Shown here: piece after piece, positions 1 through 64,000 of the stretch
Numbering within the stretch: the first letter of the stretch is position 1
Layout of the letters: each line of letters starts with the position of its first letter
Source: Magnetococcales bacterium
GTDB taxonomy: Bacteria > Pseudomonadota > Magnetococcia > Magnetococcales > JADFZT01
DNA length: 64,000 nucleotides
Direction: 5' to 3'
Assembly: GCA_015232395.1 (NCBI GenBank)
Contig: JADFZT010000006.1
Span: 25,819 to 89,818, forward strand
The notes under the pieces: model-generated
What the model was told of the DNA's origin: nothing
The model's database searches: none
Seen by the model: the letters and a program-made list of their open reading frames with translations, nothing else
Program-made: the position numbers and the translations under genes

Positions 1-369
1 AATCGTGGTGTAAGCCCCGGCCCCGGTGCGCTCCATCTGGCCATTGGCGGAAAAATCACCATCCATCACCGCCCCGGCACCCGCCACGTTGGTCGCATCG
101 GTCACATCCGCTGCCGACTCGATGGTATCGAGTTTGAGACCATCTACCGAAGGATCCCGGCCATCCACCAGACCATCCTTCACCAACACCCCATCGATGG
201 TCACACCGGTAGCCGGGGTGTTTTCAGCGATGGTATCGGTCGAAACAGAGGTAAAAGTGGGATTGGGAGAAACCCCAACGCTGTTACCACCCCCATCCAC
301 CAGGGTGTCAGCGTCTGGAAGGGGAACCAGTTGTCCATCCTGAACCACAACAACCACGCGATCTGCCAT
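1..369 (-). CDS. N-terminal part of an unrecognised protein (runs off the left edge)
   Basis: An open frame starts at an ATG at 369 with a GGAG ribosome-binding site about 8 bases upstream, and stays open for all 123 codons to the window edge. The product begins MADRVVVVVQDGQLVPL and is rich in Asp, Gly, Val and Thr. It lacks a hydrophobic N-terminus. Several short motifs of the type DGVLVKDGLVDGR suggest a repetitive beta-structured domain, as in surface or phage-tail-like structural proteins, but I do not recognise a family. The complementary frame on the plus strand is also open and is taken as a shadow because it has no ribosome-binding site. Confidence 0.55.
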   Translation of the reverse strand, partial: MADRVVVVVQDGQLVPLPDADTLVDGGGNSVGVSPNPTFTSVSTDTIAENTPATGVTIDGVLVKDGLVDGRDPSVDGLKLDTIESAADVTDATNVAGAGAVMDGDFSANGQMERTGAGAYTTI

Positions 370-770
370 AACAGTACTCCAAACGAGAAGGTTTTTTGGA
401 AAGTTCCCCAGGAGTATGGGGCAGGAAGTCTAATGGTTATAAAGATGAAGGGCGACAGCAGGAAAAAATGAGGACTGTTTTTGAAACGAAAGATTACCCG
501 GGTTACCGGATAACGCCTTGAGCGTTCATAAAGAGAGCGAACCACTTGCTTTCCACTGGGTTGACCAGGATTTTGTAGTGGCTGTGTTCCCGTTTACCCT
601 TTGGAATAGAGGGCTATCTGCTTTGCCCCTATTTTCGACCCAAGGCTCGCGGAGCTTGTGATCGGTGCGGCAACAGAGCGTGGCTTATGATAACATTCAA
701 TCGACCCTCCCCGGACGCTCCCAATGGAATAGCTGGGGTTTTAGCCTCTCTGCTGTTCAGGATGACGAAC
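370..770. other. Gene-free divergent intergenic region
   Basis: About 400 bases between two divergent genes. It should hold the promoters of both. I see a short hairpin (AACGC/GCGTT arms near 510-524) but no clear terminator, operator or RNA gene. Confidence 0.4.
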
Positions 771-1361
771 ATGCCTGTCGCCAGACTGATCATCGCCCTC
801 TGGGCCACCCTGTTTTTCTCGATGACACCAGCAGGGGCGCATCACATTTTGGGGCGCCCCTCCTACAGCCTGAACAGCGAACCCAACACCCCGCCATCGA
901 TGCAGCTGGAGACCCGGATCGGCGATTATCTGGTCACCCTCATGGCCTTTCCCGCCTTTCCCCAGGCGGGGGAGGAGAGCTGGGTCAAATTATCCGCCAC
1001 CCACCTGGATCACGGCGAGCCGTTCCTGGGGAGAGTCATTTTTTCGATACGGGATGATCTGTTGTTGGGTGGACATTCAGAAAAGTTGGGGGAGCAGAGG
1101 CCAGTAGACGGCATTTACCGGCAAGGGGTGCTCCTTTCCCAAGAGGGAAATTATGTGGTGACCGCCCGGTTTGAGGACAACGGAGAACCCTATACCATCG
1201 AGATGCCCCTGCGTATCGGCCAGCCCTTGCAGAGCCTGCCCCTGCTCCTGGCTGGAGGGGGAATTGGCCTGATACTCCTGGCTCTCGCCTGGCGCAAACA
1301 ACATCTCCGCAAAATCAGACAAAAAAAGATCGATCAGCCCCCCCAGGTGACCGATGCCTGA
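771..1361 (+). CDS. Exported membrane-anchored FixH/CopC-like protein
   Basis: A protein of about 196 residues. I start it at the ATG at 771 because AGGA lies 8 bases upstream and the product then opens with a good Sec signal (MPVARLIIALWATLFFSM, cleavage near PAGA-HH). Upstream in-frame ATGs at 687 and 762 lack this. The mature part is a predicted beta-sandwich with the phrases SWVKLSATHLDHGEPFLG and EGNYVVTARF, like FixH/YtkA/CopC-type periplasmic domains. A C-terminal membrane helix (about 165-185) is followed by a basic tail. It lies 47 bases before a polyferredoxin gene, and the pair resembles accessory genes of copper or nitrogen-oxide respiration. The function is unproven. Confidence 0.6.
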   Translation: MPVARLIIALWATLFFSMTPAGAHHILGRPSYSLNSEPNTPPSMQLETRIGDYLVTLMAFPAFPQAGEESWVKLSATHLDHGEPFLGRVIFSIRDDLLLGGHSEKLGEQRPVDGIYRQGVLLSQEGNYVVTARFEDNGEPYTIEMPLRIGQPLQSLPLLLAGGGIGLILLALAWRKQHLRKIRQKKIDQPPQVTDA

Positions 1362-1408
1362 GTCTGGGGGGATCCTGATACGGACACACCCCCCTGGAGT
1401 CCCTTGGG

Positions 1409-3019
1409 ATGCCTGAGCCACCCCCCTCGCCCACGGCCTCCATCCTCCCCGAGACCATTGCAACCCTCTGCCTGCCCGGTGGTGAAGAGGCGATGATCCA
1501 TCCCGGCCTACCCTCAGAGTGGATCGCAGCGGCTGTGGTTGGCCTCCTGCTGATGGGATGGATGGCAGGGCGTGGCGATCCCCGTTCCAGCCCCAAAAAC
1601 ACCCCCGGGCCCTCTCTACACAAGGTGCCATTGGTGAGGGGGATGATCCGCTTTTTTTACCGCTCCCCCTGGCCGCTGGTCACTTTGAAGATTATTTTGG
1701 TGGCTCTGTTTTTGTTGGTTATTTTGAGCGGCTTGTGGGGCACACCGCTGCCCGAACGCAACCTGGCCACCACCCTCACCTGGACCATTTGGTGGAGCTT
1801 GGTGGTGGTCTCGGTGCTGTTTGTGGGGACGGCGTGGTGCTCGGTCTGCCCGTGGGACACCCTGGCAGGATGGCTGGTACGACAACGCCTGTGGCAACGG
1901 GATCCCGACCCGGCTGGTTTTGATCTGAAACTCCCCCGGATCATGCGCACGGTGTGGCCCGCTTTGGGGATGTTGATTGGGCTGACCTGGTTGGAGTTGG
2001 GGGCGGGCGTAACCACCTCCCCTGTCGCCACCGCCTCCCTGGCGCTCATCATGGTGGTGCTGGCCACCCTCTCTCTGGCTGTTTTTCAGCGCAAATCCTT
2101 CTGCCGCTATCTCTGTCCGGTGGGGCGGACATTGGGTTTTTATGCCCAGCTGGCTCCAGTGGAGCTGCGTCCCATCGAGCAAAAAAAGTGTGACGAATGC
2201 ACCTCTCTCGCCTGTTATAACGGCTCCAAAACCATCGAGGCCTGCCCCACCTTTCTCACCATGGGACGCTTCAGCCAAAACACCTATTGCACCTCGTGTG
2301 GGGCGTGTCTGATGAGTTGCCCCGACCATAACATCTCCTGGCGTCTGCGCCCCATGGCCACCGAAGCCCGGCAGCATGCCCGACCCCATTGGGACGAGGC
2401 GTGGTTTATGCTGGGATTGTTGGCGCTGACCTCCTTTCACGGCGTCACCATGCTGCCCCAGTGGGAGTCAATCCTCCGGTGGCTGGCTCGATGGATAGGG
2501 GATTCGGGACAGCTGTTGATCAGCTTTAGCATCGGCATGGCAGTATGCCTGCTGGTTCCAGCGATACTCTACGGCTTGGTGGTGGCGGTGACCCGGCAGA
2601 TATCCAAGGGGGTGGCTGGTGGATATCGTCGCCTGTTTGCCACCCTCTCGTTTGCCACCCTGCCGGTCGCCTTCAGCTATCACCTGGCCCACAATTTGAG
2701 CCATTTTTCCCGGGAAGGGCGGGGGTTTTGGGGGATTATTTTTAACCCCCTGGGGCGTGACACCCTCCCGATGACCATCTGGGAAAAACATCTGCGCATG
2801 CTGGATCCCATTATGCCGGTCTCGGTACTCCACGGTTTGCAGGTTGGGTTGATGGTTTTGGGCTTTGGGTTGGCGGTGCGGATTTTGCGCAGTCGGGGAG
2901 CGGGAGAGGCTGGTGAAGGTATTCGGGGCTGGGGGCTGCTGCCGATGTGGCTCTTTTTGGGGGGGGTGAGCGGGTTTAATCTGTGGCTGTTGGGGCAGGA
3001 TATGGCGATGCGGTTGTGA
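1409..3019 (+). CDS. NosR/NapH-like membrane polyferredoxin
   Basis: 536 residues with about ten membrane helices. It has the two cytoplasmic Cys signatures of NosR/NapH/NosH proteins, CSVCPWDTL (about 147) and CRYLCPVGR (about 232). It also has two [4Fe-4S] ferredoxin clusters: a CxxCxxxxC...CP set near 264-282 and CTSCGACLMSCP near 296-307. Such proteins pass electrons through the membrane to periplasmic reductases or act in their maturation. The FMN domain of full NosR is absent. The start at 1409 has GGAG 9 bases upstream; an in-frame ATG at 1493 is the alternative. The gene probably forms an operon with the preceding FixH-like gene and may serve the NosZ-like enzyme 12 kb away, which is an inference. 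Confidence 0.75.
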   Translation: MPEPPPSPTASILPETIATLCLPGGEEAMIHPGLPSEWIAAAVVGLLLMGWMAGRGDPRSSPKNTPGPSLHKVPLVRGMIRFFYRSPWPLVTLKIILVALFLLVILSGLWGTPLPERNLATTLTWTIWWSLVVVSVLFVGTAWCSVCPWDTLAGWLVRQRLWQRDPDPAGFDLKLPRIMRTVWPALGMLIGLTWLELGAGVTTSPVATASLALIMVVLATLSLAVFQRKSFCRYLCPVGRTLGFYAQLAPVELRPIEQKKCDECTSLACYNGSKTIEACPTFLTMGRFSQNTYCTSCGACLMSCPDHNISWRLRPMATEARQHARPHWDEAWFMLGLLALTSFHGVTMLPQWESILRWLARWIGDSGQLLISFSIGMAVCLLVPAILYGLVVAVTRQISKGVAGGYRRLFATLSFATLPVAFSYHLAHNLSHFSREGRGFWGIIFNPLGRDTLPMTIWEKHLRMLDPIMPVSVLHGLQVGLMVLGFGLAVRILRSRGAGEAGEGIRGWGLLPMWLFLGGVSGFNLWLLGQDMAMRL

Positions 3020-3057
3020 TGGGGTTTTAGTTACCTTTAAAGATTTTAAGTCAAAGT

Positions 3058-3106
3058 CGTGGGCTCTGCCCACACCCGGCAGGGAGATAATCTCCCTGCA
3101 CCCGTA
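3058..3106. repeat. Dispersed palindromic repeat, type A copy 1
   Basis: Two adjacent hairpins, GTGGGC/GCCCAC and GCAGGGAG/CTCCCTGC, separated by ACCCG. Nearly the same unit recurs at 22989, 27958 and 59361. Lying after a gene end, it could also work as a transcription stop. Confidence 0.8.
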
Positions 3107-3122
3107 TTAATAAAATCAACTG

Positions 3123-3317
3123 CTAAGGTTTGAATTTTTCACAGCTATCTTTGGAAATCTTGAAAATATCATGTATTTGGCACCAACCGGTGTTCGCTCT
3201 TACCGAGCCCAATCCGGAGGAGAGAATATTCAAACCCGGCAGCATCTTTTCCAGCGCCAACGCCTCCCCGACAAAATAGCGACATGTGGCACATTTGTCC
3301 CCACTGGAATCGGTCAC
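3123..3317 (-). CDS. Small four-cysteine protein coupled to the YeiH-like permease
   Basis: A 64-residue protein with a GTG start that overlaps the stop of the upstream permease gene (ATGTGA junction). A TTG start a few codons earlier is also possible. It contains CATCRYF near residues 9-15, then GWCQIHD and a final SCEKF, so four cysteines and one histidine sit in a CxxC...CxxH...C pattern that looks like a small metal-binding or redox domain. I do not recognise the family. Its frame ends at TAA/TGA just before the type A repeat. Translational coupling suggests a partner role to the permease. It is short, so the call is moderate. Confidence 0.45.
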   Translation of the reverse strand: MTDSSGDKCATCRYFVGEALALEKMLPGLNILSSGLGSVRANTGWCQIHDIFKISKDSCEKFKP

Positions 3318-4852
3318 ATCTTGGACCAATAGTCGCCAAACACATGCACCGAGAGAATATAGCCGGCGATGACGTTGACAATGACGCCGATGGTAAAAGC
3401 GGTGAAAGATTGGGCGTTGACCGCTTTCAACTCCCGAAACCGGGTGGTGAGGCCAATGGAGAGGAAGCAAAAGATAAATGCCCAACCCCGAAAAGCACCG
3501 ATAGGTGCCAACAGATTGGGTTTGACGGTGGCTTCAAATTCCGCCGTGGAATAACCGCTCGTCACCAGCGTCACCAGAATCGAAGCCGCAAAAAAACCCA
3601 AGACAAATTTAGGAAACCGCTTCCAAATCTCCCCCCCATCCAGCCGAGCCCCTTTACTGGGAGCATTCCAAACGGTGATGGCGATGAAAGCCCACACCAG
3701 GCTCCAGATCCCGATCCAGATATCCCGCCCGATCACCTTCATCAGGGTGAAGGATTTGATCGCCGCTTCCTCGTTACCCGCCATCTTGCCGTAGGAGCTG
3801 GCTGCTGCGAATCCAGCGGCATCGGCAAACTCCGAGGTACCAATCCACGCCCCGGCCACCCCTGGGGAGAGCCCCAAGGATTGGGAGATGAAGGGGAGCG
3901 CCACGATCATCACCAACGCCCACCCCACCACCAGGGTGACCGACGTGTAGAGGTGTTCCTTCTTGGCCCCCACCGCCGCCGCAATGGCCATGGAAGCCGA
4001 AACCCCGCACACCGATCCCCCGACACTCATCACCGCCGCCAACCTGCGATCCAGAGCAAACCAGCGGGTGGCGGTATAGTAGATGGTGAGACAACTCAAC
4101 AGAGAAATAAAGGTTGCCTGACCAATCGCCACCGGCCCCGCCGTCAGCACCAGGGTGATGGGAAAGGTGGCCCCCAATAGCACGATGCCAAACTTGACGT
4201 AATATTCCACCCGACAAGCCGCGTGCATCCATTCCGGGAGCTGAAAGACGTTAGCCAGCACCAACCCCACAATCAGGGCAACCAGGGGGGGTTCCAGATT
4301 AAAATGGGCGGCGTTTTCCCAACCGCTTACCGAAAAAATGGCGATGGATAGAAGATAAAGAAACAGGAAGCTCGGGAAAAACCGACCAAACCCCAGCCCC
4401 ATCACCCGGCAGGAGACCCCAAAGAGCAGAATCCAGACGATAAACTGGCGAAAATAGAGGTGGCCGTTCTCCCCAAAGTGGGCGAAAAGTTCCCCCAAAT
4501 TTTGCCACTTGAGCCCCCCCGGATGGATCGCCAGGGCCTTGAGCAACGACCCCTCCCCGGAAAAGGTGGCCAGATCCACCACCACCAGCCCCAACCCCAA
4601 CCAGATCGCCCACCAATCCTCTTTAAGGAAATAGTCGCTGATTTCAAGCTGTGGCGGTGCGTTGGCCAAAATCGGCGCACTGCCATCCCGAAGCGGCACC
4701 CGGGAAAGCCCAGTCGCCAGAGCCAGCCCACCCCACAGAATCGCCACCAGGGGAATCACCCCACGCAACAGCTCCATGGTGGGATACCACCAGGCAAACA
4801 AGCTCCACACCCCCAAAGCCAAAATCGAAATTCCCAGGAAAATACTGAACAT
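3314..4852 (-). CDS. YeiH/UPF0324-family membrane permease (putative sulfate exporter family)
   Basis: 512 residues, strongly hydrophobic, about 12-13 membrane segments. The C-terminal 330 residues match the YeiH (UPF0324) family: NVFQLPEWMH, then SVGGSVCGVSASMAIAAAVG near the middle and a conserved IGLTTRF near the end. The usual family length is about 350, so this protein has an extra N-terminal section of about 170 residues with four or five further helices. Family members are annotated as putative sulfate or anion exporters, but the substrate is not established. The small four-cysteine gene overlaps its stop codon. The upstream 270 bases hold no other gene. Confidence 0.75.
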   Translation of the reverse strand: MFSIFLGISILALGVWSLFAWWYPTMELLRGVIPLVAILWGGLALATGLSRVPLRDGSAPILANAPPQLEISDYFLKEDWWAIWLGLGLVVVDLATFSGEGSLLKALAIHPGGLKWQNLGELFAHFGENGHLYFRQFIVWILLFGVSCRVMGLGFGRFFPSFLFLYLLSIAIFSVSGWENAAHFNLEPPLVALIVGLVLANVFQLPEWMHAACRVEYYVKFGIVLLGATFPITLVLTAGPVAIGQATFISLLSCLTIYYTATRWFALDRRLAAVMSVGGSVCGVSASMAIAAAVGAKKEHLYTSVTLVVGWALVMIVALPFISQSLGLSPGVAGAWIGTSEFADAAGFAAASSYGKMAGNEEAAIKSFTLMKVIGRDIWIGIWSLVWAFIAITVWNAPSKGARLDGGEIWKRFPKFVLGFFAASILVTLVTSGYSTAEFEATVKPNLLAPIGAFRGWAFIFCFLSIGLTTRFRELKAVNAQSFTAFTIGVIVNVIAGYILSVHVFGDYWSKM

Positions 4853-5131
4853 CCACCCATTCCACAGAATGAAAAGCCGAAACCCGACAAAACACGATCA
4901 CGTCACGCAAGATACTGAATTGTGCAACGAAACCCCAAAACACACCAGGGATTGGTCATCCATACACCACTTACCAGCCTGATCAACCCGAACCGGTTTC
5001 CATTTTCTCCTCAACGGCATGGGTGCTCAAAAACAGGCCATCTGGGTCGATATATGGAATTTTTTTCAGTATATTTCTTTATTAAAGGAACCATTTAGCT
5101 CATTCTATTCCCAAAAGGGGAGAGAGTGTGG

Positions 5132-5356
5132 ATGACCACCATCAAAAAAATAGGCCGCCAAAACGTCAAAATCCACGTAGGTGATCACAATCCACCCCAT
5201 GTCCATATTGTCGGCGGCCCAGTCTCCCTGATGGTCATTCTCACTCCTTTTGAAATAATCGGCATCGGTAGGAACGAGGCCTCTGAAGCGCTCAAGTGGG
5301 TCAAGACCAACAGAGAATACCTGCTTGCCAAGTGGGAGGAAATCAATGCCCAGTGA
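5132..5356 (+). CDS. DUF4160-family small protein
   Basis: A 74-residue protein beginning MTTIKKIGRQNVKIHVGDHNPPHVHI. The phrase DHNPPHVHI is the hallmark of DUF4160. I chose the ATG at 5132 because GGGGAG lies about 9 bases upstream; a GTG at 5126 is less likely. The downstream DUF2442-HTH gene overlaps its last codons. DUF4160/DUF2442 pairs are common in bacterial genomes and have been proposed as toxin-antitoxin-like modules, but the activity is not established. A second, orphan DUF2442 gene lies at 62808. Confidence 0.7.
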   Translation: MTTIKKIGRQNVKIHVGDHNPPHVHIVGGPVSLMVILTPFEIIGIGRNEASEALKWVKTNREYLLAKWEEINAQ

Positions 5357-5837
5357 AAATTTAGACCCCCATATCGCCCTACACGCATCCCCCATGCGAC
5401 TGACCTATGCCAAAGCGCTGGAGGGAGACCACTCCCTGGCGCTCTCCTGGGAAAACGGTGAGCGTGGGGTGATCCGGATGGGGGCATGGATCAAAGCCAC
5501 CAAAGAGGTAGAGCCGCTTCTTGATCCAGAATTTTTCAGCAAATGCGCCATCATCGACGACGGCTGGTCCCTGGGATGGCCGGGGGATATTTCCATGGGT
5601 TGGGACCAGCTCTATATTTTGGCAGTTGAACAGCACGCATTAAGATCCCAATCGATGAGTGGCGATCAATTCCGCGCTTGGCTCAGTCGAAACGGGTTAA
5701 ATCAAAACCGGGCCGCCCAACACCTCGGCATGACCTCAAAAAGCATCAATAACTATGCCATGGGACATACCAAAATACCCCGCACGGTACAGCTCGCCTG
5801 TCTGGCTATCGATGCGGGCTTGGTACCGATTTCCTGA
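5346..5837 (+). CDS. DUF2442 protein fused to a helix-turn-helix domain
   Basis: 163 residues. It starts at the ATG at 5346, preceded by a strong GGGAGGA site, and overlaps the upstream DUF4160 gene by 11 bases. The N-terminal half (about 1-90) is a DUF2442 fold, with LALSWENGERGVIRMGAWI and GWSLGWPGDISM. The C-terminal part (about 100-160) is an XRE/Cro-like helix-turn-helix, with GLNQNRAAQHLGMTSKSINNY. This architecture fits an antitoxin-like or autorepressor partner of the DUF4160 protein, which is an inference from gene order. No obvious operator palindrome was found upstream. Confidence 0.7.
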   Translation: MPSENLDPHIALHASPMRLTYAKALEGDHSLALSWENGERGVIRMGAWIKATKEVEPLLDPEFFSKCAIIDDGWSLGWPGDISMGWDQLYILAVEQHALRSQSMSGDQFRAWLSRNGLNQNRAAQHLGMTSKSINNYAMGHTKIPRTVQLACLAIDAGLVPIS

Positions 5838-5858
5838 TGCAAGGAAAAGGGGGGAAAG

Positions 5859-7301
5859 TTAACGAATGGCCGAAGAGGAAGAGAGCGGCTGCACTTGGCG
5901 AAATTGGGATCCAGAGGATTTAAGCAGGGCAGCCACTCGATCCGCCACTTCAGAGCCTTGGGAGATGCAGGCTCGAACCGAGACGCCGTGGAGATAGTTG
6001 CCGGTGAGAAAAATACCAGGGAGGGATTTCAGGGATTCGTCGATCCCTTTGAGGAAGAGTTGGTGGCCGATGTCATAACGGGGAAGAGCGCGATCATGGC
6101 GGATCACCTGGGCAAGTGTAGGTTCCCCTTTGAGTCCGACCAGACGTTTGAGATCCTGCTGGCTGCGAGCAAGCAATTCTTCATCGGATCGATCCAACAC
6201 CCCCGGATCCCGCGCGCCACCCATATAGTTCATAAAGAGCGCCTGCCCCTGGGGAGCCCGATGCGCAAAGAGGGTGGCAGGCCACAAGGATCCCACCACC
6301 TTGAACTCAGACTCCCGTTTCGGAATCAAGCAGCCGATGCCATCCAGGTCGTGGTCAATATTTTCCCGGGGGAAACCCAGATAGGTAACCGCCATGGGGG
6401 AGTAGGCCCGGCCAGAAAGAAGCAGGTGCAGGGAGCTGGAAAGGGATTGCAGCAAGCGTCCGGCATCCCCGGCAGGCGTCGCCACCACCACCGCATCCCC
6501 GTCAACGGTTTTGGACACCCCATCCTGAACATAAGAGACCGTCCAGCGGGTTCCCTGCCGCTCCACCCCGGCCACCCCACAACCGCTCTGAAATCCCTCG
6601 CCCAACTGTTGAGCCACCCGACCCGGCAGCGCAGCCATCCCCTCCTTGAAGGAAAAAACCCGCGCCTGGCAGGAAGAGGTCCGAATCCCCTTCACCTTGC
6701 GTACCATGGCCCCTTTCAGGATGGAGCCAAACTCATCCTCCAGTGCGCCAAACTGGATGAAGGTGGAACGCAAACAGGCCTGCTCCCCATCTCCAGCCAG
6801 AGTACCCGAAACATAAGGCTCAATCGCCCGCTCATACACCTCCCGACCAAATCGGCGGCTGATAAACTGCGCCACCGTCTCCCCTTCCCCACCCCCCCGG
6901 GGAATGAAAGGCTCCATCAGCAGGCGGAGCTTGGCTTTGAAGGAGAGCAGATTGGTGGTGAGAAATCCAGCCGGGGTAACCGGCACAGAGGTGGGCTTGC
7001 CATCCTTCACCAGATAGCGGCGCTTGGCGGCCTCCTGGCGAAAAACCATCTCGGAGGAGAGACCCAGGGTTTGGCAGAAAAAATCGACTTCAGGGAGAAA
7101 ATTGAACACGCAGGTGGCCGCATGTTCCAGGAGAAACCCGGACTCTCTACGGCTTTGGATGAGCCCACCCGGACGGTGTGCCCGCTCCAGGACCACAACA
7201 TCGATCCCTTTTTGCTTGAGCCAGAAGGCGGTGGTTAACCCGGACACCCCGCCGCCAATCACAATAACGCGATTGGCGTGCAGGGTGGTGGGGGTAATCA
7301 C
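5859..7301 (-). CDS. hemG: Protoporphyrinogen oxidase, HemY type
   Basis: 480 residues, a FAD-dependent amine-oxidase fold. The dinucleotide motif VIGGGVSGLTTAFWLKQKG sits at about 13-31, followed by the second FAD-binding phrase HRPGGLIQS and a C-terminal FAD motif GIFLTGNYLHGVSV. It oxidises protoporphyrinogen IX to protoporphyrin IX, the penultimate step of haem synthesis. It begins at a GTG (7301) with AAGGA 8 bases upstream and lies 60 bases after the last gene of a five-cytochrome cluster on the same strand. That arrangement suggests haem supply is co-expressed with the cytochromes. HemY-type enzymes are oxygen-dependent or use other acceptors; the acceptor here is unknown. Gene name is sometimes hemY. 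Confidence 0.85.
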   Translation of the reverse strand: MITPTTLHANRVIVIGGGVSGLTTAFWLKQKGIDVVVLERAHRPGGLIQSRRESGFLLEHAATCVFNFLPEVDFFCQTLGLSSEMVFRQEAAKRRYLVKDGKPTSVPVTPAGFLTTNLLSFKAKLRLLMEPFIPRGGGEGETVAQFISRRFGREVYERAIEPYVSGTLAGDGEQACLRSTFIQFGALEDEFGSILKGAMVRKVKGIRTSSCQARVFSFKEGMAALPGRVAQQLGEGFQSGCGVAGVERQGTRWTVSYVQDGVSKTVDGDAVVVATPAGDAGRLLQSLSSSLHLLLSGRAYSPMAVTYLGFPRENIDHDLDGIGCLIPKRESEFKVVGSLWPATLFAHRAPQGQALFMNYMGGARDPGVLDRSDEELLARSQQDLKRLVGLKGEPTLAQVIRHDRALPRYDIGHQLFLKGIDESLKSLPGIFLTGNYLHGVSVRACISQGSEVADRVAALLKSSGSQFRQVQPLSSSSAIR

Positions 7302-7360
7302 GGATAGATTCCTTGATCAGGAAACGTTTTGAGAAAAACAGGGCCGACTAAACGACAACA

Positions 7361-8893
7361 TCAACCCTCAGACTTTTTGGACTGGGCACTCTTGAGCCAC
7401 CACAACTCACCGGCACCAATCAACAGTGCCACCAGCAGAGCGACTATCAGAGGCTTGGAGCCCGATTTGGGTACCAGCAGCATCCAATACCAGGTGGACA
7501 AGGTGTGCTTGGAAGCGGTTTCGCTGTTGGATCCATCCCAGGCGGAAAAGGCGATGGGAATAAAGCGGCCCTTTTCGATCTGGAGATCGTTGGCATCGTC
7601 GGTCATCAGAGGCCGGGTCATCAGCACCCGCCAGGTACCATTGCTGTAGCTCCCCTTGGCGGTCAGGCCCACACCAGCGGCATCCCGGGGTTCCATATTA
7701 CCGAACCCGGTGGCGTTGGCATATTGGACGGTTTCATGCGCCTCGGTGGTGCCACTCTTCCACATCCACAGGTTGACCGGGTTGCTGGGATCCCCCATGC
7801 CGAAGTAGGGCTTTTCCATCCCTTCCGGAATGGTAATCGGCAGCTGGACCGCGATGGCATCCTCAAAGAGTTCCTCATCGGCGATGGAGATAGCGGTCTC
7901 ATCACCGGGTATGGATTTGGTACGGTCGTCCCACTCAAGGAGCATCGCCAGGTTTTCATCGTCAAACATCGCCCGCACCGAAACGGAATCGTTGCTGTGG
8001 GTAAAAAACCGCTCTTTGGCGATAATCTGGGGCAGCATGAAGAAGGTGTTGGGCTCGATGGCATCCCACCTGGGATCGTTGGTCTCGGTGGGAAGCTCAC
8101 CCTCCACTCTGTTGACCTGAATCACGGTCTTATCAGCATTGGGCGCATGCCCGGTTGCTGTCAGGGAAGAGGCATAGTTGGCAACATGCCAGATCTCTTC
8201 GCTGGAAAGCTTTTTCTTACTGGCCGGATCGGCAAACGACGGCATCTGCGTGCCAGGAATACCGGTCACCACCCGGGTATAGATATCCTTGGGATCGGTG
8301 GATCCCCGGAAGGTCCAGGGCTTGGTGAGATTCCGGGGCCAGGTGCGCTCGCCGTTATCCCCTTTCAGCTTTTTGATGGCGTCCCCTTTGCCCTTCGTGC
8401 CATGACACTCGGCGCACAGATCAATAAAGATCTCCTTGCCCTTGGCGAGACTCTCGGGGGAGGATTGTACCTGCTTGCCGTAATCCACCTGGGTTTCCGG
8501 GGTCTCTTCTTCATACCCGGCAAAGGTTTTGATATAGGCCGTCAGATCCCACATATCCTGCTCGGAGACGATGTCGGACCAGCCGGGCATGTGGGTGCCG
8601 GGCATGCCGTCCTTGATCATCCGATAGATATCTTCATCGTTGGGGACCATGTCGTCGAGACCGGTGGTCTTGATCTTATACATGCCACCGGTAAAATCCC
8701 TGGGCGGCGGGTTCATTCTTTCCGCGCCGGGTCCATATCCATCCCCCTCTTCGCCGTGACACCATACACAGCGTTTGGCATAAACTTCAGCCCCGTTGTC
8801 GGCATTACCCGGTTTGGCGTTGGCCGGGCTGGCGATAAAGGCCCCGACAAAGACGGCCAGCAGTGTCCGTTTAATCATGTGCCTGGTCCCCAT
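7361..8893 (-). CDS. Di-haem cytochrome c with C-terminal ethylbenzene-dehydrogenase-type haem domain
   Basis: About 510 residues. After a Sec signal (MIKRTLLAVFVGAFIASP) come two class I cytochrome c domains with CVWCHG and CAECHG. A region of about 200 residues follows that resembles the EB_dh family, a b-haem-binding fold of dehydrogenase gamma subunits, with VNLWMWKSG, GTWRVLMTRPL and IAFSAWDGSN. It ends in one membrane helix near the C-terminus. The start could be the ATG at 8893 or at 8878; the first follows the upstream stop by one base. It is the last cytochrome of a tightly packed leftward cluster and probably shuttles periplasmic electrons for the bd-like protein. Confidence 0.8.
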   Translation of the reverse strand: MGTRHMIKRTLLAVFVGAFIASPANAKPGNADNGAEVYAKRCVWCHGEEGDGYGPGAERMNPPPRDFTGGMYKIKTTGLDDMVPNDEDIYRMIKDGMPGTHMPGWSDIVSEQDMWDLTAYIKTFAGYEEETPETQVDYGKQVQSSPESLAKGKEIFIDLCAECHGTKGKGDAIKKLKGDNGERTWPRNLTKPWTFRGSTDPKDIYTRVVTGIPGTQMPSFADPASKKKLSSEEIWHVANYASSLTATGHAPNADKTVIQVNRVEGELPTETNDPRWDAIEPNTFFMLPQIIAKERFFTHSNDSVSVRAMFDDENLAMLLEWDDRTKSIPGDETAISIADEELFEDAIAVQLPITIPEGMEKPYFGMGDPSNPVNLWMWKSGTTEAHETVQYANATGFGNMEPRDAAGVGLTAKGSYSNGTWRVLMTRPLMTDDANDLQIEKGRFIPIAFSAWDGSNSETASKHTLSTWYWMLLVPKSGSKPLIVALLVALLIGAGELWWLKSAQSKKSEG

Positions 8894-8894
8894 C

Positions 8895-9662
8895 TTATTC
8901 GTGACCCCAAGATCTGGGCTGTTGTCCGGTGTAGTCATACAGGAACAAAATCACCTTCCAAATTTCATCCTCGGTCAGGAAGTCCTGCCAGATCGGCATG
9001 GATGAAATCCAGGGAGCGGCCTCCTTGGGCAAGCCCGGGCCACCAGTGGCGATCCGCCAGAAAAGAAACGACTCCTGGAGCTGGGCGATGGTGCCCACAT
9101 CCTGGAAGTTGAGCGGAACGGGATTGAGCGCAGGGGCATAAGGCCCTTTACCATCCAGCTTGTCTCCGTGGCAAAACTGGCAGTTTTGGATGTAGACCGC
9201 ACCGCCTTCGTAGACCAGCTCCTTGAATTTTTCCGGATCCTCCTTTTCAAACTTGCGATAAGGATTTTCCAGAGTGGCCAGGTTGTAGCGCTTGCCATAG
9301 GCCTTGACGGCGCTGGGAGGAGCCGGATGGATGGAACGCAGCTCCACCGGAGCCTCAAAGCTGGGCAACATTTTGCCGTAAGCGTAGTAACCGGCGGCCA
9401 GTGGTACCAGCAGGAAGACGATGTAGCGCATCACCTTCTTGGAGGGATCCTCCACCAGGGCCACGATGGGGGCGACCAGTTCCCGGGTCCCCTCCTCGGT
9501 GAAGGTGTAGACAGTGAACACCCCGGCCACCACGAAAAACATATACATGGTGAGCAGACTTGCGGGGATCAGCTGGCCCAGTAGGACATCGAACACCAGG
9601 ATAAAGCCGTAATAAATGCCGACAGTGACCAGTACGGCTTCCAGTAGCTTGGGTATCTTCAT
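8895..9662 (-). CDS. Membrane-bound mono-haem cytochrome c
   Basis: 255 residues. Three hydrophobic segments lie in the first 115 residues (near 8-30, 38-55, 78-95). A periplasmic cytochrome c domain follows, with CQFCHG near residue 160 and a distal methionine candidate in SSMPIWQDFL. The gene lies 21 bases downstream of a di-haem cytochrome gene, and its stop is immediately followed by the next cytochrome gene, so it belongs to one operon. The N-terminal membrane part with a C-terminal c domain suits an anchored electron carrier within a larger membrane complex. The exact family name is not recognised. Confidence 0.8.
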   Translation of the reverse strand: MKIPKLLEAVLVTVGIYYGFILVFDVLLGQLIPASLLTMYMFFVVAGVFTVYTFTEEGTRELVAPIVALVEDPSKKVMRYIVFLLVPLAAGYYAYGKMLPSFEAPVELRSIHPAPPSAVKAYGKRYNLATLENPYRKFEKEDPEKFKELVYEGGAVYIQNCQFCHGDKLDGKGPYAPALNPVPLNFQDVGTIAQLQESFLFWRIATGGPGLPKEAAPWISSMPIWQDFLTEDEIWKVILFLYDYTGQQPRSWGHE

Positions 9663-9683
9663 TGTATCGGTGCCTTCCCTTAC

Positions 9684-10496
9684 CTATTTCAGACCGGCCA
9701 GGTAATCCACGAGCAGATCCAACTCCACGGCGTAGAGCTGCTCACCGTAATCCGGGGGCATCATGTCAGCCTCAAACCCTTCGGCCACATCGGCGTTGGG
9801 ATCCATGATCGCCCGCCGGAGGTAAGCCTTGTCCACCTTGCCTCCAATTGCCCTGAGATCCGGACCCATGTCCCCTTCCCCATCAGCCACCAAGTGACAC
9901 ATGCCACACTGGAGCCCTTCGAGCACCTCTTCGGCACTGGTCCACACTTCACGGGTTTCGGCCTCTTCTTCCTCTTCTTCCTCGTCGGCGCTCATGTCGG
10001 GAATCTCAACGGTCACTTCCATGCCGTTGGAGTCCTGCATATAGGCGATCGTCGCGAGAATTTCAGGTTCGGAAAGGCCGATGGAGCCCCCGGAAACGTC
10101 GGGCATGGGGCTGACGGTATCGTTGGTACCCGCTTTGCCGAATCCCGCCACCACGTAGGCGGAAGGATCGACCAGGGATTCCATCAGATAGCCCTCTGCG
10201 TCGGAAGCTTCTCCGGCATAGCGGCTATCCGCCAGCCGCTCTCCGACAGCACTCCCCAATTTTTCCAACATGGGTGCGCGGCCCAACTCGTTATGGCAAA
10301 GCTTACAGGTACCCTTGCCGTTGACAGTTCGCTCACCCAGAGCAATAAAGCCGTCCATATCCATGGCCGTGAGGTCGATCTTTTCCTCTACCGGCGGGGG
10401 GGCCGGCGTGATCTGGGGAATTCCAAAATTGGAATACCCCCCAAACATACCGATGACGAACAGGCTGAAGGCCGCTACTTGCAGGAATATTTTCAT
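9684..10496 (-). CDS. Di-haem cytochrome c with acidic linker
   Basis: 270 residues. An N-terminal signal or anchor helix (MKIFLQVAAFSLFVIGMFGG) precedes two cytochrome c domains with CKLCHN near residue 62 and CGMCHL near residue 197. A run of glutamates (about 170-180) separates the domains. The start at 10496 has AGGGA close upstream and lies only 7 bases from the stop of the bd-like gene. The two domains are of similar size and may have arisen by duplication. It is predicted to be periplasmic and to exchange electrons with the bd-like membrane protein. No substrate-binding domain is visible. Confidence 0.8.
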   Translation of the reverse strand: MKIFLQVAAFSLFVIGMFGGYSNFGIPQITPAPPPVEEKIDLTAMDMDGFIALGERTVNGKGTCKLCHNELGRAPMLEKLGSAVGERLADSRYAGEASDAEGYLMESLVDPSAYVVAGFGKAGTNDTVSPMPDVSGGSIGLSEPEILATIAYMQDSNGMEVTVEIPDMSADEEEEEEEAETREVWTSAEEVLEGLQCGMCHLVADGEGDMGPDLRAIGGKVDKAYLRRAIMDPNADVAEGFEADMMPPDYGEQLYAVELDLLVDYLAGLK

Positions 10497-10502
10497 GGTT
10501 CC

Positions 10503-12902
10503 CTAGGTCCTCCAGTAACCGGTGACGGGGGTCTTCCTGCCACTGACCGTAGCCAGCCAGAAGACAAAAATGACCATGGCCATAAAGATGATAGTGCCCA
10601 CCGAAACCACGTTGGCGGCATATCCCAGGGTCGGCGTGAATGCGTCCGGCGAGTTATCCCGCATGATGTCCACCACATGCCAGTGCTGACGGATACCGGA
10701 GCGGATATACCCCATGAGACCCATGAGCCAGGTGAAGGAGACCGCGAGCAGGAAGAGGGCATATTGACTTCGTCCCGATACCCGACCCCATTTCAGCGGT
10801 GCCACCTCCTTGGCGCCTTTATACATGAAGCTGTCGATCACCCCGCTGGCCACCAGCACCACGAGGGTGGTCAGCACCTGGGGAATGGAGGCCGCCACCT
10901 TATAGACCGTGTTGGTGAAGTAGCCGTAGTAGATGCCCAGGATCAGAATATTGATGATACCGGCGGTAAAGAGGGCAAACTGGGCGGCATTACCCGCCTT
11001 GACCCATGACACCACCGGCGTCTTGTTGGCTCGGCGATAGACCAGGAACGACAGTGCTGTGAAGAGAATCATGATGTTCACAGCGGTGTTTTTGGCAGGC
11101 ATGATGCCCAGCGGCCCCAGATATTTATGGTAGGGTCCACCCAAAGCCTGTAGTTCCTGATTGGTCAGCACCAATGTGTGCGGCGTAAACCAGACCAGGA
11201 AGGCCCCGACAATCACGGCAGCGAAATACTTGATATACTTGTTGTATCTCACCGCCCCATCGCTTCGTCCCATGCCACACCAGAGATAATAGTTGGCCGA
11301 GAGAAACAGCGTGCCGATCAACACCGCCTGGATGATGAAGAGCCAAGCAAAGACGCCACCCATCAGGGTGATACCCATCTGTTGGCTGTAGGCGTAGATT
11401 TCAGCCGTCAGATAGTAGCCCGCGAAGGGGAGCGGCAGCAGCGCGCTGATAGCGATAAAGTTGGCGGTATAGCCCATCCAGTCATAATGCGCCTTCTCCT
11501 CTTTGGTGCGGGAGGAGAGAAACTTGAAGGCGGCATAAGCCCCCACCACCGATCCACCGTAGGCCACATTGGCCACCACCCGGTGAAGGTTGATGGGATT
11601 CCAGAGGAAGTTGTGCATCGCAGCCCAGGTATCCCCGGAAAAGGTCCCGGAAGCATCCACCCCGGCCGGACTCATCATGAAGGTGAGCCAGGAGTTGGCG
11701 AGCAGCATCAGGACGGTACCGACGGCGTTCAGGAGCAGGCCCAGGGTGAGATGCACCCATTTTTTAAAGCCGCCCTGGAGCCATTTCCAGCCATAGTAGT
11801 AGATGTAAAGACAAGCGCTCTCAGCGAAAAAGAGCAGCGCATAGTAGAACATCGACTCCTTGAAGATGGTGGTCAGGTAGAGCATCAAATCGGGATAAAA
11901 GACCAGAAGGGAGAGGGTCAGAAAACCACCCAGAATCGCTGTCAGGGAGTAGGCTGTGATGGAGACCTTGATAAACTCATAGGCCATGTTGTCATAGCGC
12001 TGATCCCGGGTCTTCATGCCGATGGCTTCGATGATGAAGACAAAGATGGGCACGGCCAGAACAAAAGCGGCAAACCAGAGATGAAGCTGGGCCACCAGCC
12101 ACACCACGACCCGGCCATTGACCCCGGCGATCTGGGGATAATCCTTGGCGGTGAGTTTGGGTGCCGGGCCGTAAAGGGGCTCTTCTTCCACCAGCTCCTC
12201 AGCAGCCTCTTCAGCCGGAGCAGCCTCTTCAGCGACAGCCTCCTCAGACTCAGCGGCCTCTTCCACATCGGCATCCGCTGCCACCTCTTCAGCTGAAGTA
12301 TCCGGCTCAGCGTCGGCGACTTCCGCCACGGCCGCGATCACCTCTGGCGCCTCTTCAGCCACAGGAGCCGCATCAGCTGCCGTCTCGGCGGCCTCAACAG
12401 CCGCTTCCACCGTAGCGGAGATCTCAGAAGCAGCCTCTTCGACAGCCGTTACCGCCGTTTCCTGTACGGTTTCGACCGCCGCAACAGGCTCGGCCACCAA
12501 CGCAGCGGGCGCCTCAATCACACCCGCCACCTCGGGAACCGCCGGTATGGCCACCGGGGCATCCGGGAGAGCTGCTTCGACAGCTTCGGTCACCGCAGTA
12601 GCCGGAGCTGATTCGACAGCGTCCTTGGCGGCAGCCAGGGGATCAGCCATCACCGGCATGGCCAAAATTTCAGCCGGTAGACCCGGATCCTCAGCCACGG
12701 CTGTGGCTGATGTATCAGCGGTTGCCAGGGGATCGGCCATCACCGGCATGGCCAAAATTTCAGCCGGTAGACCCGGATCCTCACCGGAGTCCGCCCGGGC
12801 CAGGGAACCGCCCCATGCCGTCGGACCAAAATTGATGATCATGAGGGCCAGGACCCAAACCCCGATCACCCATCCTGCTTTTGCGGAAAAACGCGGCCTC
12901 AT
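10503..12902 (-). CDS. Cytochrome bd-like multispanning membrane protein with Ala/Glu-rich extension
   Basis: 799 residues. The start at 12902 is supported by AGGAG just upstream. Residues 1-38 form a signal or anchor segment. Residues about 39-243 are a low-complexity Ala/Glu/Val region. The rest has about 14 membrane helices and resembles CydA: QLHLWFAAF (His274, like E. coli H19), FFAES (Glu361, like E107), NPINLHRVVANVAYGG (His440, like H186), NIMILF (Met611, like M393) and GIRQHWH (like GRQPW). By eye, the E99 and E445 equivalents are Tyr353 and Ser. There is no quinol Q-loop and no CydB gene. From memory, Nitrospira encode similar bd-like putative oxidases beside cytochromes c. It may be fed by cytochrome c rather than quinol. 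The substrate (O2, NO or other) is unknown. Confidence 0.7.
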   Translation of the reverse strand: MRPRFSAKAGWVIGVWVLALMIINFGPTAWGGSLARADSGEDPGLPAEILAMPVMADPLATADTSATAVAEDPGLPAEILAMPVMADPLAAAKDAVESAPATAVTEAVEAALPDAPVAIPAVPEVAGVIEAPAALVAEPVAAVETVQETAVTAVEEAASEISATVEAAVEAAETAADAAPVAEEAPEVIAAVAEVADAEPDTSAEEVAADADVEEAAESEEAVAEEAAPAEEAAEELVEEEPLYGPAPKLTAKDYPQIAGVNGRVVVWLVAQLHLWFAAFVLAVPIFVFIIEAIGMKTRDQRYDNMAYEFIKVSITAYSLTAILGGFLTLSLLVFYPDLMLYLTTIFKESMFYYALLFFAESACLYIYYYGWKWLQGGFKKWVHLTLGLLLNAVGTVLMLLANSWLTFMMSPAGVDASGTFSGDTWAAMHNFLWNPINLHRVVANVAYGGSVVGAYAAFKFLSSRTKEEKAHYDWMGYTANFIAISALLPLPFAGYYLTAEIYAYSQQMGITLMGGVFAWLFIIQAVLIGTLFLSANYYLWCGMGRSDGAVRYNKYIKYFAAVIVGAFLVWFTPHTLVLTNQELQALGGPYHKYLGPLGIMPAKNTAVNIMILFTALSFLVYRRANKTPVVSWVKAGNAAQFALFTAGIINILILGIYYGYFTNTVYKVAASIPQVLTTLVVLVASGVIDSFMYKGAKEVAPLKWGRVSGRSQYALFLLAVSFTWLMGLMGYIRSGIRQHWHVVDIMRDNSPDAFTPTLGYAANVVSVGTIIFMAMVIFVFWLATVSGRKTPVTGYWRT
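12634..12783 (-). repeat. Direct 60-bp repeat inside the bd-like gene
   Basis: Two copies (12634-12693 and 12724-12783) differ by one base and are offset by 90 bases. They encode EDPGLPAEILAMPVMADPLA twice, with a 30-residue period, just after the signal segment. Near-identity at DNA level indicates a recent in-frame duplication. Confidence 0.9.
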
Positions 12903-12935
12903 TGTCGCTCCTATCAAGCCCATCCGAGGGGTCCT

Positions 12936-13073
12936 TTATTGGTGAAAGAACAGGGAGATGCCCTGAAGATTCATCATGAGCAGGTCCAAAAGAAAAAAGG
13001 CGACGCCAAAAACACCCAGCCCCGCACCATAGGGAATAAGAAATTCCTTGTACCGTTCAATAATCGCTTTCAC
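12936..13073 (-). CDS. Small single-helix membrane protein, 45 residues
   Basis: GTG start at 13073 with GGGAG upstream; the product is (V/M)KAIIERYKEFLIPYGAG followed by a helix of about 20 hydrophobic residues (GVFGVAFFLLDLLMM) and a short tail ending FFHQ. It lies 34 bases before the bd-like gene and 19 bases after another tiny membrane gene on the same strand. Short helices of this kind are typical accessory subunits of terminal oxidases (CydX and CcoQ are precedents), so I infer a structural subunit of the bd-like complex. No recognised family. Confidence 0.55.
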   Translation of the reverse strand: MKAIIERYKEFLIPYGAGLGVFGVAFFLLDLLMMNLQGISLFFHQ

Positions 13074-13091
13074 GGCCCGACTCTCCCACAC

Positions 13092-13196
13092 TCAAAGGAA
13101 CCAGATAAAAAACAGGATCACCCCAATCAGGACCGTGGTGAAAAGAGCCGGTCCGGCCAAGGGGTATTTGTCAATTCCCGTAGGTTGGTCACTCAT
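13092..13196 (-). CDS. Small single-helix membrane protein, 34 residues
   Basis: ATG at 13196 with GGAG 7 bases upstream. The product opens MSDQPTGIDKYPLAGPALFT and then has one hydrophobic helix, VLIGVILFFIWFL, up to the stop. Codon use and the clear ribosome-binding site support translation despite its size. It sits between a cytochrome c gene and the 45-residue membrane gene in the leftward cytochrome operon. I infer a small subunit of the bd-like/cytochrome complex by analogy with CydX or CcoQ-type peptides; there is no sequence family match. Confidence 0.55.
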   Translation of the reverse strand: MSDQPTGIDKYPLAGPALFTTVLIGVILFFIWFL

Positions 13197-13297
13197 TTGT
13201 CTCTCCCCCTCCCCACTTGAGGGGAGGTCAGGCCACACCACCATGGGGGGTGATGCGGCCCATTCACGAAAATGCCAAGGTTACGGCTGGATCAGCC

Positions 13298-13660
13298 TTA
13301 CTTGCCCTTGCAGTTACACATCACACGCAGATAGGCCACCAACCCTTCGGTCTCTGCATCGGTAATGGTCTGGGACCAGGGGGGCATGATGGGGGATTTG
13401 CTCACAGCAGGCCCGCCATCCTTGATCACGTTGCGCATGTCGTCGTCGGTGAGCTTGCTCATCTCGGCGCCGTTGGTAAAGTTGCGCGGGGTTACCGGCA
13501 TATCCTTGGTAACGTTGGGTCCGTCTCCCTTACCGGTGGCTCCGTGGCACTGGGCACAATAGAACTGATAGACCTGTTCGCTATCTTCAGCCCGAACATC
13601 GCTTGCGGTCAAAAGACCGAAGGTGACCAGGGCAGCGGCGAAGATGGGAAGTTTGGGCAT
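13298..13660 (-). CDS. Small periplasmic mono-haem cytochrome c
   Basis: 120 residues from the ATG at 13660, chosen because AGAGGA lies 8 bases upstream and a clean Sec signal follows (MPKLPIFAAALVTFGLL, cleavage near VRA-ED). One haem site, CAQCHG, lies near residue 36, with a distal Met candidate in SPIMPPWSQTI. The C-terminus carries two extra cysteines (MCNCKGK). It is a class I cytochrome c and the second gene of the leftward cytochrome cluster. The likely role is soluble electron transfer between a quinol-oxidising complex and the membrane-bound cytochromes. Confidence 0.8.
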   Translation of the reverse strand: MPKLPIFAAALVTFGLLTASDVRAEDSEQVYQFYCAQCHGATGKGDGPNVTKDMPVTPRNFTNGAEMSKLTDDDMRNVIKDGGPAVSKSPIMPPWSQTITDAETEGLVAYLRVMCNCKGK

Positions 13661-13692
13661 TGTCAACATCCTCTCATCCAGATTTCTTGCGA

Positions 13693-14352
13693 TCACTTAA
13701 AATTGGCCACGAAGGCGGAGACGTTTTTGATGTCCTTGTCTTGGAGGATGCCTGTGAAAACCGGCATCATCTTGACGGGCTTGAACACCTTGGGCTGGGT
13801 CATGTAGGCATAGATCCAGTCCGGGTTGAGCCGCTTCTTGGCCCCGACCAGGGTGGGGGCGGAGAGACCACCGGAGATCTTCTTGCGGTCCGGATAGAGA
13901 TGACACCCGGAACAGGGCTGCTTTTTGGTGAAGATCATCTTGCCTTTCACGTTCTTCTTGGGCTTGATGACACCCGCCTTGACCGCGTCAGAGGTGAGCC
14001 CCATGAGGAAATCCGTCACGTTGGCGGCATCCCCACCAGCCAGCTTCGGATGGTCACCGGCATTTTTTTCGGTGAGGGAGTTGTATTTCAAAGGACGAAT
14101 CGGTTGGGGATCCTGCAACCAGCCCGCAAGCCAGGGTTTTTGAAACTTGGAACCGGCATACCATAGCTCCGGACCCTTTTTGGCCATTTGGTCGGCGATG
14201 GTTTTTTCCTGAGCCGGGCCTTGGGTGTAATGACACTCCTGACAGTTATTGGCTTTGAAGGCCGCTTCCCCGGCCGCTGAATCGGCCTTGGCTGCAACAG
14301 GCGCCGCCAACAGCAGGCCCATCCCCAGAAAGACCCTTACCGCTCGTTTCAT
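13693..14352 (-). CDS. Periplasmic di-haem cytochrome c (first gene of the leftward cluster)
   Basis: 219 residues from the ATG at 14352, which has AGGAGAG about 6 bases upstream; an upstream ATG at 14379 lacks a site. A Sec signal (MKRAVRVFLGMGLLLAAP) precedes two cytochrome c domains with CQECHY near residue 37 and CSGCHL near residue 147. Spacing and phrases such as KPWLAGWLQDPQPIRP resemble cytochromes that accompany bd-like and nitrogen-oxide reductases, but the partner is not known. It heads an operon of seven or eight leftward genes whose promoter lies in the 0.8 kb divergent region. Confidence 0.8.
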   Translation of the reverse strand: MKRAVRVFLGMGLLLAAPVAAKADSAAGEAAFKANNCQECHYTQGPAQEKTIADQMAKKGPELWYAGSKFQKPWLAGWLQDPQPIRPLKYNSLTEKNAGDHPKLAGGDAANVTDFLMGLTSDAVKAGVIKPKKNVKGKMIFTKKQPCSGCHLYPDRKKISGGLSAPTLVGAKKRLNPDWIYAYMTQPKVFKPVKMMPVFTGILQDKDIKNVSAFVANFK

Positions 14353-14447
14353 CTCGCTCTCCTTGAATCCGGTGATCATGCATGTGGCCTGTTGCCGACC
14401 TTAAAAAAAATGATCCGGCAACCAACCTGCTAAAATCTTCACAGTAC

Positions 14448-14491
14448 TATTTTGCCAAAAGACATTTCACAATTTGATATTTGGCAAAATA
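14448..14491. promoter_or_regulatory. 12-bp perfect inverted repeat (possible operator or hairpin)
   Basis: TATTTTGCCAAA at 14448-14459 is matched by its exact complement TTTGGCAAAATA at 14480-14491, with a 20-base spacer. It lies about 95 bases upstream of the leftward cytochrome operon start. It is directly followed by a small hairpin CACCC-AAAA-GGGTG (14493-14506). An operator for a dimeric regulator or an mRNA structure is possible. Confidence 0.5.
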
Positions 14492-14896
14492 ACACCCAAA
14501 AGGGTGCTTTATTTAACTCAGAGGAATGTATTTAAAGCCGAAATGGACGTCTTGGTCAACCACCTCTATAGAACATTCCGATACGGGGTAAAAATAAGTC
14601 TTGGTGAGCGCTTTCTCCAACCCCACTTCTCTTAAGATTCAGGCACTGAGGGGCTGAAAAAGTGTTTACCCCTTTGCGCCCCCCATGGTTCACGGGAGTC
14701 ATTCAACACAATCCAGATCGTAGAATATCCGCCAAGATCGCTGTGCAAATGGCCCAAACATGGGAAGCCCCTCTTTTTCGCAGCCGCCAAGGCTAGCCAA
14801 AAAATGTCTTCCCTAACTTAACCAGCATCAATTTTTGTAAAAAAATTAAGATCTACACCTCTTTTTTTGCGGTGCAAAAATAAAAATCGGTAAAAA

Positions 14897-14910
14897 TTGT
14901 CCTGAATCAA
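14897..14910. promoter_or_regulatory. FNR/Dnr-like box upstream of the NosZ-like gene
   Basis: TTGTC-CTGA-ATCAA. The right half-site is a perfect FNR-family half-site and the spacing is right, but the left half matches only TTG. It lies 220 bases before the NosZ-like ATG. Anaerobic or nitric-oxide control would be expected for such an operon. Weak by itself. Confidence 0.3.
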
Positions 14911-14968
14911 GCGATATGCTCTTTTTGTCTTGGACAATCCAAGAAAATACAGTAGAAAGACTGTTCGG

Positions 14969-15016
14969 TGTGCCATATGCCCGACCCTGAGCGGTCACAG
15001 TGTGGCATATGGCACA
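14969..15016. promoter_or_regulatory. 13-bp perfect inverted repeat upstream of the NosZ-like gene
   Basis: TGTGCCATATGCC at 14969-14981 is matched by GGCATATGGCACA at 15004-15016 with a 22-base spacer. It ends 113 bases before the NosZ-like start. Spacing of about two helical turns would suit a pair of operator half-sites, or a leader hairpin if transcribed. Confidence 0.5.
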
Positions 15017-15129
15017 AGCGTCCGTCCGACTACTGTTTAACAAAATCGTTTAATGGATTCGGGACAGAGCTGACCTGGACGAAAGCATAAAGCGAAGGCG
15101 TCCATGTCTCAACAAGGGGGTAGGTAGAG

Positions 15130-16890
15130 ATGCAAGGAAAACTCAAGAAAACGTTGATGCTGGCAGGCGTCTCCTCGGCATTCCTGCTTGGCGGAATGTT
15201 GCCGGGAGAGGGTGTTGCCAAACCCAAAATCCCGGCGTGGATGCACGGATCCGAGGTTCCCACCGAGCTGCCCACAGTCGACACGCAGTTGATGTACAAC
15301 GCGGGTGGTTTGGATGGTAAGGTCGCCATCCTCGGTATTCCCAGTATGCGGACCTACCGCCACATCGATATCGGCGTGGATCTGCATGAGCCGGTGTTCA
15401 GCGGTACCAACGCCGGTAACAAGAACGGTACCTCTGACGGCAAATATCTTTACGTCAATGACAAGGGTGCCAACACCATTGGTGTCGTCAACCTGCAAAC
15501 CGGCTTCCTGGAGCGCCTCATCTCCATGCCGGTGCCTTTCGGCATCCATCACATCTCTCTGGACGACACCGGCAAGTTTCTCTACGCCACCGGTGAGCTC
15601 TCCGGTAAGATGGCCAAAGTGGAGATTTCCACCGGTAAGGTGCAAGTGATCGACTGGGGTCCTGCTCCCAGCGCCCCTGACTATCTGGATGTGGACAAGA
15701 AAGGTCGTTACGTCTTTTCCGGTAACTACTACCACTCCACCGTGGGTGTCTTTTCCACCAACCCCTTCAAGCTCATCAAGGAAATCCCCGTGGGTAAGAA
15801 TCCCCACGGTACCGACGTGATTCCCGAGAGCACCCTGGTGATTGTCAGCGACAAGCTGTCGGCCACCATGACCGTGATCGATGTGGAAAAGCTGGCTGTT
15901 AAAAAGGTCATCCCGACCTGTGCTGGTCCTCTGCACTCGGTGATGGATGTCTATGATGCCAATGGCGGCACCTACGAGCCTGGCAAGGACAGCCCCGAAG
16001 GTCTCACCTCCAAGTATGCCTACGAGAGCTGCTTCGTCTCTGACTCCAACGTCAAGATCGACCTGAAAAAGCTGGAAGTGGTGGATGAAATTCCCACTCA
16101 CTACCGCACCGGTCACATCGCGATTGCCCAGGACAACAGCTACGTTTTTGCTCTCAACAAGTTTTCCACCGGTCTCTTCAGCCCCACCGGCGTGATCTTC
16201 CCCGTGAACTTTGAGATGTGGGATGCCCGTGAGGATAGCCCGACCTACGGTAAAACCATGCGCATCATCCCCGTGGATGGCGAGCCCCACAACGCCAAGG
16301 TGATCCACTCCTATCAGGTGAAGCGTTGGAACATGGGTCAAGCTGAAAAGGGTGGTCTGCTCAGTGGCGACACCCCGGCCCTCTTCCCGGCTCACCGGTC
16401 CAAGTCCAAAGTGTCGTTCCTGCCCAAATCCAAAGAGCCCCCGGGAGTCCGGATGAAGGATGGCGTCAAGGAGGTCCACATCAAGGCCTTCAGCTATGGC
16501 TACATCCCCCGTCAGGTTCGCGTGAACAAGGGTGAAAAGGTACGTATCTTCGTCACCAACATCGATCGCGCTTCCGGTATCACCAAAAACCCCGACGTGA
16601 CCATGGGCTACACCATCTATGGTCCCTACGGTCTGCGTACCAACCTGAGCGCCCCCCGTGGTGTGACGGCGGTGACCGAATTTGTGGCTGACATTGCTGG
16701 TGAATATGAAGTCTACTGCCAGCATTTCTGCGGTCCTCTCCATCTGGAAATGCGCGGTACCTTCTTTGTGGACGATCCTGAGAAAGAAGCCTCCAACCTC
16801 GCCATCGGTGACTATAAAGAAGCCCAGGAACTGCCTGGTCTGACCGAAGAAGGTGAGCTGGAGATCGCTCCGGTGGTTGAAAAGTTCTAA
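15130..16890 (+). CDS. NosZ-family (nitrous oxide reductase-like) Sec-exported copper protein with altered ligands
   Basis: 586 residues. A Sec signal without a twin-arginine motif (MQGKLKKTLMLAGVSSAF) precedes a propeller domain. That domain keeps most NosZ landmarks: LHEP (His86), IHH (140-141), NPHG (226), GPLH (269), YRTGHI (329), FALNKFSTGLFSP and EPHN (387). The C-terminal cupredoxin (about 445-550) has the CuA-type set CQHFCGPLHLEM (Cys530, Cys534, His538, Met541). Compared with known NosZ by eye, the second His of the DxHH pair is Glu87, the first CuA His is Met492 (TMGY for THGF), and the Trp between the CuA cysteines is His532. Sec export recalls clade II NosZ. It lacks nosD and nosL beside it, so N2O reduction is likely by family but unproven. 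Confidence 0.8.
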   Translation: MQGKLKKTLMLAGVSSAFLLGGMLPGEGVAKPKIPAWMHGSEVPTELPTVDTQLMYNAGGLDGKVAILGIPSMRTYRHIDIGVDLHEPVFSGTNAGNKNGTSDGKYLYVNDKGANTIGVVNLQTGFLERLISMPVPFGIHHISLDDTGKFLYATGELSGKMAKVEISTGKVQVIDWGPAPSAPDYLDVDKKGRYVFSGNYYHSTVGVFSTNPFKLIKEIPVGKNPHGTDVIPESTLVIVSDKLSATMTVIDVEKLAVKKVIPTCAGPLHSVMDVYDANGGTYEPGKDSPEGLTSKYAYESCFVSDSNVKIDLKKLEVVDEIPTHYRTGHIAIAQDNSYVFALNKFSTGLFSPTGVIFPVNFEMWDAREDSPTYGKTMRIIPVDGEPHNAKVIHSYQVKRWNMGQAEKGGLLSGDTPALFPAHRSKSKVSFLPKSKEPPGVRMKDGVKEVHIKAFSYGYIPRQVRVNKGEKVRIFVTNIDRASGITKNPDVTMGYTIYGPYGLRTNLSAPRGVTAVTEFVADIAGEYEVYCQHFCGPLHLEMRGTFFVDDPEKEASNLAIGDYKEAQELPGLTEEGELEIAPVVEKF

Positions 16891-16918
16891 ATCTGTAGAA
16901 AACCTCTTCATCGTACAC

Positions 16919-16949
16919 CTCCCCCCCTTTTTTTCGGGGGGGGAGTTTT
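16919..16949 (+). terminator. Hairpin terminator after the NosZ-like gene
   Basis: CTCCCCCCC and GGGGGGGAG arms around a T-rich loop, followed by TTTT. It lies 28 bases after the stop, so much of the transcript may end here, making the NosZ-like mRNA more abundant than the downstream genes. Confidence 0.75.
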
Positions 16950-16982
16950 CACAAACCATAAACATGCATAGGAGATCCGCTT

Positions 16983-17480
16983 ATCAACAGCCTCTTAAAT
17001 CCTGGCGGATTTTCGGTACGATCCTTTTTCGCTCTCCTGCTGCTCCTGGGTATCTTGAATGGATGTGGTGCCAAGGAGGAAGCCCCCCCTCCGCTGCCGA
17101 CTGAAACGGCGGATGTGGTGGTGAAGCGGTTTTATGAATTGATATCCGAAGCCCAGATTCGCGGCGGATCCCTCCCCATTCGGGAGGCGTTCAAGCTGAT
17201 CGATAGTGAAAGTTCCCAGATCAGCCAAGCCAAATTTGTCCAAATCGTCAAACGCTACCCTTCGGGATTTCAGATCCAGGTAGTTGATACCAAAGTGAGT
17301 GCCAAAGAGGGCAATGCGGCGGTGACGATTTCGTATAAGATGCCTTCCATGTTTGGTGACGGCTACGACGTTCAGACCGACGTATTGCTGAAAGTGGACA
17401 AGGCCAGCAACAGTTGGAAAATCGACTTTACCGGGGAAACCGATGATCAGGACCCCAACGCCATGAAACGGCAAGGTTAG
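16983..17480 (+). CDS. Lipoprotein, NTF2/DUF4878-like, with apparent ATC start
   Basis: About 165 residues. The frame contains a full lipoprotein signal: basic-polar start, FFALLLLLGI, then the lipobox LNGC. There is no in-frame ATG or GTG before it. The ribosome-binding site AGGAG (16970-16974) lies 8 bases before an ATC at 16983, so an ATC start, or a sequencing error, is likely. The TTG at 17055 would remove the signal. The mature part (about 120 residues) has TADVVVKRFYELISEAQ and a beta-rich end typical of NTF2/DUF4878-like lipoproteins. It lies between the NosZ-like gene and the cytochrome b gene; the role may be assembly or docking. Confidence 0.65.
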   Translation: MNSLLNPGGFSVRSFFALLLLLGILNGCGAKEEAPPPLPTETADVVVKRFYELISEAQIRGGSLPIREAFKLIDSESSQISQAKFVQIVKRYPSGFQIQVVDTKVSAKEGNAAVTISYKMPSMFGDGYDVQTDVLLKVDKASNSWKIDFTGETDDQDPNAMKRQG

Positions 17481-17525
17481 GATCTGGGTCGGTCAAAGCC
17501 GGAACCCGAAGGAACGAAACCACTG

Positions 17526-18164
17526 ATGTCTGGAAAATTTTCCAACTGGCTGGAGGAGAGAACCGGGTTCAGAACATGGTCCCGGCGCAAGGGGGCCCAA
17601 GCGGTTCCCAGCCATGTGGGATGGTTTCACTACTGCTTTGGCGGTTTAAGTCTTTTCATCATCGTGTTACAGGTGCTCTCCGGGATCTTCATGGTCTTTT
17701 TTTACAAGCCGGAGCCCCTGGAAGCGCTGAAGAGCATTGAATATTTGAGCAATGAAGTCACCCTGGGATGGTTTTTCAGGAATCTGCACCGGTGGGGATC
17801 CACGCTGCTGATAGCGACCATTTTTACCCATATGATCGCGGTGATTCACCAGCGGGCCTACCGCAACCCGAGGGAGCTTAACTGGGTATCGGGTCTGTTA
17901 CAGTTCATGGTGGTGTTTTTGCTCTTGGCCACTGGATTGATTTTACCCTGGGACTGGCGGGCCTACTGGTCATTTTCGATTTGGGTGGATTATTTCGCCA
18001 CCTGGCCTTTGGTCGGTGATTTTTTGAAAAATTTTCTGCTGGATACTTTTTCCATCAACCGCAGCTTCGTGCTTCACATTCTGGTGCTGCCGTTGACGCT
18101 TTTCATCCTGCTTTTTTTCCATTTTCGAATGGTCAAAAAGCATGGCATCTCGGAACCGCTGTGA
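17526..18164 (+). CDS. Cytochrome b (b6-type N-terminal half)
   Basis: 212 residues with four membrane helices. It has the haem-ligand pattern of cytochrome b/b6: NLHRWGS with THM 13 residues on in helix B, and VLHILVLPL with FHF 13 residues on in helix D. The quinol-side phrase GLILPWDWRAYWSF is also present. It would bind two b haems and oxidise quinol as the cytochrome b of a bc-type complex. The C-terminal half is encoded by the next gene, 19 bases on. No Rieske gene lies nearby, so electron bifurcation may be absent or differ. A fused paralogue of both halves lies at 29456. Confidence 0.85.
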   Translation: MSGKFSNWLEERTGFRTWSRRKGAQAVPSHVGWFHYCFGGLSLFIIVLQVLSGIFMVFFYKPEPLEALKSIEYLSNEVTLGWFFRNLHRWGSTLLIATIFTHMIAVIHQRAYRNPRELNWVSGLLQFMVVFLLLATGLILPWDWRAYWSFSIWVDYFATWPLVGDFLKNFLLDTFSINRSFVLHILVLPLTLFILLFFHFRMVKKHGISEPL

Positions 18165-18182
18165 GGGGTCTCGGGAAGATGG

Positions 18183-18869
18183 ATGGCTGACATGTCTGAA
18201 GAGCCGGATATCATACGGGATCCCAAATATGATCCCCCCTACCCCCAGGACTTTTACCGGTTCTGGCCCAAACATGTCTTCAAAACCATTTTGGTCTTGG
18301 GACTTTTGATGGGCGGGTTGGGTTATCTGACTTTTCAGTTTCAGGTACCGATGGATTCCAACATGCCACCTCTGCCGGATGAGGGAATGTGGGTTCCGGC
18401 ACCGGAGTGGTATCTCTTTACCCTGTTTCAGCCCTTTTGGTACCTCACGGGGGAGGATGTCAGCTGGCGACCTCTCTTCACTTTCTGGGTGCCGGTTGGG
18501 GTGCTGATCCTGCTTTTTGCGATGCCATTTGTGTTTGGCCGCAAGCGGGCTCCGGTGGAGGGTGTGGGGGTTGTCAAGCGGACCGGATTGGCGGTGCTTT
18601 TTCTGTTTATCTGGGGTGCGGGTATCGCTGGCGTGGTGGGGAGTGGTTATCCTGCCAAGACCACCGGCTGTCCTTCCTGCCACAACCCGATGATGGGTCA
18701 GCGGCAGGCACTGCCTCCGGCGGATATGGGCAAGTTTTATCGGGAGGCCCGGGAGCAGCAGATTCAGGTGGGACGTTACCGGATCGGCAACACCATGGGG
18801 ATGGGTGACTCCTACAAGGATGCCAACTGGCAGTTGCGGCACTTTTATGAACCCACGATGACCTGGTAG
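18183..18869 (+). CDS. Cytochrome b C-terminal half (subunit IV type) with C-terminal c haem
   Basis: 228 residues. Three membrane helices (near 30-55, 105-125, 140-160) and the subunit IV phrase VPAPEWYLFTLFQPFWY place it as the second half of cytochrome b, including the PEWY-like quinol-site motif. After a fourth helix the C-terminus has one c-haem site, CPSCHN, near residue 162, and ends in a conserved-looking tail HFYEPTMTW. The end resembles that of the fused paralogue (HWFFPQVVW). The fused c haem could take over electron delivery to soluble cytochromes in the absence of a Rieske protein and cytochrome c1. The next gene starts within 40 bases. Confidence 0.85.
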   Translation: MADMSEEPDIIRDPKYDPPYPQDFYRFWPKHVFKTILVLGLLMGGLGYLTFQFQVPMDSNMPPLPDEGMWVPAPEWYLFTLFQPFWYLTGEDVSWRPLFTFWVPVGVLILLFAMPFVFGRKRAPVEGVGVVKRTGLAVLFLFIWGAGIAGVVGSGYPAKTTGCPSCHNPMMGQRQALPPADMGKFYREAREQQIQVGRYRIGNTMGMGDSYKDANWQLRHFYEPTMTW

Positions 18870-18904
18870 TGAGTGTCATGGATGATACGGGTAGGAGATG
18901 GGGT

Positions 18905-20098
18905 ATGCGGGCCTTGATCCTCTCTTTGGGGATGCTGGTGGCGATGGTTGGCGGTGAAGTGATTGCTGTGGAATCCCAGCCAATGCAAGAGTTTCAGCTG
19001 CCTGAAGGCATGAGTGCCATACAGGATCTGGCGGTTGATACGGCATCGGGTGATGTCTGGTTTGTGGAAAAGGTGGGCAGGCAGTTGGGTCGTTTTCATT
19101 TGGCTGATCAGACTTTTGCCACCCACTCGCTTCCGGAAGCTTGGGGGGATGTTGGCTTTGCCACCATGACCCGGGGTCCGGACGGTACTCTCTGGTTTAC
19201 GGTCAATCGGGGTGTGCAGGTGGTGGAGGAGACCCACTATTTGGGGGCTTTTGATCCGACGAAGGGCGTTTTTTCCCAGCACCCTCTCCCCCCGGGAAGT
19301 GCTCCTGAAGCGTTACAGGTCGCATTGGATGGCGTGGTGTGGTTTTTGGATCCGGATGCCAACAGCGTTCGGGCCTATGATCCCCGGGATCAATCCCTCA
19401 GGGATTTTGCGATTCCCACACCTCATGCTCAACCTCGTGGGATTGCTTTGGCCCGGGATGGTTTGGTCTGGTTTAGCGAACCCAACATCAACCGCATTGG
19501 CAAGCTGGATCCCAAGAGCGGTGAAGTGACGGAATATGATATTCCCACACCGTTTGCCAATCCCGGTGCGATCACGGTGGATGGCCGGGGGTTGGTTTGG
19601 TTTGTGGAGATGACCTCCAATCGGTTGGGACTTTTTTATCCCGATCTGGAGCGGTTTGACGAAGCGGAGATTCCCACCCCTCGGGGGTTGCCGGTGGCTC
19701 TGGCTGCGGATCAGGAAAATCGGATCTGGATATCGGAACTGCGGGGCAATCAGATGACCCGGTTTGATCCGGCGGAGGCGACTTTCACTTCGGTGGCTGT
19801 ACCGACTTTCAACAGTCTGCCGGGGGAAATATCACTGGATCTGGAGCGTCAGCGGCTGTGGTTTTCGGAGAGTGCCACCGAGGCCAAAAAGCTGGGTATG
19901 TTGAATATTGGTGTCGATCAGGTACCCGGGGTAGCGGAGTTGAATGCCGCTGAGGCTGAATCCACCACTGCCCAGAAGGAGACGCTTAAGGGGACTGATT
20001 CCAAGAGCACTCTCTATTTGGGATTGATTTTGCTGGTCATTCTCGGTGCGGTGACGGCGCTGGCGCTTAAAAATCCTTGGCGCGGGGCACCCAAATGA
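18905..20098 (+). CDS. Vgb/NHL-type seven-bladed propeller protein, membrane anchored (1)
   Basis: 397 residues. I start at the ATG at 18905 because GGAG lies 8 bases upstream and a signal peptide follows (MRALILSLGMLVAMVGG). The body has repeated blades with the signature WF(S/V)E...NRIGxxDP (DGLVWFSEPNINRIGKLDP and variants), as in virginiamycin B lyase and SMP-30/NHL propellers. A C-terminal membrane helix (LGLILLVILGAVTALAL) anchors it outside the membrane. The lyase activity is unlikely to be relevant here; a scaffold or copper-site assembly role, taking the place of NosD, is speculative. The next gene overlaps its stop codon (ATGA). Confidence 0.75.
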   Translation: MRALILSLGMLVAMVGGEVIAVESQPMQEFQLPEGMSAIQDLAVDTASGDVWFVEKVGRQLGRFHLADQTFATHSLPEAWGDVGFATMTRGPDGTLWFTVNRGVQVVEETHYLGAFDPTKGVFSQHPLPPGSAPEALQVALDGVVWFLDPDANSVRAYDPRDQSLRDFAIPTPHAQPRGIALARDGLVWFSEPNINRIGKLDPKSGEVTEYDIPTPFANPGAITVDGRGLVWFVEMTSNRLGLFYPDLERFDEAEIPTPRGLPVALAADQENRIWISELRGNQMTRFDPAEATFTSVAVPTFNSLPGEISLDLERQRLWFSESATEAKKLGMLNIGVDQVPGVAELNAAEAESTTAQKETLKGTDSKSTLYLGLILLVILGAVTALALKNPWRGAPK

Positions 20099-21084
20099 GG
20101 CGAACCCTGCTGCTGGCGGTGCTCTTGTTACCGTTCATGGGATTCGAAGCCTGGGGATCGTCGGGGTTTAAAAGTTTTCCGCTCCCTGGGGCCCATGCCT
20201 TACCGGCCCGTATGGCGATTGATCCCCAAGGGGATATCTGGTTTGTGGAGTCCAATGGCAATCGGATTGGACGGTTTAAGCCGGAGGGAGAAAAATTTAC
20301 GTCATTTGAACTCCCCACCGTTCGGGCGGTACCAGCGGATATAGCGGTCGCCCCTTCGGGAAAGATTTGGTTTACAGAGCAGGATGCCAATCAGTTGGGG
20401 GTGTTGGATCCCGAAACCGGGACGATTGTGGAGTATGACATTCCGACCATTGAGAGCCTGCCCCGGCGGCTGACAGTGGATGCCAAGGGCGTCGTTTGGT
20501 TCAGCGAATTTTACGGCAACCGGATTGGTCGGTTTGACCCCCAAGAGGGGCGCATCAAGGAGTACAAACTCCCGACACCCGGGAGTCAGCCCATGGGGAT
20601 TGTGGCGCATGAAGATGGCTCGATCTGGTTTTTGGAGACCCAGGGCAACCAACTGGGTCGGTTAGACCCCGAAAGCGGCACCATTCGGGAATATCCTTTA
20701 CCAACGCCTTTCATGATTCCTCAAGATCTGGCGATTGGCTTGGGGGGGAAGTTTTGGTTCGGGGCGCGCAAGGATCAAAAGCTGGTTTCGTTTGATCCGG
20801 TGTCGGAAGTTTTTCAAACCTATGATCTACCCCATGGCGGGGTGATTGCGGGGCTTTCGGCGGGAGGTAAGGGAACCATTTTGTTTTCACTTGGATTTCC
20901 TGGAAAAATCGGCATCTTCAATCCGGTTTCTCAGGGCTTTCAGGAGTTTAAGCTCTTCCTGGGCAACAGCCGGCCCAATGATATCGAGATGGACCCCCAC
21001 GGGGACATCTGGTTTTCGGACATCGGCCAAAACGCCATTGTCAGGACGAGCGGTGCGGAAGTAACGAATCTATTGGTAAAGTAG
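20095..21084 (+). CDS. Vgb/NHL-type seven-bladed propeller protein, periplasmic (2)
   Basis: 329 residues, starting at the ATG that overlaps the upstream stop by ATGA. Signal peptide (MRRTLLLAVLLLPFMGF, cleavage near AWG-SS). Almost every 42 residues a blade motif recurs: DIWFVESNGNRIGRFKP, KIWFTEQDANQLGVLDP, VVWFSEFYGNRIGRFDP, SIWFLETQGNQLGRLDP and others. It is similar to the preceding protein but lacks the C-terminal anchor, so the two are probably tandem duplicates. Sequence family: virginiamycin B lyase-like. In this setting it more likely binds or stabilises a respiratory partner than acts on an antibiotic; that is inferred from operon context. Confidence 0.8.
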   Translation: MRRTLLLAVLLLPFMGFEAWGSSGFKSFPLPGAHALPARMAIDPQGDIWFVESNGNRIGRFKPEGEKFTSFELPTVRAVPADIAVAPSGKIWFTEQDANQLGVLDPETGTIVEYDIPTIESLPRRLTVDAKGVVWFSEFYGNRIGRFDPQEGRIKEYKLPTPGSQPMGIVAHEDGSIWFLETQGNQLGRLDPESGTIREYPLPTPFMIPQDLAIGLGGKFWFGARKDQKLVSFDPVSEVFQTYDLPHGGVIAGLSAGGKGTILFSLGFPGKIGIFNPVSQGFQEFKLFLGNSRPNDIEMDPHGDIWFSDIGQNAIVRTSGAEVTNLLVK

Positions 21085-21111
21085 TTTTATCATGCAAGGG
21101 GGACGAGAAAG

Positions 21112-22050
21112 ATGAGGCGAAAAATGAAAAAAGCATGGTATCTGGTTCCATTGGGCCTGCTGGTGGCGGTTTCGACCCCCACGGAGAGTGTGGCAGGCGA
21201 AAAGCGGTGCCGGGTGGGTAGTACACGGGTAGAGTGTCCGGTGAAGACCGACGCACAGCTCGAAAAAGCGATCGACGCCTATGAGGCGGAAGGCAATGCC
21301 ATGGCCGAAGGTAAGGCCGGAAGCACCTACGGTATCGCTCCTTTCGACTATCTGACGGGTGTGGGTAAGCATTCCGAAGGCACCACTCTGACTGAGGGTG
21401 ACAGCGGCTACGGCGCTGGCACCGGTAAGACCGAGTTGTGGGATCGGGTCAAAGCCCCCAAAAAGGGTGATGCGCTCTACAATCAGTGGACCAACAACTG
21501 GTCCCCCACCTTCAAGACCACCCTGGTTCCGGGTGCGGATCCCAACGAAGGCAAGCAGTGGTACTACGTCTATTGTGTAGGCTGCCACGGCTGGCTGCTC
21601 CAGGGTGACGGTCCCAACGCCTTTTATGTAACGCCCAGGCCCCGGGTTCTCGTCGCCGGCGACTACATGAATGGCAAGACCAACCTGGAGCTGTTCTCGG
21701 TGATCAAAGGCGGCGGTGAAGCGGTGGATCTCTCCCCCTCCATGCCTTCCTGGGGTAACCTGATGCAAGATCAGGACATCTGGAACGTGGTGGCCTGGAT
21801 TCGCGCCAACGCTGACGTGGGTCCGCCCAAGTCTCTCGAGGATTATCTCAATCCCAAATCCTCCTACAAGCCCAACCCCAACGACGTCAACCCTCTGAAC
21901 GCGGCCCAAAATGCTGACTTTGCCGACGCTCAGGAGATGGCTGAAGCGACCCTGCCCGGTCGTGGCGTTATCGAGGGTGGCGGTTATGTGGAAGGTGGCC
22001 TGCGCAAAGCTCCCTCCGAGGTGGCTGGCAAGGTCAAGGGCGGTTACTAA
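21112..22050 (+). CDS. Periplasmic mono-haem cytochrome c (312 residues)
   Basis: A signal peptide (MKKAWYLVPLGLLVAVS) is followed by about 150 residues without a haem motif, containing two extra cysteines (CRVGSTRVEC) that may form a disulfide. A class I cytochrome c domain follows with CVGCHG near residue 158 and a distal Met in SPSMPSWGNLM, then an 80-residue Pro/Asn/Gly-rich tail. It lies 27 bases after the second propeller gene and before a strong terminator, so it closes the first transcription unit of the NosZ-like operon. It is a good candidate for the direct electron donor of the NosZ-like enzyme. Confidence 0.8.
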   Translation: MRRKMKKAWYLVPLGLLVAVSTPTESVAGEKRCRVGSTRVECPVKTDAQLEKAIDAYEAEGNAMAEGKAGSTYGIAPFDYLTGVGKHSEGTTLTEGDSGYGAGTGKTELWDRVKAPKKGDALYNQWTNNWSPTFKTTLVPGADPNEGKQWYYVYCVGCHGWLLQGDGPNAFYVTPRPRVLVAGDYMNGKTNLELFSVIKGGGEAVDLSPSMPSWGNLMQDQDIWNVVAWIRANADVGPPKSLEDYLNPKSSYKPNPNDVNPLNAAQNADFADAQEMAEATLPGRGVIEGGGYVEGGLRKAPSEVAGKVKGGY

Positions 22051-22087
22051 GAAGGTTTTGACCCAACCGACCTGATTGATCTATCAA

Positions 22088-22127
22088 AGAGGGGGCACGT
22101 TCCGTGGGGCGTGCCCCCTCTTTTTTT
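22088..22127 (+). terminator. Strong rho-independent terminator
   Basis: A 12-bp perfect stem AGAGGGGGCACG / CGTGCCCCCTCT with a 10-base loop is followed by seven Ts. It ends the NosZ-like operon 38 bases after the cytochrome c stop. Confidence 0.9.
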
Positions 22128-22434
22128 GGGGAAAGCCACAGGATAAATTTTTGCTTTTCCAAAATGGATTTTGACTGGAACACCCCTTCAGGCAGGATAG
22201 ACGTTGTGAAAAAAAGCGGGCTGGGTGAATCCTTAAACATCTGCCTAATTGACTCTCCTCAATTTTTTAGTCACCTCTTTCAGGTATACCGTCAGCAGAG
22301 TGCTCTTGTGACTGTTGACCCATTTTTTTTAAAATGGGTGGTCTGTTTTTTCTCCATTCACATTGTCACCATCCCTTGGCAAAATCAGGGACATCATTCC
22401 TCTCGGACAGTTTTCCCTCTAAGGAAGGTTTTGG
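22128..22434. other. Gene-free region with promoter for the next cytochrome gene
   Basis: About 300 AT-richer bases after the terminator. The only pattern I can support is the FNR-like box at 22249. No small gene with a ribosome-binding site was found. Confidence 0.5.
22249..22262. promoter_or_regulatory. FNR/Dnr-like box
   Basis: TTGA-CTCTCC-TCAA, extended by one base to ATTGA/TCAAT. Core half-sites and spacing equal the FNR-family consensus TTGAT-N4-ATCAA except for the innermost T/A pair. It lies 173 bases before the ATG of the cytochrome gene at 22435, which suggests low-oxygen or nitric-oxide control. Confidence 0.4.
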
Positions 22435-22971
22435 ATGAAGAAGGGCTTGCTCTTCACGGTGGCGGTTTTGGCCACTCTGGTGGTTGGTCTGTTGATTGTT
22501 CCGCCGCTATTGGGGATCGATCTGATGGCTCGGGCCAAGGCCCATGGGCTGGTGGCCTATTCCACTGATGAAGCGGTGGCTCTCGCCTATGAACGCTGCA
22601 CGGGATGCCACGACTCGGAAAAAATCGTCAAATATTGTACCCGCTGCGGCCCACCCTTCATCGTCGCCAGCCACTTTATGCAAAAATATGTGGAAATCAC
22701 CAACCAGAACGGGCTCGTGGTGGAACCTTTCACCGATGCCGAGCTGGTAGCCATCGTCCAGGTGTGGAATGCCCTGGTGGGTAACTGGGAGGTGGACTGG
22801 AAAAAGCAGGATCTGGCCAAATTGATCGCAGGGAATAAAGGGCTGCTGGGGCTTTTGGAGATCCCCCTTGATCAGCGACCCATCGAATCCGCCTTGCAGG
22901 GCAAGCGGGCTCCGGGGGCTTATATTGAAGAGCAGAATCAGCCGGCTACGGCTGGGGCTGGGGCTTCATAA
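22435..22971 (+). CDS. Membrane-anchored small cytochrome c with extra CxxC
   Basis: 178 residues. AAGGAAGG precedes the ATG by 6 bases. An N-terminal helix (about 4-27) acts as signal or anchor. The c-haem site CTGCHD is near residue 57, followed 14 residues later by KYCTRCG, a second CxxC without histidine that could bind metal or form a disulfide. No classic distal Met loop follows; HFMQKY may supply it. It has its own promoter region after a terminator and may be anaerobically controlled. The likely role is electron transfer in the same respiratory system. I do not recognise a named family. Confidence 0.7.
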   Translation: MKKGLLFTVAVLATLVVGLLIVPPLLGIDLMARAKAHGLVAYSTDEAVALAYERCTGCHDSEKIVKYCTRCGPPFIVASHFMQKYVEITNQNGLVVEPFTDAELVAIVQVWNALVGNWEVDWKKQDLAKLIAGNKGLLGLLEIPLDQRPIESALQGKRAPGAYIEEQNQPATAGAGAS

Positions 22972-22988
22972 ATCTTTAAAATCAAAGT

Positions 22989-23037
22989 CGTGGGCGCTGC
23001 CCACACCCGGCAGGGAGATAATCTCCCTGCACCCGTA
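22989..23037. repeat. Dispersed palindromic repeat, type A copy 2
   Basis: GTGGGC/GCCCAC and GCAGGGAG/CTCCCTGC hairpins, almost identical to the copy at 3058, between the cytochrome gene and the ABC operon. Confidence 0.85.
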
Positions 23038-23113
23038 CTTATAAGATCAAATTCAACTTATTGATGGGTTATTTGGATTTTGAATTGCGATATCAACCGA
23101 TGAAAGAGGCACC

Positions 23114-24052
23114 ATGATCGAAGTCCAAGGGCTGACCAAAGAGTTTGGCCCCCATCGCGCCATCGAAGACATCACTTTTTCTGCCGAAAAGGGAGAAGTC
23201 GTCGGTTTTCTGGGTCCAAACGGTGCTGGCAAAACCACCACCATGCGGATTCTCACCTGCTTCTTCCCCCCTACCCGGGGCAAAGCTTCCATCTGCGGTT
23301 TTGACTGCTTTGAGGACTCCCTTGAAGTGCGCAGGCGCATCGGCTACCTCCCGGAAACGGTCCCCCTCTACCGGGATATGGTGGTGCGGGATTATCTGGA
23401 ATTTGTCGGTGGCATCAAAGGACTGTCAGCTCGGGATGTCAAACAAAATGTCAACCAGGTGATAGATGAGTGTGGGGTCGAAGGGGTGGCTCACAAACGG
23501 GTGAGTGAAATTTCCCGGGGATATCGGCAACGGGTGGGGCTTGCCCAAGCACTGGTCAATAACCCGGAAGTGTTGATTCTCGATGAACCCACGGTGGGGC
23601 TCGATCCTCGGCAGATTCTGGAAATTCGCAAGCTGATCAAAAATCTGGCGGGCAAGCGAACGGTGATTCTCTCCACCCATATCCTACCGGAAGTGAGCAT
23701 GATCTGCGGGCGGGTAATCATCGTCAATCAGGGGCGACTGGTGGCGGTGGACACACCGGATAATCTCACGGCCCAGCTGCAAAAATCGACCCGCCTGCGA
23801 ATCCGGATTTCCGGGGAGCCCAAAGAGGTGATGGCTACTTTGAGTCAGGTATCGGGTGTCAAAGAGGTCACGGCCGACCCGGCTGAGGCGCGCTGTTATC
23901 TGGTCAAAACCACCGGGGATGAGGGGGTCGGCAAGCGAATTGCCCCGGCCATCATCAACAAGGGGTGGGATCTGATTGAAATGCGAGCCGACAAGATGAG
24001 CCTGGAAGAGGTGTTCATCAAGCTCGTGACCCAAGAGGAGAACGCGGCATGA
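23114..24052 (+). CDS. ABC transporter ATPase, GldA/NosF-like
   Basis: 312 residues. Walker A GPNGAGKTTT (near 35-44), Q-loop region GYLPE, signature ISRGYRQRVGLAQAL (near 136-150), Walker B LILDEP and switch STHIL are all intact. A C-terminal domain of about 90 residues follows. It is the ATPase of a four-gene ABC system in which every gene overlaps the next. The set ATPase, ABC-2 permease, GldG-like auxiliary protein and DUF4340 protein is widespread and resembles the gliding-motility GldA/F/G exporters. NosF is a close relative by fold, but the partners here argue against a NosDFY system. Substrate unknown. Confidence 0.85.
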   Translation: MIEVQGLTKEFGPHRAIEDITFSAEKGEVVGFLGPNGAGKTTTMRILTCFFPPTRGKASICGFDCFEDSLEVRRRIGYLPETVPLYRDMVVRDYLEFVGGIKGLSARDVKQNVNQVIDECGVEGVAHKRVSEISRGYRQRVGLAQALVNNPEVLILDEPTVGLDPRQILEIRKLIKNLAGKRTVILSTHILPEVSMICGRVIIVNQGRLVAVDTPDNLTAQLQKSTRLRIRISGEPKEVMATLSQVSGVKEVTADPAEARCYLVKTTGDEGVGKRIAPAIINKGWDLIEMRADKMSLEEVFIKLVTQEENAA

Positions 24053-24834
24053 ATCCCAGAAGCCTGCTGCTGGTCTACCGAAAGGAGATAACAGGCTATT
24101 TCAGCTCCTTTATCGCCTTTGCGGTCATTGCCATCTTTTTGGTGATAACCGGCTATTTTTTCTACAATATTTTGGCAAGCTTTTCCATGGTGAGCTTCCA
24201 GGCCCAAGCCAACCCGATGATTGCCAAGCAGTATAACCTGCTCAACGTCAACGAAACGGTGGTGCGGCCTCTGATCGGCAACATCAGCGTGGTGATGCTC
24301 CTGATGACGCCGCTTTTGACCATGCGCCTCTTAAGCGAGGAAAAAAAGTCAGGGACGTTGGAGCTGCTCCTCTCCTACCCGGTTCGGGAGGTGGAGGTGG
24401 TGATGGGTAAATATTTGGCCAGCTTGACGGTCTTTGCCGCCATGCTGGTGGGTACCATCACCTATCCTCTGCTGCTGATCTATCTGGGGGATCCTGAAAT
24501 TCCACCGATATTGACTGGTTATCTGGGGCTCTTTCTGCTGGGGGCTGCCTTCCTGGCGCTGGGACTTTTCACCTCTTCCTTAAGCGAAAACCAGATCGTC
24601 TCGGCCTCTCTGGCCGTGGGGATTCTGTTTTTCTTCTGGTTGATGAGCTATTCGGTGATGTTTGTCTCTCCCGGTTTTGGTCGCATCATCTCCTATGTCG
24701 CCATCACCGAGCATCTGGAGAGTCTGGCCAAGGGCGTTGTGGACACCGAGGACATCATTTACTATCTCAACTTTATATTTCTCTTTCTTTTTCTGACCAT
24801 TAGAAGCATGGAATCGAGCAGGTGGCGGGGATGA
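24049..24834 (+). CDS. ABC-2 type permease, GldF-like
   Basis: 261 residues with six membrane helices, overlapping the ATPase gene by four bases (ATGA). The phrases LLTMRLLSEEKKSGTLELLLSYPV near residue 90 are the coupling-helix signature of ABC-2 permeases of the GldF/NosY kind. A large extracytoplasmic loop lies between helices 1 and 2. It pairs with the preceding ATPase and precedes the GldG-like gene. The transported substrate is not known. Confidence 0.85.
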   Translation: MNPRSLLLVYRKEITGYFSSFIAFAVIAIFLVITGYFFYNILASFSMVSFQAQANPMIAKQYNLLNVNETVVRPLIGNISVVMLLMTPLLTMRLLSEEKKSGTLELLLSYPVREVEVVMGKYLASLTVFAAMLVGTITYPLLLIYLGDPEIPPILTGYLGLFLLGAAFLALGLFTSSLSENQIVSASLAVGILFFFWLMSYSVMFVSPGFGRIISYVAITEHLESLAKGVVDTEDIIYYLNFIFLFLFLTIRSMESSRWRG

Positions 24835-26405
24835 CGAGCCGAGAGATACCACAAAATCGCGGGGGGCTGTTTCTGCTGGGGCTTCTCGCTCCGATACTGC
24901 TGGCGGCGGGTGGGGCGATCTATGCCATCACCGGTGAGCTATCCAATCTGGCGCTGGCCATCCTCTGGGCCGGGGCGCTCTCCCTTTTGCTCTTTTTCTA
25001 TACCCAGTTTGAGACGATCCAGAGATTCATTGGCAGGCGCTCCACCAAATATGGGGTCAACACCTTTTTTATGGTGGCCATCTTTCTGGTCATCGTCACC
25101 CTGGTGGGGGTCATGTCGGTGCGCTACAAGGCCCGCATCGATCTCACCCAGACCGAGCGCTACTCCCTCTCCCCACAGACAGTCAAAGTGCTCAAAAGCC
25201 TGGATCGGGAGGTGGAGGCCATCGCCTTCTACCGCTCTGACGAGCGCACCCGGCAGGCGATGCATGATCTGCTGAAAGAGTATAGCTACCACTCGCCGAA
25301 CTTTAATTTTTGGTTTGTGGATCCCGACAAAAAGCCCGCAGAATCAGCCAAATACGGGGTAACCTCCTATCGCACCACCCTGATACGCAGCGATGGCAAA
25401 CAGGAGATTGTCGGCTTTGAGTCGGAAAACAAGGTCACCAATGCCCTGCTCAAGGTGATCCGGGATGAGATCAAGACCATCTATTTTCTCACCGGTCACG
25501 GGGAAAAGGGCATTGCGGACAAGGCTCAGAACGGCTACGCAGCGGTCAAGGAGGCGTTGGAGAAGGAACACCATGTGGTGAAGGAGTTGGCCCTCTCCCA
25601 GAACCCCGAGGTGCCCAAGGATGCTTCCGTGGTGGTGATAGCCGGTCCCCAGGCCGATTTGATGCCCAGCGAAATGGAACGGATCGATGCCTATGTGCGT
25701 CAGGGGGGGCGGCTGTTGGTACTGGCTGATCCCGGACCTCTGCCGGTTCTGACCTCTATTCTCGAAGGGTATGGCTTTACCCTGAACGAAGATATCGTCA
25801 TCGACAATCAGAGCCAGATGTTTGGGGCCAACTATCTCACCCCGGTGATTGGGGGGTATCACAAAGAACATCCCATCACCCGGGAGTTCAATATTTTCAC
25901 CTTTTTCCCGGTAGCACGCTCAGTGAGCGTGGTTGAAGATCCCGGTCTGGGTCGATTTAATCTGGCCCACACCTCCACCGGTTCGTTTGCTGTCATCGGC
26001 GGTGAGTTGGAGGAGGATAATCCGGAGTTTGACGAGACCAAGCATACCAAGGGACCCCTCACGGTGGCAGCGGTAGCAGGGGTCCGGGTGGAGGGCGGAG
26101 ACATCTCCGGAGAGGGTGAGGGGCTGAATAAATTTGGCAAGGTGGTGCTCTTTGGCGATTCGGATTTTGCAGCCAACGGGCTCATTCAATCCGCTGGAAA
26201 CAGGGATCTTTTTCTCAACACCGTGGACTGGCTGGCTGAAGAGGCAGCCCTGATTGCGGTGCGTCACAAGGAGCCGGGGCTGACACCTCTGACCCTCACC
26301 GGCACCCAGGGAAAACTGGTCTTCTGGCTATCGGTTATCATCATGCCCACCTTTGTTCTGGCACTCGGTGCTGGATTTTTAGCCCGACGGAGGCGTGTGG
26401 GTTGA
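24831..26405 (+). CDS. GldG-like ABC transporter auxiliary protein
   Basis: 524 residues. ATG at 24831 overlaps the permease stop. Three N-terminal helices precede a large extracytoplasmic part beginning RIDLTQTERYSLSPQTVKVLKSL, the hallmark start of GldG-type proteins. It continues with IYFLTGHGEKGI and GGRLLVLADPGP (DUF4350/ABC_transp_aux domains), ends VVLFGDSDFAANGLI, and has one last membrane helix with a basic tail. Family members work with GldA/GldF-like ABC exporters, but their substrate is not settled. It is overlapped by the DUF4340 gene. Confidence 0.85.
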   Translation: MTSREIPQNRGGLFLLGLLAPILLAAGGAIYAITGELSNLALAILWAGALSLLLFFYTQFETIQRFIGRRSTKYGVNTFFMVAIFLVIVTLVGVMSVRYKARIDLTQTERYSLSPQTVKVLKSLDREVEAIAFYRSDERTRQAMHDLLKEYSYHSPNFNFWFVDPDKKPAESAKYGVTSYRTTLIRSDGKQEIVGFESENKVTNALLKVIRDEIKTIYFLTGHGEKGIADKAQNGYAAVKEALEKEHHVVKELALSQNPEVPKDASVVVIAGPQADLMPSEMERIDAYVRQGGRLLVLADPGPLPVLTSILEGYGFTLNEDIVIDNQSQMFGANYLTPVIGGYHKEHPITREFNIFTFFPVARSVSVVEDPGLGRFNLAHTSTGSFAVIGGELEEDNPEFDETKHTKGPLTVAAVAGVRVEGGDISGEGEGLNKFGKVVLFGDSDFAANGLIQSAGNRDLFLNTVDWLAEEAALIAVRHKEPGLTPLTLTGTQGKLVFWLSVIIMPTFVLALGAGFLARRRRVG

Positions 26406-27361
26406 CTCTCTTTCGCAAATCCCTCTTCTGGTTGATCGCCCTGCTGGTGTTGGGCGGCACCTTCGAAATGATGGAGCGGGGCTCTGAGGAGTCCAAGCGG
26501 GTGGAGGCGGAAAAACTCCGTCTCCTCTCCTTCCTGCCCGAGGCGGTCACCGGTTTTTGGATCCAGGATCGGCAAGGCTCTCTCCAGGCTCGGGCAGAGC
26601 GGGATGGCGAAGGGTGGCGTCTCACCGAACCCCTTGGGGTGGCGGGAGATTCCGAGGCCATCGATAAAATCCTCGCCAATGTGGTTAACGCCCGACGGGA
26701 TGCGGTGCTCTTTGATGAGACCGATCCGGGAAAATTAGAGGAACTTGGTCTCAATCCCCCAGTCATAGAGATGGGGCTTGTGACCGCTCATGGGGAGACT
26801 GTGCTCCAGTTCGGGGATAAGGGGCCGACCCATAACGTCGCCTATGCCATGTTCAAGGGGGCTCCCCAGGTTTATCGCATTCATTCAGATGTACCCAAGG
26901 AAGCAGATAAAAAAATTTCCGACCTGCGAGATCGGACCATCCTGGATTTCGACCCCATGACCGTACAGCGGGTGGAGCTGGATCGCCGGGACGAGCTTTT
27001 GGTGGTGATCGAAAACGACAACGCCCGCTGGGACATGCTGAAACCCAAACGCGCCCAGGCAGACATGACCCAGGTGCTGGCAACCCTGTATGAAATTAAA
27101 AATGGCGAGGTGAAAGCCTTTTTGGATGAACCCGACCCGGATCCGGTTCAATATGGACTGGATAATCCTCGAGTGCGCATCACCATTCAAAAACCCGGTC
27201 CGGCCAAACCCCTCTCCCTGGAGGTTGGCAAAAAAGACCGCAGCCGCCGGGGTTATTTTGCCAGGACCGGTGATAACAACTCCGTATTTGTCGTGGAAGA
27301 AAAATTGGTCCATGCCCTCCTCGCTGAACACACCGCCTGGATTGACGAGACCGGTTTATAG
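26402..27361 (+). CDS. DUF4340-family protein
   Basis: 319 residues from a TTG at 26402 that overlaps the preceding stop; GGAGG lies about 6 bases upstream. One N-terminal membrane helix (LFWLIALLVLGGTFEMM) leads to two similar extracytoplasmic domains of DUF4340 type: residues about 40-150 with GWRLTEPLGVAGDSEAIDKILANV, and about 170-310 with WDMLKPKRAQADMTQVLATLYEI. DUF4340 proteins usually close gldAFG-like operons, as here. Their role is unknown; they may form an envelope-spanning or substrate-binding part of the exporter. A 650-base repeat block follows. Confidence 0.8.
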   Translation: MTLFRKSLFWLIALLVLGGTFEMMERGSEESKRVEAEKLRLLSFLPEAVTGFWIQDRQGSLQARAERDGEGWRLTEPLGVAGDSEAIDKILANVVNARRDAVLFDETDPGKLEELGLNPPVIEMGLVTAHGETVLQFGDKGPTHNVAYAMFKGAPQVYRIHSDVPKEADKKISDLRDRTILDFDPMTVQRVELDRRDELLVVIENDNARWDMLKPKRAQADMTQVLATLYEIKNGEVKAFLDEPDPDPVQYGLDNPRVRITIQKPGPAKPLSLEVGKKDRSRRGYFARTGDNNSVFVVEEKLVHALLAEHTAWIDETGL

Positions 27362-27369
27362 AATCTTTG

Positions 27370-28013
27370 CCCTCCTTGGCCGATTGATATTTGGGAATGG
27401 CACACCGGGGTCTTTTTGATAAATAGAGCTTGGAGATGCATCCCAATCCTGTGGAGAATCGGATAAGCAAGTTCAAAGGATAAGACCTTGGGGCTGCGCC
27501 CCAAACCCGCTGGATATGGGATAAGCAAATTCAAAGGATAAGATCAAAAGATAAGACCTTGGGGCTGCGCCCCAAACCCGCTGGATATGGGATAAGCAAG
27601 TTCAAGATAGAATTATAAAGATAAGATCAAAAGATAAGACCTTGGGGCTGCGCCCCAAACCCGCTGGATATGGGATAAGCAAATTCAAGATAGAATTATA
27701 AAGATAAGATCAAAAGATAAGATCAAAAGATAAGATCAAAAGATAAGATCAAAAGATAAGACCTTGGGGCTGCGCCCCAAACCCGCTGGATATTGGATAA
27801 GCAAGTTCAAGATAGAATTATAAAGATAAGATCAAAAGATAAGATCAAAATATAAGATCAAAATATAAGACCTTGGGGCTGCGCCCCAAACCCGCTGGAT
27901 ATGGGATAAGCAAGGATATTGGATAAGCAAGTTCAAAAGATAAGATCAAAAGATAAACCGTGGGCTCTGCCCACACCCGGAAGGGAGATAATCCCCCTTC
28001 ACCCCTAATTATA
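27370..28013. repeat. Block of dispersed palindromic repeats (five type B, one type A)
   Basis: Type B units (ACCTTGGGGCTGCGCCCC then AAACCCGCTGGATAT) start at 27485, 27556, 27639, 27761 and 27870. Each holds a TTGGGGC/GCCCCAA-type hairpin. Between them run A-rich tandem pieces such as AAAAGATAAGATC and GATAAGCAAGTTCAAGATAG. A type A unit (27958-28008) closes the block. No gene fits inside. The irregular spacing rules out CRISPR. The block separates the ABC operon from the solute-binding gene. Confidence 0.9.
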
Positions 28014-28075
28014 AAATCAATGGCAAGTGATCGCCTCACCAGCTTGCTCCTATCCCGGGTAACACTGAAAAGATC

Positions 28076-29332
28076 ATGCTGAATCGCCCAACCACCTCCC
28101 CCCTCCCCCACTTTTTGTTGATTTTGCTTCTCACCCTGACAGGCTGTGGAGAATCACCACAACCACCAGCAGAAGAGCTGGGCAAAGAATCCTGGCGAGC
28201 CGAAGTAGCCGTGCCACCCCCCTCCCAGCCCAAAGCACCCCCCGGAGAACTCGACCGCGCCTTGATGATCGGCGTGGTGGGTCCACTGACCGGTGAAGGA
28301 GCGGAATTCGGCCAGCAAGTTCGGGATGGCCTCATGACCGCAGCCCACGCCTTCAACGATGCCGGAGGAATTGACGGACAACCCATTGGGGTGATCATTG
28401 GGGATAATGAAGGAGATTCGGAACTGACCCGAGGTATCGTGCAGGGATTTCTCCAAAAAAACGTCCTCGCCATCTTTGCCGCCCCCACCGGTTGGTCCAC
28501 CTTTGCAGCAACCCAAATCGTCAATCGCAGCGAAACCCTCTTTATCGCAGTGGGGCCCCGACGGCGCATCAGTCGTAGCGGCCCCTATATCTTTCGGCTG
28601 GCGCTGGCCGACGAAATCGCCATCGCCGCCCTGACCAAAATGGCTGTCTCACAGATGGGGCTTAAGCGATTCGCCCTCGTCACCTCTTCCCTTTATGAAC
28701 ACTCCCTCACCACCAGCGCCCTCTTCAAACAGGCGCTTCCCGTCGAGGGGGGTGAAATCGTCGTGGAAGGAGACACCTATGATACCTATACCGGTCAATC
28801 AGGGCCGGACAAGGTGGTGCCGACCCTTCTTAAAGTCGACCCCCCGGTGGATGGCATTCTTTTTACCGGAGGGGATGAGGAAGGCGCCACTCTCGCCCAA
28901 GCGCTTCAGAAGGCCGGGATCAAAGCCCCCCTCCTGGGCAATGAAGATCTCTTTACCGATCAATTTTTGCAGGCGGGTGGCGAGGCGGTGGTTGGCAGTC
29001 GTCTTTATTCTACCTGGCACCCCAAATCCGATACCCCTCACATGGGTCGTTTCCAAACCGGATTTTCCCAGGTGAGTAAACTGGGGGTGCCGGAACGTTT
29101 TGCCGCACTGGCTTATGACGGCTTCATGCTGTTGGCCGAAGCCATTCAAAAAGCCCGCTCCACCAAGCCCTCCCAGGTACGGGAAGTTTTGGTCAACCCG
29201 GAAGGTTTCCCGGGGGCTACCGGCCAGACCGCATTTGCCGAGGATGGTGAAGCAATCAAAGAGCCTGTCTTGATGGAAGTGCAATCCCTAAACGGCCAAA
29301 TTCAATTTGTGCCGCTGCCGCCAGAGAGTTAA
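28076..29332 (+). CDS. Solute-binding lipoprotein, LivJ/Peripla_BP_6 type
   Basis: 418 residues. A lipoprotein signal (LPHFLLILLLTLTGC) places the lipidated Cys near residue 24. The mature protein has the fold of branched-chain amino-acid-type binding proteins: IGVVGPLTGEGAEFGQQVRDGL and FNDAGGIDGQPIGVIIGDNEGD in lobe I, and GDTYDTYTGQSGPDKVVPTLL in lobe II. No permease or ATPase of this family is nearby. Orphan proteins of this class occur as receptors or as LpoA-like envelope factors. It lies 124 bases before the fused cytochrome b-c gene, so a sensing role for that complex is conceivable but unsupported. Confidence 0.75.
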   Translation: MLNRPTTSPLPHFLLILLLTLTGCGESPQPPAEELGKESWRAEVAVPPPSQPKAPPGELDRALMIGVVGPLTGEGAEFGQQVRDGLMTAAHAFNDAGGIDGQPIGVIIGDNEGDSELTRGIVQGFLQKNVLAIFAAPTGWSTFAATQIVNRSETLFIAVGPRRRISRSGPYIFRLALADEIAIAALTKMAVSQMGLKRFALVTSSLYEHSLTTSALFKQALPVEGGEIVVEGDTYDTYTGQSGPDKVVPTLLKVDPPVDGILFTGGDEEGATLAQALQKAGIKAPLLGNEDLFTDQFLQAGGEAVVGSRLYSTWHPKSDTPHMGRFQTGFSQVSKLGVPERFAALAYDGFMLLAEAIQKARSTKPSQVREVLVNPEGFPGATGQTAFAEDGEAIKEPVLMEVQSLNGQIQFVPLPPES

Positions 29333-29455
29333 TGCCGAATCCACCACCCTGGCACACACGCCATCCGGTCGCCTAACCCACCAGCTACCAACTGGTTTTG
29401 CTGTTTTTGACATGAAATCGTGTTTTCCCCGCTCATCAGGAGGTCCTTCAGCACC

Positions 29456-30586
29456 ATGAAACCGGAACGTTACCACTGGCGTCACTTTTTTGGGGGCGTC
29501 GCCTTCGTCCTGCTCTTTCTCCAATTTGCCACCGGCCTGTTTTTGACGCTCTTTTATGAGCCCAATATCAAAGAGGCCTATGCCAGCGTTCAGTATCTCT
29601 ATAAGGATTTTCCCGTTGGAGCGTGGTTGCGGGACTCCCATCGCTGGATCGCCCTGTTCATGCTCACCGCCCTGGTGGTGCACATTGTCCGCAGCCTGCT
29701 GAGGAAGGATTTTACCCTGCCTGACGGCAAGGTAACCTGGGTGACGGGATCACTCATGATCCTGCCCATCCTGGCTTTTTTGGTCACGGGCTTCATCCTG
29801 CCCTGGGAGTGGAAAGGGTATTGGTGGATGGAGATCATACCCAACTATTTTGGGGTGCTCCCGCTGGTGGGTGAAAGTATTAAAAGCTGGTTGATCGACT
29901 TTTTCACCATGAACCGTGCCTTTGTCGCCCACGTGCTGATCCTGCCGGTGGTGACTCTGATTCTGGCTGATTTTCATATCCTCATGAAGATGCGCAAGCG
30001 TAAGCGGGGGGGTATCACCAACTATCTGTTGCGTCACGGACTCATCACCATCCCCTTTTTCGTGGCCATCGCGGTATTGGCGCTGAAAATTCCCATGCCT
30101 ACCGAAGATCCCATGGTAATCCCCATGCCCCTGGAAGGAACTTACATTCCGGCCGCAGAGTGGTTCTTCCTGATTTTCCTGGTGCCGTTCATGTATTTCA
30201 AGGAGGGTCTCACAGCACCCCTGCTGGGCTTTTATCTGCCCCTCTTTCTCTTTTTGGCGCTGACGCTGCTGCCCTTCTTCTGGAAGAAAAAGAAAGCCGA
30301 CAAAGAGGAGAGTGGAGAGAGTCAAACCGCCCCCGCCAAAAAGTCGATAGCCGCCAAAATTTTTGCCACCGCCAGCGTGATTTTTGTCACGGGTATCGTG
30401 CTGGGGGGGCTCTATTGGGGTAACCATCTCTCACCCACCCTGGGTTGCAACTCCTGCCACAATGTTTATCTCGGCACCCGCATGGGCATCCCACCGGAAA
30501 CCTATAAGGATCGCCAGAAGATACCGGTCCTGGACGACAATCAATGGATGGTGGAACACTGGTTTTTCCCCCAGGTGGTGTGGTAG
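29456..30586 (+). CDS. Fused cytochrome b (b6 plus subunit IV) with C-terminal c haem
   Basis: 376 residues from the ATG at 29456, which follows AGGAGG by 12 bases; a GTG at 29420 is possible. The first half has the b-haem ligands in DSHRWIALF...VVHIV and VAHVLILPV...DFHILM and the phrase FILPWEWKGYWW. The second half has AAEWFFLIFLVPFMY in place of PEWY. A last helix leads to a c-haem site, CNSCHN, and the tail HWFFPQVVW. It matches the two split genes at 17526 and 18183 end to end, so they are paralogues. No Rieske or c1 gene is near. A quinol:cytochrome c oxidoreductase role is likely by family. Confidence 0.85.
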   Translation: MKPERYHWRHFFGGVAFVLLFLQFATGLFLTLFYEPNIKEAYASVQYLYKDFPVGAWLRDSHRWIALFMLTALVVHIVRSLLRKDFTLPDGKVTWVTGSLMILPILAFLVTGFILPWEWKGYWWMEIIPNYFGVLPLVGESIKSWLIDFFTMNRAFVAHVLILPVVTLILADFHILMKMRKRKRGGITNYLLRHGLITIPFFVAIAVLALKIPMPTEDPMVIPMPLEGTYIPAAEWFFLIFLVPFMYFKEGLTAPLLGFYLPLFLFLALTLLPFFWKKKKADKEESGESQTAPAKKSIAAKIFATASVIFVTGIVLGGLYWGNHLSPTLGCNSCHNVYLGTRMGIPPETYKDRQKIPVLDDNQWMVEHWFFPQVVW

Positions 30587-30634
30587 ATCCCAAACGCTTT
30601 TCCTGCAAAATTGTGGGGATTTGAAAGGGGCCAC

Positions 30635-30661
30635 TTGACAATAACCCACAACAATTAATAC
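30635..30661 (+). promoter_or_regulatory. Possible sigma70-type promoter
   Basis: TTGACA at 30635-30640 and TAATAC at 30656-30661 with a short 15-base spacer, about 170 bases before the peptidase start. The -35 is perfect and the -10 is poor. Confidence 0.3.
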
Positions 30662-30828
30662 AGTCTGTCGGTTTTTCATTTGAAGAACTGCGTCATCCTG
30701 ATATGGCCGATTTCAGAAAAAATGGCTCTCTTGGAAGGCGCACTGAAAAACGGACTGAATCTTGCACAACCACGGAAGGCGGTGTCGACCGGCCAAAAAG
30801 AGTCAACGACTTGAAGCCCGAGGACGTT

Positions 30829-32568
30829 ATGCTTTCCGGAAAGAAAAAAAGACAAGTGGCAAACCACGCGATCTACCGTAGCCAAGTCAGAAAAGCCCGG
30901 CGGGCCAGGAAGCGCAATGCGCATTTTCTCCTGGTCATGTTTTTGAGCGCTCTGGCACTGATAACGGCTCATCGGGTTTTGGATGCCCATACGGGTAATC
31001 CACCAGCGGTTTATCGGACAGCAACCCAGCAGGAATACTTCGATGCCGGTCAGACTGATCTGCAAGAAGATGAGCTGGCAGCGCCCCGCAAGCGCATTGT
31101 TTATGAGCGGGTAGGCCGGGGAGATACCTTATCGGTTCTCCTCCAGCGTCATGACGTTCCCATGAAAAGCGTCACGGCTCTGACAAACGCCAGCAAATCA
31201 GCCCATGATTTGACACGGCATTTCCGAGTGGGGCAGCTGATTCGCCTGACTTTCGATACGGGCAACAAGCTCACCACCATGGAATATGAGGTGAGCCCCC
31301 AGCGGACCCTGGTGATTGCCAGCCAAGGCAATAACCTGTTCGAAGCCCGGATGGAAGCGACCCCCTTTGTGGGGAACACCCGGATTTCACCTTCGGAATC
31401 CCCAACCAACCCCATTACGGTCTCTTCGAATCGGGATAAAGAAGAGACCGGCCCCCGGGTGGTGAACGAAACCGTTCGCCCCGGGGATGTGCTGACCGGG
31501 GTTCTGGGTCGCCGGAATATTTCCTGGGATACTTCTCTTGCGGTGGCCAAGGCGGCCAAGCCGGTGTTTGATCTGGCCCGCCATCTTCAACCTGGTCGCA
31601 CCGTGCAGCTGGTCTTTGGTGAGACCGGTCGCCTCAACAGTCTCACCTATCCCTTGGCTGATGATCGTCTGCTCAAAGTGGACCGGCTGGAAAATGGCCG
31701 ATTCAATGCCCACTTCGAGAAAAAGAACTATGACGTCAAAATCAAGAGTGTCACAGGGGTCATCAACGACTCGCTCTTTTTGACCGCCAAACGGCAGGGT
31801 CTCTCCCAGCCGGTGGCCGTCAAACTGGCAGGGCTTTTTGAATGGGACGTGGACTTTGCCCGGGACATTCGAAAAGGGGATCGCTTCACCGTCGTTTTCG
31901 AGACCCTTTACCAAAACGGCAAGTTTATCAAAAACGGTGAAATTCTCGCCGCTGAGTTTATCAACAAGGGACACAAGCTTCAGGTGGTGCGCTACACCAA
32001 CCCCGATGGTCACACCGGCTACTATGACAGCAAGGGGCAGAACATCGAAAAAATGTTTATCCGTGCCCCGGTGGACTTCACCCGCATCTCTTCACGCTTT
32101 TCCAGCAAGCGCAAGCATCCGGTCTTTGGCTTCACCCGGGCACATAAGGGTGTTGACTATGCCGCTCCCAAGGGCACCCCGATTCGCTCCTCCGGTAACG
32201 GTAAGGTGGTTTTTAAGGGTCGCAAGGGTGGCTTCGGCAATCTGGTCATCATCCGCCACAACTCCAAATACACCACCGCTTACGCCCACATGACCCGCTA
32301 TGCACGCAATCTCAAGCGGGGCCAGCGGGTAAAACAGGGGCAGGTGATCGGTTATGTGGGTGCGACGGGTGCTGCTACCGGCCCTCACCTCCACTATGAA
32401 GTCCGCGTCAACGGCAAGCAGGTCAATCCTCTCTCCATTCAGATGCCGTCCAAGCACTCCATCTCGCCCAAGCACATGAAAGATTTCCGGGCCAGAACCA
32501 GAACGCTGCTGGCACAATCCGAGCCTGTCTCCACTGAGATGGCTGCACTTTCCCTGAAAAACAACTAA
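30829..32568 (+). CDS. M23-family murein endopeptidase, MepM-like
   Basis: 579 residues from the ATG at 30829 (GAGG 5 bases upstream); an ATG at 30703 would add 42 polar residues without a ribosome-binding site. A basic N-terminus and one membrane helix (HFLLVMFLSALALI) anchor it. Two LysM/OapA-like modules follow, with VGRGDTLSVLLQRHDV and VRPGDVLTGVLGRRNI. The C-terminal peptidase has the zinc motifs HKGVDYAAPKGTPI and PHLHYEVRVNGKQVNP plus AYAHM. It cleaves peptide cross-links in peptidoglycan during wall growth. Length and layout match MepM/YebA proteins with an extra repeat. Confidence 0.85.
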   Translation: MLSGKKKRQVANHAIYRSQVRKARRARKRNAHFLLVMFLSALALITAHRVLDAHTGNPPAVYRTATQQEYFDAGQTDLQEDELAAPRKRIVYERVGRGDTLSVLLQRHDVPMKSVTALTNASKSAHDLTRHFRVGQLIRLTFDTGNKLTTMEYEVSPQRTLVIASQGNNLFEARMEATPFVGNTRISPSESPTNPITVSSNRDKEETGPRVVNETVRPGDVLTGVLGRRNISWDTSLAVAKAAKPVFDLARHLQPGRTVQLVFGETGRLNSLTYPLADDRLLKVDRLENGRFNAHFEKKNYDVKIKSVTGVINDSLFLTAKRQGLSQPVAVKLAGLFEWDVDFARDIRKGDRFTVVFETLYQNGKFIKNGEILAAEFINKGHKLQVVRYTNPDGHTGYYDSKGQNIEKMFIRAPVDFTRISSRFSSKRKHPVFGFTRAHKGVDYAAPKGTPIRSSGNGKVVFKGRKGGFGNLVIIRHNSKYTTAYAHMTRYARNLKRGQRVKQGQVIGYVGATGAATGPHLHYEVRVNGKQVNPLSIQMPSKHSISPKHMKDFRARTRTLLAQSEPVSTEMAALSLKNN

Positions 32569-32578
32569 TCCTCGTCGG

Positions 32579-33454
32579 GTGACTAGCCCAGAGCGCTGGA
32601 GCGTCCGACGACTTCTCAATTGGTCCACCCCCTGGCTTGAAAAGCAGGGGGTGGAAAATCCCCGCCTGGACAGTGAACTTCTCCTGGCCCACGCTATCGG
32701 GCTCAAACGTTTGGATCTCTTTCTCGATCCCGACCGCCCTCTGATTCCCGCAGAACTCGCCCGATTCAAATCTTTGATCAAACGTCGTGCCCATCGGGAA
32801 CCCACAGCGCTTATCCTGGGTATTCGGGGTTTTTGGAAACTCGACTTTTTGATTCATCCCGGAGTGTTGATTCCCCGCCCTGAGAGTGAGCGAATCATCG
32901 AGGCCGTTCTGGAAAAATTTCCGGATCAAGAGAGCCCTCTCGCCCTCCTGGATATCGGGGTGGGGCCGGGGACGCTGCTCTTCACTCTTCTCAGTGAATA
33001 TCCCCAGGCGACAGGGGTGGGGTGTGATCTTTCACAAACCGCTTTGGCGTGTGCGCGGGAAAATGGGGAAGCCCTGAAACTTCTTGATCGCACCACCCTT
33101 CTCCAGGGTGACCTCACCGCGCCCCTTGATACAAACACCCGTTTTGATCTCATCGTCTCCAATCCCCCCTATATCACCGATAAGGAGATGGCTGATCTGG
33201 CTCCGGAAGTGCGGGAGTGGGAACCTCGGGAGGCGTTATGGGGGGGAGAGGATGGTCTGGATCTTTATCGACGGCTCCTGCCCGACGCCCTGCCCTTTCT
33301 CAAAGCCCAGGGGGTGATGATGGTGGAGATTGGCCATACCCAGGGGGAAGCGGTCGCCCGGTTGATGACCCAAGCGGGATTTTGTGAGGTGACGATCCTG
33401 CTCGATTATGGCCGACGCTCTCGGGTGGTGGTGGGAGTAAAGGGGAATGGCTAG
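32579..33454 (+). CDS. prmC: Release-factor glutamine methyltransferase PrmC (HemK)
   Basis: 291 residues from a GTG at 32579. An N-terminal helical domain (about 1-85) contains NPRLDSELLLAHAIG, and a Rossmann methyltransferase domain has the SAM motif LDIGVGPGTLLF (near 123-134). The catalytic NPPY sits in IVSNPPYIT near residue 195. It methylates the Gln of the GGQ motif in release factors 1 and 2. The stop overlaps the start of the phosphoesterase gene by 8 bases, so both are in one transcript. The ribosome-binding site for the GTG is weak. Confidence 0.9.
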   Translation: MTSPERWSVRRLLNWSTPWLEKQGVENPRLDSELLLAHAIGLKRLDLFLDPDRPLIPAELARFKSLIKRRAHREPTALILGIRGFWKLDFLIHPGVLIPRPESERIIEAVLEKFPDQESPLALLDIGVGPGTLLFTLLSEYPQATGVGCDLSQTALACARENGEALKLLDRTTLLQGDLTAPLDTNTRFDLIVSNPPYITDKEMADLAPEVREWEPREALWGGEDGLDLYRRLLPDALPFLKAQGVMMVEIGHTQGEAVARLMTQAGFCEVTILLDYGRRSRVVVGVKGNG

Positions 33455-34391
33455 CCCCAACCCTCCCCATCGCCAAGCCTGGATTCAAGGGCGCACCCAA
33501 CGGGAAAACCAGCTCCTGGCCTCTCCGGGGCATGGTCGGCGCATGCGCTATCGCAAGTTGATTCACGCCTGTAAAGCGCCTCTTACCTGGTTGGGCATCT
33601 ATCAATGGGGGATGGCCAACGCCCGGAAGGTTCATATCACCTCGCACACCCTCCCCTTTGCCACCCTCCCCACCTCTTTTCAGGGCTATCGGATTTTGCA
33701 TCTGTCGGATCTGCACTTTGGTATTTTGGCCGGGTTTGGGAAAGAGCTGGCCCGACAGCTCCAGAACCTGGAGGTGGATCTGGTGCTTTTTACCGGCGAC
33801 CTCAATCACGGCCCCTCTCCAGAAAGCCCGGAGACCCCTCTTGAAACCACCCTGGCTGAAACCCGTTGCCTGCTCGATGTGCTCAACCCCCGGGATGGTT
33901 TTGTGGCGGTGATGGGCAATCATGATCGGGCGGCGATGTGGGGGCCACTGGAGGAGATGGGGGTTCGGGTGTTGGTCAACGAAAGCCACACCATCAAACG
34001 CCACAGGGACCAAATCCACCTGGTCGGCACCGATGATGTTCACCGCTTTGACACCCCTGAAGCTGAAGCAGCGCTGGTGAAGGCCCCTTCGGGATTTCGC
34101 ATCGCCCTGGTGCACTCCACGGGTTTGGCTGATGGGGCTGCCCGAGCGGGTTTTGATCTCTATCTGTGTGGCCACAACCATGGGGGGCAGATCTGCCTAC
34201 CCGGCGGCATCCCTCTGGTGGGTAGCCGCTCCCGCCCCTATGGACGTTGCGCTTCCGGATTTTGGCAGGTGGGTGAGATGACCGGATTTACCAGCCGGGG
34301 AGCGGGTGTCGCCTACCCCCCCCTGCGTTTTAACTGTCCCGGGGAGGCGGTGGTTTTGACGTTGGTGGGGGATCAAGAGGGATCACACTAA
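33447..34391 (+). CDS. Metallophosphoesterase (calcineurin-like), YaeI/YkuE-like
   Basis: 314 residues. All metal-binding motifs of the calcineurin-like superfamily are present in order: LSDLHFG (near 90), FTGDLNHG (near 118), MGNHDR (near 155), ALVHST (near 220) and LCGHNHGGQICLP (near 240). The order and the final GHNHGGQ resemble YaeI/YkuE phosphodiesterases, which act on lipid A precursors or other phosphodiesters at the membrane. There is no signal peptide; the basic N-terminus of about 45 residues precedes the domain. It overlaps prmC by 8 bases. Confidence 0.8.
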   Translation: MASPNPPHRQAWIQGRTQRENQLLASPGHGRRMRYRKLIHACKAPLTWLGIYQWGMANARKVHITSHTLPFATLPTSFQGYRILHLSDLHFGILAGFGKELARQLQNLEVDLVLFTGDLNHGPSPESPETPLETTLAETRCLLDVLNPRDGFVAVMGNHDRAAMWGPLEEMGVRVLVNESHTIKRHRDQIHLVGTDDVHRFDTPEAEAALVKAPSGFRIALVHSTGLADGAARAGFDLYLCGHNHGGQICLPGGIPLVGSRSRPYGRCASGFWQVGEMTGFTSRGAGVAYPPLRFNCPGEAVVLTLVGDQEGSH

Positions 34392-34428
34392 AATAAACCA
34401 AAGCCCCCTCCCCTCCTCGATTCGCTAA

Positions 34429-35121
34429 TTAACGGCAGCCACAGAGCCTGCCCAGGATTTTTTGCAGAAGTGTTTTTCGAAAGGTCTGCTGGAAGTGGCT
34501 GGTTTGGTTGACCCACTGAGCTGCTATGGGATCAATCCAGCTGATGATCTCGATGATAAGGCGATGGTCATACTCAAGATCCCGGGAGAGGATCGGTTCG
34601 TGGTGGGCGATGCGGTTTCGGAAACGACGGATTCTGTTTAGTGATTTGTGGCATTGTTTTCTTTGTAGTTTTTTGTTTGGAAATGATTGATATAGATAAC
34701 GATTCCAAAGCACCGCATATTTTGGCCCCAGGAGACCAGTCCAAAACCCAAAAGATAATTCAGCAACGATTCCACCAGGGCTTATAGGCTTATTTTCCCT
34801 GGCAAGGGCGTTCCTGGCTTTGTTCAAAGCATTTTTATGATGAGATTGCAGTATTTCCAAAAAAATCGGATCGTCATACCAATCCTGCCGCTGAAAGCCT
34901 TTGGCCAGTTGATTTTGGATAGCATTCCGCAATACCACTTCCAACCCCTGGAGCGGTCGATAAAATGCGGCTGAGAGATTGGTATTGTGTTCATAGAGGT
35001 GGATGGCTGCCTTCAGATCGCCTCCATTTTGATCCAGATAAGAAGAAAGGCGCTCTGGCGACAAATTCTCTTTGATTCTGGACAGCGTCTCTGGTGATCG
35101 GATAAATTTGAGAGATCTCAT
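34429..35121 (-). CDS. Abi-like protein with HEPN-type motif
   Basis: 230 residues, all-helical in prediction. It has an N-terminal FIRSPETLSRIKENLSPERLSSYL, a middle VVLRNAIQNQLAKGF and the C-terminal RIRRFRNRIAHHEPIL. The RNRxAHHEPI motif is shared by Abi_2/AbiF-type abortive-infection proteins and contains the R-x4-6-H signature of HEPN ribonucleases. An RNase-based anti-phage role is plausible. It stands alone on the minus strand, lower in GC than its neighbours, between two operons, with no antitoxin partner visible, which points to recent transfer. Many Abi-like genes have no proven function. Confidence 0.7.
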   Translation of the reverse strand: MRSLKFIRSPETLSRIKENLSPERLSSYLDQNGGDLKAAIHLYEHNTNLSAAFYRPLQGLEVVLRNAIQNQLAKGFQRQDWYDDPIFLEILQSHHKNALNKARNALARENKPISPGGIVAELSFGFWTGLLGPKYAVLWNRYLYQSFPNKKLQRKQCHKSLNRIRRFRNRIAHHEPILSRDLEYDHRLIIEIISWIDPIAAQWVNQTSHFQQTFRKTLLQKILGRLCGCR

Positions 35122-35592
35122 GCTGTAAGTCCCTGGCCTTATTTTTTTGTTGGAAAGTTCTGATCAATTATGTAATATGTATCTCGTGAACCCCGGCTCA
35201 CCCACTGCCTAGCATGTGTCCGGGGTAATTTTTTGTCCAAAATTTGTCTGATCAAGCCTGCCATCATCCCCGCTGCATCCCGGTTTCATTCCATATCCTC
35301 ACAGCATACACCCTTTCAGCCTATCCAGCAGCTGACGCACTGATATGGGGGTTTTTTTCTCGTTTGGAAAATAACATCAGGCAGGTAAAATGATCCCCAC
35401 ACAGTACCTGTAGCCGAATCGTCACCGGATGGTGTGCTTGGTGGCTCAGACCGCCTAGGCTACAGGAACGCCCTTCACCTGCCGACCCAATCCGCCAAAT
35501 TTTCAGCCGAACCAGACCAGCCGGGCACGTTGTACCGTTATGTGGGAAACCGTTTTGGGAAATTCAGAAGTGTTCTGCTGGATCAGGGGGGA
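35122..35592. other. Gene-free region with a structured element
   Basis: 470 bases between an Abi-like gene and the nrdJb stop. Apart from the fold at 35407-35466 I see nothing definite. No tRNA-like TPsiC motif is present. Confidence 0.5.
35407..35466. ncRNA. Possible structured RNA or hairpin element
   Basis: Perfect 9-bp outer stem CCTGTAGCC / GGCTACAGG encloses two smaller hairpins, CACC-GGAT-GGTG (35423-35434) and GGTGG/CCGCC. The fold is compact and three-way-like. It may be a small RNA or a relic repeat. No family is recognised. Confidence 0.25.
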
Positions 35593-36213
35593 TCACCCGC
35601 ACTTGGAATAGCCGCACTCCAGGCAGGTGTCGCAACCATCGAGCTTGACCACCGCCATCTGGCTGCATTTGGGACACATGGCGCTGCCGGAAAGACCTTC
35701 CGCTTGGGCGGCTTGACGTTTGGCTTGTAACTCGGGGGAGACTTCGGGGGGATCGATGATGCCGATTTTGGTGAGATGTTTTTCGATGACGTCGCCGATT
35801 TCAGCAACGAGGGAAGGCATATATTTTCCACCGGGCTTGAAATAACCACCCCTGGGGTCAAACACGCTACGCAGCTCCTCCACCAGGAAGGTAGCATCCC
35901 CACCGTGGCGAAAAACCGCTGACAAAACCCGGGTCAGGGCCACAATCCAAGAAAAATTTTCCATGTTCTTGGAGTTGATGAAAATTTCGAAGGGACGGCG
36001 CTGACCGTTGACCACCACATCGTTGATGGTGACATACAGGGCATGCTCCGATAGAGGGGTTTTGACTTTGTAGGTGGCCCCTTCCAGATCTTCGGGGCGT
36101 TGCAGGAGGGGTTGGACAGGGGTTTTCTGGGCAGGCTCGCCGGTCTCCTGGGGCTCCTTTTGGTTGGAAACCACTTCGTAGCCGACGATTTTTTTGCCTA
36201 TTTTGTTTGCCAT
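35593..36213 (-). CDS. nrdJb: NrdJb: TSCPD/zinc-ribbon part of split class II ribonucleotide reductase
   Basis: 206 residues with GGAGCAGG upstream of the ATG. The central TSCPD domain (about 60-165) has RPFEIFINSKNMENFSWIVALTRVLSAVFRHGGD. The C-terminus ends in a four-cysteine ribbon, MCPKCSQMAVVKLDGCDTC then CGYSKCG. In Pseudomonas the vitamin B12-dependent ribonucleotide reductase is split into NrdJa (catalytic) and NrdJb (this module), and both are needed. Here nrdJb lies directly downstream of nrdJa on the same strand, with a palindromic repeat in the 100-base gap. The end cysteines may reduce the active site. Confidence 0.85.
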   Translation of the reverse strand: MANKIGKKIVGYEVVSNQKEPQETGEPAQKTPVQPLLQRPEDLEGATYKVKTPLSEHALYVTINDVVVNGQRRPFEIFINSKNMENFSWIVALTRVLSAVFRHGGDATFLVEELRSVFDPRGGYFKPGGKYMPSLVAEIGDVIEKHLTKIGIIDPPEVSPELQAKRQAAQAEGLSGSAMCPKCSQMAVVKLDGCDTCLECGYSKCG

Positions 36214-36228
36214 CTTTTACCTGCTCCA

Positions 36229-36292
36229 GGTCAAGATCAAAAGAAAGACCTTGGGGGGAAGGAATTCCCCCCAAATCCCCCCATCTTTTTTT
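36229..36292. repeat. Variant dispersed palindromic repeat between nrdJa and nrdJb
   Basis: Contains GATCAAAAG and AGACCTTGGGGGG as in the type B units, then a hairpin TTGGGGGGAA/TTCCCCCCAA. It is a divergent member of the same family. Confidence 0.7.
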
Positions 36293-36314
36293 TTAATCGT
36301 GTAAAAGCCTTTTT

Positions 36315-38438
36315 TTACAGCTTGCCGTAGTAGCCCTCTTTGAGCGCATCGTAGAGGTTGGCGGCGGTGTGCATTTCGCCGTCATATTCTACCTCTTCGT
36401 TGCCTTTGAGTTCTACTGTCTCGCCACCCTCCAGCGTGAAGCGATAGGTGGTGTTGGCCAGATCCTCCTCCTTGACCAAAACCCCCTGGAAGGCTTCCGG
36501 GTTGAAGCGGAAGGTGGTGCACCCCTTCAGGCCCTTTTCATAGGCGTAGAGATAGATCTCCCGAAAGTCGTCATAGGGAAAATCGGTGGGGACATTGATG
36601 GTCTTGGAGATGGAAGAGTCGATCCATTTTTGCGCCGCCGCCTGAATATCCACATGGGCCTTGGGGGCAATGGCGTGGCTGTCGAGAAAATAGTCCGGCA
36701 GCTGGTTTTGCTCATCCTCGGCATAAGGGTCGGCATCGGGGTTGATCAGGGTCTGGTAAGCCAGCAGCTCGTAGGAGAGGACATCGACCTTTTCCTTGGT
36801 CTTTTTATCGGCCCGAATCACGTTGCGGGAATATTTATGGGAAAAGCTGGGTTCAATGCCGTTGGAGGCGTTGTTGCCCAGGGATAGAGAGATGGTGCCG
36901 GTGGGGGCGATGGAGGTGTGGTGGGTAAAACGGCACCCCTCCTTGGCAATCCGCTCCCGCAGGGGCAGAGGAAACTGAGCCAGATAGCGGCTGTAACGGG
37001 CCATCAATACCTTGCCGGGAATCTCGTCCCCCAAACGAATGCCATGATCCACCATCTCCGGACGCTTGGCCAACATTTGGGCATCCACCGTAAACATCTC
37101 TTCCAACACCGGGGCAGAGCCTTTTTCCCGGGCCAAATCAACACCGGTCTCCCAACCGGCAATGGCCATCTCCCGGGCGACCCGTTCCGTGAAAGCCACC
37201 GAATCGTCATCGCCATATTTCATGGAGAGCATGGTGCAGGTGGAGCCCAAGCCCAGAAAACCCATACCATGGCGTCGCTTACGCTCGATTTCAGCCGCCT
37301 GCTGGGCCAGGGGCAAGCCGTGGATTTCCACTACGTTATCCATCATCCGGGTAAAAATCCGCACCACTTCCCGATATTTGTCCCAATCAAAGGCGGCCCG
37401 GGGGGTGAAGGGATCGGTGACAAAACGGGTGAGATTGACGGAACCCAACAGGCAGGCGCCATGGGGGGGCAGAGGCTGCTCACCACAGGGATTGGTGGCC
37501 CGGATCTCCTCGCAAAACCAGTTGTTGTTCATCTCATTGACCTTGTCGATGAGAATGAACCCCGGTTCCGCATAGTCGTAGGTGGAGGACATGATCACAT
37601 CCCACAACCTGCGGGCAGGCATGCGTTTATAGACCCGGCAAGCCACCTCCCCATCGGGATTGGTCCGATAGCCTCTGGTTTCCGGCCAGGGACGGTAGAC
37701 GATATCGATTGTGGGATCTTCCAGCTCAAAACGATTGGCGGGAAAGAGCAGTTCCCACTCCAGATCGGCCTTGACCGCTTCCATGAAGGGCTCGGTGATC
37801 AGGCAGGAGAGATTGAACTGCCGCAGGCGACCATCCTCCCGTTTGGCCCGAACGAAGCCCGCAATATCGGGATGGGCGATGTCGAAGGTGGCCATCTGTG
37901 CCCCCCGCCGCCCCCCGGCAGAGGAGATGGTGCGACACATGGCATCGAAAATATCCATGAAAGAGAGGGGGCCGGAAGTGCTGGAACCCGCTCCGGCGAC
38001 ATAAGCGCCTCTGGGCCTGAGGGTCGAAAATTCATAACCGATGCCGCAGCCCGCCTTCAAGGTCAGCCCCGCCTCCCGTACCGAGTTGAGAATCTCCTCC
38101 ATGGAGTCCCGAACCGTATCCGATACGGTGCAGTTGATGGTGGAGGTGGCGGGCTTGTGGGCCTGGGCGCCAGCGTTGGAGACAATGCGCCCAGCCGGAA
38201 TGGCCCCTTGTTTGAGCGCCCAGACAAAACGCTCAAACCAGATTTCCCGTTTTCCCGGCTCTTCCACTTCGGCCAAGGCGCGGGCGACCCGGGTGTAGGT
38301 CTCCTCCAAGGTCTGGTCCACCGGCTCGCCACTCTTAAACTTCAAGCGGTATTTGGAATCCCAGATATCCCGGGAAGCGGGTTGCAGCTCAATTTCCCGG
38401 GTAGGGTGAGACGATATGTTTCTGGCGTGTCCAGACAT
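36315..38438 (-). CDS. nrdJa: NrdJa: catalytic subunit of adenosylcobalamin-dependent ribonucleotide reductase
   Basis: 707 residues from the ATG at 38438, which has GAGGA 9 bases upstream; an ATG at 38543 has none. The class II signature residues are visible: NCTVSDTV and AGCGIGYEFSTLRPRGA in the first third, NPCGEQPLPPHGACLLGSVNL (finger-loop Cys and substrate-site Cys), then TGTISLSLGNNASNGIEP and the C-terminal KGCTTFRF. It reduces ribonucleotides to deoxyribonucleotides with adenosylcobalamin as radical source, with or without oxygen, which suits a facultative anaerobe. I found neither a cobalamin riboswitch nor NrdR boxes upstream. Confidence 0.9.
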   Translation of the reverse strand: MSGHARNISSHPTREIELQPASRDIWDSKYRLKFKSGEPVDQTLEETYTRVARALAEVEEPGKREIWFERFVWALKQGAIPAGRIVSNAGAQAHKPATSTINCTVSDTVRDSMEEILNSVREAGLTLKAGCGIGYEFSTLRPRGAYVAGAGSSTSGPLSFMDIFDAMCRTISSAGGRRGAQMATFDIAHPDIAGFVRAKREDGRLRQFNLSCLITEPFMEAVKADLEWELLFPANRFELEDPTIDIVYRPWPETRGYRTNPDGEVACRVYKRMPARRLWDVIMSSTYDYAEPGFILIDKVNEMNNNWFCEEIRATNPCGEQPLPPHGACLLGSVNLTRFVTDPFTPRAAFDWDKYREVVRIFTRMMDNVVEIHGLPLAQQAAEIERKRRHGMGFLGLGSTCTMLSMKYGDDDSVAFTERVAREMAIAGWETGVDLAREKGSAPVLEEMFTVDAQMLAKRPEMVDHGIRLGDEIPGKVLMARYSRYLAQFPLPLRERIAKEGCRFTHHTSIAPTGTISLSLGNNASNGIEPSFSHKYSRNVIRADKKTKEKVDVLSYELLAYQTLINPDADPYAEDEQNQLPDYFLDSHAIAPKAHVDIQAAAQKWIDSSISKTINVPTDFPYDDFREIYLYAYEKGLKGCTTFRFNPEAFQGVLVKEEDLANTTYRFTLEGGETVELKGNEEVEYDGEMHTAANLYDALKEGYYGKL

Positions 38439-39121
38439 GGAATGGCTTCCTCGGCGCTTTTTGAGCTTGTTCAATTCTATTTGGGCACCGCACAGGCGAC
38501 CGGCTGATTTGCGTTGGGTCGTCCAGTCCCCCCCTGGGCACATGGACCGGCTATGTTTGGTATGTTGGCGTAATTCCTGGAGAAATTAAAATATCTTTAT
38601 AAAACATAATGTTACGATGATTTTTTAATTACTATATATGGGGCACAACGTCTTGTCACGGACTAAGATTTGCTAACCAACTGCACCTGGTAAAAGCAAA
38701 GTGACGTAAAGCAGTTGGAAAACAAAAATATATGCGCTAGAGGGCTCAAGAGAAAAAAAAATCTCCTGTATTTTTCGTCAGGAATTCCCACCCAAACAGG
38801 GTCCCGACAACCTGGAAGAAGCCCAAAAGGCAAGGGTTCAAAATCAATGATTGCTCCCCTTGGCTCTAACATTTTGGAATCCTGGGAAGAATATATGATT
38901 CGCAATTTTATCGGACTCAAAAACGTTTCCCACCCTCCAAAATCCAGCCAAATTCAGCCTGTAAATCCCTCTGAAACCCTGCTCTGATGGGGTATAAACA
39001 GGGAAAATTCCGCCAACGGTTCCGTCATGGGCTCTCCTGCCGTAAAATCCCCCCTCGCAGGAGAGAGAGGATAGACTCCCTGGAACCATCACCAAGCAAC
39101 CGTCGAGGAATGAATACGGCC
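38439..39121. other. Gene-free divergent region nrdJa-ubiE
   Basis: About 680 bases with an AT-rich core (38585-38650). Short open frames exist on both strands but none has a ribosome-binding site with a believable product. Promoters for nrdJa and the ubi operon should lie here. Confidence 0.5.
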
Positions 39122-39868
39122 ATGACCGAATCCACCACCCATTTTGGATTCAACGAAATTCCCATCCCCGAAAAGATCCGACGGGTCCGCGAAGTGTTTG
39201 ACTCGGTCGCGGACAACTATGATCTGATGAACGATCTGATGTCTTTGGGAGTTCACCGCCTCTGGAAACGCTATGCCGCCCATAAATTGCGTTTGAGACC
39301 CGGCAACAGGGTGCTGGATGTGGCGGGGGGCACCGGGGATCTCACCCGGTTGATGAGCCAGGCGATGGACGATCAGGGACGGATTGTGGTCTATGATCTC
39401 AACGACCGGATGTTGAATGTGGGCCGGGAGCGTCTGACCGATGCGGGGATGGTCTCCGGCATCGACTGGATGCAGGGCAACGCCGAATCCCTCCCCTTTG
39501 CCGACAACTCCTTCCATGCGGTGACCATCGGCTTTGGTATTCGCAACGTCACCCGGATTGAAACCGCCTTTCGGGAGATGGTGCGGGTATTGCGCCCCGG
39601 GGGCACCCTGATGTGTCTGGAATTTTCCCACCTGACCATTCCCTTTCTGGATCCCCTCTATGAAGCCTACTCCTTCAAGGTGCTTCCGGAGCTGGGTCAC
39701 TGGGTGGCCAACGACCGGGAGAGTTATCAATATCTGGTGGAATCGATCCGCCGTTTTCCCGACCAGGAGGAGCTGAAAGCTCTGCTGGAAAAATGCGGAC
39801 TTTTCAAAGTCCACTACCATAATCTTTCTGCGGGTATTGCCGCAGTCCATCTGGGCTATAAGGTGTAA
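39122..39868 (+). CDS. ubiE: Ubiquinone/menaquinone C-methyltransferase UbiE
   Basis: 248 residues. The product from the ATG at 39122 begins MTESTTHFGF, the typical start of UbiE; an ATG at 39110 sits too close to GAGGA. Family signatures YDLMNDLMSLGVHRLWKR and VLDVAGGTGDLTRLM (SAM site), then NAESLPFADNSFHAVTIGFGIRNVT and GGTLMCLEFS are complete. It C-methylates the quinone ring using S-adenosylmethionine. It heads the operon ubiE-ubiJ-ubiB, the same order as in E. coli, and supplies quinone for the respiratory complexes in this window. Confidence 0.95.
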   Translation: MTESTTHFGFNEIPIPEKIRRVREVFDSVADNYDLMNDLMSLGVHRLWKRYAAHKLRLRPGNRVLDVAGGTGDLTRLMSQAMDDQGRIVVYDLNDRMLNVGRERLTDAGMVSGIDWMQGNAESLPFADNSFHAVTIGFGIRNVTRIETAFREMVRVLRPGGTLMCLEFSHLTIPFLDPLYEAYSFKVLPELGHWVANDRESYQYLVESIRRFPDQEELKALLEKCGLFKVHYHNLSAGIAAVHLGYKV

Positions 39869-39869
39869 C

Positions 39870-40598
39870 ATGCTTCTCAACTGGTTTTCCTCCCCCCTGA
39901 AAATGGCCCCCCCACCGGTAGTTGCGGTGATGGTCGGGGTGATTTTAAACCTCTATTTCAAGCGCTATCCGGAGCTTAAGGAGCGCCTGCGGGAGCTGGA
40001 AGGCAAGATTTTTCAGTTTGAGGTCGAGGATATCGGCCAATCCTACTTTATGACGGTGGAGCTTAGCGGCGAGGTGCAGGTGCACACCTATGCCGACGAG
40101 CCTCCCCATGTCACCATGGCTGGAGATATGAGCGCCTTTCTGGCCCTGCTCTTCAACACCACCGATCCCGACTCCCTGTTTTTTTCCCGACGTCTGAAGC
40201 TCTCCGGAGAGACCGATACCGGACTGCAGTTTAAAAATCTGCTCGACAATGCCGAAATCGACTGGGAACGGGAGCTTTCCACCGTGATGGGGGGGCCTGC
40301 CGCCCGAACGGTATTGGCCATGGCCGAAAAGGCCCGGGAAGCGGGAGAGAAGAGTGGGGAGTGGTTGACTGACGGGGTGGAGCAGTGGATGGATGATCAG
40401 CAGATCCCCAGGAAAAAACGCATCAACAAATTCCGTGAGGCGGCCGAAGAGGTGGCTGATCGGGTGGAACGCCTGGAAGGACGCATCTCCCGGGTCTCCA
40501 AAAAATTGAATCTTTCCCAGGCGACCCCGGTATCGGAGGATGAACCAGCCGCCGACGGCCCATCGGTCGACTCCTCTGCCACTTCGTCGGAAGCCTGA
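39870..40598 (+). CDS. ubiJ: UbiJ, SCP2-domain ubiquinone biosynthesis accessory factor
   Basis: 242 residues from the ATG at 39870, one base after the ubiE stop, with AAGG 6 bases upstream. An SCP2-like lipid-binding domain occupies about 10-115 (FEVEDIGQSYFMTVELSGEVQVHT; SRRLKLSGETDTGLQFKNLLD). A helical C-terminus follows with REAAEEVADRVERLEGRISRV, then an acidic tail. UbiJ binds quinone intermediates and organises the Ubi complex with UbiK. Position between ubiE and ubiB supports the name more than sequence alone. Confidence 0.85.
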   Translation: MLLNWFSSPLKMAPPPVVAVMVGVILNLYFKRYPELKERLRELEGKIFQFEVEDIGQSYFMTVELSGEVQVHTYADEPPHVTMAGDMSAFLALLFNTTDPDSLFFSRRLKLSGETDTGLQFKNLLDNAEIDWERELSTVMGGPAARTVLAMAEKAREAGEKSGEWLTDGVEQWMDDQQIPRKKRINKFREAAEEVADRVERLEGRISRVSKKLNLSQATPVSEDEPAADGPSVDSSATSSEA

Positions 40599-40607
40599 CG
40601 CCCTGCA

Positions 40608-42257
40608 ATGCTGGATACCTACCGCTCTTTTTTCCGCCTGATCGATATCATCTGGATAATCATCAGCCATCGGGTGGAGCCGATCACCGAACGATTTTTT
40701 CCGTTGCGCCTGATCTGTTGGATCGTGGGGTTTCTCCCCTCGGTCTACCGGCGGCGCAAGGGCAAAATCTGGGAAGTGCGCGCCCGGGAGGCCCTGGAGA
40801 GGTTGGGCCCCACCTTTATCAAATTTGGTCAGGCCCTCTCTACCCGTATGGAATCCCTCCCCGAAGGGGTGGGGCGGGAGATGAAAAAACTCCAGGATGC
40901 GGTGCCGCCCTTTCCCTTTGAGGAGGTCAAGCGCATCGTCGAGAAGGATCTGGAAGGGCCTCTGGAGCAGTTTTATCAGGAATTTCAGGAAGTACCGGTC
41001 GCCTCCGCCTCCATCGCCCAGGTGCACCGGGCCATCACCCTGGAAGGCCGGGAAGTTGCGGTCAAGGTACAGCGCCCCAAGGTGCAGATGATCGTGGAGC
41101 GGGATATTCGTCTGCTCTTTTCCCTGGCCACTTTCATTGAAACCTATATCCCGGATTTTGCCCGTTTTCGAGCGCGCAAAGTAGTAGAGGAGTTTGCCAG
41201 CACCATCCGCACCGAGATGAATTTTCAGGTGGAGGCCTCCCGGGCCCAAAGCTTTCGGAAAAATTTTCAGAACGATCCCGAACTCCACGTGCCAGCCGTC
41301 TTCTGGACCCGTACCACCCAACGGGTGCTCACCCTGGAATGGATCGATGGGGTGCCCATCGATGAACTTTCCCGGATGACCGACAGCGATCTGGATGTGG
41401 AGCGGATCTCCCGCAACATTATCACGGTCTTTTTCAAGCAGGTGTTCCGGGATGGCTATTTTCACGCCGATCAGCACCCGGGCAACATCATGGTGCGTGG
41501 GGATGGGACGGTTTCCATTCTCGATTTCGGCATTGTCGGTCGGGTCACCATGCAGACCCGTTTGTGGCTGGCGGAAATTCTGCGGGGCTTTCTCATGCGG
41601 GACTACCGCAAGGTGGCCCAGATTCATATCGATGCCGGTTGGGTGCCCATCAAAACCAACCTGGATGAGTTTGAAGACGCTTGCCGTCAGATCGGTGAGC
41701 CCATCTTTGGCCAGCCCCTCAAGGAAATTTCCATCGCCAAGCTGCTCTCCCAGCTGTTCAAGGTGACGGAGCGGTTTAACATGGAGGTGCAGCCCCAGCT
41801 GCTGCTGCTGCAAAAGACCCTTTTCACCCTGGAAGGGGTGGGACGGGAGATCAATCCCAACCTCAACATGTGGCTCCTCTCCGAACCCCTTATCCGGGAT
41901 TGGATGGGCAAGCATCTGGGGGTGATGGGGCAGCTGAAAAAGATCGGCGGGGGGGTGGAAGATTTGGCCCGTGCTGCGGAAATCCTGCCCGATTTTATCC
42001 ATATGGGCATGGATCGCATGGTGCAGGATAAATTTCATGTGCGTCTCCACCCCACCTCTCTGGATGGTGTGGAAGAGCGGATGAATGCCGGCTTTCGCCG
42101 TCAATCCGCCACCATTTCCGGGAGCGCCCTGTTCCTGGGGGGAACCATCCTGGCGGCCTCCGGGATCTCCCCCTGGCTATACGGACCGGTTCTTCTGTAC
42201 GGCTTTTCCAGCATTCTTCAGGGCAAACGCTCCCGCCGCAAAGAACGAAACAATTAA
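40608..42257 (+). CDS. ubiB: UbiB, ABC1/ADCK-type protein of ubiquinone synthesis
   Basis: 549 residues. The family motif LGPTFIKFGQALSTR (KxGQ, near 65-79) and the atypical kinase core, VASASIAQVHRA (Ala-rich loop), AVKVQRP and FHADQHPGNIMV with ILDFGIVG, are all present. Two C-terminal membrane helices (about 500-540) end the protein. UbiB is an ATPase of the protein-kinase-like superfamily needed for quinone ring hydroxylation steps, probably by extracting quinone precursors from the membrane. It closes the ubiEJB operon, 9 bases after ubiJ. Confidence 0.95.
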   Translation: MLDTYRSFFRLIDIIWIIISHRVEPITERFFPLRLICWIVGFLPSVYRRRKGKIWEVRAREALERLGPTFIKFGQALSTRMESLPEGVGREMKKLQDAVPPFPFEEVKRIVEKDLEGPLEQFYQEFQEVPVASASIAQVHRAITLEGREVAVKVQRPKVQMIVERDIRLLFSLATFIETYIPDFARFRARKVVEEFASTIRTEMNFQVEASRAQSFRKNFQNDPELHVPAVFWTRTTQRVLTLEWIDGVPIDELSRMTDSDLDVERISRNIITVFFKQVFRDGYFHADQHPGNIMVRGDGTVSILDFGIVGRVTMQTRLWLAEILRGFLMRDYRKVAQIHIDAGWVPIKTNLDEFEDACRQIGEPIFGQPLKEISIAKLLSQLFKVTERFNMEVQPQLLLLQKTLFTLEGVGREINPNLNMWLLSEPLIRDWMGKHLGVMGQLKKIGGGVEDLARAAEILPDFIHMGMDRMVQDKFHVRLHPTSLDGVEERMNAGFRRQSATISGSALFLGGTILAASGISPWLYGPVLLYGFSSILQGKRSRRKERNN

Positions 42258-42338
42258 CAACAACACACGGTTACATCTCTAAATCAAGCACTCCCCCCCA
42301 ACACGACCCTTATCAGACATGAAGAGCGTTGAGACGTT

Positions 42339-43328
42339 ATGGACCTGGACTTTTATGATCGCCTGACCCAAACCGCCCTGGCGGGGGAGCCCATCCCCGA
42401 TGGGGATGCCATGCGGGTTTTGACCGATGAAACCATTGAGCTTTTGCCGCTGCTCCAGGCCGCTTTCAAAGTCCGGGCGCGTTATTTTGGTCGAGGGGTA
42501 CGGGTGCAGATTCTCAACAACGCCCAAAACGGCTTTTGCCCCGAGGATTGTAACTATTGCGCCCAGGCTGCCAACTCCACCGCCCCCATCCCCAAATTTC
42601 GGATGAAATCCGACGCTGAAATCATTGATGAGGCGGGCAAGGCAGCTGAATCGGGGGCTTATCGTTACTGCCTGGTGCTCTCCGGTCGGGGTCCTACCGA
42701 TGAGCGGGTGGCGCACATGTCGCAACTGGTCACCCGTATCAAGGAGACCCACCCGGTGGAAGTGTGTCTTTCCGCTGGTTTTATCGATCAAAAAATGGCC
42801 CGACAGCTCAAAGAAGCAGGGCTTGACCGCTACAACCACAATCTCAACACCTCTGAAAGCCACTATGGGGGCATCTGCACGACCCATCAGTATGCCGATC
42901 GGCTGGCCACCCTGGAAGCGGCCCGGGGAGAAGGGCTTGAGGTGTGCAGCGGCATCATCATCGGCATGGGGGAAGCCCCCCAGGAGGTGGTGGAGGTTGC
43001 CAGAACCCTGAAGCGCCTGGAAGCCCGCTCCATTCCGGTTAATTTTTATGTCCACGTCCCCGGCGCCAAGCTGGGGGAGGTCAACCAGCTGACACCGGTG
43101 TTGTGTCTCAAGACTCTGGCGCTCTTCAGGCTGATGAATCCCGATGCCGAGATTCGTGCCGCGGGTGGTCGGGAAGCCAATCTCCGCTCTCTGGTCTCCC
43201 TGGCCCTCTATCCGGCCAACTCCATTTTCAGCGAGGGGTATCTCAATACCGGCGGTGACAGTGTGGATGAAACCCGGCGCATGATTGAGGATGCCGGCTT
43301 TTTTGTGGAACGCATCGAAGTGGAGTGA
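42339..43328 (+). CDS. bioB: Biotin synthase BioB
   Basis: 329 residues. A radical-SAM cysteine triad lies in FCPEDCNYCAQ near residues 65-75. Further BioB signatures are YRYCLVLSGRGPTDE, YNHNLNTSESHYGGICTTH (second cluster Cys and substrate Asn), SGIIIGMGE and RAAGGREANLR. It inserts sulfur into dethiobiotin to make biotin. The gene stands apart from bioD-bioA, which lie 1.7 kb downstream after two unrelated genes. No BirA operator was recognised upstream. Length is normal for the family. Confidence 0.93.
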   Translation: MDLDFYDRLTQTALAGEPIPDGDAMRVLTDETIELLPLLQAAFKVRARYFGRGVRVQILNNAQNGFCPEDCNYCAQAANSTAPIPKFRMKSDAEIIDEAGKAAESGAYRYCLVLSGRGPTDERVAHMSQLVTRIKETHPVEVCLSAGFIDQKMARQLKEAGLDRYNHNLNTSESHYGGICTTHQYADRLATLEAARGEGLEVCSGIIIGMGEAPQEVVEVARTLKRLEARSIPVNFYVHVPGAKLGEVNQLTPVLCLKTLALFRLMNPDAEIRAAGGREANLRSLVSLALYPANSIFSEGYLNTGGDSVDETRRMIEDAGFFVERIEVE

Positions 43329-43459
43329 TCAAACCCAGCGCTTTGGAGCGAATCAAAAAATTGCGCCGAAACCCGACAATGGAAATGAATGAGCCGATTT
43401 TTTGGTGTATGCTCTCTTGGGTGTAACTTTCTCCAAGGGGCGAGAGGACCATTTCTCCC

Positions 43460-44380
43460 ATGACCCTGTCTGGGACCACGACCAAATTTACCACCACTGA
43501 ACTTCAAGAAGCGCTGGAGTCGGTGCACGATTGCGCCACGGAAAAGCCAGCGGTACTGGTGGTGATCTCCGGTGATTTTAAAAGCTCCATATTTGAGCTT
43601 CATCCCGGGGTGGTCACCATCGGTCGCAGTGCGGACAATACCATTTTTTTTGAGTGTGACGGGGTTTCCCGGCACCATCTGCGGGTGGTCATTTCCGAGG
43701 ATGCCGAAACAGTCACCATGGAGGATCTGGGCTCCCGCAACGGCACCTGGCTCAATAATGCCCGCTTGGACTCCCCCTCCCGGCTGAAAAAAGGGGATAT
43801 CATCGTCATCGGTCGGACCGCCTTTAAATTTTTACCTTGTGGCGACCCGGAGCGACTGGTTTACGATCGCCTCAGACAAGAGGCCAATCTGGATGGTCTG
43901 ACCCGCTGTTTCAACAAGAGCTATTTTAATCATGCGGTCGACCTGGAGATGCGGAAATCCAAAAAAACGGGTCATCCTCTCTCGCTGATCATGTTCGATC
44001 TGGACCATTTTAAAGCCTTGAACGACGGTCATGGCCATGATGCCGGGGATTATGTCTTGGAGGAGTTGGCGGACATCATCCGTGCCAGGGGAATCCGGGA
44101 ACAGGATATTTTTTCCCGCTATGGGGGAGAGGAGTTTGTCATCCTGCTGCCCAGAACCCAATTTTCCCAGGCACTGCTGATCGCCGAACGGTTTCGAAAG
44201 TTGATTGAGGATCACGATTTTATCTATGATGGCACAAAACTGGCCGTCACAGCGTCGGTGGGGGTGGCAGACTGCCGACCGGATGTGCTGACGGGCTCGG
44301 ATCTCTTTAAACGGGCCGATGCCGCCATGTATCTATCCAAAATGCGGGGCCGTAACAGAATCAGTTCATATGAGGGTTAA
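43460..44380 (+). CDS. FHA domain-diguanylate cyclase
   Basis: 306 residues. An FHA domain (about 35-115) has VTIGRSADNTIF, GVSRHHL and DLGSRNGTWLNNARL, which binds phosphothreonine. A GGDEF domain (about 135-300) has DGLTRCFNKSYF, MFDLDHFKALNDGHGHDAGD and the active-site RYGGEEFVILLP. It should make cyclic di-GMP under control of a Ser/Thr kinase signal. The I-site RxxD is not obvious. There are no membrane segments, so it is cytoplasmic. A short lipoprotein gene follows two bases after its stop. Confidence 0.9.
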   Translation: MTLSGTTTKFTTTELQEALESVHDCATEKPAVLVVISGDFKSSIFELHPGVVTIGRSADNTIFFECDGVSRHHLRVVISEDAETVTMEDLGSRNGTWLNNARLDSPSRLKKGDIIVIGRTAFKFLPCGDPERLVYDRLRQEANLDGLTRCFNKSYFNHAVDLEMRKSKKTGHPLSLIMFDLDHFKALNDGHGHDAGDYVLEELADIIRARGIREQDIFSRYGGEEFVILLPRTQFSQALLIAERFRKLIEDHDFIYDGTKLAVTASVGVADCRPDVLTGSDLFKRADAAMYLSKMRGRNRISSYEG

Positions 44381-44382
44381 AA

Positions 44383-44688
44383 ATGAAGCGCGGAAAGGGG
44401 TTATTGGCTGGCTTGGACACGCTGTTCAGGGGCCGTGGCAAGATCATTTTATACCTGTCGGTTGGGTTGGGGCTGGCTGGATGTTCGGGTGAAACCGGGC
44501 AGGAGGCCAGGGGCTCATTTGCCAACGAAACCGAAACAGCTGACCCTTGGCCAGATCAGGATACAGATACAGCCACCAGTAGACCACGATCAGACGTTGA
44601 AAAAAGCGACGATACGCTCATCAAGGAAAAGGTCCGCTCCCTCTTCCGGGCGGCGGAATCGGTGGGACTCTCCTCCGACGAAGAGTGA
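44383..44688 (+). CDS. Small putative lipoprotein
   Basis: 101 residues. It begins MKRGKGLLAGLDTLFRGRGK, then IILYLSVGLGLAGC, a lipobox with the Cys near residue 34. The signal is long, and the mature part of about 67 residues is acidic and Ser/Thr-rich without recognisable domains. It starts two bases after the diguanylate cyclase stop, so the two are probably co-transcribed. No family recognised. Confidence 0.5.
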   Translation: MKRGKGLLAGLDTLFRGRGKIILYLSVGLGLAGCSGETGQEARGSFANETETADPWPDQDTDTATSRPRSDVEKSDDTLIKEKVRSLFRAAESVGLSSDEE

Positions 44689-45020
44689 TGCCACTCTGTG
44701 AGGTGGGATCCCGGGACTCTTCCTGGAAAAAACATCCATCCAGGCCGGCTGGTCAGGCACCATGGCGTTCTCCTCCAAAGCCGTGCCAACCCGCTGAAAA
44801 AACCACCTGTGCTGCCGGTTGAGATCGTCCGAATTTCGATCATCCCCCCTTCCGGCAACACCGGGGAGCGAGGGTGTACCCGGGTAAACCTGGGGTAAAC
44901 CCGGGTCGTGCCGGCTCAATGGGCTTTTTATTTCCAGGGCCTGCCTCGTTATCCAGCTCTCATGGGCTTTGGGTGCCTCTTCCCCCCTCAGTGGCGCTTG
45001 CCAGGAGAGAAAGAAGGCTT
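44689..45020. other. Gene-free region before bioD with paired ACCCGGGT palindromes
   Basis: Two copies of ACCCGGGT (44878-44885 and 44899-44906) flank a short spacer and overlap the direct repeat GGGTAAACC. They could form a hairpin or operator pair 115 bases before bioD. Otherwise I see nothing. Confidence 0.4.
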
Positions 45021-45659
45021 GTGTTGAAAAACAGAAAGCCAGGCTATTTTGTCACCGGTACCGATACCGGGGTAGGCAAGAGTGTTGCAGCCGCCAAACT
45101 CCTGCAACAACTGGATGGGGACTACTGGAAGCCCATCCAGTCGGGTCTCGAAGAGGAGATCGACACCCGGGTGGTCCAACATTTGAGCGGCTTGCCTGAC
45201 AGCCGTTTTCACCCCTCCACCTACAATCTGACCCAACCCCTCTCTCCCCACGAATCGGCCCGCCGGGACGGTGTTGTCATCGACATGACGGCCTTTGTGC
45301 CTCCGACACCCCCACGTCCATTGATCATTGAGGGGGCTGGTGGGGTGATGGTGCCGCTGAACGATTCGGCGATGATGGTGGATCTGATGGTACAGCTGGA
45401 TTATCCGGTCCTGCTCGTGGCCCGCTCCACCCTCGGCACCATCAACCACACCCTGCTTTCCCTGGCGCTACTCAAAAACCGAGGGGTAACGGTTGCGGGG
45501 GTGATCCTCAACGGCCCCCTCAACGCCGCCAACCGGGAGGCGATTGAGCAGTTTGGCCAGGTGTCGGTTGTGATGGAAATCCCCCATCTCACCCCCCTCA
45601 CCCCCGGCTCTCTTGGGGATTTCAACCCCCCTCTCTCCTTACCTGGACACACCCCATGA
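45021..45659 (+). CDS. bioD: Dethiobiotin synthetase BioD
   Basis: 212 residues from a GTG at 45021; the adjoining TTG at 45024 has better spacing to AAGAAGG, and either gives a product that opens just before the P-loop. Signatures: YFVTGTDTGVGKSV (Walker A), YWKPIQSG, and IIEGAGGVMVPLN. It closes the ureido ring of 7,8-diaminopelargonate using CO2 and ATP. The stop overlaps the bioA start (ATGA), so both are translated from one mRNA. Longer upstream frames run through low-complexity sequence and are rejected. Confidence 0.9.
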   Translation: MLKNRKPGYFVTGTDTGVGKSVAAAKLLQQLDGDYWKPIQSGLEEEIDTRVVQHLSGLPDSRFHPSTYNLTQPLSPHESARRDGVVIDMTAFVPPTPPRPLIIEGAGGVMVPLNDSAMMVDLMVQLDYPVLLVARSTLGTINHTLLSLALLKNRGVTVAGVILNGPLNAANREAIEQFGQVSVVMEIPHLTPLTPGSLGDFNPPLSLPGHTP

Positions 45660-46969
45660 CCACCCGTCATCCCCTGGTGGCGTTGGATCGCCGCCATGTC
45701 TGGCACCCTTTTACCCAGGAGCGCACGGCATCCGATCCCATCCCCATCAGTCATGCCCGGGGCACGGTGCTCCACACCACCGATGGTCGGGAATATCTTG
45801 ATCTCATCTCCTCCTGGTGGGTGATCACCCATGGCCACGGCCACCCGGCCATTGCTCAAGCCATCGGTGAACAGGCAAAACGTCTGGAGCAGGTGATTTT
45901 TGCCGGTTTCACCCACGAACCTGCCGTGCGCCTGGCCGAAGGGCTGATCGCCCGACTGCCTGAGGGGCTCAATCGGGTCTTCTATTCCGACAACGGTTCC
46001 ACCTCGGTGGAAGTGGCTCTGAAAATGTCGTGCCAGTATTGGCAAAATCGGGGGGAGGCCCGGAAGCGGTTTTTGGCTTTTGAGGGGGGGTATCACGGGG
46101 ATACGGTGGGGGCGATGTCCATGGGGCAGACTTCCGGATTTTTTGATGCCTTTCGCAACATGCTTTTTCCGGTGGATACCCTCCCCTACCCCACCACCTG
46201 GGAGGGGGATGAGCGGATTGAACAGAAGGAAAAAGCGAGTTTGGCAGCGGTGGCGGAATATCTCTCCCGTCATGGTTCGGCGTGTGCGGCGGTGTTGCTG
46301 GAGCCTCTCATTCAAGGTGCCGGGGGCATGCGCATGTGTCGCCCGGGCTATCTGGCCAAGCTCGCCGCCCTGGTGAAAGAGGCCGGGGTCTTGCTGATTT
46401 TTGACGAAGTGATGACCGGATTTGGCCGAACGGGGGCGCTCTTCGCTTGTGAAAAGGCCGGGGTGATTCCGGATATCATCTGTCTTTCCAAGGGGTTGAC
46501 AGCGGGTTTCATGCCTCTTTCGGCCACGGTGTGTCAGGAGAGGATCTATGAGGCCTTTTTGGGAGAGGGGTTTGATCGGGCCTTTACCCATGGCCACTCT
46601 TTCACGGCCAACCCCCTGGGATGTGCGGCGGCGGTGGCCTCTCTGGCTCTGTTCGAAACCGAAAAGACGCTGCAGCGGGTGGCCCGGATTGAAGAGATCC
46701 ACCGACAGCGACTGGCAGCCCTCAGCCGGTTTCCCAAAGCGCGTCAGCGGCGGGTGACCGGGGTGGTGGCGGCGTTGGATGTGGCGGCTGGGGATCCGGG
46801 TTATCAATCCAAGGTGGGGCCTTGGCTGAAACATTTTTTCCTCGAACAGGGATTGCTGCTGCGCCCCCTGGGCAACGTGGTCTATCTGCTCCCCCCTTAC
46901 TGCATCACTGAGGCCGAGCTGCATCGGGCCTGGGATGGGGTGGAGGCGGCGTTGAAACAGGTGGCTTGA
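45656..46969 (+). CDS. bioA: Adenosylmethionine-8-amino-7-oxononanoate transaminase BioA
   Basis: 437 residues. Class III aminotransferase with BioA-specific HVWHPFTQ at the N-terminus, SSWWVITHGHGHP, FYSDNGSTSVEVALKM, GGYHGDTVGAMS, IFDEVMTGFGRTG and the PLP lysine in CLSKGLTAGFMPLS. It transfers an amino group from SAM to KAPA to give DAPA. It overlaps bioD by four bases. A hairpin with C7/G7 arms and a T-run follows its stop. Confidence 0.95.
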   Translation: MTTRHPLVALDRRHVWHPFTQERTASDPIPISHARGTVLHTTDGREYLDLISSWWVITHGHGHPAIAQAIGEQAKRLEQVIFAGFTHEPAVRLAEGLIARLPEGLNRVFYSDNGSTSVEVALKMSCQYWQNRGEARKRFLAFEGGYHGDTVGAMSMGQTSGFFDAFRNMLFPVDTLPYPTTWEGDERIEQKEKASLAAVAEYLSRHGSACAAVLLEPLIQGAGGMRMCRPGYLAKLAALVKEAGVLLIFDEVMTGFGRTGALFACEKAGVIPDIICLSKGLTAGFMPLSATVCQERIYEAFLGEGFDRAFTHGHSFTANPLGCAAAVASLALFETEKTLQRVARIEEIHRQRLAALSRFPKARQRRVTGVVAALDVAAGDPGYQSKVGPWLKHFFLEQGLLLRPLGNVVYLLPPYCITEAELHRAWDGVEAALKQVA

Positions 46970-47004
46970 AGCGGCCCCGACACCAAGCTGTTTTTCTTTT
47001 GTTT

Positions 47005-47042
47005 CCCCCCTGGTAGGGTTGTCTCGGGGGGGGTGTTTTTTT
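47005..47042 (+). terminator. Terminator after bioA
   Basis: A C-run and a G-run (CCCCCC...GGGGGGG) flank an imperfect loop, followed by TGTTTTTTT. It lies about 40 bases after the bioA stop. Confidence 0.65.
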
Positions 47043-47251
47043 CCATGGAACACCCATTCACCCCCCTCTTCCACCCCTTGCCGGTATTCTCTTTGGTTTG
47101 GCCGGGGCCTTGAACCTGCAACCCTATTTTTCGGCAGGCTCAACAGTGCGTCAGCCTATCCTGCCAAAAGGTAGGGGGAAAGTCGGACCATTTTGATTCC
47201 ATTTTTGCTGAAAACTTAAATATTCAACTGGATTGAATCGGGACGATTGCG

Positions 47252-49624
47252 ATGACAATCAAATCGACCTATCGAATCGGCAGCCTGTTTGCAGTGGTGG
47301 TGATGCTCACCATCGGCCTCATTTTGCTTGGGGCCACCGAGCGTATCGGGCGGATGAGTCAGCTGGGTATCGCGGCCGGAGAAATCGTCAAATCCGCAGC
47401 CGAACTGGAACATTTGACCCACACCTATCTGATGCATCACGAAAGCCGGGCCAAAACCCAATGGTATGCCCGACACACCACCCTGAAAAATCTTTTCCGC
47501 CAAATTCCCCCGGTTCCCGAAGAAGCGCAGGTATTGGGGCGGATTCAAAACCACCATAAAAGCCTTCTCCAACTCTTCGGCCCCCTCACCACTCTCCACG
47601 ATTTACGGCTAACCCACGGCGGAATCGGACAGGACAGCCTCCAACAGGAGCAGGAAAACCGCCTGACCGGGCAGCTGCTTACCAACCTGGAAGCCATGCT
47701 CACCGATGCCTTTCGCCTGGACCACCGCATGCATGCCAATATTCGGGAGGCCCAACAGCTGGCCAACTGGATCGCCCTGGGCTCACTCCTCACCCTCACC
47801 GGGGTGGTGGTGCTTTTTTCGTTTTTGGGTCGCAAGGTCTCCCGGGCCATGGGAGAGCTCTGCCAGGGGGTGGAAATCATTGGCCAGGGTGGACTCGACC
47901 ATCAGATTCCTGTTTTGGCCCGGGATGAAATCGGTCAGGTGGCCCAAGCGTTCAACCAGATGGCAACCCGCCTGAAGAGCATGACGGTCTCCCGGGAAGA
48001 GCTGGCCCGGGAGATGGATCAGCGCCGACTGGTGGAGCGGGCTTTGCGCCGGGAGCGGGATCTGGCGCAAAAATATCTGGATGTGGCTGAAGTGATGCTT
48101 CTGGTGCTGGATGCCCAGGGGCAGGTGGTGATGATCAACCGCAAAGGGGCCCGGGTTTTGGGCATATCCGAGCAGGCCCTGGTGGGACGCTCCTGGTTTG
48201 AAGAACGCATCCCGGAACGGGACCGGGAACACCGGCGTCTTTTATTCAGCAGAAGACTCAAGGGTGAAGGGGATCTGGCCAGCTATGTGGTCAACCCGGT
48301 TCTCACCAACCGGGGTGAGGAGCGCACCATTGCCTGGCGTCACATCGTGCTCCGGGATGAAGAGGAGCGGATTATCGGTACCTTGAGTTCCGGAGAGGAT
48401 ATCACCGAACGTCTGCGGGACGATGCGGCACTTCGAGTGGCCAAAAAAGAAGCGGAAGCGGCCAACCACGCCAAGAGCGATTTTTTGGCCACCATGAGCC
48501 ACGAAATCCGCACCCCCATGAACGGCATATTGGGACTGGTGCAGCTTCTGGAACGCTCCGATCTCAATGACGATCAGCTCAGCCACGTCAGTCAAATTAC
48601 CCAATGCGGCAAATCTCTGCTCTCTCTGCTGGAGGATATTCTCGATCTGTCCAAAATTGAAGCGGGTATGAGTGAGTTGGCTCTCGATTGGTTCGACATC
48701 CGACAGTTGGTGCAGGAAACTGCTGGTTTGGCGGCCCATCAAGCCCAAGCCAAGGGGCTGCTGCTGGAAGCTGAGGTCTCTGAAGAGGTGCCCGAACACC
48801 TCAAGGGAGATGACAACCGCCTGCGTCAGATTTTAAATAATCTGCTGAGTAACGGCATCAAGTTTACCCAGAGCGGTGCTGTCACCCTTCGGGTGGAACT
48901 CCTGGATGATCAAATGGATGAAAAAGGTCGGATCGCCCTGGTGTTCAGGGTGCGGGATACCGGTTCCGGTATTCCGGAGGGAGTGCGGCCCAAGCTCTTT
49001 CAACCCTTTACCCAGCGGGATGTCACCACCGCCCGAAAATTTGGTGGCACAGGGCTTGGGCTCGCCATCTCCAAACATCTGGTGGAGTTGATGGATGGGG
49101 ATATTTCGGTGGAAAACCCACCGGGTCCAGGGAGTGTATTCCGATTTTCCGCCCGACTTGAGACAGGCACGCCTCCCTCTCCCGAAGCGGAAGAGGCCCC
49201 TGAAAATCTGACCAGGGAGAACCTTTCGGTCCTGCTGGTGGAGGATGAGCCGGTCAATCAACTGGTCGCCTCAGGACTTTTGACCCATGAAAGCCACCAG
49301 GTCACTCTGGCCAGCCGGGGGGATGAAGCCCTGATTCAGCTTCAGAAGAAAAAATTTGATCTGATTCTGATGGATCTGCACATGCCGGTGATGGATGGCT
49401 TGGAGACCACCCGGCGCATCATGAAGATGATCGGAGAGGGGGAGATGGCTGACACCCCCATCGTCGGTCTCACCGCCAACGTCCTGAAAGAGACCCTGGC
49501 CCGCTGCCGGGAGCTGGGGATGGTGGAGGTGGTGGCCAAACCCTTTGAGGTGGAAGCCTTGAATCGGGTGTTGCAGCGCATCGTGATCCGGCCTCCTGGA
49601 AACCAGGCAGCTGGGAAGGCGTAG
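47252..49624 (+). CDS. Hybrid sensor histidine kinase (HAMP-PAS-HisKA-HATPase-REC)
   Basis: 790 residues. Two membrane helices (about 8-28 and 172-192) enclose a helical periplasmic sensor. A HAMP linker follows, then a PAS domain (about 270-385). HisKA has [11 protein letters not shown] with the phospho-His near 417. The ATPase domain has N, G1 (DTGSGIP) and G2 ([10 protein letters not shown]) boxes. The receiver domain has [10 protein letters not shown] and [13 protein letters not shown] with the phospho-Asp near 707, and the Lys in VVAKPF. The layout is BarA-like without the Hpt domain. No response regulator is adjacent, so it is an orphan whose signal is unknown. Confidence 0.9.
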
Positions 49625-49995
49625 GCTCGGTTGTGGGAGATTAAACGGTCGGATTGAGTGAGGGTTGAGCTTGATTCAACGATGGGTGGCATCACAAGGG
49701 TAGCGCAGCGGATTCAGCACGGCCACGCCCCCTTGCCGCCATCCATCCAACCAACACATTTCGGCAAGAAGCCCCGGAACCACTCTTCCCAAAGCCCAAC
49801 TCAAAGCCAATGAGTCGAGGGATCCCGGGGCCAACCCTGCTCACCATCCAAAAGGATGATGGGGCCGGCAGGGTATTCGGTCAATCCAATGTTTCTGACC
49901 TATCCATCCATCTTATTCGACTTCCCTTGGAGGCCCGATCCAAAGCATGCGACCCCCGTTTTTGTTACCGGATGAAGCTCAAATTTTTTGGCTCT
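49625..49995. other. Gene-free region
   Basis: About 370 bases between convergent genes. No hairpin terminator or small gene that I could support. Confidence 0.5.
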
Positions 49996-50589
49996 CTAGT
50001 TGGCAGCCAGGGGCAAAAAGACCACATCCTGCATCAAATCCTTCTGCTTGGTGAGGCTCTCGACCCGCCGCAAGGATTCGCCCATGCGCTCCCGCACATC
50101 ATTGACCTGCTCCTGAATCTGGGCCTTCTTTTCAGCTTCCATGGCCAGCACGGATTCCATCTCCCGAATCACCGGGGTCTGGGCTGTCAGGGTGTTGAGA
50201 TAATCCAACCGCTTGTCTTCGGTGGAAATTTCCGGATTTTCCAGGGAAAAGGCTTGCACCTCCCGGTAGGCTTCCTTGGCCTCGGCCACCGGCTTTTTGG
50301 CCCGCTCCAAGGCCCGTTCAGCGGCCGCCACCACCCGATCCTGAGCCGTCATCTCTTCCAGAATCGGCTTCAGCTTGGAATCTTCGGCATCATAATCCTT
50401 GCTCGCCAGATCAATCCGGGATTGCAGCTCGCCAATCTGCTGATTCATCTCCTGGGAGGTGACCGCATAGGACCAGTAGGAGGGCAATCCATGGGCTCGA
50501 ATCGCCGAAGGCACTGCCAGGGCCATCACGCCAGCCAGAAAAATAATGGAGACCCGCCCCACACGTACCCGTTTTATGCTCTTAGCCAT
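49996..50589 (-). CDS. Exported coiled-coil protein of unknown function
   Basis: 197 residues from the ATG at 50589, which has GGGAGG about 9 bases upstream; the frame extends further upstream without a site. A signal peptide or anchor (RVSIIFLAGVMALAVPSA) precedes an almost entirely helical body. Heptad-like patterns run through EMNQQIGELQSRIDLASKDYD, VVAAAERALERAKKPVAEAKEAY and AQIQEQVNDVRERMGESLRRVESL. It is likely a periplasmic coiled-coil factor. No family is recognised. It diverges from the AI-2E-type permease gene with 65 bases between. Confidence 0.65.
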   Translation of the reverse strand: MAKSIKRVRVGRVSIIFLAGVMALAVPSAIRAHGLPSYWSYAVTSQEMNQQIGELQSRIDLASKDYDAEDSKLKPILEEMTAQDRVVAAAERALERAKKPVAEAKEAYREVQAFSLENPEISTEDKRLDYLNTLTAQTPVIREMESVLAMEAEKKAQIQEQVNDVRERMGESLRRVESLTKQKDLMQDVVFLPLAAN

Positions 50590-50654
50590 CTTTTCACACC
50601 TCCCAATCCATCTTCCGGTCTGTAACCGATATAAAAACCGGTCAGACCCATGAT

Positions 50655-51797
50655 ATGCTGTTTTCCATGGAGAGCCCCGAACCATCAGATACCGCCCTTC
50701 CCTTTGAGGAGGGTTTCCTGATCAGCCTGCTGACCCTGGCGTTCATCGGTCTGCTCTGGCTCTTTCAGCCCTTTTTGCCCGGCCTCTTTCTCGCCTTGCT
50801 CCTGGCCTCTTCCACCTACCCCCTCTATCTGGGGCTTCAGAAACGCCTGAATATCTCTTCGGACGTCGCGGCCATTTCCATGACCGTTTTGATGTTTTTT
50901 TTGGTTATTTCCCCTGTGGTCTATCTTCTGATTGCCACCGGAGTGCGGCTGGCCCGGGCGGTGGCGGAGCTTAAAAACTGGCTGTCGGGATTTGGCAGCG
51001 TCGAAGTACTTCTCGTTGATCTGCGGGATAAAATGGCCCATCTGCCGATTCCAAATGAGCTTCAGGAATTTCTCCTGGAGCAGGCTGGGGCCCACGCCGG
51101 TGATCTGGGGGAAAAAATAGCGGGGATACTGCTTTTTCTCTTCAGAGGTGTGACCGACAACAGCCTGGCTTTCGTCTCCTCCCTGATTTTAATCACCTTC
51201 GCCCTCTTTTTTTACTATCGGGATGGGGCCAAAATTGTCGAGCGGATCAAGCACCTCACCCCCCTGGCCAACCATTTGGACGATATCATCCTCTATCGCT
51301 TCGAAGCATTGGCCACGGTGTTGACCCTCTCCACGGTGAGTATCGCCCTCCTCCAGGGGCTCTCCCTCTCCCTGGTGACCGCTTTTATGGGTCTGCCCTG
51401 GTTTTATCTGGGTGTAGCCATTGCCGTGGCCTCCTTCATCCCGGTGGTGGGGGGGTTGATCGTCTGGGGGCCACTGGCCTATTGGCTCTACTGGAAAGGG
51501 GAGGTGGGGAGTGCTGTTTTCATTACCTTTTGGGGAGCGGTGGTGATCGGCTTTGTGGTGGATAATCTGGTCCGCCCCATCCTGATCAAAAAACTCTCCG
51601 GGATGCGTTCCCAATCCGATACCGGGGGAGATCTGGATGTCTTGAGCCACACCCTGCTGACGGTACTGGCCACCTTTGGCGGGCTCATCAGTTTTGGCAT
51701 TCTGGGGCTTTTTTTCGGACCGATGATCGCTGCCATGGCCATCACCATCTTTGACGTTTATGAATTAAAACACGGCCATCACCTGGACCGATCCTGA
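50655..51797 (+). CDS. AI-2E/PerM-family membrane protein
   Basis: 380 residues with about eight membrane helices in the paired arrangement of the AI-2E transporter (PerM/UPF0118) family. An N-terminal helical pair has LFQPFLPGLFLALLLASSTYPLY. The conserved late motif PVVGGLIVWGPLAYWLY is followed by DNLVRPILIKK and FGGLISFGILGLFFGPMIAA. Members export autoinducer-2 or act as Na+/H+ antiporters; the substrate here cannot be told. The start at 50655 or four codons later is uncertain because no clear ribosome-binding site is seen. Confidence 0.85.
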   Translation: MLFSMESPEPSDTALPFEEGFLISLLTLAFIGLLWLFQPFLPGLFLALLLASSTYPLYLGLQKRLNISSDVAAISMTVLMFFLVISPVVYLLIATGVRLARAVAELKNWLSGFGSVEVLLVDLRDKMAHLPIPNELQEFLLEQAGAHAGDLGEKIAGILLFLFRGVTDNSLAFVSSLILITFALFFYYRDGAKIVERIKHLTPLANHLDDIILYRFEALATVLTLSTVSIALLQGLSLSLVTAFMGLPWFYLGVAIAVASFIPVVGGLIVWGPLAYWLYWKGEVGSAVFITFWGAVVIGFVVDNLVRPILIKKLSGMRSQSDTGGDLDVLSHTLLTVLATFGGLISFGILGLFFGPMIAAMAITIFDVYELKHGHHLDRS

Positions 51798-51989
51798 AAA
51801 GAGGGCAAGCGAAAGAGCAGAAGAGCGTTTTACAGAAGTGAAAGAAGAGAGGTCACCATTTCAGCCAACACCCCCAGCTCACCCCCCCTGGCGCGCATTT
51901 TACAGCCTGGTTGGACCATTTTCCGTGGAAAAGTCGGACATTTACGCTACAATCACCATTGAATCCAACCCCCTGGAGGGAATCTCACC

Positions 51990-52259
51990 ATGCCGGTGGA
52001 AACGGTCATCGAACTGGTCATCAACGCCCTCAAGCTCGCCTTGATCATCTCAGCTCCCATGCTGCTTACGGCGCTGACCGTGGGTATTCTCATCTCCCTG
52101 TTTCAGTCGGTCACTCAGATCCAGGAGATGACCCTCACCTTTATTCCCAAAATTTTGGCCACCTTCCTGGCCCTCACCTTGACCCTTCCCTGGATGATCC
52201 GCACCTTCATGGATTATTTCCAAACCCTCTTCCAGTCCATCCCCCGGGTGCTGGGTTAA
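51990..52259 (+). CDS. fliQ: Flagellar export protein FliQ
   Basis: 89 residues, two membrane helices. The family signature LTVGILISLFQSVTQIQEMTL and the final LPWMIRTFMDYFQ are exact FliQ features. GGAGGG lies upstream of the ATG. FliQ is part of the export gate (FliP5-FliQ4-FliR1) at the centre of the flagellar basal body. fliP is not seen directly upstream; fliR follows after 18 bases. Confidence 0.95.
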   Translation: MPVETVIELVINALKLALIISAPMLLTALTVGILISLFQSVTQIQEMTLTFIPKILATFLALTLTLPWMIRTFMDYFQTLFQSIPRVLG

Positions 52260-52277
52260 ATCAGCCGGGAGCGGGCC

Positions 52278-53075
52278 ATGGATCCCATCGCCTTAATGGA
52301 TTTTTTGGGTTTTTCCACCGGCGAAATCGAACGGATGATGCTGATTGCGGCCCGGCTCACGGGTCTTTTTCTCACAGCCCCCTTCTTTTCCCGCAATGTC
52401 GGCCCCATGCGGGTTCGGGTGGTACTGCTTTTGTCCCTCACCCTGGTACTCTATCCCCTGGTTCCCCCTTGGCCCCAGGAAGGTACAGGGGAATTGGGAC
52501 CGATCTTTTTTGCGGTCATCGGTGAAATTTTTATCGGTACCGTCATCGGCATGTTGGCCCACTGGGCGCTGGTTTCGGTGCAGGTGGCGGGGGGCATCAT
52601 GGGATTTCAGATGGGGCTTTCCATGGCCCAGGTGATGGATCCCACCTCCGGCATGCAGGAGGGTGTGCTCTCCAACCTGCTCTATCTCACGGTATTGATG
52701 ATTTTTTTAAGCATCGATGGCCACCATCTGCTTTTGGAGGGAATTGCCCACAGTTTTACAACTCTGCCCATAGGGGGTGGGCTGCCGAGAATCGATACCA
52801 TTTTGGAAAGTGGCGTGACAGCCATGGGGCAGCTTTTCGTGATCGCCATTTTAATCTCCGCTCCGGTGATTGCCGCCACCAAGCTCCTCTATCTGGGTAT
52901 GGGGCTCATCAACCGCGCCTCCCCCCAGGTGCAGGTCTTTTTTCTGGCGATGCCGGTGGCGCAAATGTTGGGTTTTTTGGTGATGGGGCTCACCATGACC
53001 ATTTTCGGCCAGGTGCTGATCCGGGAGATGGAGGGATTTATCCGGGCGGCCTTCAAGTTGGGGGGCATCTCCTAG
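52278..53075 (+). CDS. fliR: Flagellar export protein FliR
   Basis: 265 residues with about six membrane helices. Matches include ARLTGLFLTAPFFSRNVGP near the N-terminus, AGGIMGFQMGLSMAQVMDP in the middle and the end ALFNRASPQVQVFFLAMPV-like stretch (here INRASPQVQVFFLAMPVAQ). It is the single FliR subunit of the export gate and lies in the usual order fliQ-fliR-flhB. A MITE-like element is inserted between it and flhB. Confidence 0.95.
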   Translation: MDPIALMDFLGFSTGEIERMMLIAARLTGLFLTAPFFSRNVGPMRVRVVLLLSLTLVLYPLVPPWPQEGTGELGPIFFAVIGEIFIGTVIGMLAHWALVSVQVAGGIMGFQMGLSMAQVMDPTSGMQEGVLSNLLYLTVLMIFLSIDGHHLLLEGIAHSFTTLPIGGGLPRIDTILESGVTAMGQLFVIAILISAPVIAATKLLYLGMGLINRASPQVQVFFLAMPVAQMLGFLVMGLTMTIFGQVLIREMEGFIRAAFKLGGIS

Positions 53076-53176
53076 GGTTCCCGGCAAATAGGATTCCTGG
53101 CAAAACCGCGCAACACCCCTATGATGTGAGCAGTCCGGAAAGCTTTTTTATCGACTTTTTATAGCCATTCGAATCA

Positions 53177-53384
53177 AGAATTGGACATATGCCGTTGCAC
53201 TTTTTTCGTCATTCCCGCGAATGCGGGAATCCAGGGCGTCTGGCGCGAAACTTTCCAAATATTGCTTCACTTTCAACAAAATACCGACCTTGCTGAAGAT
53301 TCGGTTTTTCCTTGAGGGTCATGATTATCTCTCTGGATCCCCGCCTTCGCGGGGATGACGAGTCAGAGAAGAGTGTCCAATTCT
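53177..53384. mobile_element. MITE-like element between fliR and flhB
   Basis: 208 bases bounded by perfect 11-bp terminal inverted repeats (AGAATTGGACA at 53177-53187, TGTCCAATTCT at 53374-53384). Inside lie two inverted copies of a palindrome: ATTCCCGCGAATGCGGGAAT (53211-53230, fitting the dRS3 pattern ATTCCC-N8-GGGAAT) and ATCCCCGCCTTCGCGGGGAT (53337-53356). No transposase is encoded. Flanking target duplications were not evident. Confidence 0.75.
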
Positions 53385-53462
53385 GAGGTAGACCTACTAT
53401 AATCATTTGGATTCAACCCCCGGGAGGCATTTTACCTCTCATTTCCAGGGTATGACCTCGTC

Positions 53463-54545
53463 ATGGCCGAAGATACCGACAAGGATTCAAAAACAGAGGA
53501 GCCCACCGGCAAGCGGCTGGGGGATGCCCGCAACAAAGGGCAGGTGGCCACTTCCCGGGAGGTGGGGACCGCATTTCTGTTTTTGGCGGCGACCGGGCTT
53601 TTCTATTTTCAGGGCCGCTCTCTTTGGAACGCCTTACAGGAAAAGCTGCGCTTTTTTTTGGGCGGGGCGATCAGCAACGAGCTGACCGAATATGGGGTGG
53701 TGCTGCTGCTTCAGGATCTGGTCAAGGCGGTGGTGCTGGATCTGGCGCCTTTTTTTATCGTCTTCGTAGTGATGGCGTTGATGGGCTCGATTCTGCAAAA
53801 CGGTTTTATGATCAGCTTTGAAGCCCTCAAGCCCAAATTTTCCAAGCTCAACCCCATCACCGGCTTCAAGCGGCTTTTTTCCATGCGCTCCCTGGTGGAA
53901 CTGCTCAAATCCATCATGAAGATGACGGTGATTTCCCTGGCGGTGTGGTATGCCCTCAAGGATAGCTCCGATAAAATTTTGGGGCTTGCCGCCACCTCTC
54001 TCGAAGATATGATCACCTTCATGGCCGACGACATCATCCAGGTGATGTGGTTGGTTACTTTGGCTTTTATTTTTCTGGCCCTGATCGATTTTATCTATCA
54101 GAAATTTGAATATATCAAAGGCCTGCGCATGTCCAAGCAGGAGGTCAAGGACGAACAGAAACAGATGGAAGGTGACCCTCTGATCAAGGGCCGCATCCGT
54201 CAGATTCAACGGGAGATGGCCCAGCGACGCATGATGGATGAAGTCCCCCAGGCGGATGTGGTGCTCACCAACCCGACCCACTATTCGGTGGCCTTGCGCT
54301 ATACCGCCGGAGAGATGAGTGCCCCCAAGGTGGTGGCCAAGGGGACCGGACATATCGCTTTGCGGATTCGGGAGTTGGCGAAAGAAAACGGGGTACCGTT
54401 GGTGGAAAATCCCCCCTTGGCCCGCAACCTTTATCAGGGTGTGGATCTGGATCAGGCGATTCCGGCGGAATATTTTAAGGCGGTCGCCGAGGTGCTGGCT
54501 TATGTCTTCAGTCTGAAGCGGGCCGGTCAAGCCCACGCCAGGTGA
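53463..54545 (+). CDS. flhB: Flagellar export switch protein FlhB
   Basis: 360 residues. The N-terminus has the signature TEEPTGKRLGDARNKGQVATSREV, four membrane helices follow, and the cytoplasmic domain has the autocleavage site NPTH in VVLTNPTHYSVALRY near residue 265, then NGVPLVENPPLARNLYQ. FlhB switches export from rod-hook to filament substrates after self-cleavage at Asn-Pro. Its start region shares a leader-like sequence with fliQ. It is separated from fliR by a MITE, so it may have its own promoter. Confidence 0.95.
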   Translation: MAEDTDKDSKTEEPTGKRLGDARNKGQVATSREVGTAFLFLAATGLFYFQGRSLWNALQEKLRFFLGGAISNELTEYGVVLLLQDLVKAVVLDLAPFFIVFVVMALMGSILQNGFMISFEALKPKFSKLNPITGFKRLFSMRSLVELLKSIMKMTVISLAVWYALKDSSDKILGLAATSLEDMITFMADDIIQVMWLVTLAFIFLALIDFIYQKFEYIKGLRMSKQEVKDEQKQMEGDPLIKGRIRQIQREMAQRRMMDEVPQADVVLTNPTHYSVALRYTAGEMSAPKVVAKGTGHIALRIRELAKENGVPLVENPPLARNLYQGVDLDQAIPAEYFKAVAEVLAYVFSLKRAGQAHAR

Positions 54546-54694
54546 GGATAGGGCGTGCCGGAATTCCGGCTCTTCTCTGATATTTGCCGGGAGATTGACA
54601 GGTCAGTCGCTGACGGATTGACGGATTGATGACTGAATCAGGGCTGGATCAGTGGCTGGATCAGGACTGAATCAATGGCTGGGGAATGGACCCC

Positions 54695-55204
54695 TTAGCG
54701 GTAGCGCTTGCGCTTAAAAAGATCCGCCTTTCGACTGACAATTCGATCCAAAAACAGTTTTCCCTGGAGATGATCCATTTCGTGTTGCACCACCCGGGCC
54801 TCAAAATCACGCATCCCCAGGGCATGCTCTCGACCATCCCGATCCTGAAACTGAACCGAAATATCTGTAGCGCGTATCACATTCGCGGTATAGTCGGGGA
54901 GTGAAAGACACCCCTCCCGCCCCACCTCCAGGCCGTTCCAGGTGAGGATGGCCGGATTGATAAGCACCAACTCTCCGTGATGCGCCTTGGGGGGTTTGCG
55001 GGCCAGGCCACAGTTGATCACCACCAGCTGGATCAAGTGACCCACCTGGGGTGCGGCAACCCCCACACAGGCGGGAGCCACCTGCATGGTCTCCAGGATG
55101 TCATCAATAAAGACTTGCAGATCGGGATCTTGAAAATCGGCCACATCTTGGCAGGTTTCCCGAAGACGCTTGTCAGGATAGGTGAGGATAGGTAGTGCTG
55201 GCAT
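54695..55204 (-). CDS. def: Peptide deformylase
   Basis: 169 residues. The three Def motifs are present: CVGVAAPQVG (motif I, GxGxAAxQ with a Cys in place of the first Gly), EGCLSLP (motif II, metal-binding Cys) and VVQHEMDHLQG (motif III, HExxH). It removes the formyl group from new N-termini. The motif I change is minor but worth noting. It lies on the minus strand between flhB and the ACT-domain gene. Only short imperfect GGATCA/TGAATCA repeats occupy the gap to flhB. Confidence 0.93.
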   Translation of the reverse strand: MPALPILTYPDKRLRETCQDVADFQDPDLQVFIDDILETMQVAPACVGVAAPQVGHLIQLVVINCGLARKPPKAHHGELVLINPAILTWNGLEVGREGCLSLPDYTANVIRATDISVQFQDRDGREHALGMRDFEARVVQHEMDHLQGKLFLDRIVSRKADLFKRKRYR

Positions 55205-55373
55205 ATTTTTTGCTTAACAATGCTGTAAGGACAGTCGTGACATCAAAACCGCCAAGCCAACCCCCGGATATCCGAATATCAAGTCACAAGGGACCATCCA
55301 GGGTGGGGTGACAGCGTATTGGCGACTGACCGATTTGGGTCAAAAGGGGAACGGTCACAACGCCCCACGGTGG

Positions 55374-55931
55374 TTAAAGCTCGAACACATTTGCAGCTCT
55401 GACGGAAACATCCACATCGATTTCCCGGCCCAGGGCGTCGAGACGCTCCTTAAGCCCTGTCAGATCGGTCAATCCTTCGGCTTCAATCACCATGGAATAG
55501 ACCGGTCGCCCGGATGCTCCGGCCACCTGGGTGTGAAGATCGTGAATGTTGCCCCCCTCCTCTTCCAGGATTTGGGTCACCCGATAAACGATCCCCGGCT
55601 GATCGGCCCCGAGCACGCTGATGATACACTCCTCACCGATGGTCTCCTGGTCGGTTGGAGCAGGGGTGGGACCAGTTTCTTCCCCGGGAAGATCCTGAAG
55701 CGTGACGTTGAGGGCCATGGCACGCACAATATCAGTAAATTTTTCCTCAAGGAGAGGAGTGGTTAAACCCTCTGGCAGGCGCAACACCAGCATGATGGTA
55801 AACTCTCCCCGCAAGCGGGTCATGCTGGAATCTTCAATGTTGCAGCCGGTTTCGAAGAGCAATTTGGCTACTTGAGCCACGATGCCGGGCTGATCTCGAC
55901 CGGCCAGAGTCAACAGTGCGAATTGGTTCAT
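55374..55931 (-). CDS. GcvR-like protein with two ACT domains
   Basis: 185 residues from the ATG at 55931 (MNQFALLTLAGRDQPGIVAQ). The frame extends upstream but lacks a ribosome-binding site there. ACT domain 1 covers about 1-85 (GRDQPGIVAQVAKLLFETGCNIEDSSMTRLRGEF) and ACT domain 2 about 100-180 (GADQPGIVYRVTQILEEEGGNIHDLHTQV). The tandem ACT layout is that of GcvR and related glycine-cleavage regulators, which bind amino acids. No gcv genes are nearby, so the name is by architecture only. Confidence 0.8.
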   Translation of the reverse strand: MNQFALLTLAGRDQPGIVAQVAKLLFETGCNIEDSSMTRLRGEFTIMLVLRLPEGLTTPLLEEKFTDIVRAMALNVTLQDLPGEETGPTPAPTDQETIGEECIISVLGADQPGIVYRVTQILEEEGGNIHDLHTQVAGASGRPVYSMVIEAEGLTDLTGLKERLDALGREIDVDVSVRAANVFEL

Positions 55932-56038
55932 GGTGGATTTTGTGCCTTTTTTGTCGAAAACTCCTTTATAACCGGCCTTCCAAACCCTAGGCTCTGTTAC
56001 TGTCATCGCCCAGAGCGGTTTCGTCAAGTGGTGAAGCA

Positions 56039-56920
56039 ATGTCTCGACAACGGTCTATGGAAAACGCCCCCAATCGTGAACAACAACTCTTCCTGGTGAC
56101 CGGGGGAATTATCCTCGTCCTCATCCTGGTGGTCGTGGTGTTCGATCTGGTCCGCTCCCCCAAGGAGCCGGAGAGCGTGGATATCACCCGTCCGGTGGTC
56201 AAACTCCCAGCCCCCCCGGAAGGCACCGCGCCGAAAAAAGCCCGGGGTGAAACCCGCTGGATCACCACCGTCTCCCCTGCGCCCATTTTTGCCAACACCG
56301 ACAACGACCAGGCGGCACCCACCGGGATGGATCAAAACCAGGCACCCGAACCTGATACCAGTGCCACGGATACCACGGCCAAGAGCAGAAGCACCACCTC
56401 TCCCCCAGCCCACAAGGTCACGGTGGGGGATGAGGATATCGCCATGCCGGCCCGCACCACCATGGGCAGTGCGACAGCAACACCCACAGTCACCAAGCCC
56501 ATCGTTTCACCCAAGACCACCTCCAAGGCCAAAACCAGGGCGACCACGACCACGAGCAAAATCGCCTCCACCATCAAGAACGCTACCCGAACCCCCTCCA
56601 GGGTGACCACGCCAACCACCAGTCAAACAACGAGCAGCGCCACCGTACCCACCGCTTCCTCTTCCAGAAAAAGCGGCTATTCGGTGCAGCTGGCCTCCTT
56701 TTCCAATGAATCCAATGCCGCAGCCCTGCACGCCCAGATCGCCAATCTGCGTTTCAACAACCAACGCCTCCCGGTCTATCGCCAGACCGTCAGTGTCGGC
56801 GGTAAAAACTATTACCGGGTGCGGGTGGGGCCCTTCGCCTCCAAAAAAGAAGCGGAGCAGGCTTCGGTTTTGGTGCGTTCCAAGGCGGCCATCACCGGCT
56901 CAGTGGTTGCAAACCGCTGA
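56039..56920 (+). CDS. SPOR-domain membrane protein
   Basis: 293 residues. A short cytoplasmic start and one membrane helix (LVTGGIILVLILVVVVFDLV) lead to a long Thr/Ser/Ala/Pro-rich linker (about 45-210). A C-terminal SPOR domain of about 80 residues follows (SGYSVQLASFSNESNAAALHAQIA; YYRVRVGPFASKKEAEQASV). SPOR domains bind denuded glycan strands at division septa, so it is probably a cell-division protein of the FtsN/DamX kind. The domain sequence is complete. It stands 46 bases before ccmA but is unlikely to share its function. Confidence 0.85.
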   Translation: MSRQRSMENAPNREQQLFLVTGGIILVLILVVVVFDLVRSPKEPESVDITRPVVKLPAPPEGTAPKKARGETRWITTVSPAPIFANTDNDQAAPTGMDQNQAPEPDTSATDTTAKSRSTTSPPAHKVTVGDEDIAMPARTTMGSATATPTVTKPIVSPKTTSKAKTRATTTTSKIASTIKNATRTPSRVTTPTTSQTTSSATVPTASSSRKSGYSVQLASFSNESNAAALHAQIANLRFNNQRLPVYRQTVSVGGKNYYRVRVGPFASKKEAEQASVLVRSKAAITGSVVANR

Positions 56921-56965
56921 ATACCCCAAAGGAGTGGTTGATTCCATGGATGGAGCCAACGTTTG

Positions 56966-57682
56966 ATGGGGAATCTCCGGGTTGAAGGGATTCATCACCA
57001 GTTTGGGCGGCAACGGGTTCTCCATGGGGTCGATCTCAAAGCAGACGCCGGGGCGTGTATCGCGCTTTTTGGGGCCAACGGCTCCGGCAAATCAACCCTG
57101 CTCGCCATTTTGGCCACCCGCCTGAAACCCCGCCGGGGACAGGTCTTCCTCAACGATCTCGATATCAGCCAACACGGTGAAGAAGCCCGGGGATTGCTCC
57201 TGTATGTGGGGCATCATACCCATCTTTACGGCCATCTGACACCCATGGAAAACCTCCGCTTTTTCGCAGACTTGCGGCGCCTTGAGGTGGATGACGGGGC
57301 GTTGCGGGAGGCGATTGGGGTGGTAGGGCTGGGGCGCTTTCGGGATCGTGCGGTGTTGGGATTTTCCGCTGGCATGCGCAAGCGTCTGGCGCTCTCCCGG
57401 ATGCTCCTGGCCAAGCCTGCCCTGCTGCTTTTGGATGAGCCCTATTCCGCCCTGGATACCCAGGGGATCGGCTGGCTCAACGACACCCTGAACAGCTATC
57501 TCAACCAAGGGGGCACGCTGCTTTTGGCCAGCCACGAACCAGAACGGGTGGCCGCCCTCCCCCACACCCCCTATCGACTCATCAAGGGTCGTCTGCACCC
57601 GGAGCCTGCCCACTTGCCGGGCGGCACATCGTCCCCCTCAAAGCCTGTTCCAACCGAAACCAGCCCGGGACCACAGGAGTAA
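56966..57682 (+). CDS. ccmA: Cytochrome c maturation ABC ATPase CcmA
   Basis: 238 residues from the ATG at 56966. Walker A FGANGSGKSTL, signature FSAGMRKRLALSRML, Walker B LLLLDEPYSALD and switch LLASHEPER are intact. The short, single-domain form and the phrase YSALD are typical of CcmA. With CcmB and CcmC it forms the complex that loads haem on CcmE in System I. The C-terminal 35 residues after the ABC core are Pro-rich. ccmB starts 6 bases later. Confidence 0.9.
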   Translation: MGNLRVEGIHHQFGRQRVLHGVDLKADAGACIALFGANGSGKSTLLAILATRLKPRRGQVFLNDLDISQHGEEARGLLLYVGHHTHLYGHLTPMENLRFFADLRRLEVDDGALREAIGVVGLGRFRDRAVLGFSAGMRKRLALSRMLLAKPALLLLDEPYSALDTQGIGWLNDTLNSYLNQGGTLLLASHEPERVAALPHTPYRLIKGRLHPEPAHLPGGTSSPSKPVPTETSPGPQE

Positions 57683-57688
57683 CCCACC

Positions 57689-58354
57689 TTGCTCAAGGCC
57701 GCCTACCGTATCGCCTGGAAGGATGTGATGGGGGATCTGCGCCGTCGGGCGACCCTCTCCTCCATGGTTTTTTTCGCCATCTCGGTGCTGGTGGTCTTTC
57801 AAGCCGCCTTCGAACCCGACCGCCTGGAAGCAGCCCGCCTGCTACCGGGTCTACTCTGGACCACCCTGCTTTTTACCAGTCTGGTGGGTCTGGGACGGGT
57901 GTTTCAGGCAGAAGAGGAAGATGGCGCTTTTGAGGGACTGCTGATGGCGGCAGTCCCCAGGGGGGTGGTCTTTTTCGGCAAATGGTGGGGCAATCTTTTT
58001 CTCACCTCGCTGGTGGTGGCTATCCTGCTGCCTCTGACTTTGGTACTCTTTAACGTCGATGCCTGGGAGAAAATTCCGGCTATTTTGGGTATCCTCTTTT
58101 TGGGCACATTGGGACTCACCGGATTGGGGGTGCTGCTGGCAGCGATGACCCAGGCGGCCCGTTCCCGGGAGACCCTGCTGGCGCTGCTGCTGCTGCCTCT
58201 GGTGGCCCCCTTGCTGATCGCTGGCGTGCAGGCCACCGGCGCGGTACTTGGCAACGGTGGTGAAGCGGGGCCCTGGTTGCGACTGTTGCTCATCTTTGAC
58301 GTGGTTTATCTGGCCTTGTCCCCCTGGGCCTTCGGCTGGTTGGTGGAGGAGTAG
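57689..58354 (+). CDS. ccmB: Haem export permease CcmB
   Basis: 221 residues from a TTG with AGGAG 8 bases upstream. Six membrane helices. CcmB features are AWKDVMGDLRRRATLSSMVFFA, then EEEDGAFEGLLMAAVPRGVVFFGKWWGNL and LLLLPLVAPLLIAGVQAT. It pairs with CcmA and CcmC. The next gene starts 7 bases downstream. Confidence 0.92.
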   Translation: MLKAAYRIAWKDVMGDLRRRATLSSMVFFAISVLVVFQAAFEPDRLEAARLLPGLLWTTLLFTSLVGLGRVFQAEEEDGAFEGLLMAAVPRGVVFFGKWWGNLFLTSLVVAILLPLTLVLFNVDAWEKIPAILGILFLGTLGLTGLGVLLAAMTQAARSRETLLALLLLPLVAPLLIAGVQATGAVLGNGGEAGPWLRLLLIFDVVYLALSPWAFGWLVEE

Positions 58355-58361
58355 GATCGTT

Positions 58362-59063
58362 ATGAATCTGATGAAAAAAATACAACGTCCCTTGGGAATC
58401 GGGGCGCTCGTTTTGTTGATGATCGGAATGTACCTGGTGATCCAGGCTCCGGCGGATTTTCAGCAGGGCAATTCGGTGCGGATTCTCTTTATCCATGTTC
58501 CCTCCGCCAAAATGGCCCTCCTGACCTATATCGTCCTGACCATTTCCAGCATCATGTTTCTCTGGAAGCGCAACGAAACGGCGGACATCATCGCCGATGC
58601 GGCAGCTCCCGTGGGGGCGGCTTTTACAGCGGTCACTCTGGCCACCGGTTCCATCTGGGGCAAGCCCATGTGGGGCACCTGGTGGGCGTGGGATGCCCGT
58701 TTGACCTCCATGCTGGTGCTTTTGATCATCTATATGGGTCTGATGGCGCTGCGCAACGCCATGGACGATCCCCAAAAGGGCGCCCGAGCCACAGCTGTGC
58801 TCGCCATTATCGGGGCGGTGGATCTACCCATCATCCACTTTTCGGTCACCTGGTGGCGCACCCTGCACCAACCTCCATCATTTCAGGGTAGCAAAGGCGG
58901 CATCCACATCGCCGGTCCCCTGCTCACCCCATTGCTTGTGATGGCGGTGGCGTTCATCCTGCTGGGGGCTTATCTCGTGACTTTAAAATCCCGGGAAGTG
59001 GCTGCCCAAAGAGATTTGGCAGCTAAAGATGCGGACGCCGCCATGGAAGAACTCCACGATTGA
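58362..59063 (+). CDS. ccmC: Haem handling protein CcmC
   Basis: 233 residues from the ATG at 58362; a frame extends 38 codons upstream into ccmB but is not used. Six helices and the tryptophan-rich haem-binding motif WGKPMWGTWWAWDARLTSMLVL. Flanking histidines in IHVPSA and IIHFSVTWWRTLH are the expected axial ligands. It attaches haem to CcmE. A normal CcmD peptide is not seen after it. Repeats occupy the next 430 bases. Confidence 0.93.
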   Translation: MNLMKKIQRPLGIGALVLLMIGMYLVIQAPADFQQGNSVRILFIHVPSAKMALLTYIVLTISSIMFLWKRNETADIIADAAAPVGAAFTAVTLATGSIWGKPMWGTWWAWDARLTSMLVLLIIYMGLMALRNAMDDPQKGARATAVLAIIGAVDLPIIHFSVTWWRTLHQPPSFQGSKGGIHIAGPLLTPLLVMAVAFILLGAYLVTLKSREVAAQRDLAAKDADAAMEELHD

Positions 59064-59498
59064 CCAGCCTGGAAGATCGAGCCGGGGTCTGAAATAATTG
59101 AACCGGCTGGACAGATCCGAACTCTGAAAAGATGGATCTGATGAAATTGTTTTAAATGGAAATGGCGTTTTATGGTCATTTTGGTAATAAAAAAAGACAG
59201 GTAAAAACAAAATCAAGACCTTGGGGCTGCACCCCAAACCCGCTGAATATGGTAAAGATAAGATCAAAAGATAAAAAATAAAATCAAGACCTTGGGGCTG
59301 CGCCCCAAACCCGCTGGATATGGAAAGATAAGGTCAAAAGACAAAAAACAAAGTCAAAACCTTGGGCTCTGCCCAAACCCGGTAGGGGGATAATCCCCCT
59401 ACACCCCTAACAGTAAAATCAAAATCACACCGGCAACCCCTCCCAAGCCGATTCCGGTTTGGTTTTCTGGGTATCCATACCCACTCAATGAGGATCAT
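59064..59498. repeat. Intergenic repeat block between ccmC and ccmF (two type B, one type A)
   Basis: Type B units lie at 59218-59250 and 59289-59321, and a type A unit at 59361-59409, the same three-part arrangement as the end of the 27.4-28.0 kb block. A-rich GATAAGATCAAAAG pieces join them. No ccmD or ccmE open frame is present here. Confidence 0.85.
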
Positions 59499-61460
59499 AT
59501 GTGGATTGAGATAGGACATTTCGCCACCCTGATGGCGCTTTTGTTGTCTTTTTACCAGATCATCGCCTCCCTCTACGGAGCCCATGCCGCCAGACCCGCC
59601 TGGGTCCGTTCAAGCCGGCAAGCAGCAATTGGCTCCAGCCTGCTTTTGACCATCGCCGTGGCAGGGCTGATCATCTCCTTCATGACCCATGACTTTTCAG
59701 TGCGCTATGTCGCCAGTCATGCTTCGCTGAATCTGCCGGTCTTTTATCTGGCCACAGCCATGTGGGGAGGGCATGAAGGATCGCTGCTGCTCTGGGCCTG
59801 GCTGCTTTCTGTCTTCATAGCAGTCGCGGCGTGGCGTCACTGGAAAACCCATGCCCTTTCGATGCCGTGGATTTTGGCGATTCTGGGAGCTTTGCTGGCG
59901 GGATTTTTGATTCTGGTGCTGTTTCTCTCCACCCCCTTCGAACGGTTGATTCCCCCCCCCATGGATGGCCGGGAGTTGAATCCCCTGCTCCAGGATCCGG
60001 GAATGGTATTTCATCCGCCGTTTCTCTACATGGGCTATGTGGGGTTTGCCATTCCCTACGCCTTTGCCATGTCGGCGCTCATCGTCGGCAAAACCGGGGA
60101 AGAGTGGATTTTGGCCACCCGCCGCTGGACCCTCTTTTCCTGGGCCATGCTCACCACCGGCATCATCTTCGGGGCTTATTGGGCCTACTATGAACTGGGT
60201 TGGGGGGGTTACTGGGCCTGGGATCCGGTGGAAAATGCCTCCTTCATGCCGTGGCTGACGGGAACCGCCTTTCTCCATTCGGTGATGGTTCAGGAACGAC
60301 GGCAAATGTTCAAGATTTGGAACCTCTTCCTGATCATCACCACCTTTGCGCTGTCGCTGTTGGGCACCTTCCTGGTGCGCTCCGGGGTGCTCTCTTCGGT
60401 GCACGCCTTTGCCACCGATCCGGGGCGGGGGGTCTTTATTCTCGTCTTCATGTCGGTGGTGTTGCTCTTTTCCTTTGGGGTGTTGGTGTTTCAGTCCGAT
60501 CATCTCAAGACCAAAATCACCATTGAAAGCCCCTTCAGTCGGGAAACCGCCTATCTGTTCAACAATCTTTTTCTGGTGGTGGCGACGATCACGGTCTTGC
60601 TGGGCACCCTCTATCCCTTGGCAGTGGAGACCTTTTCCGATGCCAAGGTGTCCGTCGGTGCGCCCTATTATAACAAGGTATTCATTCCCATCATGTTGGG
60701 CATGTTGGTTTTAATGGCCATTGGTCCCCTCATTCCCTGGCGGCGGGCCTCTATTGCGCAGTTGAAAAAGAGCCTGCTTTTGCCCCTGGGAATTGGTGCG
60801 GCGGGCTTGCCTCTGGGGTTGGTTTTGGGCATCGACCACCCATACGGCCTGGCGACCCTGGTGCTGATCCTCTTTGTGGGCTCGACCCATCTGTTGGATG
60901 TGGTGCGAGGCGTTCGCTCCCGAATCACCCGGGATGGGGGCAGCATGGGGAGTGCTCTCTGGCGGTTGATCGGTCGCAACAAACGGCGCTACGGCGGATT
61001 TGTCGTCCATTTCGGAGTGTTGGTGATGGCGGCGGGCTTTATCGGCTCGGGGCTTTTTCAGGAAGAACAAAATCTCCTGCTCCAACCGGGGGATTCGGTC
61101 AAAATCGGCTCTTGGGAGATCACCCTGGAGGGGGTTGGGGAGACGTCAAAGCGCAACTGGACCGCTTTGGAAGCCACCATTCGGGCCAAATCCGACAGTG
61201 AAGAGGTCATCCTGCGGCCCCAAAAACGGGTCTACAGCGTCAACTCCCAGCCCACCACCGAGGCGGCCATTCACACCAACTGGAAGGAAGATCTCTATGT
61301 GGTGCTGGGGGATCCCGTCGGGGAAACCTGGTCGATCCGGGTTTATGTCAATCCATTGGTCGTCTGGGTGTGGGGGGGCTCATTGCTCATGGCGTTGGGG
61401 GTGATCATTTCCCTTATGGGTGGGGGTGGCGTGTTGCGTCGGGAGAAAAAAGTCTCATGA
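59499..61460 (+). CDS. ccmF: Cytochrome c haem lyase subunit CcmF
   Basis: 653 residues, about 15 membrane helices. WGGHEGSLLLWAWLLS near the start and the periplasmic WWD motif WGGYWAWDPVENASFMPWL near 235 are diagnostic. FLVRSGVLSSVHAFATDP follows, and the conserved His residues flank the WWD region. It takes haem from CcmE and attaches it to CxxCH motifs together with CcmH. The stop overlaps the ccmG start by four bases. Confidence 0.95.
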   Translation: MWIEIGHFATLMALLLSFYQIIASLYGAHAARPAWVRSSRQAAIGSSLLLTIAVAGLIISFMTHDFSVRYVASHASLNLPVFYLATAMWGGHEGSLLLWAWLLSVFIAVAAWRHWKTHALSMPWILAILGALLAGFLILVLFLSTPFERLIPPPMDGRELNPLLQDPGMVFHPPFLYMGYVGFAIPYAFAMSALIVGKTGEEWILATRRWTLFSWAMLTTGIIFGAYWAYYELGWGGYWAWDPVENASFMPWLTGTAFLHSVMVQERRQMFKIWNLFLIITTFALSLLGTFLVRSGVLSSVHAFATDPGRGVFILVFMSVVLLFSFGVLVFQSDHLKTKITIESPFSRETAYLFNNLFLVVATITVLLGTLYPLAVETFSDAKVSVGAPYYNKVFIPIMLGMLVLMAIGPLIPWRRASIAQLKKSLLLPLGIGAAGLPLGLVLGIDHPYGLATLVLILFVGSTHLLDVVRGVRSRITRDGGSMGSALWRLIGRNKRRYGGFVVHFGVLVMAAGFIGSGLFQEEQNLLLQPGDSVKIGSWEITLEGVGETSKRNWTALEATIRAKSDSEEVILRPQKRVYSVNSQPTTEAAIHTNWKEDLYVVLGDPVGETWSIRVYVNPLVVWVWGGSLLMALGVIISLMGGGGVLRREKKVS

Positions 61461-62041
61461 AAACGCTTTGGAAAATCGTCTTGTTGGGGATTGTTGCGGC
61501 TATTTTGGTTCTCTTTGCCTTGGGGCTTAACAACGATCCCCGGAATATCCCCTCACCCTTGGTAAATCGCCCGGCGACCCCTTTTACCGCACCGGCTTTG
61601 GATGGCCGGGGAGATGTTTCCCTGAGCGATTATCAGGGCCAATGGGTGTTGGTCAATTTTTGGGGTTCATGGTGTGTCAGTTGTATTGCGGAGCATCCCT
61701 ATCTGATGGTGCTGGCCCAAATCGCCCAATCCAGGCCTGACTTTTCCATCGTGGGGGTGGATTTTCGGGATACCCAAGGGGGGGCTGAACGCTTTTTGCA
61801 GCGTCATGGCGACCCTGGTTATCGCCACGCCAAGGATCCCAAGCAGAAAATTGCCATCGATTGGGGGGTTTATGGGGCGCCGGAGTCGTTTTTGGTGGAT
61901 CCCAACGGCATGATTCGCTTGAAGCATACCGGCCCTCTCTATGATGGCTGGTTTGAGCGGGTAGCCCTGCCGCTTTTGCAAGAGACACCGGAAACAAAAG
62001 AACAAGCAGCGCCAATCGGCGTCAAAGGGGAGAAGGGGTGA
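61457..62041 (+). CDS. ccmG: Thiol-disulfide reductase CcmG (DsbE)
   Basis: 194 residues from an ATG that overlaps the ccmF stop (ATGA). One N-terminal membrane helix precedes a thioredoxin fold with the active site WGSWCVSCIAEHP and GVYGAPESFLVDPNG (cis-Pro loop). The CVSC centre differs from the usual CxPxC but matches the family position. It keeps apocytochrome cysteines or CcmH reduced. Confidence 0.93.
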   Translation: MKTLWKIVLLGIVAAILVLFALGLNNDPRNIPSPLVNRPATPFTAPALDGRGDVSLSDYQGQWVLVNFWGSWCVSCIAEHPYLMVLAQIAQSRPDFSIVGVDFRDTQGGAERFLQRHGDPGYRHAKDPKQKIAIDWGVYGAPESFLVDPNGMIRLKHTGPLYDGWFERVALPLLQETPETKEQAAPIGVKGEKG

Positions 62042-62565
62042 TGATGGGTCCGATTTATCAATCCATTGGCAAGGTGATGCTCCTCGCAGGTGTGCTCCTC
62101 TTTTCCCAACCCGGATGGGCCACGGAACTGGCGGAGGATCCCAGTGAGGCGCAAGTGCGGATTATCGCTCAGGATTTGCGCTGTGCGGTGTGTCAAAACC
62201 AATCGATCTACGAATCCAATTCGGATCTGGCCAAGGATATGCTGGAGGTGATTCGGGATAAGGTCCGTGCGGGAGAAGAGGAAGCGGCGATTCGGGACTA
62301 TTTTTTCCAGCGTTATGGCGATTACATCTATCTGGAGCCCACCAAGGATGGCATGAACGCGGTGCTCTGGTTCGGCCCTTTCATTGCGCTGGGAATCGGT
62401 GCCTGGGCTTTGTGGGCGGCGCTGGGTCGCTGGCGCAAGAGCGCAGCCTCAAACCTGGACCCTGCTACCGCCGCCGCTGCCACAGCTGCCTCCCCCTCCC
62501 CCGGCTCGGAAGGGGATAAGATGCAAAAGCGGATTGAGCAGGAACTTGAAAAGGTGGATGTGTGA
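62041..62565 (+). CDS. ccmH: Cytochrome c maturation protein CcmH (short form)
   Basis: About 174 residues from the ATG at 62041, which overlaps the ccmG stop. Signal peptide, then the CcmH domain with the redox motif LRCAVCQNQSIYESNSDLAKDM and FFQRYGDYIYLEP, then one membrane helix. The large TPR part (CcmI) found in some CcmH proteins is absent and no separate ccmI follows, so the lyase may use another apocytochrome chaperone. Confidence 0.93.
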   Translation: MMGPIYQSIGKVMLLAGVLLFSQPGWATELAEDPSEAQVRIIAQDLRCAVCQNQSIYESNSDLAKDMLEVIRDKVRAGEEEAAIRDYFFQRYGDYIYLEPTKDGMNAVLWFGPFIALGIGAWALWAALGRWRKSAASNLDPATAAAATAASPSPGSEGDKMQKRIEQELEKVDV

Positions 62566-62807
62566 GTGTGTCTAGGCCTTTAGAATAGGGCTTCTATTTC
62601 ACCAAAAGGAACCATCATGACTTACATCGCCCCAGATACTGAAGGGTTTTGAACAACCCCGCATCAAAATGAACAATAAGGCCGACCAGAGTGTTTCTCT
62701 GAAGTCGGCCTTTGTGATTGTTCTTTCCCTTAAGCCTCTATCACGTGGTTTGGATACTATTCAAATTCTGGTCAAGATGGAACAGATACGAATGAAGGAG
62801 GCCTGGG
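62566..62807. other. Intergenic region with an 11-codon frame
   Basis: After AAAGGA there is an ATG (62617) that opens an 11-codon frame (MTYIAPDTEGF, stop at 62652), too short to call. A hairpin terminator follows at 62678. The piece may be a relic of a lost upstream partner of the DUF2442 gene. Confidence 0.3.
62678..62712 (+). terminator. Terminator after the ccm operon
   Basis: AAGGCCGAC / GTCGGCCTT arms with an inner CAGAG/CTCTG stem, followed by a modest T-rich stretch. Confidence 0.75.
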
Positions 62808-63092
62808 ATGGGTATTTTAGCACTAAGCGCTGACGAACGAGTGAAAGATCTGGCTATCGACGAGGCCTACCTCAACGTCGATCTCATGGATGGCCGTCGC
62901 ATATCGGTGCCTTTGGCCTGGTATCCCCGTCTACTGGAGGCCAGCCCCGAAGATCGCTCAGAGTGGCAGGTGTGTGGGGGTGGCTATGGGATTCACTGGC
63001 CCCGGTTGGATGAAGATCTCTCCACCGAAGGCCTGCTCCGGGGGGCTCCTGCGCCCGGGTTCACGTCTGATTCCCACACCGCTGATCCCTGA
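62808..63092 (+). CDS. DUF2442 protein (orphan)
   Basis: 94 residues; AAGGAGG lies 8 bases before the ATG. The phrases AYLNVDLMDGRRISVPLAWYPRLL and GYGIHWPRLDEDLSTEGLL are the DUF2442 core. Unlike the gene at 5346 it has no helix-turn-helix. DUF2442 usually follows DUF4160; no DUF4160 gene precedes it here. The C-terminal 17 residues are polar and may be disordered. Function unknown. Confidence 0.7.
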   Translation: MGILALSADERVKDLAIDEAYLNVDLMDGRRISVPLAWYPRLLEASPEDRSEWQVCGGGYGIHWPRLDEDLSTEGLLRGAPAPGFTSDSHTADP

Positions 63093-63218
63093 TTCCCTCC
63101 TGTAACACCACAAACCCACACACATCGCCTGCATCCTCAAAGTATCAAAGCAGTCCCCCCCCCTTTCTTGCGGATCAAGCTGGACAACCAGCCATCCCCA
63201 CCGCCACAATCCCCCATC

Positions 63219-64000
63219 ATGAAAATCCTCTTCACCATCGATGTGGAAACCTGGCCGGTGACCACCGATCCGGAGACGTTCGGAGATTATTTCGAGCGCT
63301 GTATTTTTGGGCGGGTTGGGGATGGGGCGTGGGGGCTTTCCTATCAGCTTGATATCTTTCGGCAATACGATCTTCAAGCGGTCTTTTTTGTGGAGCCCCT
63401 GTTTGCCGGGGTGATGGGGCTTGGGTTTCTGGAGCGGATCGTTTCCCCCATTTTGGCAGCTGGTCACGACATTCAGCTCCACACCCATCCCGAATGGCTC
63501 AGCCAATACACCCCTCCCCTCCTGCCCTCAAAGACTCCCCGCCACCGGATGCATGATTATGCCGAAGGGGAGCAGGTTGAGATCATTGAGCAGGGGCTCA
63601 AGCTGCTGAAAAAATGTGGTGTTGATCAGGTGCAGGCCTTTCGGGCGGGGAGCTTTGGCGCCGATGACAACACCCTCAAAACCCTCTCCCAAACCGCCAT
63701 CACCATGGATTCAAGCTTTAATCCCGGCTATCCCGAGTGCCGGATCACCCCTCCCCGCTCCTCCTCTTCCAACTCTGCCCCCCCCTCCCCCTGGCAGCCG
63801 GTCCGCCACCACGGCATCCTGGAATTTCCCATGGGGGGGTTCAGCGATTGGCCGGGGCACACCCGCCACTTGCAACTGACAGCGGTCTCAACGGCTGAAA
63901 TGACGGGAATGATCGAACAGGCCTATGAAAAAAAATGGCGCTATCTGGTGATTCTGTCCCACAGTTTTGAACTCCTCAACCGCAGCCGCAGCCGGAAAGA
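63219..64000 (+). CDS. Polysaccharide deacetylase-like protein (runs off the right edge)
   Basis: At least 260 residues. It starts MKILFTIDVETWPV; the Asp-x-Glu and later QLHTHPEW (His-x-His) are the metal-binding motifs of the NodB/polysaccharide deacetylase fold, and FRAGSFGADDNTL follows. It ends in the open frame near SHSFELLNRSR. Members of this family without a signal peptide act on capsule or O-antigen intermediates. The start has no strong ribosome-binding site. Partial because of the window edge. Confidence 0.8.
   Translation, partial: MKILFTIDVETWPVTTDPETFGDYFERCIFGRVGDGAWGLSYQLDIFRQYDLQAVFFVEPLFAGVMGLGFLERIVSPILAAGHDIQLHTHPEWLSQYTPPLLPSKTPRHRMHDYAEGEQVEIIEQGLKLLKKCGVDQVQAFRAGSFGADDNTLKTLSQTAITMDSSFNPGYPECRITPPRSSSSNSAPPSPWQPVRHHGILEFPMGGFSDWPGHTRHLQLTAVSTAEMTGMIEQAYEKKWRYLVILSHSFELLNRSRSRK

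Follow-up and report, generated by a model that had tools for sequence, protein, structure and literature searches.

On the minus strand of the analysed stretch of Magnetococcales DNA (64,000 nt, hereafter the window) lies a compact operon (positions 7361-14352) that encodes one bd-like protein with the CydA fold, five c-type cytochromes and two very small membrane proteins, and that is closed by a protoporphyrinogen oxidase gene (Table 1). Genes, order and strand are those given by the initial annotation, as are the downstream hemG, the two mini membrane proteins and the eight CXXCH haem motifs, which are distributed over the five cytochromes as 2+1+2+1+2. Among the operon's cytochromes, the membrane-anchored monohaem cytochrome c is conserved best, at ~60-80% identity across most of the fetched loci, and the dihaem c + EB_dh protein also matches TIGR03477 with 111 bits, under that model's cut-off. 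Overlooked at that stage were the divergent L-NosZ cluster and a wider set of haem genes. The inverted repeat between the two divergent operons is a possible operator. FNR-like boxes (46 two-mismatch matches across the window versus 27 expected, none exact) did not single out this intergenic region, and no NXR genes were found among the neighbouring genes read around the bd-like operon.

Table 1. Features of the bd-like operon and the adjoining L-NosZ cluster in the window
Feature	Position	Strand	Evidence and remarks
Dihaem c-type cytochrome (CQECH, CSGCH)	13693..14352	-	First gene of the operon; kept in most loci with upstream sequence
Monohaem c-type cytochrome (CAQCH)	13298..13657	-	Conserved in relatives
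Mini membrane protein 1	13092..13244	-	Internal ATG start likely, giving 34 aa (MSDQPTG...); comparable short ORFs in many relatives
Mini membrane protein 2	12936..13091	-	51 aa, GTG start; comparable ORFs in many relatives
bd-like membrane protein, 806 aa	10503..12923	-	PF01654 E=1.6e-17; AlphaFold2 core model; residue alignment
Dihaem c-type cytochrome (CKLCH, CGMCH), N-terminal TM	9684..10496	-	Four-gene core; immediate downstream neighbour of the bd-like gene in most relatives
Membrane-anchored monohaem cytochrome c (CQFCH)	8895..9662	-	Four-gene core
Dihaem c + EB_dh protein (haem-b type, alternative NxrC-like), C-terminal TM	7361..8938	-	Cytochrom_C; PF09459 E=2.2e-24; two CXXCH
HemG/HemY-type protoporphyrinogen oxidase	5859..7301	-	TIGR00562 283 bits; last gene of the operon
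Inverted repeat, perfect 12 nt, TATTTTGCCAAA N20 TTTGGCAAAATA	14448..14491		Between the two divergent operons; candidate operator
L-NosZ, clade III lactonase-type N2O reductase	15130..16890	+	NF052460 786 bits; divergent from the bd-like operon
L-NosZ partner genes	17055..22971	+	NTF2-like (17055), cytochrome b6 (17526), subunit-IV/c fusion (18183), two Vgb-like propellers (18869, 20077), two c-type cytochromes (21112, 22435)

The bd-like protein, the sole PF01654 match in its genome, consists of a signal-anchor and an Ala/Glu/Pro-rich extension of ~200 aa followed by a CydA-like helical core (residues ~260-806), with the PF01654 match confined to residues 271-504 in the N-terminal half. An AlphaFold2 model of the core (pLDDT 84.6) adopts the overall CydA fold (Z 34.3 to 7ose_A), and a sequence search of solved structures returned canonical bd subunits only. 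In canonical cytochrome bd, H19, H186 and E445 are haem ligands, M393 is the second b558 ligand, Glu107 belongs to the proton path, E99 and E445 matter around the active-site haems, and K252, E257 and the Q-loop are features of the quinol site. Across 25 aligned bd-like rows, the equivalents of R9, H19, H126, H186 and R448 are invariant, while that of Glu107 is kept in 24. A C-terminal His (H749) is also conserved. The residue alignment bore out the predicted retention of H19, E107 and H186, the loss of E99 (Tyr in the window protein) and E445, and the replacement of GRQPW by GIRQHWH. M393, wrongly listed as retained, is Leu in the window protein; family members have L, C, S, A, F, V, I or M at this position, which means that conservation does not extend to the second b558 ligand of canonical bd. 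Because the profile-profile comparison covered no more than the N-terminal half, the E445 and M393 calls rest on the MAFFT alignment. Given the loss of E99 and E445 and the variable M393 column, the haem content of this protein should not be assumed. The K252 and E257 columns both hold Met, and helices are predicted to occupy the Q-loop region; the lack of a Q-loop had been foreseen, as had that of CydB, cydB being absent among the neighbouring genes.

What the window protein shares with canonical CydAB is thus the CydA fold and the R9, H19, E107, H186 and R448 equivalents, whereas the locus has no CydB, the protein has no Q-loop, and K252, E257, E99, E445 and M393 are not conserved. A drifted, otherwise ordinary quinol-oxidising cytochrome bd, to which the PF01654 match and the fold would point, is highly improbable in view of the missing CydB and Q-loop, the replaced K252 and E257, and a phylogenetic tree that places the window protein with the bd-like proteins of Nitrospinota and separates it from quinol-type CydA with 100% SH-aLRT support. 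As the quinol-site residues are absent, His19 and His186 are invariant and Glu107 nearly so, and the conserved operon also encodes eight c haems, a cytochrome-c-fed terminal reductase, put forward in the initial annotation, fits the data. The module is not without precedent: its core of four genes, for the bd-like protein, the dihaem c, the TM cytochrome c and the dihaem c + EB_dh protein, is complete in the window operon and was described earlier for Nitrospina and Nitrospira, with reports from anammox bacteria as well (PMC3578206, PMC6606698), so that the earlier interpretation, while partly supported, was largely anticipated.

The Nitrospina/Nitrospira module (bd-like_3 with alt_NxrC_2) resembles that of the window in its ~14-helix bd-like protein, the helices replacing the Q-loop and the absence of quinol residues. 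In two Nitrospinota loci (L170, L180) a bd-like gene whose product is 49% identical is likewise followed by dihaem c, TM cytochrome c and dihaem c + EB_dh-type genes. The window module adds two cytochromes (one dihaem, one monohaem), the two mini membrane proteins and hemG, and it adjoins L-NosZ, whereas the nitrite-oxidiser module is discussed together with NXR. In Nitrospinota/Nitrospirales papers (PMC10839748, PMC12342949), such proteins, including most Nitrospinota bd-like proteins, are classed as OR-N and considered probably cytochrome-c-oxidising, a donor deduced there. According to these papers, which cite Murali et al. 2021 for it, the OR-N family has a CydA-type core, no quinol site and c-type cytochrome neighbours; the window protein, too, has a CydA-superfamily core devoid of quinol-binding residues and Q-loop, but it is a single bd-like protein rather than one of a CydAA' pair. 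Pairs of the latter type were found in 22 marine relatives. To judge from the tree, which holds Nitrospinota bd-like proteins but no labelled OR-N references, the OR-N-classed Nitrospinota proteins probably include close relatives of the window protein.

Relatives of the bd-like protein are numerous (274 in one scan of genome contigs), and most of the 80 fetched loci carry the same neighbouring genes as the window operon, which is therefore more than a chance gene grouping and no one-off. The core genes, with their c cytochromes, recur in Pseudomonadota, Myxococcota, Thermodesulfobacteriota and Nitrospinota; no relatives of the bd-like protein came from plasmids or IMG/VR viral contigs.

The neighbouring L-NosZ, which is not part of the bd-like complex, exceeds the NF052460 cut-off of 700 bits and so belongs to clade III. 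Besides being adjacent in the window, the bd-like operon and L-NosZ lie together within nine other fetched loci. L-NosZ is found in 8 of 9 Nitrospinota with the close bd-like subfamily versus 0 of 51 others (Fisher 3.5e-9, uncorrected for shared ancestry), and the same comparison in Pseudomonadota gives 2 of 3 versus 0 of 395. The close bd-like subfamily tends to be inherited together with L-NosZ. The first five L-NosZ partner genes keep the same order in the Nitrospinota L-NosZ locus L179 and in L080. The module also occurs without L-NosZ, namely in the 22 dual-bd genomes and in Ferrigenium (from nitrate-reducing iron-oxidising cultures), where the bd-like operon is present and an L-NosZ match absent. 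L-NosZ itself turned up in Gallionellales-type genomes; for Gallionellaceae, a pangenome analysis had recorded no nosZ (PMC10734462).

The divergent arrangement and co-inheritance with L-NosZ would also suit an electron-transfer hub without terminal reductase activity, in which the bd-like protein and its cytochromes carry electrons between the quinone pool and carriers of the periplasm, towards L-NosZ in the window and, in nitrite oxidisers, backwards from NXR. Published proposals for the Nitrospira/Nitrospina module do invoke NXR anchoring or a reversed electron flow, anammox bacteria, from which the module is reported, do not respire O2, and the model is structurally similar to the ActF subunit of alternative complex III (Z ~23). 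It is, however, much closer to CydA, and the operon lacks molybdopterin/FeS (ActB-type) or other alternative complex III subunits. Such a hub is rather unlikely, as the canonical quinol residues and Q-loop are missing, an electron wire has no obvious need for the conserved Glu107 and His19 equivalents, the L-NosZ cluster holds its own cytochrome b6 and subunit-IV/c genes, and the dual-bd genomes have the module but not L-NosZ.

Besides an aa3-type oxidase and other haem-copper proteins, the window genome encodes NirS and a norCB-like pair, the latter in a norC-norB-norQ/D-like cluster on contig C13 that was assigned by reading and has no NCBIfam match at 1e-30; consequently, there is no missing function for the bd-like complex to fill. 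That the bd-like protein is the only oxidase or the only NO reductase of its genome is ruled out by the aa3-type oxidase, the haem-copper proteins and the norCB-like cluster. The same cluster, as well as several module carriers without L-NosZ, weighs against a cytochrome-c-dependent NO reductase of the bd superfamily producing N2O for L-NosZ. We know of no NO reductase in this superfamily and regard the proposal as unlikely, even though the module and L-NosZ are co-inherited, known carriers handle NO (NirS in the window genome; NirK in Nitrospina, which has no known NO reductase) and the active-site surroundings, with E99 replaced and E445 lost, are unlike those of O2-reducing CydA.

Genes for a radical SAM (rSAM) protein, a USP-PCP_red protein and a HemY-type protein sit directly downstream of many bd-like operons in the fetched loci, where the HemG/HemY counterparts adjoin the other two; in the window genome, the rSAM and USP-PCP_red genes stand side by side on contig C60. 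PCP_red is present in 57 of 57 Nitrospinota with PF01654 versus 0 of 3 without, shared ancestry being ignored, and in the sampled order clear matches were confined to the two genomes with bd-like genes. That bd-like genes travel with this set suggests that the haem for the bd-like complex may be dedicated or modified. An rSAM gene serving solely haem d1 synthesis for NirS is a weakened explanation, because nitrite-oxidiser-type Nitrospinota also possess it.

The reading that we favour, to which we give an even chance of being right, is that the operon specifies a membrane-bound cytochrome complex from a cytochrome-c-linked (OR-N-like) bd branch, used together with L-NosZ and furnished with haem by a dedicated set. 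Electrons from the periplasm would enter via the dihaem c/EB_dh protein and the other c cytochromes, mono- and dihaem, then move through the membrane-anchored cytochrome c to a low-spin haem on the His186 equivalent of the bd-like subunit and from there to the haem of the active site, bound by the His19 equivalent, while the Glu107 equivalent would conduct protons in from the cytoplasm. The terminal acceptor would most likely be O2 at very low concentration, NO being the main alternative, and the complex would work in a denitrifying, probably microaerobic chain alongside L-NosZ. Its haem would probably be supplied or modified by the HemY-type oxidase, the NirJ2/AhbD-like radical SAM protein and the USP-PCP_red protein. 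Counting against this reading are the loss of E99 and E445, the variable M393 position, the aa3-type oxidase, haem-copper proteins, NirS and norCB-like pair of the genome, and the published proposals of NXR anchoring or reverse flow. Anammox bacteria are strict anaerobes without O2 respiration, and the presence of the module in them argues against O2 as the sole acceptor. Should the enzyme instead be a cytochrome-c-dependent reductase of NO (or another N-oxide) whose haem is purpose-made by the radical-SAM/PCP_red/HemY set and which acts in series with L-NosZ, which we hold to be distinctly unlikely, it would provide a respiratory path from NO to N2 without a haem-copper NO reductase.

The four-gene core had already been described, and a cytochrome c donor proposed for such proteins; we found no paper describing the linkage and co-occurrence with L-NosZ or the association with the radical-SAM, USP-PCP_red and HemY-type genes. 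The same module occurs in denitrifiers and other lineages, beside L-NosZ and with a recurrent haem-gene set, and a context outside nitrite oxidation is now open to testing, for example in Ferrigenium. Should the product of the haem set prove to be a modified haem, the nitrogen cycle may involve a new cofactor.

The nine genes of the bd-like operon, identified by gene calls and domain/profile matches, begin with two c-type cytochromes, the first dihaem and the second monohaem, and two mini membrane proteins. The bd-like protein is encoded fifth, ahead of a further dihaem c cytochrome, a monohaem cytochrome anchored in the membrane, the dihaem c/EB_dh protein and, last, a protoporphyrinogen oxidase of the HemG/HemY type. 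This order, with eight CXXCH motifs by count, bears out the initial annotation of an eight-haem c-cytochrome operon with two mini membrane proteins and hemG last. In a profile search of the window genome, PF01654 matched the bd-like protein alone, within its first half.

Features of the bd-like and L-NosZ regions (window positions unless a locus is named)
Feature	Position	Strand or orientation	Observation
bd-like operon	14352-5859	minus	nine genes
Extension of bd-like protein	~12200-12785		~200 aa, Ala/Glu/Pro-rich, repeated EDPGLPAEILAMPVMADPLA segment; absent from relatives
Inverted repeat	14448-14491		perfect, 12 nt, 20-nt spacer; lies where the bd-like and L-NosZ operons diverge; may be an operator for both
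L-NosZ gene	15130-16890	divergent from bd-like operon	786 bits (cut-off 700)
ABC transporter, GldG-like and DUF-type membrane proteins	23114-27361		downstream of L-NosZ genes; possible NosFY-like assembly system
SCO1/SenC copper chaperone gene, relatives' loci	L016 9110-9751; L018 9041		within bd-like operon; hints at copper
Diverged bd-like module, then L-NosZ-like protein, Nitrospinota locus	L173 1651-7996		36% identical, 414 bits (below cut-off)

The AlphaFold2 model of the bd-like core (44-sequence alignment; pLDDT 84.6) predicts a CydA fold, with Z scores of 31-34 against solved CydA chains and about 23 against ActF of alternative complex III. Quinol-type CydA, that of E. coli included, was aligned with 25 bd-like rows. 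In E. coli numbering, all 25 have R9, H19, H126, H186 and R448 and 24 have E107, as had been claimed for H19, E107 and H186. The proposed loss of E99 and E445 was likewise confirmed, the former being Tyr in every row and the latter replaced, as are K252 and E257 (Met/Met in the window protein). The supposedly retained M393 did not hold up, since this position is variable and is Leu in the window protein. Residues invariant in bd-like rows and not in quinol-type CydA include H749, M734, M737, K611 and the Arg after the H186 equivalent (H447-R448; all in window numbering), with the newly invariant His and Met of this set as candidate second haem ligands.

One scan of genome contigs identified 274 relatives, and 80 loci were fetched. 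Their hosts are Alpha- and Gammaproteobacteria from marine and oxygen-minimum-zone settings, Gallionellales, Ferrigenium, Mariprofundus, Deltaproteobacteria and Nitrospinota, and the neighbour genes are the same in almost every locus. In a tree built by a quick method, with SH-aLRT support only and several long branches, the window protein falls within a clade of Pseudomonadota, Myxococcota and Thermodesulfobacteriota proteins, adjoined by a close Nitrospinota group and then by a 49%-identical Nitrospinota type, while quinol-type CydA separates with 100% support. The 49% type precedes dihaem c, TM cytochrome c and dihaem c/EB_dh-like genes (EB_dh match weak, E 5.4e-4, below cut-off), the same set as in the modules described in Nitrospina gracilis (PMC3578206) and Nitrospira (PMC6606698) and reported from anammox bacteria (PMC3578206, PMC6606698). 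Such proteins in Nitrospinota have been termed OR-N and described as probably cytochrome-c-oxidising (PMC10839748; PMC12342949). Directly upstream in L016-L021, L025-L028 and other marine loci lies a second, diverged module, with a bd-like protein of 712-720 aa and a separate set of dihaem, TM and EB_dh cytochromes.

L-NosZ, the clade III, lactonase-type N2O reductase, also occurs in the fetched stretch of nine other bd-like loci (L042, L060, L062, L067, L069, L072, L078, L080, L083). Genome-wide, it was found in none of the 22 genomes carrying the second module and in 19 of 26 without a visible one (one being a contig-edge fragment), a group that may conceal dual-module cases because some loci end short upstream. 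Three of 398 Pseudomonadota genomes have a close bd-like match; two of these, G000 and G262, encode L-NosZ, and no other genome of the 398 does. Among 60 Nitrospinota, it accompanies the close bd-like type in 8/9 genomes vs 0/51 others (Fisher 3.5e-9, descriptive because the close group was set after bit scores had been seen), with matches of roughly 384-603 bits, below the NF052460 cut-off; the Nitrospinota genome G449 has only a weaker, 400-bit type. L173 is a second case of bd-like/L-NosZ-type linkage. L-NosZ is present in Gallionellales/Nitrosomonadales MAGs (L062, L069, L072, L078); Gallionellaceae were reported to lack nosZ (PMC10734462), in a search that probably left out clade III.

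Many bd-like operons are followed by genes for three proteins: one of USP-PCP_red type, a radical SAM/SPASM-PCP_red protein whose nearest models are NirJ2 and AhbD (about 300-322 bits, under the cut-offs of both) and an oxidase of the HemY type; in the window genome the two PCP_red genes are adjacent on contig C60, and hemG lies within the operon. PCP_red is familiar from protochlorophyllide reductase, and Nitrospinota are not known to be phototrophic. There, it occurs in 57/57 genomes with PF01654 matches and 0/3 without, two of these three being small (1.4 Mb) and possibly incomplete; up to 8-11 domain matches per genome lie in proteins of several sizes. In the window's order, sampled by 20 genomes, PCP_red marks the two with bd-like genes (G000, G015), plus a marginal match in G018 (E 9.4e-4).

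The window genome also encodes NirS (Cytochrom_D1, 422 bits) and an aa3-type oxidase; reading of its genes further assigned a norCB-like pair, next to norQ/D-like genes, and other haem-copper proteins. The aa3-type oxidase, norCB-like pair and other haem-copper proteins make the bd-like complex one of several candidates and rule it out as sole candidate oxidase or NO reductase. Of the rival readings, an NO reductase is improbable and an electron-transfer hub rather unlikely; the reading we favour, with about even confidence, is a cytochrome-c-fed terminal reductase. The operon is a real and conserved feature and belongs with a described kind of module, uncharacterised to date. What the present analysis adds, with no descriptions found in the open-licence literature, is its place beside L-NosZ, the co-occurrence of the two and the haem-gene set.

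Follow-up and report, generated by a model that had tools for sequence, protein, structure and literature searches.

Does a NosZ-like enzyme belong to the same respiratory system as the cytochrome bd-like protein that is encoded, in the opposite direction, on the other side of a shared control region? This question is raised by two opposed operons in the window, that is, the whole 64,000-nucleotide stretch of Magnetococcales DNA analysed here. The initial annotation had proposed a single system, with two terminal reductases or a pair of steps such as NO then N2O. Our results indicate that the two gene sets probably belong to a single denitrification system. We hold, with somewhat more confidence than doubt, that the modules are inherited together as a denitrification unit; two branches of this unit would face the periplasm, and its bd-like half would be a reductase fed by cytochrome c.

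Layout of the locus

The minus-strand operon (5859-14379) and the plus-strand operon (15130-22971) contain every gene that had been named, each at the position and on the strand assigned to it (Table 1). These include the bd-like protein, the NosZ-like enzyme, a b-c complex with no Rieske gene within the cluster, two propellers, a hemG-like gene and, apart from the b-c subunit, seven c-type cytochromes with ten CxxCH motifs; the control region, put at 0.8 kb, was likewise recovered. No Pfam match was obtained for the subunit IV-like protein. The di-haem protein next to the PPOX/HemG-like gene has a C-terminal hydrophobic anchor and a haem b domain of the ethylbenzene-dehydrogenase type; its start codon is uncertain (the ORF opens at 8938), and relatives with 51-65% identity occur in most linked loci. 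In many loci, a PPOX/HemG-like homologue (37-44% identity) lies beside the bd-like genes or beside those for L-NosZ.

Table 1. Features of the two operons, their control region and the adjoining ABC genes.
Feature	Position	Strand	Evidence and conservation
PPOX/HemG-like flavoprotein (protoporphyrinogen oxidase family)	5859..7301	-	TIGR00562, 283.4 bits (cut-off 97.85)
Di-haem c + EB_dh/DMSO-reductase-gamma-like haem b domain	7361..8878	-	PF00034, PF09459; two CxxCH
Membrane-anchored mono-haem cytochrome c	8895..9662	-	One CxxCH; second after bd-like gene, kept in relatives
Di-haem cytochrome c	9684..10496	-	Two CxxCH; position directly after bd-like gene conserved
Cytochrome bd-like (CydA-related) protein	10503..12923	-	PF01654, 63.6 bits
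Small mono-haem cytochrome c	13298..13696	-	PF13442; conserved upstream of bd-like gene
Di-haem cytochrome c, first gene of minus operon	13693..14379	-	PF00034; conserved first gene of bd module
Divergent control region, 750 bp	14380..15129	.	Between minus and plus operons
Inverted repeat in control region	14448..14459/14480..14491		12 nt, perfect, 20-nt gap
10-nt arms in control region	14970..14979/15006..15015		Direct reading, by eye
Clade III lactonase-type N2O reductase (L-NosZ): propeller + CuA-type cupredoxin	15130..16890	+	NF052460, 785.8 bits
NTF2-like small protein	17055..17480	+	PF05223, weak; follows L-NosZ in marine and delta-type loci
Cytochrome b6-like subunit	17526..18164	+	PF00033, 3.8e-35
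Cytochrome b subunit IV-like + one haem c	18183..18869	+	CPSCH at residue 163, hydrophobic segments
Vgb-type beta-propeller, C-terminal hydrophobic segment	18869..20098	+	PF24684; conserved
Vgb-type beta-propeller, periplasmic	20077..21084	+	PF24684; conserved
Mono-haem cytochrome c, frequent L-NosZ partner	21112..22050	+	54-67% identity; Mantel r = 0.92 vs L-NosZ
Membrane-anchored cytochrome c	22435..22971	+	CTGCH at residue 55; conserved
Three-gene ABC system (ATPase, ABC-2 permease, GldG-like auxiliary)	23114..26405	+	Past the end of the initial annotation

The NosZ-like enzyme is a full-length L-NosZ, the clade III lactonase-type N2O reductase (He et al., Nature 2025, as cited in PMC13122619), with which it shares the propeller and the CuA-type cupredoxin: its score lies above the NF052460 cut-off of 700 bits and the match covers profile positions 1-480 of 480. 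Comparison with NosZ structures gave 3e-24. Assignment to clade II NosZ was rejected (170 bits against a cut-off of 625). When the possible CuZ histidines are aligned with the four usable clade II sequences (three other rows were out of frame), H140, H226, H269, H329 and H387 fall in His columns, and the N-terminal HH pair stays unaligned; H78, H86, H141, H202 and H324 are further candidates, all invariant. Candidate CuA ligands are present (C530, C534, H538 and M541), and the position of the CuA ligand His583 is taken by Met492 in this alignment. The enzyme of the window is linked to haem-type genes and a bd-like complex, and no description of an L-NosZ tied to either was found in the searched, accessible literature.

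The conserved cluster extends beyond 22971 into the ABC genes, which occur, whole or in part, near L-NosZ in about ten loci (48-73% identity). As in clade I and II nos clusters, NosZ is accompanied by cytochrome b/c donors and an ABC transporter, but the ABC set is here GldA/ABC-2/GldG-like, and neither NosD nor NosL was seen in the region studied. It is proposed that the ABC system may be a stand-in for NosDFY.

Co-occurrence of the two modules

Among 32 genomes that encode a close relative of L-NosZ, the bd-like gene was found in 27, in ten of them at most 10 kb from L-NosZ; these relatives were collected by close similarity (67-85%), and more distant L-NosZ may lack a bd-like partner. The modules are often neighbours, and across 20 genomes the divergence of the proteins of one runs parallel to that of the other (Mantel r = 0.78), which supports the idea of one respiratory system. 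Moreover, several bacterial classes share the gene content and, inside the bd module, the gene order, so the cluster goes beyond chance. The divergent layout, however, is not conserved, as the modules are co-directional in several relatives (e.g. loci L042, L044 and L046-L048). L-NosZ occurs without a full bd-like gene in G401, G402 (fragment only), G414, G415, G420 and G424, through either assembly loss or real absence.

In background samples, the bd-like gene was present in 3 of 398 genomes from the window's phylum and in 4 of 300 from the order around G410; L-NosZ was present in two genomes of each sample, always together with the bd-like gene. These counts rest on score cut-offs chosen after the scores were seen, the seed genomes lie within the samples, which biases overlap probabilities, and binning errors are possible in metagenome-assembled genomes. 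Frequent occurrence of the operons apart, named at the outset as evidence against a joint system, was not seen for close bd-like orthologues, which appear only with L-NosZ in both samples; divergent bd-like homologues were found without detected L-NosZ in three genomes (G015, G560 and G484). No bd-like core turned up in the plasmids searched.

The bd-like protein and its putative haem genes

The bd-like protein consists of an Ala/Glu-rich N-terminal extension of ~250 residues and a core with roughly 13 membrane segments, compared with nine in the canonical quinol oxidases CydAB and AppCB. Its PF01654 match, above the cut-off of 26.2 bits, covers only the N-terminal half of core and profile, and is the single one in the genome, where a divergent family member could be missed. 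Orthologues of the core match at 75-82%. Global hhalign of the protein against CydA returned nothing, and local profile comparison reached the N-terminal part only; an AlphaFold2 model of the core, built with ten close homologues, had a pLDDT of 41, and no fold search was based on it.

Like canonical bd oxidases, the protein keeps the H19, H186, E107 and RQ-W positions of E. coli CydA. Unlike them, it has Y, L and G in the columns of E99, E445 and K252, the latter from the quinol Q-loop, although the C-terminal half aligns poorly to CydA, and statements on E445 and M393 are accordingly weak. It also differs in having no CydB-like gene in its operon. This pattern of lost and kept residues suggests that the protein is probably a cytochrome c-fed terminal reductase, and not a quinol oxidase.

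An AhbD/NirJ2-like radical SAM protein was found in 30 of 30 genomes with the bd-like gene, including three without detected L-NosZ, and in none of 22 related genomes without it; it thus tracks the bd-like protein. It also occurs in genomes without a NirS-family match. The protein resembles AhbD, NirJ and NirJ2 in being a SPASM radical SAM protein and in its nearest NCBIfam models, haem b synthase and haem d1 enzymes, but it differs in scoring below all cut-offs, in carrying a tetrapyrrole-type PCP_red domain and in following the bd-like gene. In the window's genome, its gene and that of a Usp/PCP_red protein lie on another contig (C60). The association points to a custom haem that the bd-like complex would carry.

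Electron supply and substrate of the bd-like complex

In the unit that we favour, and judging by protein families, the Rieske-less cytochrome b6/subunit IV-c pair of the first branch would oxidise quinol, and cytochromes c would carry the electrons to L-NosZ for reduction of N2O to N2. In the second branch, the same cytochrome c pool would feed a complex in the membrane, made up of the bd-like protein together with five c/b-type cytochromes. The haem of the bd-like protein would probably be tailored by the radical SAM and Usp/PCP_red proteins, possibly also with the PPOX-like enzyme of the window. Two terminal reductases, as first suggested, fit this scheme; for the bd-like substrate, we lean tentatively towards O2 at low concentration, with NO somewhat less probable and another role less probable again.

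Among the alternatives, the one that survives best, and that we regard as a real possibility short of even, is an O2 reductase like OR-N and TO_1 of Nitrospirota, which would work alongside N2O respiration as an oxidase for low O2 or as one that tolerates NO. O2 reduction is the function of the superfamily, and the OR-N/NIDE0901-type bd-like oxidases and TO_1 (Nitrospirota, Manganitrophaceae) are likewise CydA-like proteins in which the Q-loop lysine is not kept, accompanied, as in the bd module, by c-type cytochromes and a periplasmic haem b domain. The EB_dh domain and the c-type cytochromes parallel the periplasmic cytochrome b of TO_1 (PMC9040806) and the cytochrome c that OR-N enzymes are thought to use (PMC10839748). 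Five c-type cytochromes in the operon and the absent Q-loop lysine would give the complex the OR-N-type trait of a cytochrome c link without a quinol Q-loop, whereas the second CydA' subunit proposed for OR-N enzymes has no counterpart beside the single CydA-like gene. The bd-like protein is also distinguished by its link to L-NosZ and to the radical SAM/Usp pair; so near-exclusive a link with L-NosZ would be odd for a general oxidase. Also counting against this reading, another two HCO genes that score highly for COX1 occur in the window's genome.

We consider it rather unlikely that the complex acts as a bd-superfamily NO reductase, with NirS producing NO, the bd-like complex N2O and L-NosZ N2. 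The restriction of close bd-like orthologues, among the sampled genomes, to those with L-NosZ agrees with this reading, as do the replacement of two glutamates of O2-reducing bd oxidases and the dedicated haem-type genes. It also draws on the finding that 29 of 34 genomes carry a gene of the NirS family (PF02239), which fits a denitrification setting, although PF02239 also matches NirF and NirN and a match is no proof of nitrite reduction in each genome. However, with HCO genes sorted by motif, 23 of the 34 genomes examined carry eNOR-type genes, and the window's genome has both cNOR and eNOR, outside the window. The complex is therefore not needed for the step from NO to N2O; there is no gap in the window's genome for it to fill, and the suggested NO-then-N2O pair keeps only a possible role for it. 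In a few NirS-family-positive drafts (G399, G403, G411 and G429), none of the HCO genes examined was recognised as eNOR or c/qNOR, but these drafts may be incomplete. To our knowledge, no member of the bd superfamily is established as an NO reductase; the complex would be the first, its haem supplied by its own radical SAM route, and with L-NosZ it would form a compact pathway from NO through N2O to N2, which we doubt.

Less likely still is the reading that the complex passes electrons on to L-NosZ as a hub, with no gas reduction of its own. Adjacency to L-NosZ in many loci, the five c-type cytochromes and the altered active-site residues would suit a hub, but a separate cytochrome b6/c pair already stands beside L-NosZ, bd-like modules occur in genomes without detected L-NosZ, and the haem-type genes suggest a catalytic haem. 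Finally, that two unrelated operons are neighbours by chance, as the divergent layout in the window and the separate contigs of the modules in several drafts might suggest, is hardly credible, being largely refuted by the co-occurrence, the linkage across classes and the parallel divergence.

The role of clade III N2O reductases as an N2O sink has been recognised recently. If a bd-like complex with a special haem accompanies them, the way they are supplied with electrons, their behaviour towards oxygen or the handling of NO may not be the same as in clade I and II denitrifiers, and a marker gene set would exist to predict such differences. The bd superfamily would then include a subfamily linked to nitrogen cycling, and an undescribed tetrapyrrole modification would be indicated.

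Gene content of the two opposed operons

The initial annotation had described two divergent operons encoding a NosZ-like enzyme and a bd-like protein, and its gene list was borne out for both by profile matches and CxxCH counts, including the seven c-type cytochromes besides the b-c subunit, which share ten CxxCH sites.

Features of the bd and L-NosZ operons (nt positions in the window)
Feature	Position	Strand	Content or assignment
bd operon	5859-14379	-	bd-like protein, five c-type cytochromes, PPOX-like enzyme
bd-like protein	10503-12923	-	divergent CydA-related protein
N-terminal extension of bd-like protein	12174-12923	-	about 250 aa, Ala/Glu-rich; internal repeat DPGLPAEILAMPVMADPLA, twice
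Control region			750 bp between the operons
L-NosZ operon	15130-22971	+	L-NosZ; NTF2-like, cytochrome b6-like and subunit IV-like (one haem c) proteins; then two Vgb-type propellers and two cytochromes c
L-NosZ	15130-16890	+	lactonase-type N2O reductase
Antisense ORF over L-NosZ	15109-16965	-	618 aa; taken as base-composition artefact

L-NosZ gave a full-length match, above the cut-off, to the model for clade III lactonase-type N2O reductases, and its residues 212-549 of 586 were matched by solved NosZ structures; the PF01654 match of the bd-like protein covers the N-terminal half of its core. The control region holds a perfect 12-nt inverted repeat and, from direct reading of the sequence, a second pair with 10-nt arms. 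In an alignment with seven clade II NosZ rows, three were mis-framed and four usable, so all CuA and CuZ ligand statements are provisional; there, Met492 stands at the CuA His583 position and His532 at the Trp620 position. Among the order relatives searched (n=47), only the window's genome, an assembly of 4.9 Mb, had L-NosZ above the cut-off; about half (24/47) gave NosZ-like matches scoring ~117-148 bits and located in long open frames; we read these as clade II NosZ.

Co-occurrence and linkage of the two modules

The pairing of L-NosZ with the bd-like protein is real and conserved. Scanning public genomes with the L-NosZ query pair retrieved 33 loci in 32 genomes at 67-85% identity, a sample of close relatives and mostly drafts, labelled chiefly Gammaproteobacteria, Gallionellales, Nitrosomonadales, Burkholderiales, Rhodospirillaceae, Deltaproteobacteria and a Mariprofundus MAG. 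The co-occurrence check proposed initially, run with the bd-like profile, gave matches in 27/32 of these genomes, one of them (G402) a 69-residue fragment only. The bd-like gene lay within the 10-kb flank of L-NosZ at ten of the 33 loci and other bd-module genes at three further loci; in several genomes the two modules sit on different contigs. Complete bd modules keep a constant order: di-haem c, c, bd-like, di-haem c, c, c-EB_dh.

In samples that include the seed genomes, and with 'close' cut-offs chosen after the scores were seen, L-NosZ, bd-like and both occurred in 2, 3 and 2 genomes of the window's phylum (n=398), and in 2, 4 and 2 genomes of the order around G410 (n=300); overlap probabilities calculated from these counts are therefore no more than a guide. 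Across both samples, only G015, G484 and G560 had a bd-like protein without detected L-NosZ, and these proteins are divergent (about 43-50% identity). Pairwise distances of the two proteins across 20 genomes correlated (r = 0.78), as expected for parallel inheritance, to which host phylogeny also contributes. The pairing is new relative to the literature we found; it may have been described earlier in He et al. (2025).

The MAG labelled Mariprofundus belongs to the window's phylum group, and the L-NosZ contig of genome G262 is identical to that of locus L065. The Mariprofundus-labelled contig (L065/L029) carries L-NosZ, the bd-like module and cytochrome c maturation genes on one piece. At L138 and L140 (genomes G400 and G399), the bd-like module is adjoined by another, divergent one that shows about 45% identity and includes c-type cytochromes of its own.

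A radical SAM protein accompanying the bd-like gene

Two further genes are present at many linked loci. One encodes a Usp-domain protein containing PCP_red repeats; the product of the other is a radical SAM/SPASM protein that also bears a PCP_red domain and comes nearest to NirJ2 and AhbD, scoring below the cut-offs of both. At E <= 1e-60, the radical SAM gene was found in 30/30 bd-like-positive genomes tested (leaving out the G402 fragment), including the three without detected L-NosZ, and in 0/22 order relatives lacking bd-like; G414 and G420 carry it too, with no bd-like found in either. In the window's genome, the radical SAM and Usp genes lie together on contig C60; a weaker NirJ-like match, close to NirS on contig C14, is a separate one. 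This distribution points to a tetrapyrrole step that would serve the bd-like complex.

Likely role and substrate of the bd-like complex

Aligned with E. coli CydA, the bd-like protein keeps H19, H186, E107 and the RQ-W part of GRQPW; E99 is replaced by Tyr, the quinol-loop lysine is lost and, in a weakly aligned C-terminal part, E445 is replaced by Leu. Whereas CydA has 9 known membrane segments, the bd-like core has 12 by a simple hydrophobicity scan and about 13 by manual count. Its N-terminal extension is much shorter in relatives. Because the bd operon encodes five c-type cytochromes, the simplest reading of these sequences is a putative cytochrome c-fed reductase. For published OR-N-type bd-like oxidases, a link to cytochrome c is described as likely (PMC10839748); the related TO_1 complex from Nitrospirota contains a periplasmic cytochrome b (PMC9040806).

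A NirS-family gene was present in 29/34 genomes. We typed their HCO genes by motif, with partial coverage, calling eNOR from HxxQQ (Gln criterion from PMC8756737); among the genes examined, eNOR-type HCOs occurred in 23/34 genomes and c/qNORs in 6/34, the window's genome having both. Other candidates for NO reduction are therefore present here. Four NirS-family-positive drafts yielded no recognised NOR among the HCO genes examined, which may reflect incompleteness. The eNOR-type HCO (HSSQQ) at G000:C12:20371-21714 (L100) resembles loci in many L-NosZ genomes; upstream of such genes lies a small membrane-anchored protein that looks like the cupredoxin subunit of that HCO. Several other genomes encode a COX1-like protein (WGGGHxxQ) lacking an HH pair, 5-10 kb from the eNOR-type HCO. 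The tight tie to denitrifiers speaks for NO as a candidate substrate of the bd-like complex; O2 is slightly favoured as the candidate, on superfamily grounds.

Follow-up and report, generated by a model that had tools for sequence, protein, structure and literature searches.

A clade III lactonase-type nitrous oxide reductase with altered copper-ligand residues in a Magnetococcales genome

The stretch of Magnetococcales DNA analyzed here (64,000 nucleotides; the window) carries an open reading frame (ORF) at positions 15130 to 16890 (+ strand, ATG start) whose 586-amino-acid product is, on sequence grounds, a clear member of the clade III lactonase-type N2O reductases (L-NosZ), an already described family. 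The protein is probably a periplasmic enzyme that completes NirS-based denitrification by reducing N2O to N2, with a rearranged set of copper ligands and maturation partners of its own. Judged from the aligned homologues, its altered ligand residues are features common to the clade and not an oddity of one protein. The points of interest left are the apparent relocation of a CuZ histidine, a methionine at the CuA gate position, and a gene cluster without nosD and nosL.

Clade III was reportedly described by He et al. in 2025 (Nature 646:152-160). The same family is described elsewhere as "nosZ-like" (PMC11033732), and clade III is an accepted, acetylene-inhibited N2O-reductase clade (PMC13274427).

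Family assignment and distribution

15130..16890, + strand: L-NosZ (clade III lactonase-type N2O reductase), with a Sec-like leader, a seven-bladed propeller (CuZ) and a cupredoxin domain (CuA), assigned from NF052460.1 and from PDB sequence and fold matches

Membership in L-NosZ was defined as a score above the curated cut-off of the NCBIfam equivalog NF052460 (700 bits), and the protein matched NF052460.1 over its full length with 785.8 bits (E value, 1.2e-236). The canonical NosZ models TIGR04244 and TIGR04246 (TAT and Sec) gave 128.7 and 170.1 bits, against a cut-off of 625. The protein has the L-NosZ layout of a lactonase-type propeller and a cupredoxin domain: the YncE/lactonase propeller repeats PF10282 and PF21783 scored above the Pfam cut-offs, and the cupredoxin domain matched PF13473 at 22.9 bits, slightly below the cut-off of 27. 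The best PDB sequence matches were N2O reductases, with most of the aligned region in the cupredoxin domain and the latter half of the propeller. The AlphaFold model (pLDDT, 81.4; pTM, 0.82), built from 29 homologues, had N2O reductases as its top 50 Foldseek matches in the PDB, at about 20% identity. The single-chain model superposed on NosZ with a TM score of about 0.5 across the whole chain and an rmsd of about 15 Å, and this low score is consistent with a different domain arrangement in the model. The N terminus looks Sec-like by eye (KLKK, a hydrophobic stretch, and no RR), in line with the Sec-type signal proposed in an earlier note on this DNA.

Like the clade I and II enzymes of P. stutzeri, M. 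nauticus, and P. denitrificans, the window protein has the two-domain layout, six of the seven CuZ histidines, the equivalents of K454, E492, and F621, and the Cys, Cys, His, and Met of CuA. However, it shares only about 25% identity with them, its candidate seventh histidine lies on blade III and not on blade II, a methionine replaces the distal CuA histidine, additional residues precede Met492, and the gene cluster is different.

Relatives with 54 to 85% identity were found in Gammaproteobacteria, Alphaproteobacteria, Gallionella-type Betaproteobacteria, Mariprofundus, Nitrospirota, Nitrospinota, and deltaproteobacterial metagenome-assembled genomes (MAGs) labelled Myxococcota or Thermodesulfobacteriota, and further L-NosZ came from sampled whole genomes. 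The family is uncommon: among 299 genomes sampled from the phylum to which the window belongs, 2 scored above the NF052460 cut-off. No relative was found on viral contigs, and the plasmid matches were all below 60% identity, those listed being canonical NosZ. The closest described system, the "nosZ-like" gene of the Nitrospirota class 9FT-COMBO-42-15 (PMC11033732; MAG nzgw271, our locus L034), encodes a protein 66% identical to that of the window, with the same E87, H141, and M492 and an overlapping cluster.

In a quick tree with long branches flagged, L-NosZ formed one group (SH-aLRT, 99), distinct from both canonical NosZ and a sister group that lacks CuZ. The sister proteins (L131, L132, L141, L143, and L144) have about 500 amino acids and 33 to 36% identity; they keep CuA with a histidine at position 492 and have lost most or all of the CuZ histidines. 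The Nitrospinota genomes G679 and G680 encode both L-NosZ and the CuZ-less sister type. A CuA-less relative, L135, falls inside the L-NosZ group; it is a 1,139-amino-acid ORF of a Nitrospinota MAG (L032:1198-4617) with an L-NosZ-like N-terminal part, without the CuA ligands and some CuZ histidines, and an intact L-NosZ (L142) is encoded elsewhere in that genome (G300).

The CuZ site

15385..15390, + strand: His86 (P. stutzeri H129) and Glu87 (H130 position, motif LHEP), from residue counts
15547..15552, + strand: His140 (H178) and His141, the candidate relocated seventh CuZ ligand, from residue counts
15805..15807, + strand: His226 (P. stutzeri H326), invariant
15934..15936, + strand: His269 (P. 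stutzeri H382), invariant
16114..16116, + strand: His329 (P. stutzeri H433), invariant
16159..16161, + strand: Lys344 (K454, the lysine beside CuZ), invariant in L-NosZ and canonical NosZ
16282..16290, + strand: Glu385 (E492) and His387 (H494), invariant

Residues were counted in an alignment of 49 L-NosZ (Pseudomonadota, Nitrospirota, Nitrospinota, and MAGs labelled Thermodesulfobacteriota or Myxococcota) with 46 canonical NosZ, fewer L-NosZ (45 or 48) being counted at some positions. As the earlier note had read, six propeller histidines (H86, H140, H226, H269, H329, and H387) align with canonical CuZ ligands and the CuA cysteines are present. The canonical set of seven is replaced by these six, Glu87, and an additional histidine, His141, which is next to His140 and had been overlooked. 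Position 87 is Glu in 42 of the 49 L-NosZ and Asn in the other 7, which are Nitrospinota, whereas it is His in all 46 canonical sequences. Position 141 is His in 48 of 48 L-NosZ and Gly in 46 of 46 canonical NosZ. Neither group varies at the remaining CuZ histidines or at the equivalents of K454, E492, and F621, and the residues near CuZ that are implicated in catalysis are retained. Glu87 (or Asn87) and Met492 persist in homologues from several phyla, even at identities as low as about 50%. Close homologues, which the earlier note had proposed to examine, share the altered set and not the canonical one. Two trivial explanations were rejected: an oddity of a single MAG, because the altered residues are fixed across phyla, and a misalignment of the ligand sites, because the motifs align unambiguously across 122 homologues.

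In canonical NosZ, blade II supplies two consecutive histidines, and a lysine (K454) lies beside CuZ; when the CuZ histidines of the P. stutzeri enzyme were replaced one at a time, the site was no longer metalated in six of the seven variants (PMC11573801). The consecutive pair appears to have shifted from blade II to blade III in L-NosZ. The exchange of H87/G141 for E or N87/H141 is a clean swap, so the histidine count stays at seven, with the invariant His141 probably compensating for the histidine lost at position 87. NF052460 also prefers this combination: when single residues of the window protein were exchanged and the variants scored, Glu87 scored 3.0 bits above His and His141 scored 5.0 bits above Gly. 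From this conservation we infer that relocation to His141 is the simplest route to retaining seven histidines. Glu87 is thus probably offset, and CuZ may still be a seven-histidine site with one ligand from blade III, in which Glu87 or Asn87 would be a second-shell residue.

It is unlikely, although the glutamate occurs in 42 of 49 sequences and is favored by the NCBI model, that Glu87 itself ligates copper in a site of six histidines and one carboxylate with altered chemistry, leaving His141 in the second shell. The Asn of the seven Nitrospinota sequences, the complete conservation of His141, and the clean swap that retains seven histidines all argue against such a site.

The CuA site

16603..16605, + strand: Met492 (motif DVTMGY) at the position of the CuA/gate histidine H583, from residue counts
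16486..16488, + strand: Ala453 at the position of the gate serine S550, from residue counts
16717..16752, + strand: CuA motif CQHFCGPLHLEM (C530, H532 backbone, C534, H538, M541), with C, F, C, H, and M invariant and 532 variable

The canonical CuA set is Cys2-His2-Met plus a backbone carbonyl, and in the window protein its distal histidine is Met492. Position 492 is Met in 45 of 45 L-NosZ and His in 46 of 46 canonical NosZ, whereas both CuA cysteines, H538, and M541 are invariant in the two groups. In the P. stutzeri enzyme, H583 can flip from copper to S550 and back and has been put forward as a gate for electron and proton transfer, whereas the Trp at the 532 position contributes its backbone carbonyl to CuA as a ligand (PMC11573801). 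Among the PDB matches listed, there are H583 variants with A, D, E, F, N, W, and Y but none with Met. The S550 position is Ala or Gly in 44 of 45 L-NosZ and Ser in 38 of 46 canonical NosZ; since several canonical sequences also have no Ser there, this change is not specific to L-NosZ and is weak evidence by itself.

The earlier note had described a NosZ-family protein with altered CuZ and CuA ligands, which the L-NosZ match and the residue counts bear out, and its residues Glu87, Met492, and His532 are exactly as stated (H86-E87, M492, and C530-Q-H532-F-C534-GPL-H538-LE-M541). The three differences do not weigh equally. Met492 is, from the alignment, a real change of a CuA side-chain ligand, and Glu87 is probably offset, as set out above. 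The difference at His532 is trivial because only the backbone carbonyl of that residue would ligate CuA, and the position varies within both L-NosZ and canonical NosZ. Met492 would either ligate CuA1 weakly or leave it three-coordinate. The proposed histidine-flip gate of the canonical enzymes could not operate, because Met492 stands in for the gate histidine of that mechanism.

The window protein differs in one respect from the family model, which seems to be a mixture of Met and His at position 492: His scored 0.8 to 0.9 bits above Met, and both scored about 1 to 3 bits above L, Q, N, and A. Because Met and His score alike, the family behind NF052460 probably contains His492 members, and the verified L-NosZ enzymes may be of either type. 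No His492-type L-NosZ was found in the genome samples of four phyla.

Gene cluster, denitrification genes, and significance

7361..14379, - strand: divergent block of c-type cytochromes, an EB_dh-domain cytochrome and a bd-like 806-amino-acid membrane protein, conserved beside L-nosZ
17055..17480, + strand: small NTF2-like, lipoprotein-like protein (coding may begin upstream of 17055), from synteny 3' of L-nosZ in several phyla; PF05223 weak
17526..18164, + strand: cytochrome b6-type protein, from PF00033 and synteny
18183..18869, + strand: second cytochrome-b half with a CxxCH heme site, from sequence and synteny
18869..20098, + strand: Vgb-like propeller 1 with a C-terminal hydrophobic anchor, from PF24684 and synteny
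20077..21084, + strand: Vgb-like propeller 2, from PF24684 and synteny
21112..22050, + strand: monoheme cytochrome c, the most conserved neighbor, with homologues at 30 of the 40 relative loci
22435..22971, + strand: small cytochrome c (CxxCH), with a homologue in 13 loci
23114..27361, + strand: GldA-like ABC ATPase, ABC-2 permease, and GldG-like and DUF4340 proteins, downstream of L-nosZ in several phyla

L-nosZ heads a cluster conserved in several phyla, which comprises the lipoprotein-like gene, the split cytochrome b, the two Vgb-like propellers, cytochromes c, and the GldA-type ABC transporter with GldG and DUF4340 proteins. No canonical nos accessory gene was recognized in it. The divergent block is kept in the Gallionella-type, Sedimenticola, and L008 loci and in part in a Mariprofundus locus (L038). 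Electrons would pass from quinol to L-NosZ through the cytochrome b6 and c proteins, and maturation would depend on a different set of proteins, for which the ABC transporter and the Vgb propellers of the cluster are candidates guessed from synteny. It is very improbable that the protein is a degenerate, inactive N2O reductase: two ligand positions do differ from canonical NosZ, but these substitutions recur throughout the 49 sequences, which span several phyla, the other ligands are invariant, and the gene cluster is conserved.

Three further features of the window were observed. The 806-amino-acid bd-like protein (10503-12923, - strand) has a long Ala/Glu-rich N-terminal stretch and is 76 to 81% identical in L-nosZ-linked loci. 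An imperfect direct-repeat array, mostly with a GGGGCTGCGCCCC hairpin, lies at 27425-27969 between the DUF4340 gene and the gene at 28076. By eye, the genes at 56963-62565 resemble a ccm cluster for heme export and cytochrome c maturation, and many c-type cytochromes share the window.

The earlier note had seen no nosD or nosL nearby, and the same holds for the entire genome of the window (99% complete), in which neither nosD (TIGR04247) nor nosL (PF05573) had a match, and no canonical NosZ was found. NosL was not found in 12 of the 14 L-NosZ genomes tested, a set in which two genomes (G262 and G308) look like one; in the genomes with NosL (G299 and G301), it is on contigs other than that of L-nosZ. 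MAG nzgw271, unlike the window's genome, is reported to carry nosDFLYX (PMC11033732), and the absence of nosD and nosL is therefore no rule for the whole L-NosZ family.

The window's genome has matches of NirS size to PF02239 (cytochrome d1) on contigs C14 and C12 and the heme d1 gene product NirJ above its cut-off; NirK and qNOR (PF22085) were not found in it. Strong PF02239 matches occurred in 13 of 19 L-NosZ genomes versus 0 of 14 control genomes, but NirF and NirN fall under PF02239 as well, so a match need not be a NirS. Near the second nirS-like gene, contig C12 encodes a B-type heme-copper oxidase homologue with a CuA-type subunit II (L164:15054-17342), in which the GHPxVY motif reads GHSSQQI and the active-site Tyr is absent. 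The nitric oxide reductases of the heme-copper oxidase superfamily have no active-site Tyr, and this homologue is a candidate nitric oxide reductase. A nitrite-to-N2 route is plausible in this genome because it has nirS-like and heme d1 genes together with the Tyr-less homologue. The L-nosZ relative of MAG nzgw271 was transcribed with nir and nor genes in dysoxic groundwater (PMC11033732).

The suggestion of the earlier note that the substrate is not N2O found no positive support, given the equivalog match, the residues kept near CuZ, and the nirS-like and heme d1 genes. Similarly, it seems quite unlikely that the Met492-type proteins are paralogues of the verified L-NosZ that use another substrate or serve as a redox relay. 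The similar weight of Met and His in the NCBI model means that the verified members may be His-type, and the relatives that have lost CuZ or CuA show that a NosZ-type fold can be repurposed. However, the Met492-type proteins keep all CuZ histidines and the Lys, Glu, and Phe near CuZ, the full score exceeds the equivalog cut-off, nirS co-occurs, and the genome has no canonical NosZ.

N2O reduction by the window protein is thus still the favored reading. More tentatively, the Met492-type L-NosZ could be a distinct N2O reductase variant, in which blade III has taken over the seventh CuZ histidine from blade II, CuA is gate-less with Met for the distal histidine, and maturation proceeds free of NosD and NosL by means of its own cluster.

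NosZ is the main known biological N2O sink, and L-nosZ genes would be overlooked by ligand-based filters or canonical nosZ models. The different L-nosZ cluster bears on how CuZ may be assembled without NosD and NosL. If true, a clade with a shifted CuZ histidine and no gate histidine would be a natural experiment on the need for the CuZ ligands and on gating.
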